From NCBI RefSeq assembly GCF_022919115.1, contig NZ_CP095072.1, positions 1,984,001 through 2,048,000 of the forward strand: a DNA stretch of 64,000 nt, written 5' to 3'. Below the pieces are notes generated by a model. That model did no database searches. It was not told the origin of the DNA and saw only the letters and a program-made list of their open reading frames with translations. Below are positions 1 to 64,000 of this stretch, one piece after another. The translations under genes were made by a program, and so were the position numbers. Source of the stretch: Gracilibacillus caseinilyticus. Its GTDB lineage: Bacteria; Bacillota; Bacilli; Bacillales; Amphibacillaceae. Positions within the stretch are counted from its first letter, which is position 1. Every line of letters begins with the position of its first letter.

Positions 1-48
1 GAACAGTTGATCAGTGACTACATTAAAGAGGTAGGAGAAGAGCAATGA
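1..48 (+). CDS. atpF: ATP synthase Fo subunit b, C-terminal end (partial)
   Basis: Only the last 15 codons are in the window (EQLISDYIKEVGEEQ then TGA). The TGA at 46-48 overlaps the ATG of atpH at 45-47 (ATGA), the usual coupling of b and delta subunits in Bacillus ATP synthase operons. Identity rests mainly on position before atpH; the charged helical C-terminus fits the b-subunit stalk that contacts delta. Confidence 0.8.
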   Translation, partial: EQLISDYIKEVGEEQ

Positions 49-587
49 GTAAAACGAATGTAGCCAAACGTTATGCAGAAGCTCTTTTTCAAATTGCAAA
101 AGAAAAAGAAACGATTGATTTTCTCGAAGCAGAACTAGCAACTGTGAAAGAAGTTTTTCAAAGTAATCAAGAATTTCTTAAGTTCTTGCACCATCCGAAG
201 GTAGACGCAGATAAGAAGAAACAACTGTTAAATGAAGCGTTCCAGGGGTTCTCGAAGGATGTATTACATACACTTTCGTTATTGGTGGACCGCCACAATG
301 AAGCAATTATCGAAGAGATTGCAACAGCGTTCATTACCCTTGCACAAGATGCGAGAGGTGTGAAAGAGGCAACGATCTATTCTGTTCGTGCATTGTCTGA
401 TGCAGAGCAGGAAGAGATTCAACAAGTTTTCACTAAGAAATGGAATATTAAAGAGTTGAAGATAAATAATCAAATTGATCCGAACCTTCTAGGTGGAGTA
501 AAAATCAGAATTGGCAATACAGTCTATGATGGCTCTATTAAAGGGAAACTGGATCGCTTAGAACGACAAATCGCAACTGCAAATTAA
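45..587 (+). CDS. atpH: ATP synthase F1 subunit delta
   Basis: A 180-residue protein, the normal size for bacterial delta (OSCP). It joins the peripheral b-stalk to the top of the alpha3beta3 head at the cytoplasmic face. The N-terminal helical bundle starts with the typical SKTNVAKRYAEALFQIA, and the C-terminal part has the conserved NLLGGVKIRIGNTVYDGSI-type segment (here PNLLGGVKIRIGNTVYDGS). The start overlaps the atpF stop, with a GGAGAAGAG ribosome site just upstream, and atpA follows 21 nt later. Everything agrees with the standard atp operon. Confidence 0.97.
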   Translation: MSKTNVAKRYAEALFQIAKEKETIDFLEAELATVKEVFQSNQEFLKFLHHPKVDADKKKQLLNEAFQGFSKDVLHTLSLLVDRHNEAIIEEIATAFITLAQDARGVKEATIYSVRALSDAEQEEIQQVFTKKWNIKELKINNQIDPNLLGGVKIRIGNTVYDGSIKGKLDRLERQIATAN

Positions 588-602
588 GAACGATAGGGGT
601 GA

Positions 603-2117
<1,515 letters not shown>

Positions 2118-2127
2118 GAAGCGAGAG

Positions 2128-2156
2128 TTTCTGTAACGATACACGCGTTACAGAAA
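2128..2156 (+). other. Perfect 10-bp hairpin between atpA and atpG
   Basis: TTTCTGTAAC (2128-2137) and GTTACAGAAA (2147-2156) are exact reverse complements around a 9-nt loop. No T-run follows, so it is unlikely to be a strong intrinsic terminator. Within an operon it could stabilise or process the mRNA and help set subunit ratios (inference). Confidence 0.6.
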
Positions 2157-2208
2157 TCACTCAGCTTTCAATATAGGAAACGTTCAACCTTTTTGGAAAG
2201 GGCGGTGA

Positions 2209-3078
<870 letters not shown>

Positions 3079-3097
3079 TACAATCGGAATCATTTAG

Positions 3098-4516
<1,419 letters not shown>

Positions 4517-4545
4517 GAACGCCTTTTGCTTTTATTCCAGCCTAA

Positions 4546-4956
<411 letters not shown>

Positions 4957-4967
4957 GTAACAAAAAA

Positions 4968-5008
4968 CGGCTGCCGTAACCAACCAGGTTACGCGCAGCC
5001 ATTTTTTT
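4968..5008 (+). terminator. Intrinsic terminator of the atp operon
   Basis: The GGCTGC-CGTAAC arm (4969-4980) pairs with GTTACGCGCAGCC (4988-5000) with one bulge, and the run ATTTTTTTG follows. It lies directly after atpC. Confidence 0.9.
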
Positions 5009-5022
5009 GTACAAACTGTGCT

Positions 5023-5283
5023 CATTTTGAAATTGTCTATGTGCTAGGCTGTCGCTCCGCCCAACCACTCCGCATCCTGCGGGGCACGGATTCAGCTAGG
5101 CTACTACTTGAACTGCGTCTTTGCTGCCTTGTGCCGAGGAAGCCTGTTTCGAAGCAATACTTGCAGACACAGGCACAGACAAAGTGGACCTTCAGCTCGC
5201 GCAGGACGCGAAGTGGTTGGCCGGAGCGGTATCCCAGCACATAAACAATTTCAAAATCACTACCAAGTTAGTTAACATAATCC
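5023..5283. repeat. Dispersed palindromic repeat, copy A
   Basis: An intergenic element with long imperfect terminal inverted repeats. The left arm ATTTTGAAATTGTCTATGTG matches the reverse complement of the right end (CACATAAACAATTTCAAAAT), and pairing continues inward through the CGCTCCG / CGGAGCG and CCACTCCGCATCCTG / CAGGACGCGAAGTGG segments. The central core (about 5085-5190, with CTTGTGCCGAGGAAGC) is not self-complementary. The same arms and core recur near 10.2, 27.2, 42.2 and 52.4 kb. Small ORFs here on both strands are by-products of the palindrome. Confidence 0.88.
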
Positions 5284-5412
5284 TACTATAATAAAACAAT
5301 CCCAATAACGTGCGAATAACATCGCAATTATGACAAATCATCCGCAAAATTGCCGTCGAATTTCCCGGGAAATATCGAATCGTATCCAAAAAAACAGAAA
5401 TCGATCCAGATA

Positions 5413-5421
5413 TGTTACAAT
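5413..5421 (+). promoter_or_regulatory. Candidate extended -10 promoter for ywzB
   Basis: TGTTACAAT matches an extended -10 (TGnTATAAT) and lies 35 nt upstream of the ywzB ATG. No good -35 is seen 17 nt upstream, which is tolerated by extended -10 promoters. A separate start makes sense because the atp terminator and repeat A lie upstream. Confidence 0.4.
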
Positions 5422-5455
5422 ATAAAATAAATCATAGGTTAGTGAGGGATTTTGA

Positions 5456-5692
5456 ATGTTGGAGAGTTTAGCGCAGGATGGGTTGATCGGCATGTTATCT
5501 CATCTGCTTTTTATTGTGATCACATGGCAAGTATTGCAATCATTAAATTTTGATGAATGGTTCAAAAAGCATAAAGTAATGGAAGCAAGAATCTTCCTTA
5601 TATTAATCACGATTACGATCGGTTCCACCGTAAGTAACTTTTTCTTAGATTTCTTAAACTGGTCGCAGCAACTGTTATATATGTTTTCTTAA
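5456..5692 (+). CDS. ywzB: DUF1146 small membrane protein YwzB
   Basis: A 78-residue protein with two transmembrane segments (about 10-30 and 46-64) around a short charged loop (NFDEWFKKHKVMEAR). Length, sequence style and place between atpC and ywmB/murA match the YwzB/DUF1146 family of Bacillaceae. The function is unknown. ATG at 5456 follows GTGAGGG. Confidence 0.85.
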   Translation: MLESLAQDGLIGMLSHLLFIVITWQVLQSLNFDEWFKKHKVMEARIFLILITITIGSTVSNFFLDFLNWSQQLLYMFS

Positions 5693-5787
5693 GATATGCC
5701 AATTCATCTATATTAAAAAGATAAGATCTTCATGTATGGATACTTCATTTTCTGCCAATACTTTTTACTAAAAAAGGAGTGCGGGGA

Positions 5788-6489
5788 ATGAAGTATTTAC
5801 TTTTTTCTATTACGGCAATGATGATGATATTTTTTGTGCAGCAATTAGATGCGAAAACGACGGAGGATAATACGAAAGAGATAAATGATATGGTGGCGAT
5901 GATAGAGGAACAAGACTTGAATCTAGCAAACTTAGAAACTACTATTAGAGAAAGAAGAACAATTCAAGAAATTTCTCGTTTTATCGACAATCTGGAAGGG
6001 TATCAACTAACTATGGTTGACGACGATACGTATAAATTAGATTCAAACCGTCGGAATAATAGTGGGGTTAACGAATCATTATTAATAGTGCGCACATATG
6101 AAAAGAAAAATGAATATCAAGTACTTTATACTATTTCAACGACGAAAATGACGCCGGAAGTACTAGAAAAGTTTCAGGAGAATATAAAAGGAGTTACAAA
6201 ATCATTATTTACAGACAAAGCACAATATTTCTCTTGTGCACAAGCATGGAAAAATGGTATTATAGATATTGTTTCTTTTATAAATTTTGTAAAATCTGAA
6301 CTGAAAATGTCAATTATTGACGAAGTAAATGAGCCAGACTTCACTACATGGACTGGTTATACAGCGAAATGGAAGCAGGAAATACAGCAATATGATCAAG
6401 AATTCAATATACAAATCGCCGTTAGAGAAGGGATAGGAGACAGAAGTACCGTAACAATTGGAACACCTATCCTGATAAATGAATACTAA
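5788..6489 (+). CDS. ywmB: YwmB family secreted protein
   Basis: A 233-residue protein with an N-terminal signal-like hydrophobic segment (YLLFSITAMMMIFFVQQLDA) and a mixed alpha/beta body. It sits between ywzB and murA exactly as ywmB does in Bacillus; family members are annotated as TATA-box-binding-like folds of unknown role. I chose ATG 5788 rather than the in-frame GTG 5779, because GTG overlaps the Shine-Dalgarno AAAAAGGAG (5771-5779 region) that serves 5788. Confidence 0.75.
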   Translation: MKYLLFSITAMMMIFFVQQLDAKTTEDNTKEINDMVAMIEEQDLNLANLETTIRERRTIQEISRFIDNLEGYQLTMVDDDTYKLDSNRRNNSGVNESLLIVRTYEKKNEYQVLYTISTTKMTPEVLEKFQENIKGVTKSLFTDKAQYFSCAQAWKNGIIDIVSFINFVKSELKMSIIDEVNEPDFTTWTGYTAKWKQEIQQYDQEFNIQIAVREGIGDRSTVTIGTPILINEY

Positions 6490-6524
6490 TAATAATGAAT
6501 ATGCACTACAGAGGAGAATGAGCC

Positions 6525-7844
6525 TTGGAAAATATCATCGTTCGTGGTGGGAGGCAGTTAAATGGTACCGTTAAAGTAGAAGGTGCCAAAAATGCCGTAC
6601 TGCCTGTCATTGCAGCAAGCATAATTGCAAGTGAAGGAAAAAGTATTATACACGAAGTACCTGCATTAGCAGATGTACTCACTATAAATCAAGTATTAAC
6701 GCACATGAACGCAGAAGTTAAATATGAAAAGAACACCGTTACAGTTGATGCAACACAACCACTTCTAACAGAAGCTCCTTTTGAATATGTACGTAAAATG
6801 CGTGCTTCTGTACTGGTATTAGGGCCATTGTTAGCTCGTTATGGTCATGCGAAGGTTGCTATGCCGGGAGGATGTGCAATTGGCTCAAGACCTATTGACC
6901 TTCACTTAAAAGGCTTCGAAGCAATGGGGGCAGATGTACATGTAGGTAATGGTTTTGTTGAAGTTTCAACAAATGGCAGATTGAAGGGTGCAAAGATCTA
7001 TCTGGATATGCCGAGTGTTGGAGCAACAGAGAACATTATGATGGCCGCAGCACTTGCAAATGGTAAGACAATCATCGAGAATGCTGCAAAGGAACCAGAA
7101 ATAGTAGACTTGGCCAACTATCTGAACAAAATGGGTGCGCATGTTATTGGAGCAGGAACTGAGACAATTAAAATCGAAGGCGTCGATAGACTGTATGGCG
7201 CAGAGCATACGATTATCCCGGACCGTATTGAGGCGGGAACATTTATGGTAGCTGCAGCAATTACAGGTGGAAATGTTTTGATTGAGAACGCTGAAGTGGA
7301 TCATATGCGCGCACTAGTATCGAAGATGGAAGAAATGGGAGTCCGTATTCTTGAAGAAGCGGATGGTGTTCGCGTGATTGGACCGAAAACTCTTCAATCG
7401 ACCGATATTAAGACATTGCCACACCCAGGTTTTCCAACGGATATGCAGTCACAGATGATGGCACTTATGCTACATGCAGCAGGTACAAGTGTAATTACTG
7501 AAACTGTTTTTGAAAATCGTTTTATGCATGTTGAAGAATTTAGAAGAATGAATGCGAAATTGAAGATCGAAGGCCGCAGTGTGATTGTAGAAGGTCCTGT
7601 AAGTTTACAAGGGGCTGAAGTAGCTGCCACAGACTTACGCGCAGGAGCTGCGTTAATTTTGGCAGGACTGGTAGCAGATGGTTACACACGTGTTACTTCT
7701 CTGCACCATATTGACAGAGGGTATGTCGATATCACGGAAAAATTTGCGAAACTCGGGGCGGATATTGAACGCGTTAACGCAATGGAAACATCTTTTGTAG
7801 CAGAAGCTAATATAGCGGATACAGAACAAATAGAAGTACAATAA
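6525..7844 (+). CDS. murA: UDP-N-acetylglucosamine 1-carboxyvinyltransferase MurA
   Basis: A 439-residue enzyme of the first committed step of peptidoglycan synthesis, transferring enolpyruvate from PEP to UDP-GlcNAc in the cytosol. The fosfomycin-target Cys is present at residue 117 ([14 protein letters not shown]), and the Lys-Asn pair (AKNAVLP) is at residues 22-23. The two inside-out alpha/beta domains appear complete. It starts at TTG 6525 behind GAGGAGA. The location before spoIID identifies it as the MurAA-type paralogue. An intrinsic terminator follows. Confidence 0.97.
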
Positions 7845-7852
7845 TAGAGATA

Positions 7853-7892
7853 AGAGGACAGCAGAGACATATGCTAGTCCTCTTTTTCTTTC
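7853..7892 (+). terminator. Intrinsic terminator after murA
   Basis: AGAGGAC (7853-7859) pairs with GTCCTCT (7877-7883) and is followed by TTTTCTTTC. It isolates the vegetative murA from the sporulation gene spoIID. Confidence 0.85.
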
Positions 7893-8005
7893 ATAAAAAT
7901 CACTAATGACAACGAGAAGAGCCAAGTTTATCTATAATGTTCTATTCTCCTAATCTTGTGAATAAAATAGAGTAGAAATACAAGACAAGAATGAGGAGGT
8001 TATTC

Positions 8006-9064
8006 ATGGCCAAATGGCAGTACAAAAAAACCAAACAGTCCAACTGGAAAATGCCCGTCATAGTCATCGTAGCAACTTTACTGACCTTTATGTTCATCGT
8101 ACCTACAATCATAGTTATTCCGTTTAAAGGGGATAACGCAACACAAGCATCTATCGAAAAACAGGCCGAAGAAGCGACAGCTGCAGCACCCGTCACATTG
8201 GATTCTCCTTTTGATGTCAATGTCTTACGTAGTGAAACGGACGAAGTCGAAAAGGTACCATTGGAGGATTATGTCGTACACGTAGTTGCCTCGGAGATGC
8301 CCGCAGATTTCGAATTAGAGGCATTGAAGGCACAAGCGCTAGCGGCAAGAACGTATATCACTCAATACCTAACACAAGGTCAACAAGGCAAGTTAGAAGG
8401 TGGGGCAGATGTAACCGATACCGTCCAGCATCAAGTTTATAAGAACGAAGATGAACTACGCCAAGTGTGGGGGAGTGATTATCATTGGAAAATTGAAAAA
8501 ATCACAGAAGCAGTAGCAGCCACACAAGGTAAGATTATCACTTATAGTAACCAGCCGATCACACCAGCATTCTTCTCTACAAGTAACGGATATACCGAGA
8601 ATTCGGAAGATTACTGGGAAGGCGAACTGCCATACCTTCGTACGGTGGAAAGCCCATGGGATGAAGAAATTTCACCTAAATTTTTTGATCAAAAGATATT
8701 TACGAAGCCAGAATTAGAAAAAAAATTAGGTGTAACGATTTCCAGTCAGATCAATGATTTTCAATTGACGAGGACAGAAAGTAAACGGGTAGAAACTGTC
8801 AAAATAGGTGACAATACATTCTCAGGTCGTGATATACGAGAAAAACTCGGCCTGCCATCGAATGACTTCACAATCACGAAAAAAGACGATCATTACGTCT
8901 TTACTACGAAAGGATATGGGCATGGCGTCGGTATGAGTCAATACGGAGCAAATGGCATGGCGAAGGAAGGAAAAACGTACGAAGAGATCATCGAATATTA
9001 CTACCAGGGCGTGCAGGTTTCCACGCTGGAAAAGGCAACACCAAAACTTTTAGTAAAAAAATAA
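8006..9064 (+). CDS. spoIID: Stage II sporulation protein D (SpoIID)
   Basis: A 352-residue, membrane-anchored lytic transglycosylase of the mother cell. With SpoIIP and SpoIIM it degrades septal peptidoglycan to drive engulfment. One N-terminal TM segment (about residues 17-38) precedes the SpoIID domain. That domain includes VASEMPADFELEALKAQALA, which holds the catalytic-type Glu, and the C-terminal GYGHGVGMSQYGANGMA motif. ATG 8006 is preferred over the in-frame ATG 7991, because the latter lies in the AGGAGG ribosome site. The gene is expected to be sigma-E dependent, but I could not identify the promoter with confidence. Confidence 0.95.
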   Translation: MAKWQYKKTKQSNWKMPVIVIVATLLTFMFIVPTIIVIPFKGDNATQASIEKQAEEATAAAPVTLDSPFDVNVLRSETDEVEKVPLEDYVVHVVASEMPADFELEALKAQALAARTYITQYLTQGQQGKLEGGADVTDTVQHQVYKNEDELRQVWGSDYHWKIEKITEAVAATQGKIITYSNQPITPAFFSTSNGYTENSEDYWEGELPYLRTVESPWDEEISPKFFDQKIFTKPELEKKLGVTISSQINDFQLTRTESKRVETVKIGDNTFSGRDIREKLGLPSNDFTITKKDDHYVFTTKGYGHGVGMSQYGANGMAKEGKTYEEIIEYYYQGVQVSTLEKATPKLLVKK

Positions 9065-9073
9065 TTTTTTTAT

Positions 9074-9103
9074 GTATATTTTTTCCTCTATTTGATCACA
9101 ATG
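9074..9103 (+). promoter_or_regulatory. Candidate sigma-F promoter of spoIIQ
   Basis: GTATA (9074-9078), 15 nt, then GATCACAATG (9094-9103). This fits the forespore sigma-F consensus GYATA-N15-GGNNANANTW with one mismatch in the second G, and sits 20 nt before the spoIIQ ATG. spoIIQ is a known sigma-F gene in Bacillus subtilis; assignment here is by consensus and context. Confidence 0.5.
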
Positions 9104-9122
9104 GTTGCTGAGGTGATGCATA

Positions 9123-10043
9123 ATGGAGGAAAACAAAAACGTTTCAAAAAATAGCTGGAAACGTATCTTCAAGAAAAGATGGTTCTTTCCTGCAGTATAT
9201 TTAGCAGTAGCGGCTCTACTTTTAACAGGGGTATTATGGTATCAGAATGCTATCAATCAAGTTCCAGAGGCTGCGGAAGACATGCAAGATCAATTGAATG
9301 GTGAGCAGGAAAGTCAGGATGACGAAGACGCAACAACAGTCATGCAACAACAGGAAATGCTAGAAATGCCAGTAGCGGAAGACTTGCAAACGGAAATCGT
9401 GACAAAATTTTATGATTATGGTGCAGATGCAGAAACACAGGAACAAGCGTTAATTCTACACGAAAATCAATACTATCAAAGTGATGGAATTGATATCTCT
9501 ACATCTGGAGATGAAGCTTTTGACGTAAGTGCTGCACTATCAGGTACAGTAGCAGAAGTGAAACAAGATCCACTACTAGGTAACGTAGTGAAATTAGAGC
9601 ACGATTTCGGTGTTACAACGTATTACGCTAGTTTAGAAGAGATTCTCGTAGAGCAAGGTAGTACAGTAGAACAAGGTCAGGCAATCGCAACAGCTGGACA
9701 GAACACACTCGGTCAGGAACATGGTATTCACGTCCATTTTGAAGTAAGAAAAGATGGTACACCCGTGAACCCTGAAGATTTTGTTAATCAACCTATTAAC
9801 AAGATTATAGCTCCTGATCAAGAGGATGCAGAATCAGATACCGAAACGGACACGGAGACAGATCAAGGAACGGAAGCAGACACGGAAACGGATGATAGCG
9901 AAGATAAAGCCCCTGCTGCTGAAGAAGAAGACAATACAGATGATGCAGAAGAGACACCAGAGGATACCGAAGAAGATTCTACTAATAACTCAGAATCTGA
10001 AATGGAAAATAGTGAATCTTCAAGCGCAATGGAAAATGCATAA
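9123..10043 (+). CDS. spoIIQ: Stage II sporulation protein Q (SpoIIQ), LytM-like
   Basis: A 306-residue forespore membrane protein that forms the SpoIIQ-SpoIIIAH channel across the septum. One TM helix (about residues 20-40), a linker, then a degenerate M23/LytM domain (about 115-220). The HVHFE (HxH) motif is kept, but the first metal-binding His of active M23 enzymes is missing (YYQSDGIDIS instead of H..GxDI), as known for SpoIIQ, so it is probably not an active peptidase. Unusual is a tail of about 85 residues almost wholly D/E/T/S, longer than in B. subtilis. ATG follows GAGGTGA. Confidence 0.94.
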   Translation: MEENKNVSKNSWKRIFKKRWFFPAVYLAVAALLLTGVLWYQNAINQVPEAAEDMQDQLNGEQESQDDEDATTVMQQQEMLEMPVAEDLQTEIVTKFYDYGADAETQEQALILHENQYYQSDGIDISTSGDEAFDVSAALSGTVAEVKQDPLLGNVVKLEHDFGVTTYYASLEEILVEQGSTVEQGQAIATAGQNTLGQEHGIHVHFEVRKDGTPVNPEDFVNQPINKIIAPDQEDAESDTETDTETDQGTEADTETDDSEDKAPAAEEEDNTDDAEETPEDTEEDSTNNSESEMENSESSSAMENA

Positions 10044-10048
10044 ATACG

Positions 10049-10088
10049 AATCTCCTTACCTGTGAAAATAGGTAAGGAGATTTTTTTG
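10049..10088 (+). terminator. Intrinsic terminator after spoIIQ
   Basis: AATCTCCTTACCT pairs with AGGTAAGGAGATT, followed by a T7 run and GC. Confidence 0.93.
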
Positions 10089-10210
10089 CATGGCAGGAAT
10101 ACTATAAAATTCTCTCAGATAGCATTCTGGCTTAAAAGAACCACATATATAATGTATGACATGAAGGCAAATTACAAAAATAATAATGTGATTTGGTTTC
10201 TTATAATAAG

Positions 10211-10374
10211 GATTATGTAATGCTAGCATGTTTTGCGAAATGATTATATTGATAGAAAGTATTTGCTTAGCAAAGCTCTAGAAATATGCTCCACAGGACG
10301 CGAAGTGGTTGGTCGAGCGGGTATCCTACCACTAACAACATGTCAAAATAACCGCTAAGCTAACTGACATAATC
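10211..10374. repeat. Dispersed palindromic repeat, copy B (short)
   Basis: Starts GATTATGTAA and ends GACATAATC, the conserved termini of the family. The left arm is of the second type (GCTTAGCAAAGCTCTAGAAATATGCTC), the right arm of the first type (GGACGCGAAGTGGTTGGTCGAGCGGGTATCC, read in two halves). The central core seen in copies A, D and E is missing, so the two arms meet at CCACAGGACGCG. Confidence 0.8.
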
Positions 10375-10388
10375 TGTATTAAAGGAAG

Positions 10389-10541
10389 TTGTATTTAGAG
10401 GATCGAGCGAGATGCCTAGTTTTTATATACAACGAACATAACGTTCCTAAAAGCGATCATCCTGTCGATAATATGAGGTATTTGACGAACGAATATACCG
10501 ATTTACCTATTGAAATCTATCTCGAATATGAAATAATATAG
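10389..10541 (+). pseudogene. Possible gene remnant between repeat B and the AimR-like gene
   Basis: An open frame of 50 codons from TTG 10389 to TAG 10541 reads like a protein end (VPKSDHPVDNMRYLTNEYTD, then LPIEIYLEYEII). It has no usable ribosome site and begins right at the border of repeat B. I do not recognise it. It may be the C-terminus of a gene cut by the repeat or by deletion, or chance. Confidence 0.25.
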
Positions 10542-10562
10542 TAATGTGAAAGGAGATCGCAA

Positions 10563-11594
10563 ATGGAAACTACAAAAATAAAAACTGGGATGATCCGCGA
10601 ATATTTTGAATCCGAGAAGCAGATGCAACTCTCACAATTTCTCACGATGATCAGCCTAGATAACGACGAAACACAGGAACTATCCATCACTAAAGATTTT
10701 TTACTTCTTAGTAACTCCACCACAGATCAACGTCTTGCCTTAGAATATTTTTACATCAATCGATCCTACCAGGAAGTGCAGTACTTTATTAAATTAAATA
10801 AGGAACATTGTCATCCGCTAAATAAAAATTCAGCAAAACTATATCAGCTTATGCTCGACTTAAGAGCGGGCAAACCTGCCCATGAAGTTAGGGCACTCGC
10901 GAAAACGGTTTCCGCCGATACACCAGAATTAAAGTGTATAAAATACTTTTTAAATATAGAGGTAGATTCAAAAGTATATAACTTTGAAAGAATCGGATAT
11001 TTTTTAAACAAAATCCAAAAACAAATATGTTATGTGGATAATCCACTTTTGATTACTTTCTTTAATAGTAGAATTCAAATTATTTTGTTTCATTATTATT
11101 GGAAGCGCAACGAATTAATTCTGGCAAGGAAACATGCTTACGAAGCACTGCAGCTACCGCATCAAGCCAAACAAAAAGCAGAACTTCATTTGAATTTGGC
11201 ATTAACGTATATTTATGAAGATTTTCATTCGTGTCTCTATCACATCGAAGAGGCAAAATACTTGGCAATCGCCCTGGATGATAGAGAAACTTTAGATATG
11301 ATTGATAATTTCACCTATCCATTTGTTTGTGCGCATTTTGGAAAGACTGAAGGTGTAGACACAAAACATCCTGTAGAAAAAGCACATCTTGAAATTGCGA
11401 AAGGGAACTTCGATGTAGCAACGCAAATGCTGGAAGGCCTCGAATTCACCACTCCCTTCTCGCAATACTATTTAGGACTCGCCACCAAGAAGCAACATTT
11501 TTTTATACATTCTTACCAACACTTTATGGAGAAAAGGAGTGATCATTTTTTTGCTAAATTGCCACTTAAAGCTTCTGAAGGATTAGGTTTATAA
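10563..11594 (+). CDS. AimR-like TPR peptide-receptor protein
   Basis: A 343-residue all-helical protein resembling the TPR part of AimR, the arbitrium peptide receptor of Bacillus phages. From memory of phi3T AimR I see matching patterns: xLAKxVxxxTxExKC, the mid-protein ARKHAYEAL / AELHLNLALTYIYED helices (compare NAREICENI / AIAYLTLGNSYIFES) and a C-terminus FFAKLPLKASEGLG (compare YFLKLPLLELKKLG). The N-terminal region is short and lacks an obvious helix-turn-helix, so DNA or other binding is uncertain. It ends about ten residues early. AGGAG lies before ATG 10563. No phage genes surround it; it lies alone between spoIIQ and spoIIID. It might act on a short peptide encoded just downstream. 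Confidence 0.7.
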   Translation: METTKIKTGMIREYFESEKQMQLSQFLTMISLDNDETQELSITKDFLLLSNSTTDQRLALEYFYINRSYQEVQYFIKLNKEHCHPLNKNSAKLYQLMLDLRAGKPAHEVRALAKTVSADTPELKCIKYFLNIEVDSKVYNFERIGYFLNKIQKQICYVDNPLLITFFNSRIQIILFHYYWKRNELILARKHAYEALQLPHQAKQKAELHLNLALTYIYEDFHSCLYHIEEAKYLAIALDDRETLDMIDNFTYPFVCAHFGKTEGVDTKHPVEKAHLEIAKGNFDVATQMLEGLEFTTPFSQYYLGLATKKQHFFIHSYQHFMEKRSDHFFAKLPLKASEGLGL

Positions 11595-11630
11595 AAAAGA
11601 TAATCCAAGGGAATAGGAGAAATTCGATTA

Positions 11631-11678
11631 ATGAAGTCAATTAAAAAAATGGATCCAGACTACGGTGATATCGGATGA
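11631..11678 (+). CDS. 15-residue ORF downstream of the AimR-like gene (candidate peptide)
   Basis: ATG 11631 encodes MKSIKKMDPDYGDIG. AGGAGA lies 11 nt upstream, and the ORF is placed between the AimR-like stop (11594) and a terminator hairpin, so it shares that transcript. Arbitrium AimP genes sit in this position, but they encode about 40 residues with a secretion signal and end in a hexapeptide such as xxxRGA. This one has no hydrophobic signal, so the assignment is speculative. Confidence 0.3.
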   Translation: MKSIKKMDPDYGDIG

Positions 11679-11680
11679 AA

Positions 11681-11708
11681 GGTGATGGCTCAGCCATCAT
11701 CTTTTTCC
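11681..11708 (+). terminator. Intrinsic terminator behind the AimR-like gene and small ORF
   Basis: TGATGGC (11683-11689), loop TCA, GCCATCA (11693-11699), then TCTTTTTCCTT. The stem is 7 bp with partial pairing beyond. Confidence 0.75.
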
Positions 11709-11777
11709 TTGTAGTGAGACTTTGGGGATGGTAGCGGAAGTTAGTGAAAGAGTACAAAAGTGCGGAGGTAGGTAGTT

Positions 11778-12050
11778 GATTTGTCTCCATTGGGGGAGAA
11801 AGGATACAAAAGAGGAAAAGCAAAAGGAAGATTTGTCTCGAAATTGGAGAAAGGGAACAAAAGAGAAGAGCGCACCAGAAGATTTGTCTCCATTGGGGGA
11901 GAAAGGATACAAAAGAGGAAAACCAAGCCGAAGATTTGTCTCGAAAGTGGAGGAAGGGAACAAAAGAGAAGAGCGCACCAGTAGATTTGTATCCATTTGG
12001 AGAGAAAGGATACAAAAGAGGAAAGCTTGCCCCTAAAGATTTGTCTCCAA
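11778..12050. repeat. Direct-repeat array, 51-54-nt units in two alternating types
   Basis: Units begin GATTTGTCTC at 11778, 11830, 11881, 11933, 11984 (GATTTGTATC) and 12038. Odd units continue CATTGGGGGAGAAAGGATAC; even units continue GAAATTGGAGAAAGGGAACA and end in GAGCGCACCAG. Thus a dimer of about 103 nt is repeated 2.5 times. The strand is purine-rich, so long ORFs appear on both strands, but they have no start signals and each reads a different phase of the same repeat. I regard it as non-coding. Confidence 0.85.
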
Positions 12051-12464
12051 TCCCACAACCGAAGCAATCAAAAGTTTCATCCCCTCATCCAGAAGCCACT
12101 GAAGGGAAATTTATCCACTACCGCGATCAGCCATAAACAGCCATTGGATGTAGCGAATCCATCAAAGTAATCCGGTTCATCACTACACCCCCCATGCACC
12201 TTAAATAATCCACCCCAACATCCCGTCCAAACACTACTTGTCCAATTACGGTAAATTACGCTCGCCTTGCCACTCGGAAACCAATCAAGCATAAGTATGT
12301 CCCAAAAATTACTGTCATATTGGGCTTTGCTGAGTAATAAGATGTTACAAATTATCTTTTATTTGTCTAAGGTGAAGTTCTCATCTCAGTATCCTATGTA
12401 TTTTTATACGCAATGCTTGTCTCAATTCACGCCTTGGACTGACAACTATTGGGAGGCGAGTAAA

Positions 12465-12755
12465 GTGCATGACTACATCAAAGAACGAACATTAAAGATT
12501 GGCAGGTACATCGTAGAATCGAAGAAAACAGTTCGAGTCATAGCGAAAGAATTTGGAGTTTCCAAAAGCACTGTACACAAAGATTTGACAGAACGTTTAC
12601 CAGAATTACATCCCGACTTAGCAAACGAAGTAAAAGAAATATTAAGCCACCATAAATCGATCCGTCATTTAAGGGGTGGTGAAGCAACCAAGATGAAATA
12701 TCAACTTCATGGCAAACAAGCACCACCACTACCTGAAGAACTTATTACAAAGTAG
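12465..12755 (+). CDS. spoIIID: Sporulation transcription factor SpoIIID
   Basis: A 96-residue mother-cell regulator that modulates the sigma-E regulon and sigma-K production. The helix-turn-helix VRVIAKEFGVSKSTVHKDLT and the basic C-terminal HKSIRHLRGGEATKMKY DNA-contacting segment are near identical to the B. subtilis protein (93 residues). The start is GTG 12465, which gives VHDYIKERT at the expected N-terminus behind GGGAGGCG. A longer in-frame extension to 12267 has no family counterpart and is rejected. The C-terminal tail GKQAPPLPEELITK differs from B. subtilis. Confidence 0.96.
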   Translation: MHDYIKERTLKIGRYIVESKKTVRVIAKEFGVSKSTVHKDLTERLPELHPDLANEVKEILSHHKSIRHLRGGEATKMKYQLHGKQAPPLPEELITK

Positions 12756-13044
12756 CAGCACATTATCCTCTCTAATTCATCTGAAATCCTTTTTCCACTA
12801 GCCTATTTCCAATAACCAATCGCCAATACCATCTAAGATCCGACAACATCGACATATTTTCCTAAAAATATTGACATTTTTTATGGAAAGCTATAACGAT
12901 CTGGATCATTTTATGATATTATATATAATTAGAGGTATTATGTACCATAATAATATTAATTATTATATAAAGCTTACATACATAACAAACAACGTCCTAG
13001 ACGAAATGGATCACAAGGTATTGAAATAGGGAGGATAATCGTTC

Positions 13045-14043
13045 ATGTTTTCAAGAGATATTGGAATAGATTTAGGAACAGCGAATGTGCTGATTCATGT
13101 AAAGGGAAAAGGGATTGTATTAGACGAACCATCCGTTGTAGCAATGGATCGTAACACTGGAAGGGTTCTGGAAGTAGGGGAAGCGGCTCGCCGTATGGTT
13201 GGCCGTACACCTGGCAACATCGAGGCTATTCGTCCGTTAAAAGATGGCGTTATCGCTGACTTTGACGTAACCGAATCCATGCTGAAATACTTTATTAACA
13301 AAATTAATGTCAAAGGCTTTTTGTCAAAGCCAAGAATGTTAATCTGCTGCCCAACAAACATAACGAAAGTGGAGCAAAAGGCTATTAAGGAAGCAGCCGA
13401 AAAATCAGGTGGAAAGAAAGTATACTTAGAAGAAGAACCTAAGGTAGCAGCAATTGGTGCAGGGATGGATATTTTTCAGCCAAGCGGTAATATGGTAGTC
13501 GATATCGGTGGTGGAACAACAGATGTTGCTGTATTATCGATGGGTGATATTGTAACGGCACAATCGATCAAAATGGCTGGGGACAAATTCGACGCCGAAA
13601 TTCTTCAGTATGTAAAACGAAAATACAAATTATTAATTGGTGAGCGCACAGCAGAAGATATTAAAATCAATGTGGCAACAGTATTCCAAGGAGCCCGCAG
13701 TGAGGAAATCGATATCAGAGGACGTGACATGGTATCCGGTTTGCCAAGAACGATTACGATTCGTTCCGAGGAAGTAGAAGAAGCGTTGCGTGAATCAATT
13801 TCTTTAATCGTACAATCAGCGAAGACTGTACTGGAAAAAACACCACCAGAGCTATCTGCAGATATCATCGACAGAGGTGTGATTTTAACAGGTGGCGGTG
13901 CGTTACTAAATGGTTTAGATCAACTATTGGCAGAAGAATTGAAAGTACCTGTTTTACTAGCTGAAGAACCAATGAATTGTGTGGCAAAAGGTACCGGAAT
14001 TATGCTGGATAACATCGATAAATTAGAACGTTCTATCGTATAA
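13045..14043 (+). CDS. mbl: MreB-like cell-shape protein Mbl
   Basis: A 332-residue bacterial actin that directs lateral-wall synthesis beneath the membrane. The phosphate-1 motif DIGIDLGTANVLIH, the phosphate-2 motif DIGGGTTDVAVLS and the adenosine-loop ILTGGGALLNGLD are intact. The position after spoIIID and before flhO marks it as Mbl rather than MreB or MreBH. ATG 13045 follows GGGAGGATAATCG. The 289-nt leader upstream is AT-rich and probably holds its promoter, but I cannot fix it. Confidence 0.95.
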   Translation: MFSRDIGIDLGTANVLIHVKGKGIVLDEPSVVAMDRNTGRVLEVGEAARRMVGRTPGNIEAIRPLKDGVIADFDVTESMLKYFINKINVKGFLSKPRMLICCPTNITKVEQKAIKEAAEKSGGKKVYLEEEPKVAAIGAGMDIFQPSGNMVVDIGGGTTDVAVLSMGDIVTAQSIKMAGDKFDAEILQYVKRKYKLLIGERTAEDIKINVATVFQGARSEEIDIRGRDMVSGLPRTITIRSEEVEEALRESISLIVQSAKTVLEKTPPELSADIIDRGVILTGGGALLNGLDQLLAEELKVPVLLAEEPMNCVAKGTGIMLDNIDKLERSIV

Positions 14044-14068
14044 TGCAATCGAAAGTGAGGTTCGACCC

Positions 14069-14893
14069 ATGTTAAGAGGTTTCTACACAGCGACAAATGG
14101 CATGATGGCGCAGCAACGTAATCTCGAAGTGCTGTCCAACAACATGACGAATGCGCAAACACCAGGCTATAAACAAGATACCGCAACACTAAGGGCATTT
14201 CCGGAACTGTTGATTCAGCGAATGGAAAACCGTGAATTGCCGACTACGGAAGGTACAAAGATCCCGACAATGACAGAACTCGGTGCGATCAATACAGGTG
14301 TGTACGTGCAGGAAACGATCCCTGATTTTGTACAAGGCTCGTTAAAAGAAACAGGTGTCTCTACAGATATGGCGCTTGTGCAAGGCACCACACCAGATGA
14401 AACTGGGTCCATTTTTTTCACTGTTCAAAATGGTGATGGCGACATCCGCTATACACGAAATGGTAATTTTACGGTGGACGGTGAAGGAAATCTGACGACG
14501 AATAATGGTTACTACGTATTAGATGAAGCCGGCAATCCGATAAATACAAACGGACTGGATTTTTCCGTGTCGACTGATGGTGTAGTCCAAGTAGCGGGTG
14601 GGAACATTCCGCTTGGAATTGCCTACAGTGCCAATGCTAACGATTTATCGAAAAATGGACAGGATCTGTTTGAACTGGCGGAGGATGGACAAGCATTAGT
14701 CAATGCCGGGGGCGTAGAAGGATTGCAATATTCCATTCAGCAAAATCATTTGGAGAATTCCAATGTGGATGCTTCGCAGACGATGACCGATATGATGCAG
14801 GCATATCGTAGTTTTGAAGCCAATCAGAAGGTTGTGCAGCAATACGATCGCAGCTTAGATAAGGCGGTCAACGAAATTGCACGACTTGGATAA
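14069..14893 (+). CDS. flhO: Flagellar hook-basal body protein FlhO
   Basis: A 274-residue FlgF/FlgG-type rod protein of the distal flagellar axial structure. The N-terminal rod motif LRGFYTATNGMMAQQRNLEV / LSNNMTNAQTPGYKQDTAT and the C-terminal SNVDASQTMTDMMQAYRSFEANQKVVQQYD helix are both present; these two ends form the coiled-coil core. It is paired with flhP 19 nt downstream, as in B. subtilis. These proteins are exported through the flagellar type III apparatus, without a Sec signal. Confidence 0.94.
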   Translation: MLRGFYTATNGMMAQQRNLEVLSNNMTNAQTPGYKQDTATLRAFPELLIQRMENRELPTTEGTKIPTMTELGAINTGVYVQETIPDFVQGSLKETGVSTDMALVQGTTPDETGSIFFTVQNGDGDIRYTRNGNFTVDGEGNLTTNNGYYVLDEAGNPINTNGLDFSVSTDGVVQVAGGNIPLGIAYSANANDLSKNGQDLFELAEDGQALVNAGGVEGLQYSIQQNHLENSNVDASQTMTDMMQAYRSFEANQKVVQQYDRSLDKAVNEIARLG

Positions 14894-14912
14894 CGTAAAG
14901 GGGTAGAAGCCG

Positions 14913-15737
14913 ATGACTAGAATGACTATTCAAGCTGCCGCCACAATGGGGCAATTGCAGAAACGACTAGATAATATCGCGAATAATATCGCTAATTCCA
15001 ATACAACTGGCTACAAAAACCGTGATGCCAATTTTTCCTCACTATTGTCTCAACAGATCAATCTTGAGGCAGATCCGACGAATGAAACAGGACGATTAAC
15101 GCCGGAAGGATTACGGGTTGGAGCAGGAGCAAAATTAGGACATACTAATTTTGACTTCACTCAAGGTTCTTTGCAGACAACGGATCGCAATCTTGACGTG
15201 GCATTGCTTGAGGATAATCAATTTTTTCAAGTAGCCGTTGAGGAGAATGGTCAGGAAGAAGTTCGTTATACAAGAGCGGGGAACTTTTACTTGAGTCCGA
15301 TGGAGAATGATACGGTGATGCTGGTGACCTCGGATGGAAATCCGGTACTTGGTGCAAATCAGCAGCCGATTGTATTAGCGGATGATATGGAAGACTTGAC
15401 CATTGACGAAAATGGTATGATCAATGTAACACGGAATGGTGAACAAGTTGTCGAAGGACAGATCGGTGTCGTAGAAGCCGTACGCCCACGTCTGTTCGAG
15501 GCGTCAGGTGACTCGCTTTTCCGATTATCAGAGGACAGTCTTAACAATTATCCACTAAACGAAATTATAAATGATGTTGATAATATCAGTGTCCAAAGTG
15601 GGGCACTGGAAGGATCGAACGTAGATATTGCCAAACAAACAACCGATATGATTGAAACACAGCGCGCTTATCAGTTTAATGCGCGAACAATCTCGATGCA
15701 TGACCAGATGAATGGTCTGATTAATCAATTGAGATAA
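14913..15737 (+). CDS. flhP: Flagellar hook-basal body protein FlhP
   Basis: A 274-residue paralogue of FlhO and partner in the distal rod. The N-terminal motif is MGQLQKRLDNIANNIANSNT-TGYKNRD, and the C-terminal one GSNVDIAKQTTDMIETQRAY-QFNARTISMHDQM (each split for length). It is in the same transcription direction with a short gap after flhO and has GGGGTAGAAG before ATG. An alternative ATG three codons on (MTIQAAATM) cannot be excluded. Confidence 0.93.
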   Translation: MTRMTIQAAATMGQLQKRLDNIANNIANSNTTGYKNRDANFSSLLSQQINLEADPTNETGRLTPEGLRVGAGAKLGHTNFDFTQGSLQTTDRNLDVALLEDNQFFQVAVEENGQEEVRYTRAGNFYLSPMENDTVMLVTSDGNPVLGANQQPIVLADDMEDLTIDENGMINVTRNGEQVVEGQIGVVEAVRPRLFEASGDSLFRLSEDSLNNYPLNEIINDVDNISVQSGALEGSNVDIAKQTTDMIETQRAYQFNARTISMHDQMNGLINQLR

Positions 15738-15761
15738 AGTCGAAATAAGGAGCCATCTCGT

Positions 15762-16064
15762 ATGTCAGAGGAAATAAAGAACGAAATGAAAACCCCTGAA
15801 TCCAATCAGGAAAAGAAACAAAAGAATGAAAAAAGAGCAGAAGTCAAAGAAAAGCAGAAGCAGGAGGAACTGCAGGAAAAAGAGAAGCGGTATGTCCGTC
15901 GTCTCATTCCGATTTGGGCGAAGCTTCTGATCTTTTTAGTGCTTAGTTCATTTGCTCTTCTCATTGGACTTATTGTAGGATTTAGCATACTAGGGGATGG
16001 CAGCCCATTAGATGTGCTGAAATGGGAAACATGGCAGCATATCATCGATTTTATTCAAAAATAA
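15762..16064 (+). CDS. EpuA-like single-pass membrane protein
   Basis: A 100-residue protein. Residues 1-48 are highly charged (Lys/Glu/Gln, coiled-coil-like), followed by RRLIPIWAKLLIFLVLSSF and a TM helix ending near residue 78, then a short outside tail (GSPLDVLKWETWQHIIDF). This matches the small EpuA family, often misnamed DNA-directed RNA polymerase subunit beta because of sequences next to rpoB in other firmicutes. Its function is unknown. It lies between flhP (24 nt away) and fabZ. Confidence 0.75.
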   Translation: MSEEIKNEMKTPESNQEKKQKNEKRAEVKEKQKQEELQEKEKRYVRRLIPIWAKLLIFLVLSSFALLIGLIVGFSILGDGSPLDVLKWETWQHIIDFIQK

Positions 16065-16068
16065 AGAT

Positions 16069-16098
16069 AGGGTCAGACGAATGGTCTGATCCTTGTTG
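16069..16098 (+). terminator. Weak hairpin/terminator before fabZ
   Basis: GGTCAGAC (16071-16078) pairs with GTCTGATCC (16084-16092), followed only by TTGTTGT. It may attenuate rather than stop transcription into fabZ. Confidence 0.5.
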
Positions 16099-16126
16099 TA
16101 TATAAAATGGAAGGAGACAAATACAT

Positions 16127-16543
16127 ATGGATATTGAACAAATAAAAGAAACGATTCCACACCGTTATCCATTTTTATTAGTGGATCAAATCACGGACCA
16201 AACGGATACAAAGATTACCGGAAAAAAGAACGTAACCATCAATGAACCCTTTTTCCAAGGACATTTTCCGGATTACCCGGTAATGCCAGGTGTACTCATC
16301 GTCGAAGCCCTCGCACAAGTAGGTGCCGTAGCGATCCTGAGCAAAGAGGAAAACAAAGGAAAAATCGGTTTTCTGGCAGGTATCGATAAATGCCGCTTCA
16401 AGCGTCAAGTAAAACCAGGCGATCAACTGCAATTAGAAGTAGAAATCATCCGCATCAAAGGACCAATCGGCAAAGGCAAAGCCGTAGCAAAAGTAGGCGA
16501 AGACCTAGCATGTGAAGCAGAGATTACATTTGCGGTGAAATAA
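16127..16543 (+). CDS. fabZ: 3-hydroxyacyl-ACP dehydratase FabZ
   Basis: A 138-residue hot-dog-fold enzyme that dehydrates beta-hydroxyacyl-ACP in type II fatty acid synthesis. The catalytic His46 and Glu60 lie in [20 protein letters not shown]. Length and the N-terminal [13 protein letters not shown] are typical. ATG 16127 follows AAGGAGAC. It ends the conserved mbl-flhO-flhP-fabZ block and is followed by a terminator. Confidence 0.97.
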
Positions 16544-16553
16544 CTGGAACACG

Positions 16554-16604
16554 AAAAGCAGAACGTAACACGGATTCTTTTAGCTGTTATGTTCTGCTTT
16601 TTCT
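16554..16604 (+). terminator. Intrinsic terminator after fabZ
   Basis: AAAGCAGAACGTAAC pairs with GTTATGTTCTGCTTT (one G-T/A-C mismatch position) and runs into TTTTTC. The loop is about 16 nt. Confidence 0.85.
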
Positions 16605-16616
16605 TATGTGACTGTG

Positions 16617-17022
16617 GAAAGGGGTGGTCAACCCCCCCTTCGAAAACCTTGTCGGCGATTCGGTGTGGTTTCAAAAACTTCCGAAAAGAAGATCACTTTC
16701 AGCGAAAAAGAGTGTAACGAGCGAAGGTGCTCGCCATTCAACCACAATACCCTTGATAAAAGCACATAATGAACGAAAGCGTGGCTCATTCGCCCACAAC
16801 ACCCTTGCAAAAAGCGTATAATAAACGAAAATGCACCTCATTCAATCACAATGCCCTTGCCAAAAGCGCATAACGAACGAAAGAATTCCCCATCCAATCA
16901 CAACTATGGGAAATGAAGCCCGATAGTAACAGCATAGCACGCAAAAGATTTTTCACCTTTGTGCCTTTTTTTAAATGCCAGTGATGTACAAAAAATAAAA
17001 AGGGGTGGTCAACCACCCCTTT
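16617..17022. repeat. 52-nt direct-repeat array between two copies of a short palindrome
   Basis: The edges are AAAGGGGTGGTCAACC (16618 on, imperfect) and AAGGGGTGGT-CA-ACCACCCCTT (17000-17021, a perfect 10-bp stem). Inside, from about 16706 to 16905, units begin AAAAGC(A/G)YATAATGAACGAAA and end CACAAYRCCCTTG, with starts at 16706, 16758, 16810 and 16862, so the period is exactly 52 nt. Units are only partly alike (about two-thirds identical by eye). No credible ORF is present. The rest of the 16605-17258 gap shows nothing else I can name. Confidence 0.75.
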
Positions 17023-17258
17023 CCGACGGTGCGATTGTTTTTTAAAAAAAAACACTTTTCTGCTCGCACTTATACCTTGCCAATGTCGCCTATTTCCTCA
17101 GCCCAATGCAGCCTAAAATAGTTCAAGCAGCAGCCAAGCAAGAAAGCCTCATCAACTTGGTTATTTACAATAAAAAATTACCAACCCACAAAAGCATATA
17201 ATTCGAAAAAGTTGGTTAAGCTAGCACTGAAGACGACTTAAAAGGAGGACTAAAGCAT

Positions 17259-17600
17259 ATGAAATCAAAGTACATCAAGTACCTAAGTGCCTTTTTATTA
17301 TCTCTTGCTTTTCTTGCAGGTTGTGCAAATAGTGAAGAAGAAAAACCATTAGAAGAAGAACAACAGCAAGATGACCAAACAGGTACTGAAGAGGAAGAGG
17401 TACCTGGCGATACGGGTGACAACCCAGAAGAAGGAACTGGAACTGGTACTACTGACGAAGGTACAATAGATGAAGGCACTACCGAAGATGGAAACACAGG
17501 TGAAGATATGGGCGAAGAAATGGAAGATACCATGGATGAAGCCGAACAAAATATGGAAGATGCGGTAGACAACGAAGAAAACAAATCAGGAAATGAATAA
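17259..17600 (+). CDS. Small acidic lipoprotein
   Basis: A 113-residue protein. The signal peptide KYLSAFLLSLAFLAGC ends in lipobox LAGC with Cys22, the likely lipidated residue. The mature part is low-complexity Glu/Asp/Gly/Thr with no recognisable fold and helical acidic repeats at the end (MGEEMEDTMDEAEQNMEDAV). AAAGGAGG precedes ATG. It is probably tethered outside the membrane; the function is unknown. It stands alone between a repeat array and its own terminator. Confidence 0.8.
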   Translation: MKSKYIKYLSAFLLSLAFLAGCANSEEEKPLEEEQQQDDQTGTEEEEVPGDTGDNPEEGTGTGTTDEGTIDEGTTEDGNTGEDMGEEMEDTMDEAEQNMEDAVDNEENKSGNE

Positions 17601-17609
17601 ATAATAATG

Positions 17610-17648
17610 AAAGCCAATCTTCATACCAAGAAGTATTGGCTTTTATTA
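17610..17648 (+). terminator. Intrinsic terminator after the acidic lipoprotein gene
   Basis: AAAGCCAAT (17610-17618) pairs with ATTGGCTTT (17634-17642), followed by TATTATG. The T-run is short. Confidence 0.75.
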
Positions 17649-17721
17649 TGTTTACACAAGCAGAAAAAATCTGAAGCACAACCGTTGCAACGAAACGCTA
17701 GAGTTGGTAACGTAGAGATGT

Positions 17722-17735
17722 GACTGACCAGTCAT
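17722..17735. promoter_or_regulatory. Candidate TetR-family operator
   Basis: TGACTGACCAGTCA, with TGACT/AGTCA arms, lies 63 nt before the TetR gene start. TGACTGAC-type palindromes are common operators of this regulator class, so autorepression of the efflux operon is likely (inference). Confidence 0.5.
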
Positions 17736-17797
17736 GAGAAAAAAGTGAAACCTCTGTAGCCCAGCTATCGTACAAGAAAAGGAGAGTGAGAAAAGCC

Positions 17798-18649
17798 ATG
17801 TCGAAACTGGAAGACAAAAAGAAACGAATTATGCAAGAAAGTCTAAAACTCTTCGCAGAAAAGGGATTTCACACGACTTCCATTCAAGAGATTGCTTCCA
17901 CGAGTGAAGTTTCCAAAGGCGCCTTTTACATCCATTTTGATTCAAAAGATGACTTGTTAGTGGAAATCTTCAAATATTATTCCGAAACAATCATGGAAAA
18001 ACTAAACCGCATGGAGCATTCTTCGGACGATCCATTTGAAACGTTCACCAATCAAATTGCAGCATTTCTTGATTTATATAAAGACCATAAAGAATATTTG
18101 CTGATGCATTTCCGTGACAACATTCACCTTGGTGATAAGATGGATGACTTAATCCGAAGTCTACATAAACAAAGCTACGACTGGATGGAAGAACGCTTGC
18201 GAAATATTTATGGCAGTCAGTTATCCGTGCACATGACCGATATCATCATTCAGGTCGACAGTCTGCTCAGTGGCTATTTCAAATGGATTGCGATTCATCA
18301 TTTGGATTTCGATTCAACACATTTGGCATCATACATTACCCATCATATCAACCTTATGATTCAAGATGTTCTCCAGGAAAATGCGCCACCCATTTTTCAA
18401 TATCAGGATTTAACTCAATTTAACGAAAAAGACGAACTGGCGATTCAAGAGAATATCGATGCATTATATGAAAAAATAGCACGATTATCTGAACAGGACA
18501 AACAGGAAGCCAAAGAAGCGATTCAAGTATTAGAAGAAGAACGAACGAAGCAAAAGCCGAAACGTATCATTATTCAGAGTATGCTGCAACATTTAGAAAC
18601 ACATGAGGAGTTACAAGCCCATGTGCAAAATATAAAAAAATATCTTTAA
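17798..18649 (+). CDS. TetR/AcrR-family repressor of the RND efflux operon
   Basis: A 283-residue regulator. The N-terminal TetR helix-turn-helix (LKLFAEKGFHTTSIQEIAST, then SEVSKGAFYIHFDSKDDLL) is at about residues 10-55. The C-terminal ligand domain is longer than usual, ending in a charged region (about 220-283) with a predicted coiled-coil character. It resembles YerO, the regulator next to yerP/swrC in Bacillus. I prefer ATG 17798 (AAAAGGAGAG about 12 nt upstream) to GTG 17786, which overlaps the ribosome site. It is first in the operon, 21 nt before the adaptor gene. Confidence 0.88.
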   Translation: MSKLEDKKKRIMQESLKLFAEKGFHTTSIQEIASTSEVSKGAFYIHFDSKDDLLVEIFKYYSETIMEKLNRMEHSSDDPFETFTNQIAAFLDLYKDHKEYLLMHFRDNIHLGDKMDDLIRSLHKQSYDWMEERLRNIYGSQLSVHMTDIIIQVDSLLSGYFKWIAIHHLDFDSTHLASYITHHINLMIQDVLQENAPPIFQYQDLTQFNEKDELAIQENIDALYEKIARLSEQDKQEAKEAIQVLEEERTKQKPKRIIIQSMLQHLETHEELQAHVQNIKKYL

Positions 18650-18670
18650 GAACAGAGAGGGGACAAAAGT

Positions 18671-19531
18671 ATGAAGCGTTTATTGTTTTTACTGATGATT
18701 GTGATCATCACACTTGTTGCATGTTCACAAAATGAGAACGAAGAGCAGGAGGAAGAGACAGAGCGTGTTATACCAGTAGAGACTGGTGAGGTAACAAAAG
18801 GGGATCTGGTTATGGATCGTGTTTTTTATGGACGAACCTCACCAAATCAATCGACACCCGTTATTCCCTCTGTCGCTGGTGAAATGGATGAATTGGAGGT
18901 AGCGAATGGTGATAAAGTCGAAGAAGGCGACGATATCGCTACGATTGCCAGTCCTCAAGGGATGATTACAGTAGAAGCCCCTTCTGATGGTGTGATTACC
19001 CAGTTAACTGCCAAAGAAGGTTCCATGGTATCGACACAGGATCCATTAGCTGTCGTTACGGATTTAGCCAGTCTCAACGTCCAATTACAAGTTGCCGATA
19101 CGCAACTCGATTTATTTGAAGAAGGAAAAGAAGTGAGCGTCACAACAGGTAAAGATGACGGTGAAGCGCACCAGGCTACGATCGATTATGTGGCAGATGT
19201 CTCCAATGATTCCGGCCTGTTTCATGTTGATTTGTCCTTTGATAATGAATCAACGAATGTGAAAGCAGGAGTTGTGGCGAAAGCTATTATTAAAGATACC
19301 GTTGTGCAGGATTCCTTGCAGATTCCGACCGCTGCCTTAGTCGAACAAGATCAGGAGACGTTTGTCTATGTCGTTGATGGTGATACTGCTCGAAAAGTAG
19401 CCGTCACAGTTCAAGCCACACAATCTCAATCAACCGCTGTGAAGGCAGAGCTTTCAGAAGGAGATCAACTCGTCACGAGCGGCCAGCTGACGTTAGTCGA
19501 TGGCAGTAAAATTAAAGTAGAGGAGGATTAA
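18671..19531 (+). CDS. RND efflux membrane-fusion lipoprotein
   Basis: A 286-residue HlyD/AcrA-type adaptor with a lipoprotein signal (LLMIVIITLVACSQ, lipobox VAC). A lipoyl/barrel-sandwich domain (VAGEMDELEVANGDKVEEGD, VEAPSDGVITQLTAKEGSMV) is followed by a beta-barrel and a membrane-proximal domain (IPTAALVEQDQETFVYVVDG). The helical hairpin is very short, as expected in a single-membrane Gram-positive. It lies 2 nt before the transporter gene, so the two are coupled. Confidence 0.9.
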   Translation: MKRLLFLLMIVIITLVACSQNENEEQEEETERVIPVETGEVTKGDLVMDRVFYGRTSPNQSTPVIPSVAGEMDELEVANGDKVEEGDDIATIASPQGMITVEAPSDGVITQLTAKEGSMVSTQDPLAVVTDLASLNVQLQVADTQLDLFEEGKEVSVTTGKDDGEAHQATIDYVADVSNDSGLFHVDLSFDNESTNVKAGVVAKAIIKDTVVQDSLQIPTAALVEQDQETFVYVVDGDTARKVAVTVQATQSQSTAVKAELSEGDQLVTSGQLTLVDGSKIKVEED

Positions 19532-19533
19532 TC

Positions 19534-22500
19534 ATGAAATTAGTATCAACATCTGTGAAACGGCCAGTCGGAGTCATCATGATTGTCCTCGCTATCATCG
19601 CAATGGGTTTTATCTCCGTTCGAAATTTAGCGATCGATTTATTTCCGGAAATTGATTTACCAATTGCGGTCGTTGCAACCAATTACCCGGATGCAGCACC
19701 ACAAGAAGTGGAACAGCTTGTTTCCAAGCCAGTAGAAAGCACCCTTAGTTCCATTGAAGGTGTCAACACGATTCAATCCCAATCGCAAAGGGGTTCATCG
19801 CTTGTCATCGTTATGTTCGAAAATGGCACGAATTTGGATAATGCCTTACTCGAAGTCAGGGAAAGCGTGGATCAGGTAAAAGGGGCATTGCCAGACGGTG
19901 CCAATGATCCAAGCGTACTCCGTTTTAATCCGAACCAAATGCCCATTATGTGGGTCGGCTTAACTGGCAGTGATACACAAAAATTACAATCTGTCGCAGA
20001 AGACACGGTTCAGCCTTATTTTGAACGTCAAAGCGGTGTCGCTTCCGTTAGTATCGAAGGTGGCGAAGAACGTGTCATTGACGTCGAATTAGACAGAGCA
20101 GCCATGAAGCAATATGGAGTCTCGACGCAATTAATTCAGCAATCACTGCAAGGTGCCAATCAATCTGCTTCTGCTGGCACTGTCCAGCGAGGTGAACAGG
20201 ATTTACAGATCCGGATAGATGGTTCCTATGAATCGGTAGATGATATTCGCGGGTCCATTATCCAGACGCAACAAGGGGCTAAAATCACTCTTGATGACGT
20301 AGCTGATATTCAGGATAACAGACAAAAAAATAGTACAGCACTGGTTAACAACGAAACAGCGGTTGTCCTCAGTGTTCTTAAGCAGTCTGATGGCAACACG
20401 GTTGACGTCTCCAATAATATATTAGACGCGATGGATGACTTGAATCAGCAGCTGCCAGACGATGTCAGTCTCGATGTCGTCGTTGATACATCCGATTTCA
20501 TTAAACAATCTATTAATTCGGTTATCCAGAATATGATCTTCGGTGGTATCTTTGCCTTACTCGTCTTGCTGCTGTTCCTAAGAAGCTTCCGTGCGACGCT
20601 CGTTATTGGCGTGTCGATCCCAATTGCGATTATTTCGACGTTCGTTTTACTGTATTTCACCGGCGAAACCTTAAACGTCTTAACAATGGGTGGCCTCGCA
20701 CTCGGTATCGGGATGATGGTCGACAGTTCGATCGTTATATTAGAAAACATCGTCGCCTACCGCCAAAAAGGCTATAGCATGAAAGAAGCGGCAATCAAGG
20801 GTGCATCCGAACTCGCCCCAGCGGTTATCGCATCAACTACGACGACACTGGTTGTATTCTTACCAATCGTGTTCGTGCAAGGTCTCGCATCCGAGCTATT
20901 TACGCCATTAGCCTTAACGATTTCGTTCTCACTGATCGCATCACTTGCGGTAGCAGTTACGCTAATTCCGATGTTATCTTCCAAGCTGTTAACGAAAGCA
21001 ATGGAGGATCATGGCAGACGTTACTGGTTCGATCGCGTCATGCAGAAGGTAATCAATGGCTATGAACGTGTCATTAAAGGTGCATTAAAATTACGAAAAA
21101 CGACTATTCTAATTACGATTGCAGCGATTGTCGGCAGTCTTGCCTTAATCCCTTATATCGGCACAGCCTTTATTCCGGAAGGGGATCAGGGACAATTAAC
21201 GATTTCCGTGGAAACACCACCAGGAACGAGCGAGCAGAAACGACTCGATCTTACCGAAAAAGTAAATACACAGCTATCGGAATATGACGATATCATCGAT
21301 GTCAGCTATGTCACGGTAGGAAGTGGCAACAGCCAAAGCGCGATGATGTCCGGCGGCGGAGGTTCAAACGCTTCGTATCAAATCCAGCTCGTTCCTGCAG
21401 AAGAGCGGGAGCAAACGACGTCATCCTTCGCGCAGGAGATCGATGAACAGTTACAAAATATTGCCGGTGCTGAGATCACTGTAAGTGAAGCAAGCTCTGG
21501 AGCAGGACTTGGGGATCCTATCCAAATTCAGCTGTCCGGTCCTGAGAATGATGTATTAAAAGAGCTGTCTGATCAAGTATTAACGGTATTAGAGGATGTA
21601 GAGGGGGTCTATAATCCAACGTCTTCTTTATCAGATACGCAGCCTGAAATGATGGTGCAGGTTAACCGTGAATTAGCATCACAGTATGGCCTCTCTTATC
21701 AGGAAGTAATGAGTCAAGTCCAAACAGCCATGACCGGCCAAACCGTGATGCAGTACCGTGAAGACGGAGAAGAGATGAATGTGACCTTGCAGTATCCAGA
21801 AGATGAGACGACCACGATTAACGATTTAGAAAACCTGGAAATCCAGAATCAACAAGGTACCACCATTCCGTTATCAACGGTTGCAGATTTTGAACAGGTC
21901 CAAAGTGCTGCCACGATCAGCCGTGAAAATCAGCAGCGCCAAGTCAATATTACCTCTGGTATCGAAGGAAGTGACCTCGGTACGGTTTCACAAAATGTGA
22001 AGGATGCACTCGACTCGATGCACTTCCCGGAGGATTATGATTACACGATCGGTGGTCAGACAGAAGACATGACGGAAGCTTTCGCTGACTTAAGCCTTGC
22101 GTTAATCTTGTCGATTTTCCTTGTCTATGCTGTCATGGCTGTCCAATTTGAGAACTTCTTGCATCCGCTTGTCATCATGTTCTCCTTGCCAGCAACAGCA
22201 GTAGGTGTCTTCGGTGGTCTCTTTATCACTGGCTTACCACTATCGATCACCGCCTTCATCGGGGTCATCATGCTCGCCGGTATCGTCGTCAACAACGCCA
22301 TCGTGCTTGTCGACTACATCAATATCTTAAGAGCCCGCGGCATAGCCCGATATGAAGCGATCGTAGAAGCAGGAAAAACAAGGCTGCGCCCAATCCTGAT
22401 GACCACCTTAACCACCATTCTCGCTATGGTTCCACTCGCCCTTGGCTATGGTGAAGGTGCCGAAATGCAGCAGCCAATGGCTGTCACGGTTATCTTCGGT

Positions 22501-22605
22501 CTGTCTGTATCAAGTATTTTCACACTGGTGTTAATACCGGTTGTGTATACGTACTTTGACAGCTTGTCGATGCGAGTGAAGGGATGGTTTACGAAGAAAG
22601 GATAG
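19534..22605 (+). CDS. RND (HAE1/AcrB-family) efflux transporter, SwrC/YerP-like
   Basis: A 1023-residue proton-driven exporter with 12 TM helices and two large extracytoplasmic loops (about 40-330 and 550-850). The N-terminus VKRPVGVIMIVLAIIAMGFI and TM4 motif GGLALGIGMMVDSSIVILEN match; the paired acidic site has one Asp with Ser next to it. The second-half motif is GVIMLAGIVVNNAIVLVDY. Close Bacillus relatives (SwrC/YerP) export surfactin and other amphiphiles; the substrate here is unknown. It is the last gene of the TetR-adaptor-transporter operon. Confidence 0.94.
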   Translation: MKLVSTSVKRPVGVIMIVLAIIAMGFISVRNLAIDLFPEIDLPIAVVATNYPDAAPQEVEQLVSKPVESTLSSIEGVNTIQSQSQRGSSLVIVMFENGTNLDNALLEVRESVDQVKGALPDGANDPSVLRFNPNQMPIMWVGLTGSDTQKLQSVAEDTVQPYFERQSGVASVSIEGGEERVIDVELDRAAMKQYGVSTQLIQQSLQGANQSASAGTVQRGEQDLQIRIDGSYESVDDIRGSIIQTQQGAKITLDDVADIQDNRQKNSTALVNNETAVVLSVLKQSDGNTVDVSNNILDAMDDLNQQLPDDVSLDVVVDTSDFIKQSINSVIQNMIFGGIFALLVLLLFLRSFRATLVIGVSIPIAIISTFVLLYFTGETLNVLTMGGLALGIGMMVDSSIVILENIVAYRQKGYSMKEAAIKGASELAPAVIASTTTTLVVFLPIVFVQGLASELFTPLALTISFSLIASLAVAVTLIPMLSSKLLTKAMEDHGRRYWFDRVMQKVINGYERVIKGALKLRKTTILITIAAIVGSLALIPYIGTAFIPEGDQGQLTISVETPPGTSEQKRLDLTEKVNTQLSEYDDIIDVSYVTVGSGNSQSAMMSGGGGSNASYQIQLVPAEEREQTTSSFAQEIDEQLQNIAGAEITVSEASSGAGLGDPIQIQLSGPENDVLKELSDQVLTVLEDVEGVYNPTSSLSDTQPEMMVQVNRELASQYGLSYQEVMSQVQTAMTGQTVMQYREDGEEMNVTLQYPEDETTTINDLENLEIQNQQGTTIPLSTVADFEQVQSAATISRENQQRQVNITSGIEGSDLGTVSQNVKDALDSMHFPEDYDYTIGGQTEDMTEAFADLSLALILSIFLVYAVMAVQFENFLHPLVIMFSLPATAVGVFGGLFITGLPLSITAFIGVIMLAGIVVNNAIVLVDYINILRARGIARYEAIVEAGKTRLRPILMTTLTTILAMVPLALGYGEGAEMQQPMAVTVIFGLSVSSIFTLVLIPVVYTYFDSLSMRVKGWFTKKG

Positions 22606-22628
22606 GAAAAGCTCAGTATAAGTAAGAA

Positions 22629-22658
22629 ACAAAAACGCTTGGATCCAAGCGTTTTTGT
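22629..22658. terminator. Intrinsic terminator after the RND operon
   Basis: ACAAAAACGCTTGG / CCAAGCGTTTTTGT is a perfect palindrome centred on GGATCC, with A- and T-runs on both sides, so it can act in either direction. Confidence 0.92.
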
Positions 22659-22735
22659 TATTGTCTTTTTAAATAAAGGTACCTTTCAGTTTATGTGCAT
22701 TCTGCAATATATTAGCATATATAGATGTTGTTTAA

Positions 22736-22787
22736 ATTCCAACAAGAGAGAAACACCATCCTAAAATGGCATTCCTCTTGTTGGAAT
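22736..22787. repeat. 13-bp inverted repeat in a degraded intergenic region
   Basis: ATTCCAACAAGAG (22736-22748) and CTCTTGTTGGAAT (22775-22787) are exact reverse complements with a 26-nt loop. No T-run follows. It could be the end of a lost mobile element or an RNA hairpin. Confidence 0.5.
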
Positions 22788-22918
22788 GATGCCCTCTATA
22801 ATGGTACAAATCAATAATTGTTGTATCCAGCTTTTTTGCATGCTGTCTAGGATTAATTTTGAAAATGTGAGGGCATGTGGTTGGAGAGGGGGAGGACCTA
22901 AGTGAATGAATGATATAA

Positions 22919-23047
22919 TATATCTACGATGATAAGAACTGGACGACATTTACTAATATGGCTGCAGGAACGTATCATGGGGATGTGGCAAAAGTCCATA
23001 ATCCAAGTAAGCAAATTAAGGGAAAGATTAGTTTTAGAGTATATTAA
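22919..23047 (+). pseudogene. C-terminal gene fragment
   Basis: An open frame without start reads YIYDDKNWTTFTNMAAGTYH then GDVAKVHNPSKQIKGKISFR-VY and a stop. It looks like a real protein end (balanced composition, aromatic/Gly pattern), but nothing upstream continues it. A second fragment, LSKYFVSAQKDIKTDIEGLY-RSPYFNDIS, follows at about 23094-23180 in another frame. I do not recognise either. Confidence 0.4.
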
Positions 23048-23456
23048 TAACGTATATTGAATCAGTCTGTCTACTAGTAGAGGCGCGAAAAGTTATCTAA
23101 ATATTTTGTTAGCGCACAAAAGGATATTAAGACTGATATAGAAGGACTTTATCGATCGCCATATTTTAACGATATTTCTTAATTGTGGGATGGATGAAAT
23201 CCGTTTTTTCAGAATTCGAATTTTCATCACCGGAATTCGAATTCTTACATAATAAATTTATTTAGCCTCGATTCATGGAAAACGGTAAAATAGAGTCAAA
23301 ATGACTTATCCCTTCATAAAAGCGTAATATTAAGCTGCTATGTATTGCAATTTAATAGTTGTCTTTTAAAAAAGAAAATTGCAACTGAGTGCTTTCTAAG
23401 GTGCAAAGAAATATTATTGACTAGATAGATCTAATAATAGAGCCAAATATCATTGA

Positions 23457-23546
23457 ATGGTGGATTTGTTAAATCAAAAAGTTCCTGTTTCTTATATTGC
23501 AGAGAAAGTTGGTGTTAGTCGTTATAATGTTTTAAAGTATGGTTAA
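23457..23546 (+). pseudogene. Helix-turn-helix fragment
   Basis: 29 codons, MVDLLNQKVPVSYIAEKVGV-SRYNVLKYG, have the spacing of a recombinase/regulator helix-turn-helix (IAEKVGVSRYNVLKY). No flanking protein remains and no ribosome site is seen, so it is probably what is left of a deleted regulator or transposase. Confidence 0.35.
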
Positions 23547-23590
23547 CTTATTCGAGATACATGTCATGTTATTTCTATATGTGTTTGAGA

Positions 23591-23767
23591 CTAGGAAGAT
23601 AAATAATTTTTATTTGTAACATTTCCTTCTGTTAAAGCAATCATCCTTGCCTTTGTATGTATTCCTATTCTCCAAACATTAGAAAGGACCATGGACATAA
23701 AGGTTTCTATTTCAACTGTTGTATTTAAAATGGGAAAGAAGTCCAAGTTTGAGGTGCAATCCCCCAT
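23591..23767 (-). CDS. Small ORF of unknown function, possibly a remnant
   Basis: A 58-codon frame starting MGDCTSNLDFFPILNTTVEI and ending VTNKNYLSS. An AAAGGGAG site lies 10 nt before the ATG. Composition is protein-like and there are no TM segments. I recognise no family. It is in the 1.6-kb gap that also holds gene fragments, so it may itself be the tail of a lost gene. The remaining bases up to 24228 show nothing I can support. Confidence 0.3.
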   Translation of the reverse strand: MGDCTSNLDFFPILNTTVEIETFMSMVLSNVWRIGIHTKARMIALTEGNVTNKNYLSS

Positions 23768-24228
23768 TCCTATTTTACTCCCTTTGTAAAACTATTTTTA
23801 TGTACACATTCCTACTCATGTGATAAAAATCTCTGTTTATTTTAACATAATATTACAATTACCTACTCGTTTAAAAAATCAGCATAGCAAGTAGCATAAC
23901 AATTAACATATTATATTAACTTCTGAAAAGCAAAGGTAGTTTTATTTTAATACAAATTATGTAAGCAAACGATATCGACGTGATTTGACATATGGTGTGT
24001 GTGCATCCAATGCTTCTGCAATATGCTCGGTATACAGTGATCACGCTCCAATTATGCTACTATTGAATATCCTTCTGAACTGCTTCAAGCTAAAGAATTG
24101 ATCTTCGAACTATGCCAAACTTAGTGTGTTTTCATTCTGCTTTATTCTCTCAGCTTCAAATTATGTCTTTTCTGTCATGCTAGTAAATAGTAAGATAGAT
24201 ATGTAGCATTAAGAAAGGAGTAGGAATA

Positions 24229-27018
24229 TTGAAGTTTTTAAAAATAATGAGCATTTTCATGATGATATCGACCATTATTTTGGCTCAGTTTTCATCGATT
24301 TCTGTTTTCGCAGAGAACAAATCGACTATGGTAGAACTGAAAGAACCGGTCCAGTTCATGATTAATGAGTCTTCCTATGTAAAAGTAGAGAAAGGGGCAT
24401 TACTGTCACTTAATGAGAAACAGCAATTGGTATTTGACGAACGTACCTATGACCTGCAATCGATTAAATTTGAAACTATCATAGATTCAGAGAAAGAGCC
24501 GATCAATCTTTCTGACGTAAAGCCAGTCACTGAAGCAGATCCGAAGATATCGATTGTGAAACCTCAGACCAAAGAAGATACTTCATCGAATGAAGAATCA
24601 ACAGAAACAGGTCCACCACAATTAAATACAGACGAGACGGACGATCGTGAAAAGCCTCAACCTAACGAAGATGAAGAAGAAAAAACCCCACAAGAAGAGT
24701 CCGATAAATCCAATTCAAGTGATGAGGATACAGAAAAAGAATCCAATAATAAAGAAGATACGGATAAAGAAACAGAGTCTGACAGTTCAAAAGTAGAAGA
24801 TACAGAAGACAAAGAAGTGAATGTGAAGGCAATATCAGCAAAACTTACTTTTTCTAATACGAAACTGTTTGAAACCAATCAAGATAATGTCTCTCTTTAC
24901 AAAAAAGAAAATGGAGAATTGATCAAAGTATCCACATTAATACAGGGTGAAATATATCAATATTATCAAGATGTAGGGAACTGGTTGCGTGTCAAAATAG
25001 GAAGCAAGATTTATTATCTATGGCAGGAAGCAACTGATCCGGTTGATCCAGACACATCTTTACATAACCCGGCCGCAATCTCAGGTAATCAGACATTAAC
25101 TACGATTACTGAAGGAACGATTTACGATAATAGCAGAAACGGGTTAGTTGATATTGGTACTTATGAAGCAGACGAATCATTTACTTATGTTAGGAAATCA
25201 GGTAATTGGTACAAGATAAATTATCTTGGACGATATGCATATATCTATCATAGCGCAGTTATTGAAAGTAATATTAATCAACTGGATTATATCATTCCAA
25301 AACAAGATGTACCAGTAAATTTACCAGGTAAGATACCGTTTGCTTCACTGGAAGAAGGTCAGCTTTATCAAACAATTGATGAAGAACCAAACTGGATAAA
25401 AGTAAAAATAGGTAACCTTACAGGGTATGTGTGGAAAGCGGCTGTTTGGAAAACAAGTGAAAAACCATTAAAAACAACAAGTGCTACAGGTCAATTGAAA
25501 TTAAAAACGACAGAAGATGTACCAGTGTTTGATAATAGCACAGGAAAATTAATTCAAATTGGGGAAATTGATGAGGCGAAAGAAATACGATATATTTCGA
25601 GAAAAGGTAATTGGTATCAAATCAATTTTGCCAATCGAACAGGATTTATTTACTACGCAGGTGTTGAAGCATTATTCACGAAGAATACGAAATATTTCAC
25701 AACTGATCAGGATAATGTCAGTGCCATGATTCGTCGGAATGGCTCGCTGCAGTTTTATGGTGAATTGCAGGAAGGTGAATCATATGAACGCCTGGCCGAT
25801 TATGGAAATTGGCATCAAATAAAAATTGGTGATCAGCATGCTTTTGTATGGAAGAAAGCAACTTCTCCTGCGAGTGCTGGAGATATCCCGAATCCAATTT
25901 CTGATACTTCTGTACAAGCGATATATCAAACGAAAGAAACAGTATCGGTTTATGATAACTCTTCAGGTTCACTGGAGGCAATGGGTACCATAACTTCTGG
26001 TGAAAAAATTCCAGTATTAAATACGAAAGGTAATTGGGCTACCGTTAATTATGCTGGGCGAGAAGGATATATTTATAAACCATCATTGAAACTGTTAACG
26101 AAGGATGTTGTCAATCCGCAAACTACCTATACGTATGAACAGATGCAAAAAGATTTAAATGAAATTGTTGACTTATATCCTGACCATACTCAAAAAACAA
26201 TTATAGGAAATTCTGTCGATGGCAGAAACCTGTATGCCATCAAAGTGGGGAATGGTGATAAAGAAATATTTATCAATGGGTCGCATCACGCCCGCGAACA
26301 CATGACAACCAATGTGGTTATGGAAATGATAGATCAGTATGCAAGAGCATATGCTGTAAATGGTACTTTTAATGGATATAAAGTCAAAGAGATTTTGGAT
26401 GAGGTATCGATCTGGTTTGTGCCGATGGTAAATCCGGATGGTGTTACGTTGGTACAGAAAGGTTATACAAGTGCCAAAAATCCAAATCAAGTATTGCGAT
26501 TAAATAATTACAGTAAAGATTTCTCTTCCTGGAAAGCGAATATAAGAGGAATAGATTTGAATCGCCAGTATCCTGCGAGATGGAAGTATATCCAAAATGC
26601 TGCCTCCAGCCCGGGACCAGCCTTTTATAAAGGAGCGGCTCCACTTACAGAGCCAGAAGTAATGGCGTTATATGACTTTACGAACGAAAGAGATTTCAAG
26701 ACAACAGTTGCTTATCACTCGTCAGGGCAAATTATTTATTGGTATTTTAATAACCCATTTAGTACGAAAGCGAGAGATAAGGCGTTAGCACAAAAAGTTT
26801 CTAATATCACTGGCTACAGCTTGGTTGCTGCAACCACCAACCCTAGTGGTGGCGGTTATAAAGACTGGGTTATTCAAGAGCATCAAACGCCAAGTCTAAC
26901 CATCGAAATATCACCATACACGTACCAGGAACCGGTACCTTTATATCGATGGGGATCAATTTGGAATAAGAATAAAACAGTAGGGATCTATCTGGCACAA
27001 GAAGCCGGCAATCGCTAG
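24229..27018 (+). CDS. Secreted M14 zinc carboxypeptidase with six SH3-like repeats
   Basis: 929 residues. The Sec signal peptide (to about SVFA-E) is followed by an acidic Ser/Glu/Asp linker (about 105-200), then six SH3-like modules of about 60 residues (about 210-620) in alternating types: one ending YxWxxAT or similar, the other with VYDNSSG and GYIY. The C-terminal M14 domain (about 630-929) has zinc ligands His687/Glu690 (SHHAREHM) and His830 (AYHSSG), and catalytic Glu893 (LTIEISP). It probably trims wall peptides or proteins while held to the wall by the modules. TTG 24229 follows AAAGGAG. Confidence 0.9.
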   Translation: MKFLKIMSIFMMISTIILAQFSSISVFAENKSTMVELKEPVQFMINESSYVKVEKGALLSLNEKQQLVFDERTYDLQSIKFETIIDSEKEPINLSDVKPVTEADPKISIVKPQTKEDTSSNEESTETGPPQLNTDETDDREKPQPNEDEEEKTPQEESDKSNSSDEDTEKESNNKEDTDKETESDSSKVEDTEDKEVNVKAISAKLTFSNTKLFETNQDNVSLYKKENGELIKVSTLIQGEIYQYYQDVGNWLRVKIGSKIYYLWQEATDPVDPDTSLHNPAAISGNQTLTTITEGTIYDNSRNGLVDIGTYEADESFTYVRKSGNWYKINYLGRYAYIYHSAVIESNINQLDYIIPKQDVPVNLPGKIPFASLEEGQLYQTIDEEPNWIKVKIGNLTGYVWKAAVWKTSEKPLKTTSATGQLKLKTTEDVPVFDNSTGKLIQIGEIDEAKEIRYISRKGNWYQINFANRTGFIYYAGVEALFTKNTKYFTTDQDNVSAMIRRNGSLQFYGELQEGESYERLADYGNWHQIKIGDQHAFVWKKATSPASAGDIPNPISDTSVQAIYQTKETVSVYDNSSGSLEAMGTITSGEKIPVLNTKGNWATVNYAGREGYIYKPSLKLLTKDVVNPQTTYTYEQMQKDLNEIVDLYPDHTQKTIIGNSVDGRNLYAIKVGNGDKEIFINGSHHAREHMTTNVVMEMIDQYARAYAVNGTFNGYKVKEILDEVSIWFVPMVNPDGVTLVQKGYTSAKNPNQVLRLNNYSKDFSSWKANIRGIDLNRQYPARWKYIQNAASSPGPAFYKGAAPLTEPEVMALYDFTNERDFKTTVAYHSSGQIIYWYFNNPFSTKARDKALAQKVSNITGYSLVAATTNPSGGGYKDWVIQEHQTPSLTIEISPYTYQEPVPLYRWGSIWNKNKTVGIYLAQEAGNR

Positions 27019-27048
27019 ACAAAAAGAATAAGCATAGTCTGGAACAAT

Positions 27049-27100
27049 AGCCGAGCAACATGGATGATTTTATAACATCCATGGTATGCTCGGCTTTTTA
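27049..27100 (+). terminator. Intrinsic terminator after the M14 peptidase gene
   Basis: AGCCGAGCA...ATGGATG pairs with CATCCAT...TGCTCGGCT (one internal loop) and TTTTTAT follows. Confidence 0.88.
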
Positions 27101-27164
27101 TGTGGTATGTATAAACTCCTTAAAACAATCCAATATAATGTAAGAAAAACACTTATTTCAATTT

Positions 27165-27270
27165 GGTGATTTGACATTTCTAATGTGCTAAGCATAGCTC
27201 CGGAAATATGCCCTCTAGGACGCGGAGTGATTGGCCGGAGCGGTATCCTAGCACAAGAATTATTTCAAAA
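27165..27270. repeat. Dispersed palindromic repeat, copy C (short)
   Basis: The left arm is type 2 (TAATGTGCTAAGCATAGCTC, CGGAAATATG), the right arm type 1 (GCGGAGTGATTGGCCGGAGC, GGTATCCTAGCAC), then TTATTTCAAAA. The arms join at CTCTAGGACGCGG without the central core, as in copy B. The outermost GATTATGT/ACATAATC ends are eroded here. Confidence 0.75.
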
Positions 27271-27328
27271 AGAACTCATTGCTAAACTCTCACTAAATCT
27301 TTCTTACTTCGCAGCATTCCTTCAACTA

Positions 27329-27360
27329 TAAAAAAAGACCGGGCGTTCAATGCCCAGTCC
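27329..27360 (-). terminator. Intrinsic terminator of the minus-strand glycosylation operon
   Basis: On the minus strand GACTGGGC, a short loop and GCCCGGTC are followed by T7. It lies just after the last gene of the operon (27372). Confidence 0.88.
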
Positions 27361-27371
27361 TCTCATCACTA

Positions 27372-27713
27372 TTATGAAACTAACAAAAACGCGCCGCCCA
27401 TAATACATACTAAACCGATTATTTTTTTGGTAGTGATTTTTTCCTTCAGAAACATAGCGGACAGAATAAATGTCCAAATATACGTAATAGAAGTCAAAGG
27501 GAATAAGATCGTATAATCTGTAAACTTTAATGCGATAATGTTCAAAATAGCACCACTGCCATAAAAGAAACAACCTACAATAAAGTTAGTAACAAATGAT
27601 TTGTTGAATCCTATATCACTGTTACTCATCCTTTTAAAATAAAAACTGCCAATTGACCCCATAGCGGTGAATACGAGAAGTAATAGGAAGATAGGTAAAC
27701 TAATCGTCACCAC
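27372..27713 (-). CDS. EmrE-like four-TM DMT-superfamily protein (flippase subunit 2)
   Basis: 113 residues, four hydrophobic helices, small-multidrug-resistance size. It ends in LKEKITTKKIIGLVCIMGGA, the typical last TM of this family, and overlaps its upstream partner by 14 nt. Two such tiny paralogues behind a polyprenyl-P glycosyltransferase and a GT-C enzyme resemble the ArnE/ArnF heterodimer that flips undecaprenyl-phosphate-sugars, so I favour lipid-linked sugar flipping over drug export (inference from context). Confidence 0.72.
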   Translation of the reverse strand: MVTISLPIFLLLLVFTAMGSIGSFYFKRMSNSDIGFNKSFVTNFIVGCFFYGSGAILNIIALKFTDYTILFPLTSITYIWTFILSAMFLKEKITTKKIIGLVCIMGGAFLLVS

Positions 27714-28047
27714 CTCCTATCAATATCGCACCTGCTATAATACAAACAACGCCAAGCAGATTTTTTCCTTCAAGTATTTCGTCGAGAAAGACACTTCCAA
27801 AGACAACGGCAAATATATAGCCAGTACTTAAGAAAGGGTGCAACACGGATAAACTGCCAAATCGGTAAGCCAGAATCATAAAAACAGCTCCAAGGAAATA
27901 ACAAACAAATCCGCCAATTAACCATAAATTAATATCAGCATCAGATATTTTCCATTGTAATTGACCAAAAGCGGTAAGAAGCGCAGCAACAACCATTAAG
28001 AGTATGCCATATTTGTTATGGTGATAAGATTCTTTCATCCTTGTCAT
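27700..28047 (-). CDS. EmrE-like four-TM DMT-superfamily protein (flippase subunit 1)
   Basis: 115 residues with four TM helices. The YRFGSLSVLHPFLSTGYIFA segment and LDEILEGKNLLGVVCIIAGA end are DMT/EamA-like. It overlaps the GT-C gene by 4 nt and its own partner by 14 nt, so the two subunits are probably made in equal amounts. MTRMKESYHHNKYG may start at the first or second Met. Confidence 0.72.
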   Translation of the reverse strand: MTRMKESYHHNKYGILLMVVAALLTAFGQLQWKISDADINLWLIGGFVCYFLGAVFMILAYRFGSLSVLHPFLSTGYIFAVVFGSVFLDEILEGKNLLGVVCIIAGAILIGGGDD

Positions 28048-29780
28048 GCTCTTCGCTCCTTTTGCTTTCTGTCAGTCAGTAATGCACAAAGAAATAGAAA
28101 GGCAATGGCAAAACTGTTCGCTAATAAATATCGGAAATCCTGTGCCGGAATACCAGCTGTAACGGTCCCGATATTCAAGATAACTGGTACTGTTACAAGC
28201 CAAGCTCTCCAGCTTGTTTTGCGTGCAGCAATATATCCCATTAATAACAGGAAGAACATATAGGTTGCCGGGCGCCAAATTAATGTTTTAAAATGGATTT
28301 CCGTAATATTCAGCATTCTTTCCATTTTGTCATGTAGCCAGTTACTTACAGGCTCTTGTTCGATATTAAATGTGTTTGCGTGATAGATACCACCTGGATT
28401 GAGGTTAGTATACCCATCAGAAGGCTCATTCATTTGCCATACCAAAGAGGTCTGCTTTAAAAAGGCTTCTGTCACAATGACAGGGTTTTTTAGCGAGACG
28501 CTTGCCCATGTTTTTGCATAGTAGCCCACGTCATCAAAGACCACATCACTGTTATAATCCCCTGAGAATTTAATTGGATCGGTAATATAGGGATCGTAAT
28601 ATTGATGCCACTTATCCTCTGGCATCATTTGATAGATATATTGTTCCTCTTCTTCAGAGAGGTCTCCATTTTCAACAACTACTCTTGCAAATTGTTGTGT
28701 AGGAATTCCCAAAGCTTCGTTCGGATCCTTATTATCGACTTGAAAAGCGGTGAACAACGGTCCAGTAATGATCATATAGCTGGCTATTACAGCCACAAGC
28801 GTGATGAGCAGTTGCTTCCAATAAGGTAAAAACATAACAATCATCACAATAGTTAACGCGAAATAAATAGGAATGCCATTGCTTCTCATTAACATCAATG
28901 CTAAACCGGTAAAACCTAATAACAGTAAGTGCATGTTCTTGCGAAGCCATTGACCGCGTGAGGAATAGACGGCAAACATTAAGATCGTCAGCAATAAGAG
29001 AATGGCACTATAGAGAATGTCCTTCCATAGTACGATCGAAAATGCCCCGTAAACGGGAAAACACGCGATAAATAGATTACAGATATAGATCAGGATCCGG
29101 TGTATGCCAGCCTTTTGAAATTGGTAAAGGCCATAGCCGAAGATCAAGCTCAGAATGATGATTTGAGCAAGACCTACAACAGCCGGTGAATACCAGATTT
29201 TTGTCAGTATGATCATCAGCCACGTATAGACAACCGGATGCCAGTTATTAAATTCAAACGTATGAATTTGGCGCCAGTGAGCGAAAGAGTCAGGAGACAT
29301 TTCTCCAGGGAAATTCGCTAATAGATAAATGCTCCAGCCGATAATAGGGAGGATCGAATAGATAAGAATCATCCATTTAGATACATACTGCTGTTGCAAG
29401 ACGAATGATTTTCTCATCATAACAGCAGTAATACTGAGAACCGTACTAAAGACAGCGACACAAGCACCAATCAATGTAACAAGCTGAACAATCAAACTCA
29501 TCGATTTAAAATGTCCAATAGAGAAGGTGCTGAATAAAACAACTAAAGTCAAAAGGATCATGAAAATCATATTACCTTTCGTATAAATATGTTTTACGAA
29601 CTTTTCCCTGTAAGTAATAGTCTCATAGAATAGTACGGCATATACAGTAAGAAAAAAGATACCGGTAGCAGTGATCGATAAGACCGACATCTCTTTAATC
29701 GGATCAAACCAGTTTAACATAGTGACAGATGCAAACAGCGTAATACCAATTAATAATAAGAAATAAATGATTTTATTCAT
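28044..29780 (-). CDS. GT-C-type multi-TM glycosyltransferase (DUF6020-like)
   Basis: About 578 residues with roughly 12 TM helices. An acidic motif in an outer loop (PGEMSPDSFAHWRQ) and the WHPVVYTWL segment resemble the dolichyl/undecaprenyl-P-sugar-using GT-C enzymes (DUF6020 group). A large outer loop lies near residues 330-470. It would take a sugar from an undecaprenyl-phosphate carrier and add it to a wall polymer or protein outside the cell. ATG 29780 (MNKIIYF) is preferred over 29792 because TGAGGGA between them serves as ribosome site. The ATG overlaps the end of the upstream GT2 gene. Confidence 0.75.
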   Translation of the reverse strand: MNKIIYFLLLIGITLFASVTMLNWFDPIKEMSVLSITATGIFFLTVYAVLFYETITYREKFVKHIYTKGNMIFMILLTLVVLFSTFSIGHFKSMSLIVQLVTLIGACVAVFSTVLSITAVMMRKSFVLQQQYVSKWMILIYSILPIIGWSIYLLANFPGEMSPDSFAHWRQIHTFEFNNWHPVVYTWLMIILTKIWYSPAVVGLAQIIILSLIFGYGLYQFQKAGIHRILIYICNLFIACFPVYGAFSIVLWKDILYSAILLLLTILMFAVYSSRGQWLRKNMHLLLLGFTGLALMLMRSNGIPIYFALTIVMIVMFLPYWKQLLITLVAVIASYMIITGPLFTAFQVDNKDPNEALGIPTQQFARVVVENGDLSEEEEQYIYQMMPEDKWHQYYDPYITDPIKFSGDYNSDVVFDDVGYYAKTWASVSLKNPVIVTEAFLKQTSLVWQMNEPSDGYTNLNPGGIYHANTFNIEQEPVSNWLHDKMERMLNITEIHFKTLIWRPATYMFFLLLMGYIAARKTSWRAWLVTVPVILNIGTVTAGIPAQDFRYLLANSFAIAFLFLCALLTDRKQKERRA

Positions 29781-30705
29781 ATTTTCCCTCATTGGAAATC
29801 TTGTTTAATTCCAATTCGAATTGTTTTTTATGGCTGGTTGCGACAGTATCAAGAATCAAACCGCAAGTAAGCGACACGACAGATAGTAAGACAAGCCCTA
29901 CTGCGAGAATAGCGGATGGGATTTTATCCACTTCACCAGTAACAGCAAATTCGGTAATAACCGGAATACCACTGGCTAGTCCTAATATCATGAAGAGTAA
30001 AGCCCAAATCGCAAAGAATAGCATCGGCTTATATTCTTTAAACAAGGTAAAGATTTTGTTAAGCACCTTAAATCCGTCACTTAATGTGTTCAGTTTGGAC
30101 TCACTGCCCTCTGGTCGATCTCGATAATCAATCGCGATCTCTTTTATTGCTAAACGTTTGTCTAAAGCATGAATAGACATCTCTGTTTCGATTTCGAATC
30201 CTGGACTCATAACAGGCATTGATTTAACAAAAAGTCTGTCAAAAGCACGATAGCCTGTCATAATGTCATTCAATTCACTTTTGTAAAGAAAATTGATTAA
30301 TCCTTTTACCAGCGTGTTACCAAAATTATGGAACGGGCGTTTGTTTTCTTCGGTATACGTACCGTTAGATAATCGGTCACCAATGACCATGTTCGCGTAA
30401 CCGTCTTTAATTGGATCGATCAGTTGATGTACAAATGAAGCTGGATATGTCTGGTCACCATCCACCATCACGTAGCAATCTGCATCAATTTCTCTGAACA
30501 TGGAACGTACCACATTACCTTTACCTTGGCGCCATTCTTTTTTTACAATTGCACCGTGTTCCTCTGCTACTTTCGATGTATTATCTGCAGAGTTATTGTC
30601 GTATACGTAAATAGTTGCACCAGGCAATTCTTTCTTAAAATCTTTTATGACTTCTCCGATTGTTTGCTCTTCATTATAGCAAGGGATCAATATTGCAATT
30701 TCCAA
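29773..30705 (-). CDS. Polyprenyl-phosphate glycosyltransferase, GT2 family
   Basis: 310 residues. The GT2 catalytic domain (EIAILIPCYNEEQTIGEVI; YDNNSADNT; metal-binding VMVDGDQTYP; the EIETEMSIHALDKRL region) is followed by two C-terminal TM helices, the architecture of DPM1/CsbB-like enzymes that load a sugar onto undecaprenyl phosphate at the inner membrane face. TTG 30705 follows AAGGAGG. It is first in the four-gene operon, divergent from the flippase gene at 30922. The sugar cannot be read from sequence. Confidence 0.85.
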   Translation of the reverse strand: MEIAILIPCYNEEQTIGEVIKDFKKELPGATIYVYDNNSADNTSKVAEEHGAIVKKEWRQGKGNVVRSMFREIDADCYVMVDGDQTYPASFVHQLIDPIKDGYANMVIGDRLSNGTYTEENKRPFHNFGNTLVKGLINFLYKSELNDIMTGYRAFDRLFVKSMPVMSPGFEIETEMSIHALDKRLAIKEIAIDYRDRPEGSESKLNTLSDGFKVLNKIFTLFKEYKPMLFFAIWALLFMILGLASGIPVITEFAVTGEVDKIPSAILAVGLVLLSVVSLTCGLILDTVATSHKKQFELELNKISNEGKYE

Positions 30706-30921
30706 TGGAAGTCCTCCTTAATTACAATTAAATGTATTATTGTTATTTTACCCAAATAACGAGTATAGCAAAAAAAATAAAAAAATGTAATTCCATATTA
30801 TCAATTCGTATAGTAAATCTAAAAAAAAAATGATAAAATAAGTTTTGGATTATGTCTATGATATGATAGAATATGGATTCATCTTAGACATATGCTTATT
30901 AATGAAGTGAGGTCTTGTTTT

Positions 30922-32430
30922 TTGAAATCAAAGTTAGGTTTAGCCAGTTTATGGTTTATTGTTATCTCATTATTATTAAAAGTCTCTGGACTCATCAGAG
31001 ACATGGTCATTGCATTTTATTTTGGAGATAGTTATGTAGCAGATGCATATCTAGCTGCCTTCATTATACCAAATATGTTTATATTATTTATGACAACAGG
31101 TATGAAGAATGCGTTCGTACCGTCATACACAGATGCTCTTCAAGAAGGGAATGCCAGCAGTCATCTTAAAGATATCTACAGAGGCAATGGATGGATAAGC
31201 CTAATTGTAGCATTACTGGGAGCGGGTCTTGCTCCGGTCTATGTTCCATTACTTTATCCGGACTTCTCTCCCGAAGCATTGGATATCGCTGTTTATTCTA
31301 CCATGATTTTATTCGCTGCGGTATTTTTCACAGGGATGAATGCCGTGTTAGAAGCGTTATTTGACGCGAAGAGTAAGTTTAGTCTCTCTGTATTTTCACA
31401 AGTAATTGTGATCCTGACATCGATTTTATCGGCTTTTTTATTTGCTGAAGAGATTGGCGCTTATTCCATTGCAATCGGGTATGTAGCTGGTACAGTTATT
31501 TCCCTGATATTAAAGAAAATAATTATTAGAAAACAACATATTGTCTCTTTATTTGGTAAATTAAATAAAGCAGAGTTAAAATCATTTTACCCTGTATTTA
31601 TACCAGTAGGGCTTACAGTTGCGGTAGGGCAGATCAATCTGATGATTGGTACCATTTATGCCAGTAAGTTCAGTGAAGGTGCCATTACGTATATTAATTA
31701 CGCCAAGAACCTTGTACACATGCCGCAAGCCTTGTTTGGGGTGACGATAGGGACTATCATCTTCCCGATTCTGTCGAAAGCCATTTCAACCGATAATCGT
31801 GCACTGTTCAAGAGAGGGATTGAACAAGGTTTAACGACGATGTACTTTGTTTTACTGCCAGCTACTATTGGCATGATGTTATTGATGCCAAATATTATCG
31901 CACTGTTGTATCAACGCGGAGCCTTCTCAGAAAGTGCAACCATGCAAACATCTTATGTTGCGTATTATTACTTTGGATCTGTATTATTCTTTAGCTTAAA
32001 CCAAGTTATCAATAAAGGCTTTTACTCTCTCAAGAAAGGGCACGTTATTCTGTTTATCAGTGGAAGCTCGATCTTGCTGACTTTTGCACTGAATGCTATT
32101 TTCACACATTGGCTTGGTTATTTAGGAATTCCATTAGCAGCATCGGTAAACGGTCTGTTATATGCGTTAGGAACGTTCCTGATTTTCTTAAAGCAGGTCG
32201 GTGGTTTGTCTTTAAGAAGTATGACAGTAGAATTTCTGAAGACGACATTCGCTGTAGCAGTAATGAGTGCAGTGGTTCTGTTAATCAAACCAATCTTGCC
32301 TTTTGACCAGAACCTGCTGATTATTGTGGTCATTGCAATTGCAGGTGCTGCTGTTTATACACTTACAGCCTGGTTATGTAAGATTCAGTCTATGCAGATT
32401 ATATTAAAAAAGTTTTTAAAGAAATCGTGA
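30922..32430 (+). CDS. MurJ/MviN-family polysaccharide or lipid II flippase (first copy)
   Basis: 502 residues from TTG 30922 (MKSKLGLASLWFIVISLLLK). About 14 TM helices, with MviN motifs KVSGLIRDMVIAFYFG, DAYLAAFIIPNM and MPQALFGVTIGTIIFPILSK. TTG has AGTGAGG 9 nt upstream; the in-frame ATG 30892 lacks a ribosome site. It is first of a run with PIG-L, TagO paralogues and wall-polymer enzymes, so it probably exports a lipid-linked glycan rather than lipid II itself. A second copy is at 50955. Confidence 0.85.
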   Translation: MKSKLGLASLWFIVISLLLKVSGLIRDMVIAFYFGDSYVADAYLAAFIIPNMFILFMTTGMKNAFVPSYTDALQEGNASSHLKDIYRGNGWISLIVALLGAGLAPVYVPLLYPDFSPEALDIAVYSTMILFAAVFFTGMNAVLEALFDAKSKFSLSVFSQVIVILTSILSAFLFAEEIGAYSIAIGYVAGTVISLILKKIIIRKQHIVSLFGKLNKAELKSFYPVFIPVGLTVAVGQINLMIGTIYASKFSEGAITYINYAKNLVHMPQALFGVTIGTIIFPILSKAISTDNRALFKRGIEQGLTTMYFVLLPATIGMMLLMPNIIALLYQRGAFSESATMQTSYVAYYYFGSVLFFSLNQVINKGFYSLKKGHVILFISGSSILLTFALNAIFTHWLGYLGIPLAASVNGLLYALGTFLIFLKQVGGLSLRSMTVEFLKTTFAVAVMSAVVLLIKPILPFDQNLLIIVVIAIAGAAVYTLTAWLCKIQSMQIILKKFLKKS

Positions 32431-32452
32431 GTAAAAAAAGGGAGTCATCTTA

Positions 32453-33352
32453 ATGAATAGTAAAGAACTCATGTTGCGAATAGCAAAACCCATTAACTAT
32501 CCAATTACGAAATATGCGTTAAACAACTATTACAATGACAAGAAAAGCTTATCCACTGCCAATGTAGCAAAGAATGTGTTAGTGTTAGCGCCACATATGG
32601 ATGACGAAACAATAGGGCTTGGCGGTACCATAAAGAAACACGCCAGCGAAGGTGCTGATGTACATGTAGCATTAATTACAGATGGGTCCAATAGTGTGAG
32701 TTCTTTATCAAAAGAAGCGCTGACCAAAAAAAGAATTCAGGAAATGCAGGAAGTCAAAAAATTATTGGGGATAAAAGACATTATCTACATGGGATTACCA
32801 GATGGAAATGTCCGTTCCACTGATCATGCACAATCTAAACTTATACAAATCATAAAAGATGTCAATCCTGATCTTGTGTATTGCACATTGTTTGTAGATG
32901 CTCACCCGGATCATACGGAAACAGCCATTCTATTAGCAAATGTCATTCCGAAACTGGAAGACTGTCAGTTTGATATCCGCCTTTATGAAATCAACTGTGC
33001 GATCCCGCCATCTTATATTAACTGTGTGGTGGATATAAGCGAGACTTTCGCTGACAAGAAGCAGGCGATCGATACGTTCCAGTCACAAGCTATTGCATTT
33101 GACGGGTTTATCTCATTGAATCAATGGAAAACCAATTTAGTTGCGGAACAGACAGATGCTGTTGAAGTATTTATTGAGTTATCCAAAGAGCAGCTTGTCC
33201 AGCAGAAAGAAGTATTAAAACAATATAAGTCACAATACCCGGATCTTTTTAAACAAATCAACCGTACCGATACTTTGTTGTGGGCGATATATCAAAATCA
33301 AAAAGAGAAAAAGAAGTTTTATGACGAGGCGTTTATGGGAAGTAATAAATAG
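32453..33352 (+). CDS. PIG-L (LmbE-like) family N-deacetylase
   Basis: 299 residues. The zinc-site motif APHMDDETIGLGG (His48, Asp50, Asp51) and the second metal ligand in DAHPDHTETA are intact. PIG-L enzymes remove the N-acetyl group from GlcNAc-type sugars. It lies 22 nt after the flippase gene, so deacetylation of a GlcNAc/ManNAc unit of the same polymer is plausible. No signal peptide, so it acts in the cytosol. The N-terminal 40 residues are an extension to the core domain. Confidence 0.85.
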   Translation: MNSKELMLRIAKPINYPITKYALNNYYNDKKSLSTANVAKNVLVLAPHMDDETIGLGGTIKKHASEGADVHVALITDGSNSVSSLSKEALTKKRIQEMQEVKKLLGIKDIIYMGLPDGNVRSTDHAQSKLIQIIKDVNPDLVYCTLFVDAHPDHTETAILLANVIPKLEDCQFDIRLYEINCAIPPSYINCVVDISETFADKKQAIDTFQSQAIAFDGFISLNQWKTNLVAEQTDAVEVFIELSKEQLVQQKEVLKQYKSQYPDLFKQINRTDTLLWAIYQNQKEKKKFYDEAFMGSNK

Positions 33353-33520
33353 TTAACTAAATTGAAACACATTTTTCATTGCAAATTAAAACGAATTTCT
33401 TTATAATTATCCAAGGCAACATTGTATTGAAAAAATCTTGAACAATATGAATATATTTTTGTAACTTATAGAGTTTGATGTTCGTCTATTAATTTAGTAG
33501 ACATCAATAGGGGGATGGAC

Positions 33521-34570
33521 ATGAATTATATCTTGCCTTTTATATTGTGTTTGACTTTTGCCTTGATCTTAACACCATTAGTGAAAAAGTTAGCAATTAA
33601 AATAGGTGCAGTTGATAAGCCAAATGCAAGAAAAGTTCACCAGAAATTAATGCCTAGACTAGGTGGGTTAGCAATATATGTTAGCTTTCTGTTAGGTTAT
33701 CTAATCTTTCAACCTGTCGGCATAGATTCGTGGCCACTGTTAATCGGTGGAACGATGATTGTCATACTTGGGGTTCTGGATGATTTATACGAATTATCAG
33801 CAAAAATCAAATTTATCGGACAAATCGTGGCTGCTAGTATTACGGTAGTCGGAGGCATGCAAATTAATTTTATTGTATTACCATTTACCGATAAGATAGA
33901 ATTTGGATTTTTAGCAGTTCCAATCACTATCATTTGGATTGTGGCAATTACCAATGCCATTAACTTAATTGATGGTTTAGACGGACTAGCAGCTGGTGTA
34001 TCATCCATTGCTTTATTAACAATTGTTAGTATGTCCTTTACTATGGGGAATTTGTATATTGCTGTAATGGCATTATTATTGTTAGGAAGTACGTTAGGAT
34101 TTCTATGGTTTAACTTTAATCCGGCAAAGATATTTATGGGTGACACCGGATCGATGTTCTTAGGCTATATGATTAGTGTGCTTTCCATCATCGGGTTGTA
34201 TAAGAACATTACATTTTTCTCGTTAATTATTCCGATTGTAATCTTAGGTGTTCCAATTCTTGATACAACTTTTGCGATTATCAGAAGATTTATTAAGAAG
34301 AAACCATTATCGGCACCTGATAAAGATCATTTACATCATTGCTTAATTAATTTAGGCTTTTCTCACCGCCAGACAGTGGTTGCTATTTACGCATTAAGTG
34401 CATTGTTTGGTGCTGCAGCGGTTCTTTTCACAAAGGCTACTGTATGGGGATCAGCGTTCATGCTCGTATTATTATTAGTACTGATTGAATTAATAGTTGA
34501 AATAACGGGCTTGGTCAGTCATAACTATCGACCTTTGTTAAATTTGGTTGCTACAAACCGTAAGAAATAG
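33521..34570 (+). CDS. tagO: Undecaprenyl-phosphate GlcNAc-1-phosphate transferase TagO
   Basis: About 349 residues, polytopic MraY/WecA-family enzyme that starts wall polymer synthesis by making undecaprenyl-PP-GlcNAc. Motifs: LGVLDDLYEL, NAINLIDGLDGLAAG, FNPAKIFMGDTGS and the cytosolic PDKDHLHH loop. Start at ATG 33521 gives a 6-nt gap to GGGG; ATG 33515 abuts it. It is followed by its own terminator and by a paralogue. The gap before it (33353-33514) is AT-rich, with nothing else visible. Confidence 0.9.
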   Translation: MNYILPFILCLTFALILTPLVKKLAIKIGAVDKPNARKVHQKLMPRLGGLAIYVSFLLGYLIFQPVGIDSWPLLIGGTMIVILGVLDDLYELSAKIKFIGQIVAASITVVGGMQINFIVLPFTDKIEFGFLAVPITIIWIVAITNAINLIDGLDGLAAGVSSIALLTIVSMSFTMGNLYIAVMALLLLGSTLGFLWFNFNPAKIFMGDTGSMFLGYMISVLSIIGLYKNITFFSLIIPIVILGVPILDTTFAIIRRFIKKKPLSAPDKDHLHHCLINLGFSHRQTVVAIYALSALFGAAAVLFTKATVWGSAFMLVLLLVLIELIVEITGLVSHNYRPLLNLVATNRKK

Positions 34571-34575
34571 CTTTA

Positions 34576-34613
34576 CAAGCACTTCTTGTACTTTACAGGA
34601 AGTGTTTTGTTCT
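34576..34613 (+). terminator. Terminator after the first tagO
   Basis: AAGCACTTC pairs with GAAGTGTTTTGTTC around a loop of about 13 nt. The T-run is interrupted. Confidence 0.7.
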
Positions 34614-34710
34614 AGAGGCAAAAATTAAGTACAACAATTCCGTTCATTGCATAAAATGCATTGTTCTTTCGAAAACTACTGCTAATGTTATTGTAAAGCA
34701 GGGATGAACA

Positions 34711-35730
34711 ATGCAGTCTATAGTTTATGGAGTATTGGCCTTTCTTATAAGTTGTGTTCTCTATATTCCAGTGAAGAAGTTAGCGATTTACTTTCATATA
34801 ATCGATCTTCCAAAGGACGGAAAAATTCATGATCGACCAATCCCTCGTATTGGTGGTTTAGCGATATTTTCATCTTTTTTGTTAACAGTCATAATTTCAC
34901 CTTTGAATTGGAAAGATATAAATGTATGGCTAACAGGAGCGGTGTTCATTACGTTAGTTGGAATTTTAGATGATAAATTCACATTACGTGCGATTGTCAA
35001 ACTTTTTTTTCAAATAGCAATTACAGTGTGTCTGATTGTATTCGGTGAAATGGAAATTTCCAAGCTTGCCATGCCTATTTTTGGACTTGTTGATTTAGGT
35101 ATATTCGGTTATGTCGTAACTTTCGTCTGGATTATTGGTATGATTAATGCGATTAATCTTATCGACGGATTGGATGGCCTTGCAGCCGGAGTGACAATGA
35201 TCGGCTTGACCGTAATGATGATGATGGCAGTATTTGATCTTCAATTAGACCTCGTTATTATTTGTATGATTTTAATAGGTGCTATAGCTGGATTTTTAAT
35301 CTTTAACCTTCACCCTGCCAAAATATTTATGGGTGATACGGGGTCACTTTTCTTAGGCTATATGATGGCCACAATACCTTTGTTAGGTTTGTTCAAACAA
35401 GTGACTTTCTTTAGCTTTATCATACCTGTTATCATCTTGACAATTCCTATTTTTGATACGCTTTTTGTCATTCTAAAAAGACTTTCGAACAATCAGAATA
35501 TTTTTCATCGTGATCGAAAACATTTACATTATCGATTAATAGAGCAGGGGTGGACGCAGAAACAGACGGTATTCATTATCTATGGTTTTGCGATCAGCTT
35601 CGGTATATTTTCAATGGTTATAGCCTTTGCAACGACACCATTTAAAATAGTTCTAATTATCATATATTTATTTATCATTGCTTTATTCGCCAGACTAATT
35701 TGGAACATACCAAGTGAGACGGATAAATAG
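34711..35730 (+). CDS. Second TagO/WecA-type glycosyl-1-phosphate transferase
   Basis: 339 residues, clearly paralogous to the gene 140 nt upstream: VGILDDKFTL, NAINLIDGLDGLAAG, LHPAKIFMGDTGS and the RDRKHLHYRL loop are all kept. Two initiating transferases in tandem suggest either two polymers or different nucleotide sugars. It is 30 nt before the UDP-ManNAc dehydrogenase and so probably starts the operon that includes TagA. Start ATG follows AGGGATG without a strong ribosome site. Confidence 0.85.
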   Translation: MQSIVYGVLAFLISCVLYIPVKKLAIYFHIIDLPKDGKIHDRPIPRIGGLAIFSSFLLTVIISPLNWKDINVWLTGAVFITLVGILDDKFTLRAIVKLFFQIAITVCLIVFGEMEISKLAMPIFGLVDLGIFGYVVTFVWIIGMINAINLIDGLDGLAAGVTMIGLTVMMMMAVFDLQLDLVIICMILIGAIAGFLIFNLHPAKIFMGDTGSLFLGYMMATIPLLGLFKQVTFFSFIIPVIILTIPIFDTLFVILKRLSNNQNIFHRDRKHLHYRLIEQGWTQKQTVFIIYGFAISFGIFSMVIAFATTPFKIVLIIIYLFIIALFARLIWNIPSETDK

Positions 35731-35760
35731 AAATAAAGCACAAGAAAGGGAGTTACTTCA

Positions 35761-37035
35761 TTGAAACAGTTATGTGTTATAGGATTAGGTTATATTGGCT
35801 TGCCAACATCAGTTATGTTTGCGAAACATGGCTACAAAGTTCATGGGGTCGACGTAAATCAAGATGTGGTGGATACATTACAAAGAAAAGCTTTGCATAT
35901 TGAAGAACCAGGTTTACAAGAAGCATTGGAGGAAGTAATGGACGAGGGTAATTTTACCGTATCTACTTCTCCAATTAAGGCGGATGCATTTATTATTGCG
36001 GTTCCATCTCCAATTACAGAAGAGAAGACGGCTAATTTGGATTATGTGCGTGCTGCAACAGAAGCCATTTTACCATTTGTTGAAAAAGGTAATCTTGTCG
36101 TCCTTGAATCGACTGTGCCACCACGTACAGTAGAAGATATTATGCTGCCTGTTTTACGTAAAACAGAATTAGATTTAGATAACGATATTTATATTTCCCA
36201 TTCACCAGAGCGCGTTATTCCAGGTAAGATATTCCAGGAACTAGAAGAAAATGATCGCATTGTAGGTGGAATGAATCCGGCATCAGCCGAAAAAACAAAA
36301 GAATTATATAAAGCATTCGTGAAAGGGGAAATCCATTTAACGGATGCTACAACTGCAGAAATGGTAAAAGTAATGGAGAATACCTATCGTGATGTAAACA
36401 TTGCCTTTGCGAACGAACTGGCTAAAATCTCGACTAATATCGGTATTAATGCATGGGAAGCAATCCGCTTAGCTAATTTCCATCCACGTGTAAATATTCA
36501 CCAGCCAGGTCCTGGTGTAGGCGGTCATTGTATTGCAGTGGATCCATGGTTCCTTGTGGAATTAGAGCCGGAAGAGTCTAAGATTATTTCATTAGCTCGT
36601 GAAACAAATGATAATATGCCAGCTTACACTGTAAAAAGAATCAAAGAAATTGCAGAAGAGAATCAGATTATTCAGCCTAAAATCGGCTTATTTGGATTGT
36701 CCTTTAAAGGAAATGTAGATGACATGAGAGAAAGTCCTAGTTTAACTGTCATGGAACATTTAAACAAAGAGGGCTTAGATTACAAAGTATTTGACCCATA
36801 TATCAAGGATATTCGAGTACCTCATCAAGTGTTGTCGATTAACGAATTGGCAGAAGACATGGACATGATTGTCATCTTAACGGATCATCAATTATTTAAT
36901 ACGTATGAGCCTGAGACATTAATAGCACTAATGAACCAGTCTGTTATTTTTGATACAAAGAACTTAATTGACGAAAACAAATGGCGTCAAGCAGGTTTCG
37001 ATTATGCTCGCTTAGGCGATACGAAAAACAGGTGA
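35761..37035 (+). CDS. wecC: UDP-N-acetyl-D-mannosamine dehydrogenase
   Basis: 424 residues, UDP-sugar dehydrogenase oxidising C6 twice with NAD. The Rossmann motif is CVIGLGYIGLPTSVMFAKHG. The catalytic Cys257 lies in PGPGVGGHCIAVDPWFLVE, and the preceding FHPRVNIHQPG is typical of UDP-ManNAc (not UDP-Glc) dehydrogenases. The UDP-binding C-domain includes GLSFKGNVDDMRESPS. TTG start after AAGGGAG. The product UDP-ManNAcA would feed the TagA/WecG-like transferase encoded 7 nt downstream. No UDP-GlcNAc 2-epimerase gene is in the window. Confidence 0.82.
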   Translation: MKQLCVIGLGYIGLPTSVMFAKHGYKVHGVDVNQDVVDTLQRKALHIEEPGLQEALEEVMDEGNFTVSTSPIKADAFIIAVPSPITEEKTANLDYVRAATEAILPFVEKGNLVVLESTVPPRTVEDIMLPVLRKTELDLDNDIYISHSPERVIPGKIFQELEENDRIVGGMNPASAEKTKELYKAFVKGEIHLTDATTAEMVKVMENTYRDVNIAFANELAKISTNIGINAWEAIRLANFHPRVNIHQPGPGVGGHCIAVDPWFLVELEPEESKIISLARETNDNMPAYTVKRIKEIAEENQIIQPKIGLFGLSFKGNVDDMRESPSLTVMEHLNKEGLDYKVFDPYIKDIRVPHQVLSINELAEDMDMIVILTDHQLFNTYEPETLIALMNQSVIFDTKNLIDENKWRQAGFDYARLGDTKNR

Positions 37036-37042
37036 GGTAGTA

Positions 37043-37759
37043 ATGAATAAGGAAACAATATTAGGTGTACAAGTATCGAAGGAAACATATTCATCCATAA
37101 CAGACAAATTATTTAACTTGATGGGAACAAGTGATCAGGCATTTATTGTTGCTGTAAACCCTGAAAAAATCATGAAAGCAGCAGAAGATCCAGAATTAAA
37201 AGATCTCATTAATGCGGCTGATTATCAGATCCCGGATGGTATCGGCATTCTGATTGCATCACGCCTGCAAAAAGGTTCTGTACGTGATCGTATTACAGGC
37301 ATAGACTTAATGCAGACACTTGTAGCAGAAGCAGAGAAGCGCGAAAAGAAGATTTTCTTATATGGCGGTAAGCCTGGTGTAGCAGATAAGGCAGCCGCTC
37401 AAATCCAATTGGACCATCCGAAAATCAATATAGCTGGTACGATCAATGGCTATGAGAAAGACGAAGAAAAGATTATTGAGACGATCAATGCAGCGAATCC
37501 AGATATTCTGTTTGTTGCATTAGGAAGTCCAAAACAGGAAGAATGGATAAAAGCCAACAAACAACGCCTGAATGTATCGGTGTTTCAAGGTGTTGGTGGT
37601 TCCTTTGATGTTATCGCAGGTAATATCAAGCGAGCACCAAAAATCTTTATTAAATTCGGACTGGAATGGCTTTACCGCCTATTAATCGAACCGTGGCGAA
37701 TTAAGAGACAACTAGCATTACCGAAGTTTCTGTTAAAAGTATTTTCCGGAAAGAAATAA
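37043..37759 (+). CDS. tagA: WecG/TagA/CpsF-family N-acetylmannosaminyl(uronate) transferase
   Basis: 238 residues, GT26 family. It adds ManNAc (TagA) or ManNAcA (WecG) to undecaprenyl-PP-GlcNAc. Motifs: VAVNPEKIMKA, NAADYQIPDGIGI, GITG-type RITGIDLMQTLV, LFVALGSPKQEEWI and the C-terminal GNIKRAPKIFIKFGLEWLYR. Because it follows the ManNAc dehydrogenase directly, ManNAcA is the likely donor sugar, although the gene is named by family. The amphipathic C-terminus docks on the membrane. Confidence 0.87.
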   Translation: MNKETILGVQVSKETYSSITDKLFNLMGTSDQAFIVAVNPEKIMKAAEDPELKDLINAADYQIPDGIGILIASRLQKGSVRDRITGIDLMQTLVAEAEKREKKIFLYGGKPGVADKAAAQIQLDHPKINIAGTINGYEKDEEKIIETINAANPDILFVALGSPKQEEWIKANKQRLNVSVFQGVGGSFDVIAGNIKRAPKIFIKFGLEWLYRLLIEPWRIKRQLALPKFLLKVFSGKK

Positions 37760-37808
37760 AAGACACAAAAACTGTGACAGCAGTCATGGTTTTTGTGTCT
37801 TTTTTTTA
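37759..37808 (+). terminator. Intrinsic terminator after tagA
   Basis: AAAGACACAAAAAC pairs with GTTTTTGTGTCTTT, then a T-run. It begins at the tagA stop codon. Confidence 0.93.
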
Positions 37809-37984
37809 TAAAGTAAGAAAGCATACAAGCTTGAGGCTTTGTACCGTTCTTTGATATGAACGGCCGTGTCCACTTGGGCGCATCATCGATTGGCGAACTC
37901 TCCGTGATTCCTTTATCGTACTTTGTAGCAATGATTATCAAATAAATATTTTATGAATAAAAACAGAAGTCACTCGATCAAAAG

Positions 37985-38188
37985 TGAGGAAAGCGAGAAA
38001 CGTGATGAACGATCAAACTCACCTAACTTAATTATTTGATTTATTGGACAGGCGAATGATGCTCGCTTTTTTTACACATTAAGAAAATTTTAGTGATGAA
38101 GTAGTTCAGGAAAAAATTCACAATGTACGAAGTATAAGAAAAACTACCCACTCGCTTAAAGACGAGACGAATGCGAGTTTTTCTAATC
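37985..38188. terminator. Two hairpins in the tagA-acyltransferase gap
   Basis: A GAAAGCGAG...CTCGCTTTTTTT pair (37990-38073, long loop) and an AAAAACT-ACCCACTCGC / GCGAGTTTTTCT hairpin (38140-38182) that serves the convergent minus-strand acyltransferase gene. Both contain the same GCGAG/CTCGC core. Nothing else is evident in 37809-38194; a minus-strand frame over 37800-37940 has no start signal. Confidence 0.55.
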
Positions 38189-38194
38189 AAGCTA

Positions 38195-39307
38195 TTAACT
38201 CGCAGACTTACGCTGATTCAGCAGCGGTAGTCGAGCAGCCTTTTTCGGGAGCTTACCAAACAGCAATCCTGCAAATGGAAAGAAACGGTGTATAAAGTAA
38301 ATGATAAAATAACAGAATATCACGGTGAACACATAGCGTCCGAGAACTTCAATATGAAATAGATAGTTATTATGAACCGGTATGAATCTGGCAACCTCTT
38401 TTAGCACGAAGGGATGAAGTAAATAGAATCCGAACGAATAAAGAGCAATATTCCGAGTGATATTCATCACACTAGCAGAACTGATCTTCAGTAATAATTC
38501 TGCCACTCTGAAGAAGAAGTAACTTCCCCCTACCAGAAACGTTGTTTCTATCAGTTTATAATAGATTCCTTTAAGATAAAAGGATTGCACCGTATATACA
38601 TAGTAATGCAGCAGTGCTAGAGCAGAACCGGCAACAACAAAGACTATACCGAACAGGATAGTTGGTAATCTCTTATGAATGTTGCTTTTGATGGCCTGAT
38701 AATGCATGCCTATCCAGGCGCCCATAAAGTAGGGACCAAGCATATTTAGAAAGAGGTTGAAAGAAACCAAGTCATATTTGTCATTTAAATAGTAGTATAG
38801 AATTTCCACAATGATTCCGATCAGCCACATATATTTCCGGAAGAAGCTGAGTTTTTTTGCCAGCGTGATAAAAATAGGAAACACCAAATAAAACTGGACA
38901 ATCAAGAAAATAAAGTGCAACTGGTAATAGGAATCGCCTTGAAGTATCCTGCTGAGAATATCCATGATACTTAGTTCTCTGTGGATCGTAAGCCGAGCAT
39001 AAAACTCATAAAAAACGGCCCAGACGATATAAGGTACCAGGATATAGAGTACACGCTTTTTAAGATAATCAATAAATAGAGAAACAGAAAGATTTTTGTT
39101 CGAAAAATTATAAAAGAATACTAATGCAGTTAACATAATAAAAATGCCTGCTTCGATCCTGATAAACCGATTGAAAAAATGATACTTTGCAAAAGCCTCT
39201 CCATCCATCGGTAACGTGCTATAGTATGTTCCGGTTGCATGGACCAACACGACCAGCAACATAGCAAATAATCGTAAAAAATAAATAGAATCTATTCTTT
39301 TTTGCAT
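38195..39307 (-). CDS. Acyltransferase family 3 membrane protein (O-acetylation)
   Basis: 370 residues, about 10 TM helices. The N-terminus RIDSIYFLRLFAMLLVVLVHATGTYY contains the family His (VHA) and Arg. Such proteins O-acetylate or O-acylate exported polysaccharides. It is monocistronic, surrounded by wall-polymer genes. The last 25 residues are basic and cytosolic (LPKKAARLPLLNQRKSAS). A second, truncated member lies at 47568. Confidence 0.83.
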   Translation of the reverse strand: MQKRIDSIYFLRLFAMLLVVLVHATGTYYSTLPMDGEAFAKYHFFNRFIRIEAGIFIMLTALVFFYNFSNKNLSVSLFIDYLKKRVLYILVPYIVWAVFYEFYARLTIHRELSIMDILSRILQGDSYYQLHFIFLIVQFYLVFPIFITLAKKLSFFRKYMWLIGIIVEILYYYLNDKYDLVSFNLFLNMLGPYFMGAWIGMHYQAIKSNIHKRLPTILFGIVFVVAGSALALLHYYVYTVQSFYLKGIYYKLIETTFLVGGSYFFFRVAELLLKISSASVMNITRNIALYSFGFYLLHPFVLKEVARFIPVHNNYLFHIEVLGRYVFTVIFCYFIIYFIHRFFPFAGLLFGKLPKKAARLPLLNQRKSAS

Positions 39308-39553
39308 AGTTTTTATCTTCCTTTGCTTTACTAGTTTGAGAACATTAGTACATTATATAACATTTAGCCAGTCATTACATTATTTTTTGGTAAAAATTAT
39401 TTGGAAATATAGGGAACTGTAAAAAATACAGCTATGAAGTAATTTGCCTGGCAGGGCGAAGATGGTTTATGATGGTAAATAAAATAGGTGAAAGGGAAGC
39501 ATATCAACACACCTATGGTATATTAGAATGAATGAGATAAGAAGGTGAAACAA

Positions 39554-40573
39554 ATGATAAGAAGTGCAACAAAACAAGACAAAAATAAAATATTAGATCT
39601 ATTTGAAAAAGTATTTCACAACAGGATGTCAGACGAAGAGTACGAATGGAAATATTACGAGAATCCAAATCCGCGTAATCCATTAGTATTGGTATATGAA
39701 GAAGATGATCAGATTTTGGGACATGTGGCATTATGGGTGAATGATGCGTTTATTAATGGCGAAATACATAATGTTGGATTACGTGTTGATACGATGGTAG
39801 ACCCTGATGCCCGTGGTAAAGGAATCTATCGTAAATTGTTAGATGAGTTATTAGAAGTCGCTGAAGATAAAGATATCGCTATTCTATATGGTTATCCAGC
39901 CGAAAAAGCGAAGGAATTGTTTATTCGTTACACAGGTGCAGTTCATCTCACCGATGTTCCTCGCTTACTGCTTCTGCAAAAGCCGGTTGAGTTATTAAGC
40001 CGTAATAAACCATTTTTAAAAGCTTTCACATTTATTGACAAATTGTTTCAAGCTGTTCAAATGAAAAAGACGGATTATCAACCTTCATCAATAGAAGAAA
40101 TAAAAAAATGTGATGCTCGCTTTGATCAATTACAATTAGACAATAAAGACCAATATCCCGTTAAACTAAAGCGGGGTATGAATTATTTGAATTGGCGCTA
40201 TCTGAATCATCCTTTTCGTGATTATAAAATACTGGCACATGTCGAGGACAATCAATTAAAAGGGTACATCGTGTACAGAGTGATCGAGCAATCCAATCAA
40301 GGGATGATCATTGATATGGATGTCCACGATTGGCAAGATAGAGAAGTAGTGCAGAATCTGATAGCTGCCGCAGTCGATCGAATGAAAGGAACTGCGGCAA
40401 TCCAGGCGTGGGCTCTGGAGCCAAGTGCTCTTTATCAATCGTTAAAAAATCATAAGTTTCTACACAAAGATAATCCAATGCCAATGGTTGTGAGAGATAT
40501 CAAAGAATTGGCAATCGACAGCAGTACAACGCATTCCTGGTATGTAACAAACGGCGATGTGGATTCATTTTAA
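39554..40573 (+). CDS. GNAT-family N-acetyltransferase
   Basis: 339 residues. The N-terminal GNAT domain (MIRSATKQDKNKILDLFEKV; acetyl-CoA loop DPDARGKGIYRKLLDELL) is joined to a second, weaker GNAT-like half (about 190-320), as in Eis-like or FemX-like double-domain enzymes. The substrate is unknown; location among wall genes hints at an amino-sugar or peptide. I choose ATG 39554 with AGAAGGTGA upstream over GTG 39545, which lies in the ribosome site. Confidence 0.75.
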   Translation: MIRSATKQDKNKILDLFEKVFHNRMSDEEYEWKYYENPNPRNPLVLVYEEDDQILGHVALWVNDAFINGEIHNVGLRVDTMVDPDARGKGIYRKLLDELLEVAEDKDIAILYGYPAEKAKELFIRYTGAVHLTDVPRLLLLQKPVELLSRNKPFLKAFTFIDKLFQAVQMKKTDYQPSSIEEIKKCDARFDQLQLDNKDQYPVKLKRGMNYLNWRYLNHPFRDYKILAHVEDNQLKGYIVYRVIEQSNQGMIIDMDVHDWQDREVVQNLIAAAVDRMKGTAAIQAWALEPSALYQSLKNHKFLHKDNPMPMVVRDIKELAIDSSTTHSWYVTNGDVDSF

Positions 40574-40577
40574 GTAC

Positions 40578-40613
40578 AAAAAAGCCGGGCGACGGATCGC
40601 TCGGCTTTTCTTT
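40578..40613. terminator. Bidirectional terminator between GNAT and SLH genes
   Basis: AAAAAGCCGGGCG-ACGGAT-CGCTCGGCTTTTC, with A- and T-runs on both sides, lies between convergent genes. Confidence 0.88.
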
Positions 40614-40627
40614 CGTATAACCAATAA

Positions 40628-42058
40628 TTAATTGTTTCCTAATTGTAATGCACGATACAAGAAGGTAGCAAACTGACCGCGAGAAACGCTTTCTGCTGGA
40701 CGGAAATCGTCTAATTGCGTGGTAAGTCCGTGCTGAGCAAGGATCTTTACACTCTCTTTATGAGAGCCTGAAACGTTATCCAGGTTCACGCCAGTATTTT
40801 CTTTGGTATCTTCAAGGTTAAATGCCCGTACCAGGATCGATGCCATTTGGGAACGGCTTAATGGCTCATCATCGTTGAAAACTCGTCCATTATCAGCAGG
40901 TGCACCCTGCAAGATGCCAGCTTCATAAGTTGCAGCAATGGCTTCGGCATAGTAATGATTTGCATCAACATCGTTATAGTTGTTAAGAATCGTCTCGACA
41001 TTATTAGGAATACTTAAATCAAGGGATCTTTTAAGTAATTCTGCAGCTTGGGAACGGGACAACGTTTTAGCTGGACGGAATTCTTTTGTACCATCATCAA
41101 GTGTGTAGCCATTAATAATACCTTTTGTTACCAGTTGTTGAATGGACTCTGCTTCGTCCGTGCCAGGTGTAATATCGTTAAAAAGAAGCGGCACGAGATA
41201 GGAGGAAGCGATATAGCCTTCCACATTGCCGTTAGATACCTTGTAATAAACATAGTGATTCGAGGCTGGATCATTTCTGGATCCTTCCGCTTCGATTGGT
41301 TTACTTTCGATTGTCCATGTTGTATTAGCAGCTACACGAGTAGAGGTACCATATAACTCATCGTAGCGGTTAGCTCCTCCATCTTTTCCATCGATATATA
41401 CCAGGTCACCGATTTCATGACTTTGGCGTGTCATGGTAGATTTAGTAGTTTGATAGTCTACTCCTACAGGAAAGTGCATAATAGAACTATTGTCTTCATA
41501 ATTAAATTCGAAGGTAGGGAAGTCAAAGTAGTCTCCATCTTTTTCTAAAAGCGACCGCGAACTAATGTAGCTGTAGATTTCTTCTGCATAAGCACTGTCA
41601 GGATGCAGGTTAGGATCATTCTGTTTCGAAAGTCCGTTATATGCAGTAATCGCAAAATACCAATTTTCTAACACATCTTTCGAATGATTGTTAATGATCG
41701 GCAAATAATTTAAATCCCACTTTGCATTGAGAATCTTTGCACCCATCCGAATATTATATTCTGTATCTGTTTTAAGTCTGTTAATATCAACGGGCACGTC
41801 TGTTTTTTCAGGTGTTACTTGCATGACACCAATTCCGCCATCATCTGAAATATAAGGCTCTCCATTTTCATCAAATTGCTGGAAAGCATTTTCATTATAT
41901 GCAATGGCTTTAAGGATTTCAGGCGGAATATCCTCTTCCATAGAGACCTCCGTTATCATTTCTTTAATGTCCATGATATCTTCGGTTGCAGCTTCGTTAT
42001 GTAACGGTGTGATCATAAAAAGAACAGCTGTCAGAGATAATGCTAGTTTCCATTTCAT
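40628..42058 (-). CDS. Secreted lytic transglycosylase-like protein with three SLH domains
   Basis: 476 residues. Signal peptide (LALSLTAVLFMITPLHNEAA), then an SLT/goose-lysozyme-like domain (about 30-165: EDIPPEILKAIAYNENAFQQ with a Glu in the catalytic position; DDGGIGVMQVT; WYFAITAYNG), then an SH3-like stretch (about 215-290) and three SLH domains (about 295-350, 360-420, 425-476). SLH domains bind pyruvylated secondary wall polymer, matching the CsaB homologue at 48.6 kb. Its likely job is cutting glycan strands while anchored to that polymer. Confidence 0.85.
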   Translation of the reverse strand: MKWKLALSLTAVLFMITPLHNEAATEDIMDIKEMITEVSMEEDIPPEILKAIAYNENAFQQFDENGEPYISDDGGIGVMQVTPEKTDVPVDINRLKTDTEYNIRMGAKILNAKWDLNYLPIINNHSKDVLENWYFAITAYNGLSKQNDPNLHPDSAYAEEIYSYISSRSLLEKDGDYFDFPTFEFNYEDNSSIMHFPVGVDYQTTKSTMTRQSHEIGDLVYIDGKDGGANRYDELYGTSTRVAANTTWTIESKPIEAEGSRNDPASNHYVYYKVSNGNVEGYIASSYLVPLLFNDITPGTDEAESIQQLVTKGIINGYTLDDGTKEFRPAKTLSRSQAAELLKRSLDLSIPNNVETILNNYNDVDANHYYAEAIAATYEAGILQGAPADNGRVFNDDEPLSRSQMASILVRAFNLEDTKENTGVNLDNVSGSHKESVKILAQHGLTTQLDDFRPAESVSRGQFATFLYRALQLGNN

Positions 42059-42204
42059 AAACGTATCCTCCCCATTTTTTGCCTTCTATCATTGTATAAT
42101 AGATAGGATAAAATTACTAGAGTCTAGTAGAGATAAACCCGCTTATTATAAAGTGTTTCTTCTGCGTTCCACACTAACTTAGGTATATATAGTTACCCAT
42201 AAAC

Positions 42205-42454
42205 TGATTATGTAAAGTAGCTTAATGGTAATTTTGAAATTGTTTATGTGCTACCGCTCCGGCCAACTACTCCGCATTCTCTGGGCCACGGCTGAAGCTA
42301 GGCTACAACTTGAACTTCTTCATTGCTACTTGCCTTGTGCCGAGGAAGTTGAGGCCGCCCCCACAGGATGCGGAGCAAATTTTCGGATCTTTGGCTAAGC
42401 AGATAAAATCTATCAAAATTAGCACGTTGATATACAGTTTTACTTAACATAATC
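42205..42454. repeat. Dispersed palindromic repeat, copy D
   Basis: GATTATGTAAAG begins it and TTAACATAATC ends it. The left arm is type 1 (TTTTGAAATTGTTTATGTGC, TACCGCTCCGGCCAACTACT). The core is in the same sense as copy A (CTTGTGCCGAGGAAG), but its right part is deleted. The right arm is type 2 (CGGAGCAAATTTTCGGATCT, TTGGCTAAGC). Confidence 0.87.
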
Positions 42455-42515
42455 AATATTACAAGATCACACACTTATTAATGAGTATGCTTGCTTCTGC
42501 AACAACTTTTACATA

Positions 42516-42551
42516 TAAAAAAACCTGGAAAAGATCGATCTTTTCCAGGCT
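42516..42551 (-). terminator. Intrinsic terminator of the O-antigen-ligase-like gene
   Basis: A perfect CCTGGAAAAGATC/GATCTTTTCCAGG palindrome; on the minus strand it is followed by T7. Confidence 0.9.
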
Positions 42552-42562
42552 TCTAAGGGGCA

Positions 42563-43978
42563 TTATTCGTTTGTTTTCAAATTGATATACAGCAGAACCA
42601 TCGACAGTGCCAGATAAAGGTTAACTGCAGGTGCCACCCAGACGTGACCGGCAATTAATGCAATACCCAAACCTAACAATATCGAAATAATTAAACTGAT
42701 GTTTTCTACATGGAAAATTTGTTTGAAATTAGTAAAAAGTTTCTTAAGCACAATACCGATTAACATAAACAATGGTAACATCACTAATATGAAACCAATC
42801 ACTCCGAATGAGAAGAAGATATCGAAGAAATCCATCTCAATCGTTTTTCTATTGTTAATATAGTTACCGGCATAGCCCATACCTAATATTTTCTGTGATA
42901 CATCAGCACGGATCATTTGATTAAGCTGCCAAGTGAAATAAATATGTCTCGAACTTAATATCTTGTTAACGATAGGAGAATTGATCTCAAACGTGACGCG
43001 AGTATCTTCGCCTTCAATAATTTCGTCTTCTGATTCTCCGGATGATTCGCCATTTCCGCCTTGTCCCGGCACATCTTCAAACCCTTTATCAATATCCTCC
43101 TGATCCGGCTCAGGTAGTTCTACCGATAAATTCTGATAACCAGGAGTGAAAGGACTAACAATCAATATAACAGCTAACAACGCAATACTGTATACGAACG
43201 TAGGCAGTAATATTTTACGGTCGTTTGTCTTTTTTATACTAGCAACGATATAATGGATCGCAATAAACAGACTGATGAAGATACATGTAATATAAACAGC
43301 GAACAGCCCAACTTTTGTTCCGATCAATGCACCAATCAACGCTACCAGTAAAGCTGGTATCCATACCCAAAAACTGTACCAGGACTTCGTTTTTCGAATA
43401 GCGAATAAAATAGATAAAGGAAAGCCAATCGCTAATAACGCACTTAATTCATTGGCAGAGTAGAACCATCCTTTAAATCCAGCTTTCACCCATTCATACG
43501 AATCGACTGACGTATTTGTTATGATAGCGATCAGAATAGACACCCCTATGATAACAAGTGCATAAATAATGTAATTCAATAAACGTGTTTTGATAAAGTC
43601 AACGTTTTTTTTGTTTTGGAACAATAGATAAATTGAACAGATCATGACGGAGAAATAAATCACTTTCGTCAACCACTGTACTTCTATAAATAAGTTAAAT
43701 ACAGGCTTTTGGAAATAATTATTGATAAATCCAATACCTAAAACAAGCAGCAGCAATGCTAAGTAAATGCTGACTTGCTTCTTGTAAGGATGTTGTGAAC
43801 CAAAAAAGATAAAGAATAACGCTATTCCCATAAATAGCATCCGAATGAGAATTCCAATGGTGATACTACTATTGGTAAATTGCAACATAGCATTGGTCAA
43901 AATATCAAGAATTGGTTGCAAAATAATAAATAAAGTTAATAATTGAAAAAATTTGTCGTTATTTAAAACTTTTGACAT
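42563..43978 (-). CDS. O-antigen ligase/polymerase-like membrane protein (Wzy/WaaL type)
   Basis: 471 residues, about 11-12 TM helices with one large outer loop (about 285-365) that is acidic (DQEDIDKGFEDVPGQGGNGE, then SSGESEDEIIEGED). This topology and the KILGMGYAGNYINNR-type segment fit O-antigen ligase/Wzy proteins that polymerise or transfer lipid-linked glycans outside. The inserted acidic stretch is unusual, perhaps a salt adaptation. ATG 43978 follows AAAAGGAGAAG. It is monocistronic. Confidence 0.75.
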   Translation of the reverse strand: MSKVLNNDKFFQLLTLFIILQPILDILTNAMLQFTNSSITIGILIRMLFMGIALFFIFFGSQHPYKKQVSIYLALLLLVLGIGFINNYFQKPVFNLFIEVQWLTKVIYFSVMICSIYLLFQNKKNVDFIKTRLLNYIIYALVIIGVSILIAIITNTSVDSYEWVKAGFKGWFYSANELSALLAIGFPLSILFAIRKTKSWYSFWVWIPALLVALIGALIGTKVGLFAVYITCIFISLFIAIHYIVASIKKTNDRKILLPTFVYSIALLAVILIVSPFTPGYQNLSVELPEPDQEDIDKGFEDVPGQGGNGESSGESEDEIIEGEDTRVTFEINSPIVNKILSSRHIYFTWQLNQMIRADVSQKILGMGYAGNYINNRKTIEMDFFDIFFSFGVIGFILVMLPLFMLIGIVLKKLFTNFKQIFHVENISLIISILLGLGIALIAGHVWVAPAVNLYLALSMVLLYINLKTNE

Positions 43979-44221
43979 AATTGCTTCTCCTTTTAATCAT
44001 TCTTGAAAGACAATCATAAAGAGTATATCTCACATCTAATATAAATGTCCATTAAATTTTGTTAAAAAATTGTTTCAATCTAATTTCTTTATAGGTCCTT
44101 TGTACTGTATTACAAAATTCTTTCAATATTTGCAAAAAGCACTCGAAAAATTACGATATTTGTAATAAAATGTAATAGAATCATAGTTTTATTACAGAAG
44201 AGGGAGGATCGAATTACTTTT

Positions 44222-47200
44222 ATGAAACAATTTATGTCGAAACTCCTTGTCGTATCCATGGTTTTCGTCATGTTACCAACGTATGGGCCAATTTCACTGT
44301 CTGCCAGTGGAGAGAGTCAATCAAACTTTTACGAGTGGAATATAACCCAGCCATTTGTCATACAAAAAGATGACAAAACGTTAGGAGAACTACATGATGG
44401 TGCAACCGTTTATTTAGAACAAGGAGAAGAGGGTACCTATCTTCTGAAATGGGGAGAGCAGAGTATAGAACTATCACAGCAGGAACTGGAAGCGTATCTG
44501 CCATTTGAAGACTCCATACAGGAAGAAGTTGCAGAGGAAGAGACCGAACAAGCAGAAATCCCTGCGGATACGGTACTTTACTTGGGTGAAAATCTCAAAG
44601 AAGAAGTTGGAATAATAGATCAATCCGCTATTTTTCATGTTGTTACAGAAACAGAAGATTATGTCGAAGTAGAAATTGGTCATGCATCATTCTACATATC
44701 AGCTAGTGCTGTTCAACCAGAGGAATCCTCCTCAGATCAAACAGACGACAACCAATCGAACTTGGAATCCGACCAATCATCAACCAATGATCAAACAGAT
44801 GAGCAGTCTGATCAGGAATCAGACTCTTCAGACGATCAACCAAATATAAATGACCAAGAAAATGCTGATGCAACAGAGAATGAAGCAGAAAAGAACAAGG
44901 AAGAACCAGAAGAAGAACCAGAAGAGGAAGTCACGAAAGAATCAATTGATAAACAGCAAATTAAAAAATCAATCACCTCTGCAAGCATTACCACTACACG
45001 CGCATTTACTAGCTCCGATCAATACTTTGAAGTAACGGAGCCAAATTTAACCGTTTATGATAATAGTACAGGTAAATTGGTTCCGATTGGAAAGTTAATG
45101 GAAGGCGATGTGTTTAAATTAATTAGAACTGTTGGAAATTGGCATGAGGTACAGTTCGGAGAAAAAATGGGCTATGTGTATAAGCCTGCTACTAAACCTG
45201 CTGATAAGAGCGCAGAGAAGAATTGGACAAGCAGCAAAGATCATAGCAAAGAAGCAAGAGCACTTGAGAATTTAACGGTTTATGATAACAGCAGTGGTTC
45301 TCTGGTAGCCTTCGCACAGATTTATAAGAATGAATCATTTCGCTACATTGATCAGCAAGGAAACTGGGCTAGAATAGAAATTGGAGGGCGTATGGGTTAT
45401 ATCTACGTACCTGCCATGGCGAAAGGCTTTACAGATGATACGGAGTATTTTGAAGTACTGGTAGATTATCAATCTGTTTATGATAACAGTTCCGGTAGTC
45501 TGGTCAAAACAGGTGTGCTAAGACAAGGTGAAGTATACAAATTGGAACGGGTACTAGGAAACTGGCTCGTGATTCTTGTTGCAGGGGAAAGAAGATATGT
45601 ATTGAAAGAAACGACGAAACCTGCAGAGCGATCAGCAGAGAAGAATTGGTACAGTCCTTCTGGTTACAAGTCAGATAAGCGAATCGCATTTGATCGATTG
45701 ACAATCTATGATAATACTTCAGGCTCACTTGTTCCATTTGGTTATATCGAGCAAGGCAAAGAATTTAACTATGTTAGTCATACCGGTAATTGGATAGTTA
45801 TTGATTATGGCGGTCGTAAAGGTTATGTATATGCACCTGCCACATATCGGGCTTTTAATGACTCAGATAAATATTTCGAAGTATTGAAGGATAACTTGAC
45901 GGTCTATGATAATAGCTCTGGCAGTCTTAAAGCGGTTGGAAAACTCCCTGAAGGTGCTGTACTGGAACGCACAGGTGACTATGGAAACTGGCATCGAATC
46001 CAATACGGTGATAAATATGCTTTTGTATGGAAATTCGATACTAAACCAAGTTCAAAGCCACCTAAATTAGCAGGTAATCCGTCCTATAATAAAGACAAAC
46101 TAATTCTGTCGCAATCCACACCAGTCTACGATAACTCAACAGGCGAGCTTATTCCTTTTGCCTATCTTCCAAAAGATGAGTTATATCCATATATTAGAAT
46201 GGTGGGGAACTGGTATGAGATAGAGTATGGTGGACGTATTGGTTATATCTATTATACTGCCGTGGAGAATAAGCGTCAGTTTGCAGAAACCAATTATTCA
46301 ATAGATTACCAGGATATGCTTGATATCCAAATGACGAAAACACCTAAAGTGGATGGTGCTGGTCGTTTTATTGCAAGTAGAGAGCTTGTCTCCTACTACG
46401 CTAATTCCAATAACTTCGATCGTCAATCCCAAGAGTATTTGCAATTCCTGATTTTATCTGAACCTGCTAATCTCGATGCAGATGAAATCAATGCAAAAGT
46501 ACTTAAAGGAAAAGGATCGTTAGAAGGAACAGCAGAAGCATTTATCGAAGCAGGGGAAAAATATAATGTTAATGAAGTGTATTTAATTGCCCATGCTTTA
46601 CATGAAACAGCAAATGGAACATCAACTCTTGCGTCTGGTGTTACTGTTAATGGTAAAAAGACGTACAACATGTATGGGATCGAAGCATATGATGGCTGTG
46701 CAGTTAGTTGTGGCTCACAGCATGCCTATGATGAAGGCTGGTTCACACCGGAAGCAGCGGTTATCGGTGGAGCAGAATTCATTGCTGATGACTGGATTAA
46801 CGATGGACAGGATACATTGTATAAAATGCGCTGGAATCCGGAAAGTCCGGGATATCCGCAATATGCTACACATGTAAGCTGGGCATTATCACAAACATCC
46901 CGGATTCAGCAAATTTACGATATGCTGGAAACCTATATTTTAAAATTTGATGTACCAATTTATAAAAACCAGCCGGGAAGTACGAGTAAGCCTTCCGGAG
47001 CAGACCAATACTATGTCAATACAGCTTCAAAAGGTTCGCTGGCGGAAACAACAGCTAACTTGAATTTACGCTCAGGTCCATCGACCAGCTTTTCGAAAGT
47101 ACGAATGTTATCCAATGGTGAGCAAGTAGAAATCATGGGATCAAACGGTGGCTGGTATAAGGTTGTTGCAGGTAGTGATATCGGCTGGGTGAGCGGCGAT

Positions 47201-47425
47201 TATTTGAAATTCAAACAACAGTTGAGAGTAGTCGACGGCATAACAGCATTGAACGTCAGAAGTTCCTCTTCTACGAAAGGGAGCGTCCTTGGCCAGTTGA
47301 AAGCAGGTCAATTTGTAACAGGTGTAGTTGATCAGTCCGGCAAATTTGTCAAAGAAAATGGTTGGTACAAGATCATTTATAAAGAAGGATTTGGCTGGGT
47401 ATCCGGCACCTATATCAGGGAATAA
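44222..47425 (+). CDS. Secreted GH73 glucosaminidase with six SH3-like repeats and two SH3b domains
   Basis: 1067 residues. Signal peptide, an acidic Gln/Ser/Asp/Glu linker (about 165-245), six SH3-like modules (about 265-690) in A-B-A-B-A-B order with VYDNSSGSL and GYVY motifs, a GH73 endo-beta-N-acetylglucosaminidase domain (about 710-905) with the catalytic Glu795 in AHALHETANGTSTLASG, and two C-terminal SH3b domains (NLNLRSGPSTSFSKVRML; ALNVRSSSSTKGSVLGQL). A wall-remodelling autolysin like LytG/LytD. The repeats closely match those of the M14 peptidase at 24.2 kb. ATG 44222 follows GAGGGAGGA. Confidence 0.92.
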   Translation: MKQFMSKLLVVSMVFVMLPTYGPISLSASGESQSNFYEWNITQPFVIQKDDKTLGELHDGATVYLEQGEEGTYLLKWGEQSIELSQQELEAYLPFEDSIQEEVAEEETEQAEIPADTVLYLGENLKEEVGIIDQSAIFHVVTETEDYVEVEIGHASFYISASAVQPEESSSDQTDDNQSNLESDQSSTNDQTDEQSDQESDSSDDQPNINDQENADATENEAEKNKEEPEEEPEEEVTKESIDKQQIKKSITSASITTTRAFTSSDQYFEVTEPNLTVYDNSTGKLVPIGKLMEGDVFKLIRTVGNWHEVQFGEKMGYVYKPATKPADKSAEKNWTSSKDHSKEARALENLTVYDNSSGSLVAFAQIYKNESFRYIDQQGNWARIEIGGRMGYIYVPAMAKGFTDDTEYFEVLVDYQSVYDNSSGSLVKTGVLRQGEVYKLERVLGNWLVILVAGERRYVLKETTKPAERSAEKNWYSPSGYKSDKRIAFDRLTIYDNTSGSLVPFGYIEQGKEFNYVSHTGNWIVIDYGGRKGYVYAPATYRAFNDSDKYFEVLKDNLTVYDNSSGSLKAVGKLPEGAVLERTGDYGNWHRIQYGDKYAFVWKFDTKPSSKPPKLAGNPSYNKDKLILSQSTPVYDNSTGELIPFAYLPKDELYPYIRMVGNWYEIEYGGRIGYIYYTAVENKRQFAETNYSIDYQDMLDIQMTKTPKVDGAGRFIASRELVSYYANSNNFDRQSQEYLQFLILSEPANLDADEINAKVLKGKGSLEGTAEAFIEAGEKYNVNEVYLIAHALHETANGTSTLASGVTVNGKKTYNMYGIEAYDGCAVSCGSQHAYDEGWFTPEAAVIGGAEFIADDWINDGQDTLYKMRWNPESPGYPQYATHVSWALSQTSRIQQIYDMLETYILKFDVPIYKNQPGSTSKPSGADQYYVNTASKGSLAETTANLNLRSGPSTSFSKVRMLSNGEQVEIMGSNGGWYKVVAGSDIGWVSGDYLKFKQQLRVVDGITALNVRSSSSTKGSVLGQLKAGQFVTGVVDQSGKFVKENGWYKIIYKEGFGWVSGTYIRE

Positions 47426-47432
47426 TGACAGA

Positions 47433-47470
47433 AAAGAGCTTTCTTCTAGGTGAAGGGAGCTCTTTTTTTG
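47433..47470 (+). terminator. Terminator after the glucosaminidase gene
   Basis: AAAAGAGCT pairs with AGCTCTTTT around a 17-nt loop and a T-run follows. Confidence 0.85.
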
Positions 47471-47567
47471 ATTCGGTAGTAAAAAATGGATTTGACAAAT
47501 GAAGATAATCGTACAAAATATAGCTGTTATCTTAAAATTACATATCAATAGAATAGGAGCAACTGAT

Positions 47568-47846
47568 ATGGTCAAAGAGTGGAATTTAATTCGTGTGTTT
47601 GCTTGTTTGAGTATTGTATTGCTTCATAGTATTACTCATACTAGATTAATAGCCGGCTATCCGGATATTGGCATTGTGTATGAGCTGATCCGCATTTTTC
47701 TTTGTTATGCAACACCTACTTTTATATTGCTCTCAGAAATTATTCTGGCAAATAAATATGGAAAAGCTCCGCTCAACCATAGCCAAGCCAAAATTCTTCA
47801 TATATTATCCTGTTTTTTCAACCACTTTCACTGTCCACTGACTTAA
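47568..47846 (+). pseudogene. Truncated acyltransferase-3 gene
   Basis: ATG 47568 (GGAGCAACTGAT upstream) encodes MVKEWNLIRVFACLSIVLLH-SITHTRL, the start of an acyltransferase-3 protein. It runs only about 80 residues (two TM helices) before the frame enters the tail of the convergent secA2/SLAP remnant near 47800. A whole family member has about 350 residues, so the gene was cut by a deletion whose edge lies at about 47.80 kb. Confidence 0.75.
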
Positions 47847-48367
47847 ATCTATGTCAGCTATATCTTTCTTCAATAAGTAAGTTGGGAAAATAAAATTCCG
47901 CGGGTTACTTGTATTGTTTTTTACTTCTAATTGATCTACTTTAAATAATCCTTCTGCTACCAGCTCTTCTTCACGATCGTATAACGCAAGTGGCAGGCTG
48001 GAGATGGTGAGATTCTTTTTGGAACCATTGCGGATCAGAATCGAAACTGCAAGCTGTTCAACAGTGGCCATTTCTGCAATGTTTCATTCCAGAAAAAAGA
48101 GTCCTCCAATTAACTGGACATTGTAATGGCGTAGGCCAAGGATCTATTTAGATGCTTCACATACAGTAGCAAATGCTTCTACTGTTAGATCCGCAACACT
48201 CTTCCCTTTTTCTAACCGTTCTTTGAATTCGATGGTTTTCTGTTATAGCGCTTCATCAGAAAGAATCGTGAAATGCTGTTCGATGTCGTTTATTTTATCT
48301 ACAGTACTTTGGTATCGATTAAGAATGCTTTTTGTCTTTGCTGTTTTATTTTATCTAATAACTTCAT
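47805..48367 (-). pseudogene. Decayed secA2 (accessory Sec ATPase) N-terminus joined to a SLAP domain
   Basis: Reading the minus strand from ATG 48367 gives MKLLDKIKQQRQ, a frameshift near 48330, then SILNRYQSTVDKINDIEQHF-TILSDEAL(stop)QKTIEFKERLEKGKSVADLTV-EAFATVCEASK(stop)ILGLRHYNVQLIGGLFFLE(stop)NIAEM. This is unmistakably the SecA N-terminus (compare EFKERLEKG, LGMRHFDVQLIGG, IAEMKTGEGKT). Right at IAEM, before the Walker A, it switches to a SLAP domain (AVSILIRNGSKKNLTISSLP ... FIFPTYLLKKDIADIDLSQW). Three in-frame stops, one frameshift and an internal deletion of the ATPase make it a pseudogene of the S-layer accessory Sec system. Confidence 0.85.
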
Positions 48368-48625
48368 TATCTAGCCACTCCTTCTAGACGATAAAAGATC
48401 AGATATTCCAATCTTTAGTATATCATGAATAATCAACAATAACAGTAATGCTTAAGGTAGAAAAGTGACGAATCTTCAAAGATAAATATTTTCAAATGCA
48501 CAAAACATGTTAAAATAGTATAATGGTATGTATTGTCTGAGATAATAACAGGAAGACTTTATGAGTCGTTGACTACTAATAGATGGATTAAACTAACTAT
48601 GTGTTAAAAAAGGATGGAAGAAAGT

Positions 48626-50869
48626 ATGCTGATCGGCATTGTTGGAAATTATGGAAACAATAATAAAGGTGATGAAGCAATTCTTGAGGGGATTCTTCTT
48701 CAACTTGAAGAGATGTTTCAATTAGATCGTTCGAACATAATTGTATTCTCTAATCAACCGGAAAAGACAACTGCACAATATGGTGTTCAATCTCAACGCC
48801 TTTATTATAAAAAGAATAATGCTGTATTAACCATGTTTCGAACAATGCGAAGAAATGCAGCTGCTATTAGACAGTTAGATTTACTGATTGTCGGTGGTGG
48901 TGGTATTTTTATGGACTTATACGGGCGTGAAGCATTTTTATTTGGTATGTACGGATGGCTGGCAAAGCTTACAAGAACACCAGTTGTGTTGTACGGAGTA
49001 GGTGCTGGACCGATTCTGACCAAAACAGGGAAGCTGCTGTTACGCTCATTGGCGCATTTGTCGGATTTAGTGACGGTGAGAGATCCCAATTCCAAGAAAT
49101 TGTTGCAAGCAATTGGGGTTAAATCACCGGTACATGTCATTGGAGATCCGGCATTTCAGATTGAAGCACCGAAAGAGCAGGAAGCCACGGATTCGACGTC
49201 ACTGAAGATAGGAGTAACAGCTGTTCCGTATTATCATAAAAGTTACTGGCCACGTGAAGAAACAACGTACTACGAAAGATATGTAACAGGTATGGTAGCG
49301 AATCTGGATGCTTTAGCAGAAGTATATCCAGATTGCGAGATTCAATTTTTTTCAACCAAATATCCACAGGATGTACAAGTGACAGAAGATATCCAGCGCA
49401 GGATGAAGTATCGGGAATCTACCAGAATACAAGAGTATTTGGCGGATCCAAAAGAAATTGCCCAATTTGCTTCTGAACAGGATATTGTCATTGGGACAAG
49501 GCTGCATTCATTAATACTGGCACTAGTTTCTGGTACACCGGTGATTTCGGTTTCCTATCATCACAAAGTAGAGGATTTCATGGGAATGATCGGGATGGGA
49601 CAATACTCGATTCCTATTGAAAAACTGGATCAGGATGCTGGCTTTTTTGTGCAATCGATTGAAGTGATGCGAATGAATTGGACGCTTACCAAAGAAAGGT
49701 TCGGCAAGATTTCGAGCAAAATGCGAAAAGAAGCCTTTACCGGTATGGAATTGGTGAAAGAACGTATTATTGAAAGAACCAAGCAGCCGAAAGTGTTAGT
49801 ACTTAGTAATATGTATCCTTCTAAGCATTCTAGAACATTTGGAATCTTTGTGAAGAACCAAGTCGAGTTACTGAAGGAAAAAGGCGTCCAGGCGCATGTT
49901 ATATCTATTAAAGATCCACGAAAAGGAAAAGCGAGACTGCTGAAGAAATACGGTCTGTTTTTTGCCCGGAATTTGTGGCACATGATCTGGAAAGGCTGGC
50001 GGTATGATACTGTCCATGTTCATTATATATTTCCAACAGGGATCGTCGGACTAGCGTATAAATACTTATTTAACAAAAAATTAGTCGTCACCTCGCATGG
50101 TGGAGATATCGATCAAATGATCAAAAAGAATAACCGCGTCCGCCAGCTTTCTGAGCATATCTTACAGAAAGCGGATGATATTATCGTCGTTGGCGAAGGG
50201 TTGAAGCAGGATATTCATGACAACTTCTCTGTTGATCAAGCCAAAATATCGGTGATCAACATGGGGGTCAATCGTTCTGTATTTAAACCTGCTGGAAAAG
50301 CATTTGCACGGCAACAATTAGGATTACCAGCGGATCAGGAAATTATTCTTTTTATCGGGAATCTGATCTATGCCAAAGGACTGGACGACCTTGCGGAAGC
50401 GACAGCCTCATTGAAGGAAAAGCACCCGCAGCTTGTCACGCATTTAATTGGTGAACCGAAAGATGCTAGTTATTTTGAACAATTCCAACAGCAATATCGA
50501 TCAGAAGCGATCAAGGTTCATGGTTCCATCAGCCAGGAAGAACTAGCACTTTGGCTGTCTGCAGCAGACTGTTTTGTATTGCCGTCACATATTGAAGGAT
50601 TCGGTCTTGTGGCGTTAGAGGCCATGTCCTGTCACGTGCCGGTAGTTGGAACTGATGTCGGTGGCTTAACGTACTTATTAGCAGATCAGACGGGACTCAA
50701 GGTGAAACCAAAGGATCCGGACGATTTAGCAGACAAAATCGATCAAGTATTAACCTATCCGGCATTGGCGAATACATTGGTAGAAAATGGCCGCCTCAAA
50801 GCAGAAGCATATGACCAAAATCGTCTGATCGAATCGATATTAGCTATATATAAACAAAATAAAAACTAG
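48626..50869 (+). CDS. csaB: CsaB polysaccharide pyruvyl transferase fused to a GT4 glycosyltransferase
   Basis: About 747 residues in two domains. 1-380 is CsaB: LIGIVGNYGNNNKGDEAILE, the GGGGIFMDLYGREAFLFG loop and GTRLHSLILAL; CsaB puts ketal pyruvate on the secondary wall polymer that SLH domains bind. 388-747 is a GT-B, GT4-family transferase (VLVLSNMYPSKHSRTFGIFV; TSHGGDID; ADCFVLPSHIEGFGLVALEA with the E-x7-E site). The frame is uninterrupted between the domains. ATG 48626 fits AAAGGA better than the in-frame ATG 48614. It is upstream of a second MurJ-like flippase. Confidence 0.9.
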   Translation: MLIGIVGNYGNNNKGDEAILEGILLQLEEMFQLDRSNIIVFSNQPEKTTAQYGVQSQRLYYKKNNAVLTMFRTMRRNAAAIRQLDLLIVGGGGIFMDLYGREAFLFGMYGWLAKLTRTPVVLYGVGAGPILTKTGKLLLRSLAHLSDLVTVRDPNSKKLLQAIGVKSPVHVIGDPAFQIEAPKEQEATDSTSLKIGVTAVPYYHKSYWPREETTYYERYVTGMVANLDALAEVYPDCEIQFFSTKYPQDVQVTEDIQRRMKYRESTRIQEYLADPKEIAQFASEQDIVIGTRLHSLILALVSGTPVISVSYHHKVEDFMGMIGMGQYSIPIEKLDQDAGFFVQSIEVMRMNWTLTKERFGKISSKMRKEAFTGMELVKERIIERTKQPKVLVLSNMYPSKHSRTFGIFVKNQVELLKEKGVQAHVISIKDPRKGKARLLKKYGLFFARNLWHMIWKGWRYDTVHVHYIFPTGIVGLAYKYLFNKKLVVTSHGGDIDQMIKKNNRVRQLSEHILQKADDIIVVGEGLKQDIHDNFSVDQAKISVINMGVNRSVFKPAGKAFARQQLGLPADQEIILFIGNLIYAKGLDDLAEATASLKEKHPQLVTHLIGEPKDASYFEQFQQQYRSEAIKVHGSISQEELALWLSAADCFVLPSHIEGFGLVALEAMSCHVPVVGTDVGGLTYLLADQTGLKVKPKDPDDLADKIDQVLTYPALANTLVENGRLKAEAYDQNRLIESILAIYKQNKN

Positions 50870-50915
50870 TTAATCGATAGTTTTCCGATCATCGGTTAAC
50901 TAGTTTCCTTTTTTG
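50864..50915 (+). terminator. Terminator after csaB-GT4
   Basis: AACTAGTTAATCGATAG pairs imperfectly with ATCGGTTAACTAGTT, then TCCTTTTTT. Its left arm overlaps the csaB stop. Confidence 0.8.
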
Positions 50916-50954
50916 CACGTTAGGAAAGGATAGAATGGAAAGAAGGTGTTTAAG

Positions 50955-52406
50955 GTGCGCTGGGTAAAAATATTAGGAGCGGTCGCAGTCATTAATGTGA
51001 TTGCCCGGTTATTAGGATTTGCTAGAGAAGTAGTGATTGGCTATCAGTATGGTACAACGTATGTGGCAGATAGTATTATTACTGCTTTTACCGTTCCTAA
51101 TTTTATTTATCTCGTGGTTGGTGGTGCCATAACGACTGCCTTTATTTCCGTATACAGCAAATTAGCAGAGTCAAAAAAACAGCTGTTCATTAATAATATA
51201 TGGACGATATTGCTGATCATTTTAAGCGTTCTGACGGTGATCAGTATCGTATTCGCCGAGTATTTTATCCATTTATTATTTAGCGGCTTGTCGGGTCCAT
51301 CGTTCCAATTAACGGTTCATTTGTATCAAGTTATGGCACCGTCTTCGTTGTTTCTCGTCATCGGAATGTGGCTGAGCGGATTGTGGAATATACAAGGCTA
51401 TTACCGATTGACGGCTTTCGCAACGCTAGTGTTCAACGGTGTATTCCTGACCTTTGGTGCTGGACTTACAGGATTATTTTCCACTTATTCGTATGCAGTT
51501 GGTGCTGTTGCAGGGGCTTTTCTGATGGCATTTCTGTTATATACGAAATGGCTGAAGGAGCAACGCCCGATTTCTTTCCAAATCGGACTTGGTCCAAATC
51601 GTAATGAAATGTGGCGCTTTATGAAATTGGCATTACCGATTTTATTAGGCGGTGCCACGTTACAATTTTATTTTTTGATTCAGCGTATATATGCTTCTCA
51701 GTTAGAGGAAGGGATCATAGCATCACTGAATTATGCCAGTAAGATGACACAATTTCCTCAGGCAATCTTAATGACCAGTGTGACAACGGTTATGTATCCA
51801 CTGCTGTCCAAAGCGGTGGGGGATAATCAGAATGAGAAAGTGTCACGTATTTATCAGAAAGGGATCCGCTGGTTATTTATTTTACTAGTACCGGCGACCG
51901 CCTTTTTAATGAGTTATGCTAAGCCTATCATATCGGTTATTTTTGAATATGGGCAGTTTGATGAGCAGGCTACAGCAAGAACGTACCCGTTATTACAATG
52001 GCTCGCACTGTCAATGCTGCCATTGGCCATGAATACGTATATCACACGCTTCTTTTATGCGAAGGAGCAATCTTATTTACCGGTATTCTATAGTATGCTA
52101 TCCGTATTCGGTATTAATATTTTTATTATAAATATGTACATCGATCAGCTTGGTGTCTATGCGCTAGCAGTTGGTACTATCATTGCGACTGTGACCAATA
52201 TGATTTTCCTGATGATCACAGCCACGGTAAAATATCGCTTCACCGTAGGTAATCCGTGGGAGTGGAGTATATATGTCCTGCTGGCCAGCGGTCTGATTGT
52301 CATTAGCAAATCGGTTGTCGCAAGCTTCGATGAGTTGCTCATGCTAGCCTGTGGAGGTTTGCTGACGGCAGTGTTCATTTTGGTTGGATTACGGCTTTTT
52401 AAATAA
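50955..52406 (+). CDS. MurJ/MviN-family flippase (second copy)
   Basis: 483 residues from GTG 50955 (6 nt after AGAAGGTG), about 14 TM helices. MviN signatures: INVIARLLGFAREVVIGYQY, DSIITAFTVPNF, MTQFPQAILMTSVTTVMYPL. Only distantly similar to the copy at 30922. With csaB-GT4 it likely moves a lipid-linked polymer repeat, although B. subtilis-type MurJ (lipid II) function cannot be excluded. An upstream GTG (50946) sits in the ribosome site. Repeat E begins 4 nt after the stop. Confidence 0.85.
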   Translation: MRWVKILGAVAVINVIARLLGFAREVVIGYQYGTTYVADSIITAFTVPNFIYLVVGGAITTAFISVYSKLAESKKQLFINNIWTILLIILSVLTVISIVFAEYFIHLLFSGLSGPSFQLTVHLYQVMAPSSLFLVIGMWLSGLWNIQGYYRLTAFATLVFNGVFLTFGAGLTGLFSTYSYAVGAVAGAFLMAFLLYTKWLKEQRPISFQIGLGPNRNEMWRFMKLALPILLGGATLQFYFLIQRIYASQLEEGIIASLNYASKMTQFPQAILMTSVTTVMYPLLSKAVGDNQNEKVSRIYQKGIRWLFILLVPATAFLMSYAKPIISVIFEYGQFDEQATARTYPLLQWLALSMLPLAMNTYITRFFYAKEQSYLPVFYSMLSVFGINIFIINMYIDQLGVYALAVGTIIATVTNMIFLMITATVKYRFTVGNPWEWSIYVLLASGLIVISKSVVASFDELLMLACGGLLTAVFILVGLRLFK

Positions 52407-52410
52407 GAAA

Positions 52411-52686
52411 AACGGGTTTAATGGTAATTTTGAAATTGTTCATGTGTTGGTATACCGCTCCAGCCCTGTGGGCAGCACGAGCTGAAGACCCACTTTGTCT
52501 GTGCCTGTGTCTACAAGTATTGCTTCGAACCGGGCTTCCTCGGCACAAGGCAGCAAAGAAGCAGTGCAAGTAGTAGCCTAGCTGAACCGTGCCCCACAGG
52601 ACGCGGAGCATATTTCCGGAGCTTTGCCAAGCAGATAAAACCTATCAAAATAACCACATAGACTTACAGTTCCCCTTTACATAATC
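52411..52686. repeat. Dispersed palindromic repeat, copy E
   Basis: The longest copy. The left arm is type 1 (ATTTTGAAATTGTTCATGTG, GGTATACCGCTCC), the right arm type 2 (GGAGCATATTTCCGGAGCTT, TGCCAAGCAGATAAAAC), ending TTTACATAATC. Its core (CCCACTTTGTCTGTGCCTGT through GCTTCCTCGGCACAAGG to GGTTCAGCTAG-complement) is the reverse complement of the core in copy A, nearly base for base, although the outer arm on the left is the same type in both. Confidence 0.88.
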
Positions 52687-52726
52687 TGTATTATAAGAAC
52701 CCATGCTTTATACTTCCTGTACTAAT

Positions 52727-52773
52727 AAAAATGGTTCTGATCAGCTTTTGATGCTGTTCAGAACCATTTTTTT
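52727..52773. terminator. Bidirectional terminator between murJ-like and LCP genes
   Basis: AAAAATGGTTCTGA and TCAGAACCATTTTTTT pair around a 17-nt loop. It overlaps the LCP stop codon on the minus strand. Confidence 0.9.
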
Positions 52774-53800
52774 ATTCTGTGACTGTATCTGTTTCCGCTG
52801 TCGTCTCTTCAAAATCCAAGTGTTGTTTCAGTGTTTGCTGAACCGTTGATAAACTTTCTTCGTTCACCTGGTAGTAATACGTTCCATCGATACGGGAGTC
52901 AGACCCTTGTAATGTATATGTTTCGATATTTAACTGACCACTTGTACCATAAGAAACTAAGCTTTTCATTTCATTAAAGGTCATGTTCGTTTTCATATTG
53001 TTGCCCACTGCCTCGATGAGATCATCATATTTAAAAACAGATCCCAGTGACATAGATTTTTGCAATATCGCTTTCATAATTTGTTGCTGTCGTTTACCAC
53101 GCTCAATATCATTGTCCAATTTTCGCGTTCTGGCAAGCGCCAATGCTTCTTCACCGTTTAACGTCTGTTCACCAGGTAACAGATGAATCGCATTTTTTCG
53201 GTCTTGCGAGTCTTGCTCGTAGAATTCATAAGGAACTTCCACTGTGATGCCGTTCAATGTATCGACCACGTCCATAAATGCATTAAAGTTAATCCGAACA
53301 AAATAATCAACAGGAATATCAAGAAATTGCTCGACGGTTTCAATAGTTGCACTAGGTCCGCCATATGCGTGAGCATGATTGATTTTAGTCTGTCTATCTT
53401 TTATCGGGACATATACGTAGGAATCTCTCGGAATACTGAGCATCTTGACACTGTGATCTTGTTTATTAAGTGTGGCTAATATGAGTGCATCTGATAATTG
53501 ACTCGATTCATTATTGCTTTGTCGTTTTTCACTGTCATCGATCCCGATAAAAAGGATGGAAATACTATCTTTACCAGGGTCTACTTCCTCATCACGAAGT
53601 GCGGAACCGCCTTCACGTCCATCCGATTCAAGGGCGTTGTTCACTGTATTCTGTGCTTTATTAATTAACTGTGCTGCAAATACCCCAACGGAACCAAGGA
53701 TAATAACGAGTGGAATAAAGACAAAAAGTAAGACCTTAAGCCGTTTCTTCTTTTTTTTGATTCTTTTTTCAATACGAAATTGCTCCTGTTTGTTAGTCAT
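52772..53800 (-). CDS. LytR-CpsA-Psr (LCP) family wall-polymer ligase
   Basis: 342 residues. Short basic cytosolic start (IEKRIKKKKKRLK), one TM helix (about 24-46) and an extracellular LCP domain (about 80-310) with the conserved SIPRDSYV, KINHAHAYGG and ARTRKLDNDIERGKRQQ motifs whose Arg/Asp residues bind polyprenyl pyrophosphate. LCP enzymes move wall polymers from the lipid carrier to peptidoglycan, so it is the natural last step for the polymer genes in this region (TagU-like). Confidence 0.92.
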   Translation of the reverse strand: MTNKQEQFRIEKRIKKKKKRLKVLLFVFIPLVIILGSVGVFAAQLINKAQNTVNNALESDGREGGSALRDEEVDPGKDSISILFIGIDDSEKRQSNNESSQLSDALILATLNKQDHSVKMLSIPRDSYVYVPIKDRQTKINHAHAYGGPSATIETVEQFLDIPVDYFVRINFNAFMDVVDTLNGITVEVPYEFYEQDSQDRKNAIHLLPGEQTLNGEEALALARTRKLDNDIERGKRQQQIMKAILQKSMSLGSVFKYDDLIEAVGNNMKTNMTFNEMKSLVSYGTSGQLNIETYTLQGSDSRIDGTYYYQVNEESLSTVQQTLKQHLDFEETTAETDTVTE

Positions 53801-53960
53801 ATAATTACTCCTATATACAAATTAGCATCAAAGTACATTCTACTATGAATGTTATGTACTGTCATTACTTATTATATATCAATTTAAATAAAAAGATAGA
53901 AATTACACGACACCTCCCGCGCTTCCCAATTGATTATAGAAGTGAAGGGAGGTGACCGAC

Positions 53961-54182
53961 ATGGCAACAGCAAATCGAATCGATTCCAGATTACAGTTAA
54001 CATTCGAGAACGGAACAGATCCTGTCTCAGGTGATCCGATCTACAAGAAACGTTCATTCAACAACGTAAAAATTGATGCAACTGCCGACCAGCTGCTGGA
54101 AATTACGAAGGCAATTGTTCCATTGCAGCAATTAAGCTTGTACTCGGTGAAACGAAATGACACAGAATTAATCAGTGAATAA
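53961..54182 (+). CDS. DUF1659 family protein
   Basis: 73 residues. Pattern: SRLQLTFENGTDPVSGDPIY-KKRSFNNVKIDATADQLL, typical of DUF1659, a small beta-rich family of unknown function in Bacillaceae. ATG 53961 follows GGGAGGTG; the GTG at 53952 is within that site. It is first of a three-gene cassette (DUF1659, DUF2922, YvrJ) often found together. Confidence 0.85.
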   Translation: MATANRIDSRLQLTFENGTDPVSGDPIYKKRSFNNVKIDATADQLLEITKAIVPLQQLSLYSVKRNDTELISE

Positions 54183-54218
54183 TCTTACGCATCACACATT
54201 AGAAAGGAGGAATAAGCC

Positions 54219-54431
54219 ATGAAGAAGATCGAACTCAAATTTGAAAATGAGGAAGGTAAAACGGCCACCATCTCACTGGATAATCCAGTAGAACCAGTCG
54301 ATCCGGTAGTGGTTAACACTGCCATGGACGCGATCATGAGCCAGAACGCTTTCTTTTCATCTGGCGGTGATTTAGTTGCGAAGAAAAGCGCACGCATTGT
54401 CGAACGCAATGTAACCGATATTGAATTATAA
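54219..54431 (+). CDS. DUF2922 family protein
   Basis: 70 residues, KIELKFENEEGKTATISLDN start and VNTAMDAIMSQNAFFSSGGD middle fit DUF2922, the usual neighbour of DUF1659. Function unknown. AGAAAGGAGGAAT ribosome site. Probably cytosolic. Confidence 0.87.
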   Translation: MKKIELKFENEEGKTATISLDNPVEPVDPVVVNTAMDAIMSQNAFFSSGGDLVAKKSARIVERNVTDIEL

Positions 54432-54437
54432 TCTAGC

Positions 54438-54480
54438 CAAAAAGGGGAGCTTACTTTTGAAGTGAGGCTCTCCTTTTTTA
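54438..54480 (+). terminator. Internal terminator or attenuator between DUF2922 and yvrJ
   Basis: AAAAAGGGGAGC pairs with GCTCTCCTTTTTT. It may lower expression of yvrJ relative to the first two genes. Confidence 0.7.
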
Positions 54481-54496
54481 GAAAGGAGGAGCATAA

Positions 54497-54634
54497 ATGG
54501 AAGACACCTGGACCACATTAATCACCGATCTCGGCTTCCCGGTGGCAGTCACCTTTTACCTGCTGCACCGCATCGAAACAAAGCTCAACACATTAATCGA
54601 GTCCATCGTCGCCTTGCCAGATAAAATGCGCTAG
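54497..54634 (+). CDS. yvrJ: YvrJ-family small protein
   Basis: 45 residues, MEDTWTTLITDLGFPVAVTF-YLLHRIETKLNTLIESIVAL-PDKMR. The FPVAVTFYLLHRIETKL core (one short TM helix followed by an amphipathic helix) is the YvrJ family pattern. AAAGGAGG precedes ATG. The family is common next to DUF1659/DUF2922 in Bacillaceae; the role is unknown. Confidence 0.87.
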   Translation: MEDTWTTLITDLGFPVAVTFYLLHRIETKLNTLIESIVALPDKMR

Positions 54635-54643
54635 CCTACGATT

Positions 54644-54690
54644 GAAAAAGGTTAACCTCAGCTAACACCCATAGTTAGCTGAGGTCATTA
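54644..54690. terminator. Terminator between yvrJ and the DUF1540 gene
   Basis: ACCTCAGCTAAC and GTTAGCTGAGGT form a perfect 12-bp stem with a 7-nt loop. The T-run lies on the minus strand (CCTTTTTC), so it mainly ends the minus-strand DUF1540 transcript. Confidence 0.8.
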
Positions 54691-54702
54691 AAGGAAGGAT
54701 GA

Positions 54703-54858
54703 TTAGACGGACGGCTCGAATGTTTGGCAATCTGTTTCTTCTTCTGTGGCAGCACTGCGCCCTGTATGGCTGACTACATAAATGATATCTGCATGACATC
54801 GGTTACCTTCAGCCCAGAACTTACAGTTGTTAACCTCACATTTTACATCTTTAGCCAT
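54703..54858 (-). CDS. DUF1540 domain protein
   Basis: 51 residues, MAKDVKCEVNNCKFWAEGNR-CHADIIYVVSHTGRSAATEE-ETDCQTFEPSV. Four Cys (C7, C12, C21, C44) with the C-x4-C-x(F/Y)W..GN.C.A pattern and the final T-x-C-x-T-F define DUF1540, a presumed small metal-binding protein. AGGAGGTG precedes ATG on the minus strand. Function unknown. Confidence 0.87.
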   Translation of the reverse strand: MAKDVKCEVNNCKFWAEGNRCHADIIYVVSHTGRSAATEEETDCQTFEPSV

Positions 54859-54920
54859 CTAGTACACCTCCTACAAGCACTAGTATCACTCACTCCAAGA
54901 CAAAAGATGTATGGTAATTA

Positions 54921-56183
54921 TTACTTGACCGGATACTTCTGCAGCAAGTGTGAAATAAATCGGTTACCGGGAAAAACGTAATAATGCTTACACGCCTGTT
55001 TATAGGATCTCAGCCGGTAATAGACATCACCCAAGATAGCATGGCAATATTTAGCTTCGACGACATCACCATTTGATTGGTAAAAAGGGATGATCTCCTC
55101 ACTTACTCTTTTGCGGAAGGATTCTGATCCATATGTGCGCTGCACAATTTCTTTTAAAATATAGAAGCGGTACTGATATTTCTCCGATATCGCCATCTTC
55201 AAGCCACCATTGATCATCGTAATTGTCATCTCCACATCGCCCATTAATGCGTATATGTATGCATAAAGGTACAGATATCTTTCTCTGAAAAATGGGTTCG
55301 TTTCATGATGGAGTGCTTTGCGAATATACTTCAATGCCTGTTCATAATCGTCTTGTTGCATATAGGCAGAGCTTATTAAGTAATAGATGTAGTATTTGTG
55401 AGTGCTTGGGTAGTTGTCAAGGATAGTGTGTAATTGTTCGATGATGGTTGTCGTCGCTTCTTTGCGGATTTGGTTCTTGATGACGAGGAAGCGGGAATAC
55501 AATATATTCGGCTGGTTCATTTTGTCTTGAAAAAGGATGAGCGCTTTTATAGCATGTTGATGAGAATCAGCAAAATTCTCGCGGAAGTAGTAGGCAAGTG
55601 CATAATATAAATGAATTTCTCCATCGTGATTAAATTGCTCCTTGTCCAATTTTGCTGCGACTTTCAAATAGGTCCAGGCGTCTGCCATTTGCGAGCGGAG
55701 TAAATAATAACAACCGAGTGATTTATAATAGTGGTAACTGTACGATGCGGGAATAACGTCGGCGTGTTTCTTTACGTCCTCTAGGAAAGCTCCGGCATAA
55801 TCGAGGTTGAATTTCATCAGTGCATAACGGAAATGACAAAGCGAATATAAGCCTGTCTGATCATGAAGGGAGCGGATGGATAAGTCTTTGAATTCATGGT
55901 GATAGCTATCCGCGATTTTGTGATTACCCATCGAAATGCTTTTTTGCCAGGCGTTTAATTTCTGGAGAAGTGGATGGTATTCTGCGTAAGTAATTTCTCT
56001 AATATTGAGAACTTGCTGGATATTGTTCATGATTTCTTCAGAGGGTGTTGATTTTCCAGATTCCAGCTTACTAATCGCAGAGGTACTGGCTCCTACTTCA
56101 TTACCTAACTGCGTTTGTGACCAGCCTCGCAATTTTCGGTATTTCTTTACAATTTTTCCTCGATCATACTTCACATTCCTCAT
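54921..56183 (-). CDS. XRE helix-turn-helix regulator with TPR sensor domain
   Basis: 420 residues. The N-terminal HTH_3 (IVKKYRKLRGWSQTQLGNEV, GASTSAISKLESGKSTPS) is at about 10-60, followed by about 340 residues of TPR-like helix pairs (for example YYIYYLISSAYMQQDDYEQA). This is the design of RNPP-type peptide-responsive regulators (PlcR, NprR, AimR). No exported-peptide gene is evident next to it. It ends in a Tyr/His-rich helix. Single gene, own promoter expected in 56184-56260. Confidence 0.8.
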   Translation of the reverse strand: MRNVKYDRGKIVKKYRKLRGWSQTQLGNEVGASTSAISKLESGKSTPSEEIMNNIQQVLNIREITYAEYHPLLQKLNAWQKSISMGNHKIADSYHHEFKDLSIRSLHDQTGLYSLCHFRYALMKFNLDYAGAFLEDVKKHADVIPASYSYHYYKSLGCYYLLRSQMADAWTYLKVAAKLDKEQFNHDGEIHLYYALAYYFRENFADSHQHAIKALILFQDKMNQPNILYSRFLVIKNQIRKEATTTIIEQLHTILDNYPSTHKYYIYYLISSAYMQQDDYEQALKYIRKALHHETNPFFRERYLYLYAYIYALMGDVEMTITMINGGLKMAISEKYQYRFYILKEIVQRTYGSESFRKRVSEEIIPFYQSNGDVVEAKYCHAILGDVYYRLRSYKQACKHYYVFPGNRFISHLLQKYPVK

Positions 56184-56263
56184 CTCCTATATTTTTACTT
56201 TTAAAGCTCATTTATATAATACTATAGTAGTGGATAAATGTAACTATAAAAATTAAAGTTTTT

Positions 56264-56428
56264 TTAATTTTTTTTCATCAGGTATTCTGTCAGAAATCCA
56301 ATAATCAGCAGTATAACAACAATGACAAAGGTTTTGATGCCAATCATCGGTATGACGATAAGTAACCAAGGAACAAATACAAAAAATCCAATAATCATGA
56401 CTAGGCAAAAGAATATAAATCCTTTCAT
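56264..56428 (-). CDS. Small two-TM membrane protein
   Basis: 54 residues from MKGFIFFCLVMIIG, with hydrophobic helices at about 3-26 and 30-48 and a Lys-rich end (MKKN). GAAGGAG lies 8 nt upstream on the minus strand. The longer in-frame extension to 56563 overlaps the divergent nitroreductase gene and lacks a ribosome site. No family recognised. Confidence 0.55.
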   Translation of the reverse strand: MKGFIFFCLVMIIGFFVFVPWLLIVIPMIGIKTFVIVVILLIIGFLTEYLMKKN

Positions 56429-56542
56429 CGTCTGTTTCTCCTTCAAAATAGTGATACTATAAAGTATGACAATTGCCCAGAATCGTGATTTTTGTGATTG
56501 TGAATCATTTGTCATATAATAAGTGGCGAAGGGGGAATAAAG

Positions 56543-57115
56543 ATGAAGAACATAAATATGCAAGATTACCGCAAGGCGGACTATCCAATCGACGAAATGT
56601 TTGTTAATCGTTGGTCGCCTCGTTCCTTCGCGGAAAAAGAATTAGACGAAGATACATTAATGACCGTACTTGAAGCAGCTCGCTGGTCACCTTCCGGAAG
56701 CAACAAACAGCCATGGCGGTTTATCGTTGCCCGTTCAGAGGAGGATCGCAAGCAATTTCATTCCTTCATAATGGATGGGAATTTAGCATGGTGTACCAAA
56801 GCACCTGCATATGTTTTAATTATATCGGATACCGAAGCAGGCGGTGCACATGCCTTTGATGCGGGTACAGCTTGGGGATTCCTATCATTACAAGCGATGA
56901 AACAAGGTCTGATCACGCACGCAATGGGTGGTTTCTATAAAGACCAGGCACGTGAAACCTTGAACATCCCGGAAAGATTCCAGCTGCACGCTGTTATCGC
57001 GATCGGTTACCAGGATGAGAAAGAAAAGCTAGAAGAAGTATTCCAAGAACGCGAAGTTCCTTCACCTCGTCGTCCGTTAACGGAGACAGTGATGGAAGGG
57101 AAGTTTAAAGCCTGA
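56543..57115 (+). CDS. Nitroreductase-family flavoprotein
   Basis: 190 residues. FMN-binding segments RWSPRSFAEKEL (Arg-Ser-x-Arg-type start), EAARWSPSGSNKQPWRF and the C-terminal HAVIAIGY...SPRRPL are typical of NfsA/YdfN-like NAD(P)H nitroreductases that reduce quinones and nitro compounds. It is cytosolic, monocistronic and near the quinone-type detox genes at 57-59 kb. AAGGGGG before ATG. Confidence 0.88.
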   Translation: MKNINMQDYRKADYPIDEMFVNRWSPRSFAEKELDEDTLMTVLEAARWSPSGSNKQPWRFIVARSEEDRKQFHSFIMDGNLAWCTKAPAYVLIISDTEAGGAHAFDAGTAWGFLSLQAMKQGLITHAMGGFYKDQARETLNIPERFQLHAVIAIGYQDEKEKLEEVFQEREVPSPRRPLTETVMEGKFKA

Positions 57116-57136
57116 ATGATTTCAGGCTTTTTTTAT
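57105..57136 (+). terminator. Terminator after the nitroreductase gene
   Basis: AAAGCCTGAA-TGAT-TTCAGGCTTTTTTT; the left arm overlaps the stop codon. Confidence 0.92.
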
Positions 57137-57187
57137 GGAGACATCCTATAATTGAAATATTTAATTCAAATATATAAAAGAAGATTA

Positions 57188-57225
57188 CAAAACCACTTCT
57201 AAAATAAATTAGAAGTGGTTTTTAA
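57188..57225. terminator. Bidirectional terminator hairpin
   Basis: AAAACCACTTCT and AGAAGTGGTTTTT pair around a 10-nt A/T loop between convergent genes; it serves the minus-strand ABM gene. Confidence 0.88.
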
Positions 57226-57256
57226 GTCGGGTATATTCAAGTATATATTATTTTTT

Positions 57257-57541
57257 CTAGATAGAATAACACTTATCAATGTCTAAAGGCTGTAATAACA
57301 CTTTTTTTGTATACGCAATAAATTCCTTTAGGTGAAGAGATTTATTATGTGCTTCAATCGCTTCTTCTCCCTCCCATTTTTCAATCATAACGAATTCGTT
57401 TGTTTGACTAACACCTTTAAAGAGGGAGTAGCTAATATTCCCTTTTTCTGCCTGAGAAGCTTTAATGAGAGCGTTGACTTTCTCTTTGAAATCTTCAAGA
57501 TACAACGGATCTACTTGCATTCGAGCAATGATTATTATCAT
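57257..57541 (-). CDS. Antibiotic biosynthesis monooxygenase (ABM/YgiN-like) protein
   Basis: 94 residues from ATG 57541 (MIIIIARMQVDPLYLEDFKE). The small ferredoxin-like fold with SQAEKGNISYSLFKG, FVMIEKWEGEEAIEAHNKS and an H-x-K/E pattern at the end matches YgiN-type quinol monooxygenases. It lies 33 nt after the MDR reductase gene on the same strand. Together they suggest handling of quinones or similar electrophiles. Confidence 0.82.
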   Translation of the reverse strand: MIIIIARMQVDPLYLEDFKEKVNALIKASQAEKGNISYSLFKGVSQTNEFVMIEKWEGEEAIEAHNKSLHLKEFIAYTKKVLLQPLDIDKCYSI

Positions 57542-57574
57542 AATTTGCACACACTCCTCTCGGAAATAGCTCCA

Positions 57575-58594
57575 TTAGCCATTTTTAACTACTACTTTTC
57601 CAATCATTCTCCCAGTTTCTACTAAGTTGTGTGCCTTACGCAAATTTACCGCATTTAGAGGAGAGAAGCATTCTGTTAAAGTCGTACGAACCTTATCTTC
57701 ATCGATCAGCTGGCTAAGCTTTGTTAGAAGGTCATGTTGTTTTACCAAATCCTTTGTTTGGTACATAGAGCGAGTAAACATAAACTCCCATACAAATGTA
57801 ACACTTTTACTTTTTAATACATTGAGATCTAAAGGTTCATTATTTTCTACAATGGAACAAATCCTTCCTTGTGGCACTATAGCCTCACCCATGTTATCCC
57901 AATGTTGATCTGTATTATTTAGACAGAAAATATAATCCACATGATCTAAGCCAATTTCTTGTATTTGGGGGAGAAAGGACTGGTGATGATTGATGACTTC
58001 GTCTGCTCCGAGTTCCTGTACCCATTGCTTGCTTTCTTTTCTGGATGCAGTGGCAATCACCTTCAAGCCTGCCAATTTTGCTAACTGAACAGCAACAGAC
58101 CCAACTCCTCCTGCTCCACCTATAATGAGAATGGATTTTTGTTCATTTTCATTTTTCTTATTTAAGTCAATGCCTAATCGATCAAATAAGCCTTCCCAAG
58201 CTGTAATGGCGGTGAGTGGTAAAGCAGCTGATTCCGCAAAAGTTAACGACTTTGGTTTCGATCCGACAATTCTTTCATCAACTAAATGGTATTCACTATA
58301 AGTTCCTGGCCTTGTAATACTACCTGAATAATATACAGTATCACCTGGTTTAAATAACGTACAATCAGGTCCGACTTCTTCCACTATTCCAGAAGCATCC
58401 CACCCAAGTATTTTTGGTGTGTCTTCCTGTTTATCCTTCGGTGCCCGTACCTTAACGTCAACAGGGTTTATCGAGATAGCTTCAATCTTTACAAGTAGAT
58501 CCTTTTGATGGGGTACTGGTCTTTCAACGTTTACCTCCACAAGGCTTTCTTCATGTTCAATAGGTAAATATTTGTAGAGTCCTACAGCTTTCAT
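57575..58594 (-). CDS. Zinc-independent MDR-family quinone oxidoreductase / alcohol dehydrogenase-like
   Basis: 339 residues, medium-chain reductase. N-terminal GroES-like domain (ISINPVDVKVRAP, LGWDASGIVEEVG) and Rossmann motif IIGGAGGVGSVAVQLAKLAG for NADPH. Cys ligands of zinc-type alcohol dehydrogenases are absent, as in quinone oxidoreductases. ATG 58594 (MKAVGLYKYLP) is 9 nt after AAAGGAGG; ATG 58603 abuts it. It is transcribed divergently from the HxlR regulator at 58747, its likely controller. Confidence 0.87.
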   Translation of the reverse strand: MKAVGLYKYLPIEHEESLVEVNVERPVPHQKDLLVKIEAISINPVDVKVRAPKDKQEDTPKILGWDASGIVEEVGPDCTLFKPGDTVYYSGSITRPGTYSEYHLVDERIVGSKPKSLTFAESAALPLTAITAWEGLFDRLGIDLNKKNENEQKSILIIGGAGGVGSVAVQLAKLAGLKVIATASRKESKQWVQELGADEVINHHQSFLPQIQEIGLDHVDYIFCLNNTDQHWDNMGEAIVPQGRICSIVENNEPLDLNVLKSKSVTFVWEFMFTRSMYQTKDLVKQHDLLTKLSQLIDEDKVRTTLTECFSPLNAVNLRKAHNLVETGRMIGKVVVKNG

Positions 58595-58746
58595 TCCTAA
58601 CATCCTCCTTTAAAAATTCTTACAGCATTATTATATAAAGTAAAAATAAAGTTTGTAAGTAGGCACATTCTTGTAATCTAGATACATTTATGTTATTTAT
58701 ATGGAGTAGGATGGTAATAAAATACATTCGTGAGGTGTGTTAATTT

Positions 58747-59106
58747 ATGAGAAATAGAAAAAGTGGATACGGTTGTCCTGAAGGTTGTCCAGTAGAAGGG
58801 ACGCTTGATATTATAGGGGGAAAATGGAAAGGAGTAATTTTATTTCATCTTATTGATGGTAAAAAGAGATTTAACCAGCTTAGAAAGCTAATGCCAGGAG
58901 TTACGCAAAGAATGTTGACTCTTCAATTAAGGGAATTAGAAGAAGATGGCATTGTCCAACGAAAAGTGTATCCCGAGGTTCCGCCGAAAGTAGAGTATTC
59001 TATGACTGAATTCGGACGCACGTTAGAGCCCATTATCTTGTTAATGCGAGATTGGGGAGAGAATTATAAGAGAGTATTAAAAGAGGAAACATCAGAAATT
59101 AACTAA
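58747..59106 (+). CDS. HxlR-family regulator (first)
   Basis: 119 residues, winged helix-turn-helix of the MarR-like HxlR family: CPVEGTLDIIGGKWKGVILF, FNQLRKLMPGVTQRMLTLQL and YPEVPPKVEYSMTEFG. Three Cys cluster near the N-terminus (YGCPEGCPVEG) and include the conserved HxlR Cys that senses thiol stress in YodB/HypR. The divergent gene pair with the MDR reductase suggests it represses 58594-57257. The 143-nt intergenic region likely holds the operator, but I see no clear palindrome. Confidence 0.88.
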   Translation: MRNRKSGYGCPEGCPVEGTLDIIGGKWKGVILFHLIDGKKRFNQLRKLMPGVTQRMLTLQLRELEEDGIVQRKVYPEVPPKVEYSMTEFGRTLEPIILLMRDWGENYKRVLKEETSEIN

Positions 59107-59451
59107 CCCCACTGTTTAAAACTTCTTAGTTTCTATACCCGCACTGATTAAAGTTTTTATACAATATTTCTTCTGAAAATGGATGGATCGTAGACATTGC
59201 AGGTGTACAATAAATGGTAAACTGCTGTCAGGATTTTAAATGGAGAACGAGCATGCTACCGTGTGGAAGTTAAAAAATACACACTTTCGTAAAATAGTCA
59301 TGCTCGTAACGGCTCCGCGCAAATTAGATAGAACTATTCCATCGCAGGTGAGAGTATGTGCAATAAAATCATTTTGATTAAATGTAGAAGTGTGCTGTTA
59401 TGACATGTTCGATCGATATATTTTAACAATCGAGTTCTGTATAATCTTTAT
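59107..59451. other. Non-coding gap with one inverted repeat
   Basis: ACGAGCATG (59247-59255) and CATGCTCGT (59299-59307) are exact inverted repeats 43 nt apart. No ORF with a start signal and no other recognisable element is seen in this gap. Confidence 0.4.
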
Positions 59452-59793
59452 CTATTTTTCCTCCCATTGCCTCCCCCACGAGTACATTTCATACAAAACT
59501 TTGTGTAAGGATTTTCCTTTTTTAGTCAATTCATATTCCACGTGCGATGGTACAACTGGATAAACTGTTTTATTAATAATGTTCTTCTTTTCTAGTTTTT
59601 TTAAAGAACAAGTGAGTGTTTTTGCGCTTATCCCATTAAGACTTTCTAATAATTCTCCAAATCTTTTACATTCTCTATTCAAACTTAATATAATTTTATA
59701 ATTCCATTTTCCACCTACTGCGTCTAATGCATTACTAATAGGACATTTCGTTTCCTCCCATACTAAATCATAACTTTCTTCTTCTGCACACAT
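59452..59793 (-). CDS. HxlR-family regulator (second)
   Basis: 113 residues. ETKCPISNALDAVGGKWNYK, GISAKTLTCSLKKLEKKNII and YPVVPSHVEYELTKKG are the HxlR signatures; the conserved Cys precedes P-I-S. It ends in an aromatic helix (MYSWGRQWEEK). It is an orphan with no adjacent target on its strand; the divergent 647-residue gene at 60260 is a candidate target. AAGGGGGAAA before ATG. Confidence 0.88.
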   Translation of the reverse strand: MCAEEESYDLVWEETKCPISNALDAVGGKWNYKIILSLNRECKRFGELLESLNGISAKTLTCSLKKLEKKNIINKTVYPVVPSHVEYELTKKGKSLHKVLYEMYSWGRQWEEK

Positions 59794-60106
59794 TTAATTT
59801 CCCCCTTATAGAACTAGCAATCCATATACAAAAACATAGACTAAACGTCGGAACTTTGCAACACAGTTAGTAAAATAATCGTGAACATTTCTACTTACCT
59901 ATAGGTTACTATGTATAACAGATGTAATTAGAATAGAAGAATGTATCTACTTTTCAAAATATATCAATAAATCTATAATAGTTATGAACTATTGAAATTC
60001 CTTTTTTAGGGAAAATAATTATGAAAGGGGAGATGAAACAAAAAACATAATTTGAAAAAGGAGGGGTGAAATTTAATATTTTAAGGGTTTCATTGAAAAA
60101 TGGATA

Positions 60107-60149
60107 GGTCGTTACCTCCCGATGTTTGGCCGCATAAGAGATAACGACT
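60107..60149. promoter_or_regulatory. Imperfect hairpin in the 60260 leader
   Basis: GTCGTTACCTC pairs with GAGATAACGAC (10 of 11 with one C-A mismatch), loop about 18 nt. It lies 110 nt before the 647-residue gene and could be a leader structure or an operator. The rest of 59794-60259 is AT-rich, with nothing else I can name. Confidence 0.35.
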
Positions 60150-60259
60150 AACAGAAAGCGTTTTCTATTCTGTTTATACCATTTTATTATTTTTGAAATT
60201 CCTTATCAAGTTTTTTATCGTATTTTTTGCATTAAACTATAAAATGGGAGGATTTTCTA

Positions 60260-62203
60260 ATGGTAAAAACAAATGTGGATTATAAAAAAAGTCATTTATT
60301 GAAATCTGGTTATATAAAATTTAATGAAGGGCTATTGAAACGTGCTATTTTCTCCGATCTTTTAGATGCGATGGAAGAGCTAAGGATAAAAAAGACAAAA
60401 GAAATAGCTCCTACAGATGATGAGTTTACTAAAAATACGCCATACGTTATTTCTGAATACTATAAACTCGAAGATTTTTACGAACAAATTCGAAATGAAT
60501 TACTATTGTTGGTACAGGAATTTACAGATTTAGAAGTATTTCAAACACTTCTCCTTCATGAAATGAACAAGCTATTGGAACGAAAACAGGATTCCAGGAT
60601 TTTATTGGATAATGTATATCAAATTCTGTCGTTGCTCAATCTTCACCTAGAAGCATGTACTGAAAATAACCCAAATCATTCTAGTAAACTATATGTAAAA
60701 GATGATAATTTCTATTTAGGAATAACACTAGAAACTGGAAATGCCAATAATCTGCCACCTCAAGAATTGTCAAACTCCCAATATTTAAATATAATTAGCC
60801 AGCTTATCACAGACTTGAGAAAAGCCAGCCGTTTGCCTTCTTACGAGGAAAGACTTGCAATTCGTTTAGCATATGTATTATTAGAAAAAGGCCACAGACC
60901 GGATGGGGCAATTATTCCATGGGGAAATACAGGCTTTCGTGATGTTCAAACATATGCCTCCATTACAGACCCCGGTATAGGGCATTTATATGGAACTGTA
61001 AAATCTAATCAAGATCTACAAGGTGTTATTGTTCACATTGAACACCTTGAAAGAGGAAGGTATCAGGATCGTGAATTAGTTGAACCGTATCGTATACCTA
61101 ACTTCAATATTATTGGAAAAGTCAAATTGAATGTCGGAAACGATGCTCCTTCTTCGTCATATGTAGGTAGACCATTATTCGAAAGTGATTTTAAACCTTC
61201 TGCTGTGAAAACTGTTCATACATTGTCTGCAGCATGTTCAGCCATTTTTATGGATGGCTTAACGGAATGCAAATTAGCGATTGAAAATATGACTGCATCG
61301 GAAGCCATACAATTCCTGAAATATATGGCTGGTAATGTTAGAAGAGATCCACATACCCAAACATTAGCTGCTGCTTTTAACATCAATACGCCTATTTTAG
61401 ATGATCGTGAAAAAACAATGAATGAAAATGATGGTAAACCAAAATTAATTACAGATCGATTTGAAATTGGCATGATAGGAATCGAAATAGTGCAAGAAGG
61501 TGGCTTTGAGAAAGTAACTTGGGATGGAACAGCTAATACGTATCCAAGTAAGTGTGTAATTGAGCAACTTAGCTTTGCTGAAGCATTAACATTGGTTCAT
61601 AGAGCACATGAAAAGGGATTAATTACTTATTTCTCTGCAGGATTTAGATTCAATCACTTACCCCAGGTCATTTATACAGGAACTGATGGCATTGGGTTAG
61701 GTGGCGCACAAATTTTGCGTTATATGGACAAAAAAACCGGATATCATGGTCCTTTTAAAGAAGAGAACATTTCCAAAATAATTGAAATTAGAGAGAAGGT
61801 CACCAATGATACAAAAGGAAAAGCTGCCATTTTACTAAGTAGATTAGACCGTATGTACTTTGAAAAGTGTATTACTCCAGAAGATAATGAAAAACGGGAA
61901 TTACTATTTTTACAATTAAGGGATAATCAAACAGACGAACTAGTGACAACAATCCAAGATTTAGCACATATCGAGTCACTACCTATTGATATTACTCATC
62001 CACTAGCTAGTTGGGCACAACGCTTAGTATTAGCGAATAGCACATGTATGGCTGCACAAAATTTCGATAGTGAAAACCAATGGAAGGATTTTGTTGATTA
62101 TTTGCAATATGCTGTGGATAAACACGATTATGATCTATTGTCTGAACTTCTGTTCTCTATTCAGAATAAAAAAGTATTAACAAAAGAACCAGCGAATGTA
62201 TAA
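60260..62203 (+). CDS. Large cytosolic protein of unknown function
   Basis: 647 residues; I do not recognise the family. There is no signal or TM segment. Residues 1-190 are helical and charged. About 200-300 has RLAIRLAYVLLEKGHRPDGA, IPWGNTGFRDVQTYASITDP, GIGHLYG and VIVHIEHLERGRYQDREL, with several His/Asp suited to metal binding. About 430-500 reads FAEALTLVHRAHEKGLITYF-SAGFRFNHLPQVIYTGTDGI-GLGGAQILRYMD, a strand-helix-strand with a Gly-rich loop such as phosphate sites of TIM barrels. So it may be a barrel enzyme; this is only a fold-level guess. GGGAGGATTT precedes ATG. Codon use is AT-rich compared with the backbone genes. Confidence 0.75.
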   Translation: MVKTNVDYKKSHLLKSGYIKFNEGLLKRAIFSDLLDAMEELRIKKTKEIAPTDDEFTKNTPYVISEYYKLEDFYEQIRNELLLLVQEFTDLEVFQTLLLHEMNKLLERKQDSRILLDNVYQILSLLNLHLEACTENNPNHSSKLYVKDDNFYLGITLETGNANNLPPQELSNSQYLNIISQLITDLRKASRLPSYEERLAIRLAYVLLEKGHRPDGAIIPWGNTGFRDVQTYASITDPGIGHLYGTVKSNQDLQGVIVHIEHLERGRYQDRELVEPYRIPNFNIIGKVKLNVGNDAPSSSYVGRPLFESDFKPSAVKTVHTLSAACSAIFMDGLTECKLAIENMTASEAIQFLKYMAGNVRRDPHTQTLAAAFNINTPILDDREKTMNENDGKPKLITDRFEIGMIGIEIVQEGGFEKVTWDGTANTYPSKCVIEQLSFAEALTLVHRAHEKGLITYFSAGFRFNHLPQVIYTGTDGIGLGGAQILRYMDKKTGYHGPFKEENISKIIEIREKVTNDTKGKAAILLSRLDRMYFEKCITPEDNEKRELLFLQLRDNQTDELVTTIQDLAHIESLPIDITHPLASWAQRLVLANSTCMAAQNFDSENQWKDFVDYLQYAVDKHDYDLLSELLFSIQNKKVLTKEPANV

Positions 62204-62364
62204 ATGTACCCATCTATTGATGAAGTCAAAAGTGAAGAGCACTAGCACTGCCAATATAGGGAAGAATAGGGACAAAGTGAAATGAAAGGAAATTCTCTAG
62301 AACCATCAGAACCTTCAACTATCACCAACACAAAATATAAAAACGGCATGATTTAACTATTGGA

Positions 62365-62506
62365 ATGAGCCAACAAGAAATATACAATTTAATTGGCGAG
62401 TCAGGTGTGATGGGCTATGATGATGTGAATACTGAACCGATATTGCTCTATAATTTTGATTAAAACAAGACTATATGTATCCAATTCCGTTTTAAACGAG
62501 GACGGT
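62365..62506 (+). pseudogene. Remnant with BamE/SmpA-like motif
   Basis: MSQQEIYNLIGESGVMGYDD-VNTEPILLYNFD, a stop, then in the same frame NKTICIQFRFKRGR. The GMSxxEIYxLIGES pattern is that of BamE/SmpA-like domains of small lipoproteins. There is no signal peptide or ribosome site, and there are stops on both sides, so it is a broken gene. Nothing else in the 62204-62560 gap can be supported. Confidence 0.5.
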
Positions 62507-62570
62507 AGTCAGTCAACTATCATTTATCAGAGAACGGATCAACCAAGAGAAACAGTAAGGAATAAGCAGA

Positions 62571-62602
62571 AAAAGGCACCCACTAGAGGTGTCTTTTTTT
62601 GT
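62571..62602 (+). terminator. Intrinsic terminator
   Basis: AAAGGCACC (62572-62580) and AGGTGTCTTTTTTT (with a G-T pair) around CACTAG. It separates the broken gene from the next operon. Confidence 0.82.
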
Positions 62603-62744
62603 AGTAATGTAGAGAGAATTGGAGATTGTCGCAAAAATAGTCTAATGCCTTAATAGCAGATCAAGCTCCAAAGATTTGTCATATTAAATATATATCAGAT
62701 TAATTTCAAGATAATATATTTATTATCTCACTCATCACACACAA

Positions 62745-62773
62745 TAGACAAATAAAATGTAAATGCTTACAAT
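62745..62773 (+). promoter_or_regulatory. Sigma-A promoter with overlapping cre-like site
   Basis: TAGACA (62745-62750), 17 nt, TACAAT (62768-62773). The palindrome TGTAAATGCTTACA (62758-62771) matches the CcpA cre pattern TGTAAGCGNTTACA closely and covers the -10 region, so carbon catabolite repression of the sugar-sensing operon is likely. Confidence 0.6.
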
Positions 62774-62797
62774 GAAATAAGACAGGAGGCGATACCT

Positions 62798-63793
62798 ATG
62801 AAATACCTAAAAAAAGGGAGTCTGCTCATACTGTTTTTAGTACCTTTTTCCCTAATGATTTACTATGGAAAGGAAACATTTTATATTGAAAGTGAAATGA
62901 CGGCAGCGCATTCCTATGATTACCATTTTGTCCTGATTACAGAGGAAGTCGGCAATGATTATTGGCGACTGATTGAAAAAGGGGCAAAAGAAGCAGCCGC
63001 GAAGCATAATAGTTATTTAGAATATATTGGACCGAAAGTAACAGATACCGAGGAGCGGCTCGCCACGCTTGACCGCATGATAGCGGCGGGTGTTGATGGC
63101 ATTATTACAAAAGGAATGAATGACGACACCTTTCAGGAACTGATTCAAAAAGCAGCCAACCGCAATATTCCGGTTGCGACGGTAGATACCGATAATGCCC
63201 AAAGTGGCCGTGCTTTCTATGTGGGGACCAACAATTATCAGGCCGGCTATTTGGCTGGAAAGAGGTTAATCGAAGAAACAGAAGGCCCGCAAAAGGTTGG
63301 CGTCATTATCGGATTGTCCTCTGCGCAAAATCAAGTCGAGCGGCTTAATGGCTTCCGGGATTCGATTAATGAATCCAACCGCATTGAACTGATTGACGTA
63401 GCAGAATCCCATATAACCGAGTTAGGTGCAGCGCAAGCGACCTATCAGTTACTGAAGGTTCATCCTGATATTACCGCTTTTTTTGGCACGAGTGCACTTG
63501 ATGGCATCGGCATTGTCCAAGGGATCAAGGAGATGGAGCCGGTGCAGCGTCCTTACGTGATCGCGTTCGACATTTTACCAGAAACACTCGAAGAAATGGA
63601 AAAAGGGCACATTGACGCCACTGTTGCCCAGTATCCTGAAGAAATGGGGATACGAGCGGTTAACCTGATGTATCAATTGAAACAGCATCAGCACGTATCA
63701 CCGATTTACTTTACCGATACAGGCATCGTAGATTCTTCCGATATCCATAATGGAGAATTGATCGCACCAATCGAAGCAGGTGAAGCACAATGA
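62798..63793 (+). CDS. Membrane-anchored sugar-binding protein (RbsB/type 1 PBP family)
   Basis: 331 residues. One N-terminal TM/signal anchor (LLILFLVPFSLMIYYG), then a two-lobed periplasmic-binding fold: NDYWRLIEKGAKEAAAKHNS, AAGVDGIITKGMNDDTFQEL, TVDTDNAQSGRAFYVGTNNY and TAFFGTSALDGIGIVQGIKE. It lacks a lipobox Cys, so it seems TM-anchored. It overlaps a YesM-type kinase gene by 4 nt, so it probably acts as the external sugar sensor of that kinase, as in some Bacillus two-component loci, rather than only in an ABC transporter. ACAGGAGGCGA before ATG. Confidence 0.85.
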   Translation: MKYLKKGSLLILFLVPFSLMIYYGKETFYIESEMTAAHSYDYHFVLITEEVGNDYWRLIEKGAKEAAAKHNSYLEYIGPKVTDTEERLATLDRMIAAGVDGIITKGMNDDTFQELIQKAANRNIPVATVDTDNAQSGRAFYVGTNNYQAGYLAGKRLIEETEGPQKVGVIIGLSSAQNQVERLNGFRDSINESNRIELIDVAESHITELGAAQATYQLLKVHPDITAFFGTSALDGIGIVQGIKEMEPVQRPYVIAFDILPETLEEMEKGHIDATVAQYPEEMGIRAVNLMYQLKQHQHVSPIYFTDTGIVDSSDIHNGELIAPIEAGEAQ

Positions 63794-64000
63794 AGCAATG
63801 GTTCTATCATCATATCAGCGGACGGACGATTCAATCGAAGCTAACAGTTATTTTTGCCGTTATTATTCTATTATTTAATATTGTTACGATTTCCATTTAC
63901 GTCAGCTCCAATCAACTAATGAAGCAATACCATGACAGCTTTACCTCTCTACTGAGGCTCAATACGATTTCACAAACAGCGATCGAATTGTCTGATGCGA
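63790..64000 (+). CDS. YesM-type sensor histidine kinase, N-terminal part (runs off the window)
   Basis: 70 codons visible: MKQWFYHHISGRTIQSKLTV-IFAVIILLFNIVTISIYVSS and on. The ISGRTIQSKL start and single TM helix are typical of YesM-family kinases with extracellular sensor, HAMP and His_kinase domains that would follow. ATG 63790 overlaps the TGA of the binding-protein gene (ATGA). A response regulator is expected downstream. Confidence 0.75.
   Translation, partial: MKQWFYHHISGRTIQSKLTVIFAVIILLFNIVTISIYVSSNQLMKQYHDSFTSLLRLNTISQTAIELSDA

Follow-up and report, generated by a model that had tools for sequence, protein, structure and literature searches.

Gene-free palindromic cassettes between facing dif-like sites in two Gracilibacillus chromosomes, candidate substrates for Xer-type inversion and exchange

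Two Gracilibacillus chromosomes carry dispersed palindromic elements in which a pair of dif-like sites face each other across a payload. From assembled sequence, one genome per species, we think it likely that these are gene-free cassettes between facing Xer sites, inverted and exchanged at sites of equal spacer by XerC and XerD or by a tyrosine recombinase of like specificity. The best reading is of solitary, gene-free, chromosomal D-type dif modules with putative XerCD action. A fuller picture is tentative, with our doubts slightly outweighing it: shuffling of some 200 or more such modules per chromosome may be running in both species, separated from dif by a two-base spacer change, with payloads inverted and exchanged by the enzymes of chromosome dimer resolution.

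Results

Repeat copies in the window

The window is a 64,000-nucleotide stretch of the Gracilibacillus caseinilyticus genome (GCF_022919115.1, contig NZ_CP095072.1, positions 1,984,001 to 2,048,000), in which the first-pass annotation had described five related, dispersed copies of a palindromic repeat. Reading and aligning all five (A to E) bore out both their relatedness and where they lie. None overlaps a listed open reading frame of at least 90 amino acids, in agreement with the intergenic placement described, and BLAST to a reference payload (L007) recovered the two reported arm types, with the core present in A, D, and E and absent from B and C. The family is above chance, as copy A matched at least 93 stretches of the host genome (40 of 326 candidates scored); a full-length copy from elsewhere in the genome, L010, gave at least 94 stretches (40 of 378 candidates scored). 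The copies and their sites are as follows (window coordinates).

5022..5290, no strand: copy A, after atpC; same-type arms at 5022-5089 and 5200-5290, core at 5068-5209 reversed (BLAST to L007, site matrix)
Within 5022..5290: right site of copy A, damaged by eye, no usable site
10142..10427, minus strand: copy B including both outer modules (profile pair, outer left and outer right modules)
10196..10223, plus strand: dif-like site of copy B, spacer TAAGGA, matrix score 26.6
10362..10389, minus strand: dif-like site of copy B, spacer TACAGA, unlike its partner, matrix score 26.5
27176..27270, no strand: copy C, arms alone, without a site (BLAST to L007, site matrix)
42206..42469, no strand: copy D, reversed core at 42270-42348 flanked by two arms of different type
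42442..42469, minus strand: right dif-like site of copy D, spacer TATTGA, score 20.1, partner site not found
52417..52701, no strand: copy E, with the left arm starting near 52417 (by eye) and the core plus right arm at 52473-52695
52674..52701, minus strand: right dif-like site of copy E, spacer TACAGA, score 34.7, partner site not found

The five copies are real, but the unit is larger than first described. Since full-length copies of about 570–600 bp occur elsewhere in the genome, those in the window are shortened derivatives. What had been called terminal inverted repeats are instead dif-like XerC/XerD sites; both are kept in copy B, but D and E have the right one only, and in A and C no site reaches a matrix score of 5. 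The cores of A (5209-5068) and E (52473-52695) do lie in opposite orientations, as had been noted, but the arms of A, being of a single type, give no reference for the orientation of its core relative to them. None of the five copies has two sites of equal spacer. Since the spacers of B are unequal, D and E have one site each, and A and C have none, all five are predicted from these sites to be immobile by an Xer mechanism. Folding of copy E was not outstanding (z -1.42), and Rfam gave no family match at gathering score within the window. The gene after copy B (10563-11594) matches AimR (PF22871, E 7.5e-55), a family of regulators resembling the phage arbitrium receptor.

Anatomy of intact elements

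To describe intact elements, we used 50 copies with matching ends from the host genome (G000; 4.51 Mb, one contig). The search pattern allowed three substitutions per end, so decayed copies are under-represented, and copies outside a 664-kb sample were picked by similarity. In an intact element, two facing sites whose XerD arms point inward enclose a palindromic payload of about 570–590 bp. Conservation continues beyond the 17-bp terminal repeat and is unlike on the two sides: the sites are bounded by conserved outer modules of roughly 55–60 bp, the left one (about 58 bp) holding a terminator-like hairpin when read on the minus strand and the right one (about 60 bp) terminating in CTTTCTT. Of 34 copies whose flanks were clear, the right end could be read in 21, and a strong hairpin (-12 kcal/mol or better) lay within 70 nt past it in 10 of these 21; the same was seen at 1 of 21 places to the left of elements and at 49 of 400 places drawn at random from the window. 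Because the outer left end reads as a minus-strand terminator, a large RNA carrying a terminator of its own was considered; the idea was dropped, as the payload is found in both orientations.

The payloads have no consistent reading frame, as the longest open reading frames of 42 payloads lie on various strands and frames (median 72 amino acids versus 53 in shuffled sequences, maximum 155 versus 143). Thus, the elements lack the genes whose carriage is usual for, rather than strictly defining of, a D-type dif module. The two arms of an element are about 70–75% alike as inverted repeats. In three mosaic copies (L016, L024, and L026), payload sub-segments are re-inverted relative to the ends, so rearrangement is not limited to the outer sites. 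By eye, the left flanks of L055 and L053 show a left end abutting right-end-like sequence, as if elements had inserted side by side, and both flanks of L010 and L020 have a stretch starting GGTTCTGCGTCAAATGTTGGGG, probably the end of an insertion sequence.

Element sites resemble the host dif

Each site consists of an 11-bp XerC arm, a 6-bp spacer, and an 11-bp XerD arm. The left and right consensus sites are ACTACCTATAATATGGATTATGTAAACT and GGTTCTTATAATATGGATTATGTAAAGT. The genome has a single place, at G000:3452225, with the sequence ACTTCCCATAATATATATTATGTAAACT and the spacer TATATA, which we take to be dif by its likeness to the B. subtilis dif sequence. A dif pattern with up to two mismatches had at least one match in 15 of 17 congeneric genomes. 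The exact B. subtilis dif 28-mer is counted once in an earlier dif survey (PMC3025954) and is also counted in two further papers. Of the 28 bases of the host dif, the left consensus shares 24, and of the 22 arm bases it shares 20; none of 2,000,000 random 22-mers of similar composition reached 20 matches. In a second genome, G011, one element site has all 22 arm bases of the G011 dif, with a different spacer. The XerC arm of the right site in G000, GGTTCTTATAA, is a poorer fit to dif than that of the left site, which counts against the Xer reading. Element spacers are mostly TATGGA or TACGGA, compared to TATATA in dif.

All 30 site pairs in the 664-kb sample of G000 were facing, with none direct or everted; 18 sites were unpaired. 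In 200 kb of G011, 18 pairs were facing, and the 4 direct and 2 everted ones, some of them between neighbouring elements, count against the Xer reading. Thus, the elements have two inversely oriented XerC-spacer-XerD sites with XerD inside, the arrangement of a D-type module.

Payload orientation and the switch point

We determined the orientation of payloads relative to their flanks. In G000, 33 of the 50 copies were clear (6 with an ambiguous core and 11 with ambiguous flanks were dropped) and divided 18:15. In G011, where 50 copies were found and 46 were long, 35 were clear (9 with ambiguous flanks and 2 with ambiguous cores were dropped) and divided 14:21. Classifiers trained on the 33 oriented G000 copies assigned single sites to four classes, OL-a, OL-b, OR-a, and OR-b, with counts of 33, 33, 33, and 31 in G000 (26 of 156 unclassified) and 17, 33, 26, and 24 in G011 (18 of 118 unclassified). 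Orientation is thus near even in two species. A fixed orientation is what the first-pass annotation had named as speaking against its reading, and its view of a MITE-like dispersed element with an invertible part was right.

In both species, the change from flank linkage to payload linkage falls inside the site. In the numbering used, the 28-bp site runs from -6 to 21, with the spacer at 5 to 10; linkage to the flank extended to base -1 (G000) or -3 (G011), and linkage to the payload end started at base 17 (G000) or 21 (G011). Since flank labels were set from the adjoining 15–20 bases, the association of those bases with the flank is partly by construction, and the informative part is the near absence of cross-association; the exception is base -10 in G011, which was associated with the payload end as well as the flank.

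This switch bears on a proposal made for the window copies, that the core inverts by recombination between the inverted arms. In its general form, homologous recombination between inverted arms, together with gene conversion among copies, would invert and spread payloads. The likeness of the arms as inverted repeats and the three mosaic copies would suit such a process. However, crossovers in arms of about 110 bp would scatter the switch, and in both species flank and payload identity change within the site; arm recombination also predicts neither the match to dif nor exclusively facing sites. We therefore disfavour arm recombination and consider it very improbable.

Payloads reassort among flanks

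Elements L008 and L009, 172 kb apart, have payloads identical over 578 bp, in opposite orientation and between unlike flanks. L044 and L046 share a payload (96.9%, opposite) and a right flank (97%), with left flanks just 70% alike, and in G011 the payloads of L254 and L257 are 96% alike in opposite orientation between flanks that are 93% and 85% alike. Across 861 pairs, payload and flank similarity were uncorrelated (r 0.024, p 0.41). This lack of correlation, together with the payloads shared between unlike flanks, indicates that payloads reassort among flanks.

Cassette exchange would explain free reassortment, but so would a nested transposon, in which the payload would be a MITE with 17-bp terminal repeats, inserted by a transposase either way round at one preferred spot in an older repeat made of the outer modules. 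Nested insertion accounts for the near-even orientation in two species, for the missing correlation between payload and flank, and for identical payloads in unlike flanks, and one payload-free flank is known: at L064:7913, found by pattern, left and right outer parts are joined through TTTAATA. However, such flanks are scarce, as none of 12 paired outer modules had a gap below 60 bp, and the match to dif extends into the flank. In addition, base 1, which lies inside the supposed terminal repeat, tracks the flank in G000, where 7 of 76 sites at left flanks have T, compared to 0 of 72 at right flanks; the counts in G011 (1 and 3) give no support. No target-site duplication was seen by eye at site borders or outer ends. 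The transposase search covered Y1 enzymes (PF01797) and gave no match in the host genome, compared to matches in 5 of 14 control genomes, a result that also speaks against the earlier suggestion of a REP-like element. As the dif match reaches into the flank, empty flanks are scarce, and base 1 tracks the flank in G000, we favour cassette exchange and regard nested transposition as unlikely.

Spacers of the two sites agree

As expected if sites within an element recombine with each other, the two spacers were identical in 37 of 50 G000 copies; shuffling partners gave a mean of 15.5 and a maximum of 27 in 20,000 trials. The 13 copies with unequal spacers count against this. Equality of left and right exceeded expectation at spacer bases 6 (48 versus 39.1) and 7 (42 versus 24.0), while most arm bases were equal at the expected rate, with base 17 raised (25 versus 19.8). 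By mutual information, bases -1 and 0 were associated between left and right (p 0.002 each); when analysed by end type, bases 17 (p 0.001) and 20 (p 0.015) were also associated. In G011, 13 of 18 elements agreed versus 11.1 expected, and since spacers there hardly vary, the test has no power in that genome. Thus, the putatively recombining sites of G000 share their spacer, as sites of D-type modules do. Spacer agreement could also come from inheritance of payload lineages.

Agreement is also compatible with pairing of the two ends in a folded strand. A folded single strand serves as an Xer substrate in phage CTX. By analogy, a folded strand of the element could be the mobile form, its paired sites forming one duplex site that Xer enzymes would recombine with a target, a route described in part in PMC5357621. 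As a single strand, L007 forms a much stronger fold than 20 shuffled sequences (DNA, z -8.35), with a stem that begins at the site core. Nevertheless, bases 20–23 beside the core match between ends no more than expected (base 20, 18 of 50 versus 20.8), so pairing is not maintained there, and the outer halves of the XerC arms are unpaired. A mobile folded strand thus seems to us a far-fetched explanation.

Candidate enzymes and a proposed mechanism

The host encodes both Xer recombinases. A XerD gene (L202; TIGR02225, 395.9 bits, cut-off 329.6) narrowly passes the XerC model too, and a XerC gene (L203) scores 359.2 bits with TIGR02224 (cut-off 335.15). XerC and XerD are CodV and RipX in Bacillus, and we take the neighbourhoods of L202 and L203 to be those of ripX and codV. 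An intact element lies directly downstream of xerD in G000 (L017 and L202, 3342755-3344225). XerC and XerD are among 12 tyrosine-recombinase family matches in G000, some of them broken, and another of these could be the acting enzyme.

We propose that sites with a common spacer are recombined by host XerC and XerD, the presumed enzymes, or by another tyrosine recombinase whose specificity is the same. A reaction between the paired sites of a single element would flip the payload relative to its flanks, while two successive crossovers between elements, perhaps between sister chromosomes, may place a payload in new flanks. A spacer unlike the TATATA of dif should prevent cassettes from reacting with dif itself. 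Site decay or spacer divergence would lock an element, and the process may still be running today.

Distribution

Allowing one mismatch at most, the 17-bp site core is present 374 times in G000, 474 times in G011, and 9 times in G016; the other 156 of 159 family genomes have 0–3 each (reversed control, 0–1 each). A site matrix trained on G000 sites was used to scan 57 of 75 named loci. It found 78 sites in the 664-kb G000 sample, 42 in a 200-kb sample of G011, and 2 in 248 kb of named Gracilibacillus. Halobacillus and Thalassobacillus (601 kb) had none, nor had Virgibacillus, Lentibacillus, and Ornithinibacillus (279 kb) or locally shuffled versions. As the 664-kb sample holds 30 pairs, we extrapolate to about 200 elements in the G000 genome. 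No match to a full-length copy turned up among 72,556 plasmid records and 50,697 phage records, sets that may omit entries very close to the host genome.

AtpC of the window is 83–92% identical to that of 13 named Gracilibacillus species, the closest named relatives (own genome left out). We compared by eye the gap after atpC in 12 readable named Gracilibacillus loci, leaving out L111. Five gaps are short (130–391 bp) and free of copies (L104, L105, L107, L108, and L159), three contain further members of the wider repeat family (L102, L109, and L160), three are filled with tandem minisatellites (L101, L103, and L112), and one is long with no recognisable copy (L106). Thus, occupancy differs among species. 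The DNA of window positions 28044-33352 had no match in G011, and matches above 400 bp between the first 200 kb of G000 and G011 were repeats only.

Parts of the payload are more widespread, matching 85 of 159 family genomes and 31 of 46 genera (E 0.001; at most three candidates scored per genome). Among the matches listed, most fall in query positions 384-512 and 78-201 of L010:1410-1990. These hairpin units contain the motifs CGCTTTCCGCGGG, CTTCAGC, and GGAGTCTGCG (for example in L081, L084, and L086) and mostly occur without dif-like sites; they look older than their position between such sites. We found no name for them, and the matches listed in a literature text search with the hairpin sequences look like primer matches. 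Bhal-1 of B. halodurans, likened here by its description (PMC2267715), could be the same hairpin.

Discussion

One dif per bacterial chromosome is the expectation, and earlier dif searches used single occurrence as a criterion (PMC3025954). In contrast, the chromosomes described here have several hundred dif-like sites with matched and mismatched spacers, a natural experiment. With hundreds of such sites per chromosome, the tolerance of XerCD and FtsK, the ability of the spacer alone to separate two pools of sites, and the way in which a gene-free cassette multiplies through site-specific recombination all become directly testable. Hundreds of active sites should endanger the chromosome, which argues against active modules. 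Confinement of XerCD action at dif to the terminus by FtsK (PMC11705084) likewise counts against active dispersed sites. Our search of the Xer-related open literature, with subscription papers mostly outside its scope, found no such system in Firmicutes; if the reading is true, it would be, as far as that literature was searched, the first in Firmicutes and the first made of gene-free palindromic DNA.

Several known systems share some of these features. EFAR of Enterococcus faecalis is dispersed, intergenic, palindromic, and gene-free, with a modular structure, and targets stem-loops. We know of no dif-like sites in EFAR or in bcr1, and we set both apart by description rather than by sequence. 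The bcr1 element is also dispersed, intergenic, palindromic, and gene-free (PMC3733652). IMEX resemble our elements in having dif-like sites, and they exploit host Xer enzymes (PMC5357621), as our elements are proposed to do. Unlike the Gracilibacillus elements, which are dispersed and have another spacer, IMEX integrate at the chromosomal dif, a single place at 3452225 in G000. The Ureaplasma mba locus undergoes Xer-type inversion at short inverted repeats, mediated by XerC (PMC3599477). It differs as a gene-switching locus rather than a dispersed gene-free family and is likened here by description, not by site sequence.

Finally, the dif (pdif) modules described from Acinetobacter (PMC13141974; PMC12907356) are gene-bearing and found chiefly on plasmids or in clustered islands, where C- and D-type modules alternate. 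The Gracilibacillus elements, in contrast, are palindromic, without a consistent reading frame, and solitary, with hundreds of sites across a Firmicutes chromosome. The likenesses are these: D-type modules are segments between inverse XerC-spacer-XerD sites with XerD inside, their arms are conserved around a variable 6-bp spacer, they undergo inversion and replacement at equal spacers, and chromosomal modules are also reported (PMC13141974; PMC12907356). For Acinetobacter, inversion of modules between facing sites of equal spacer is reported on experimental grounds (PMC13141974).
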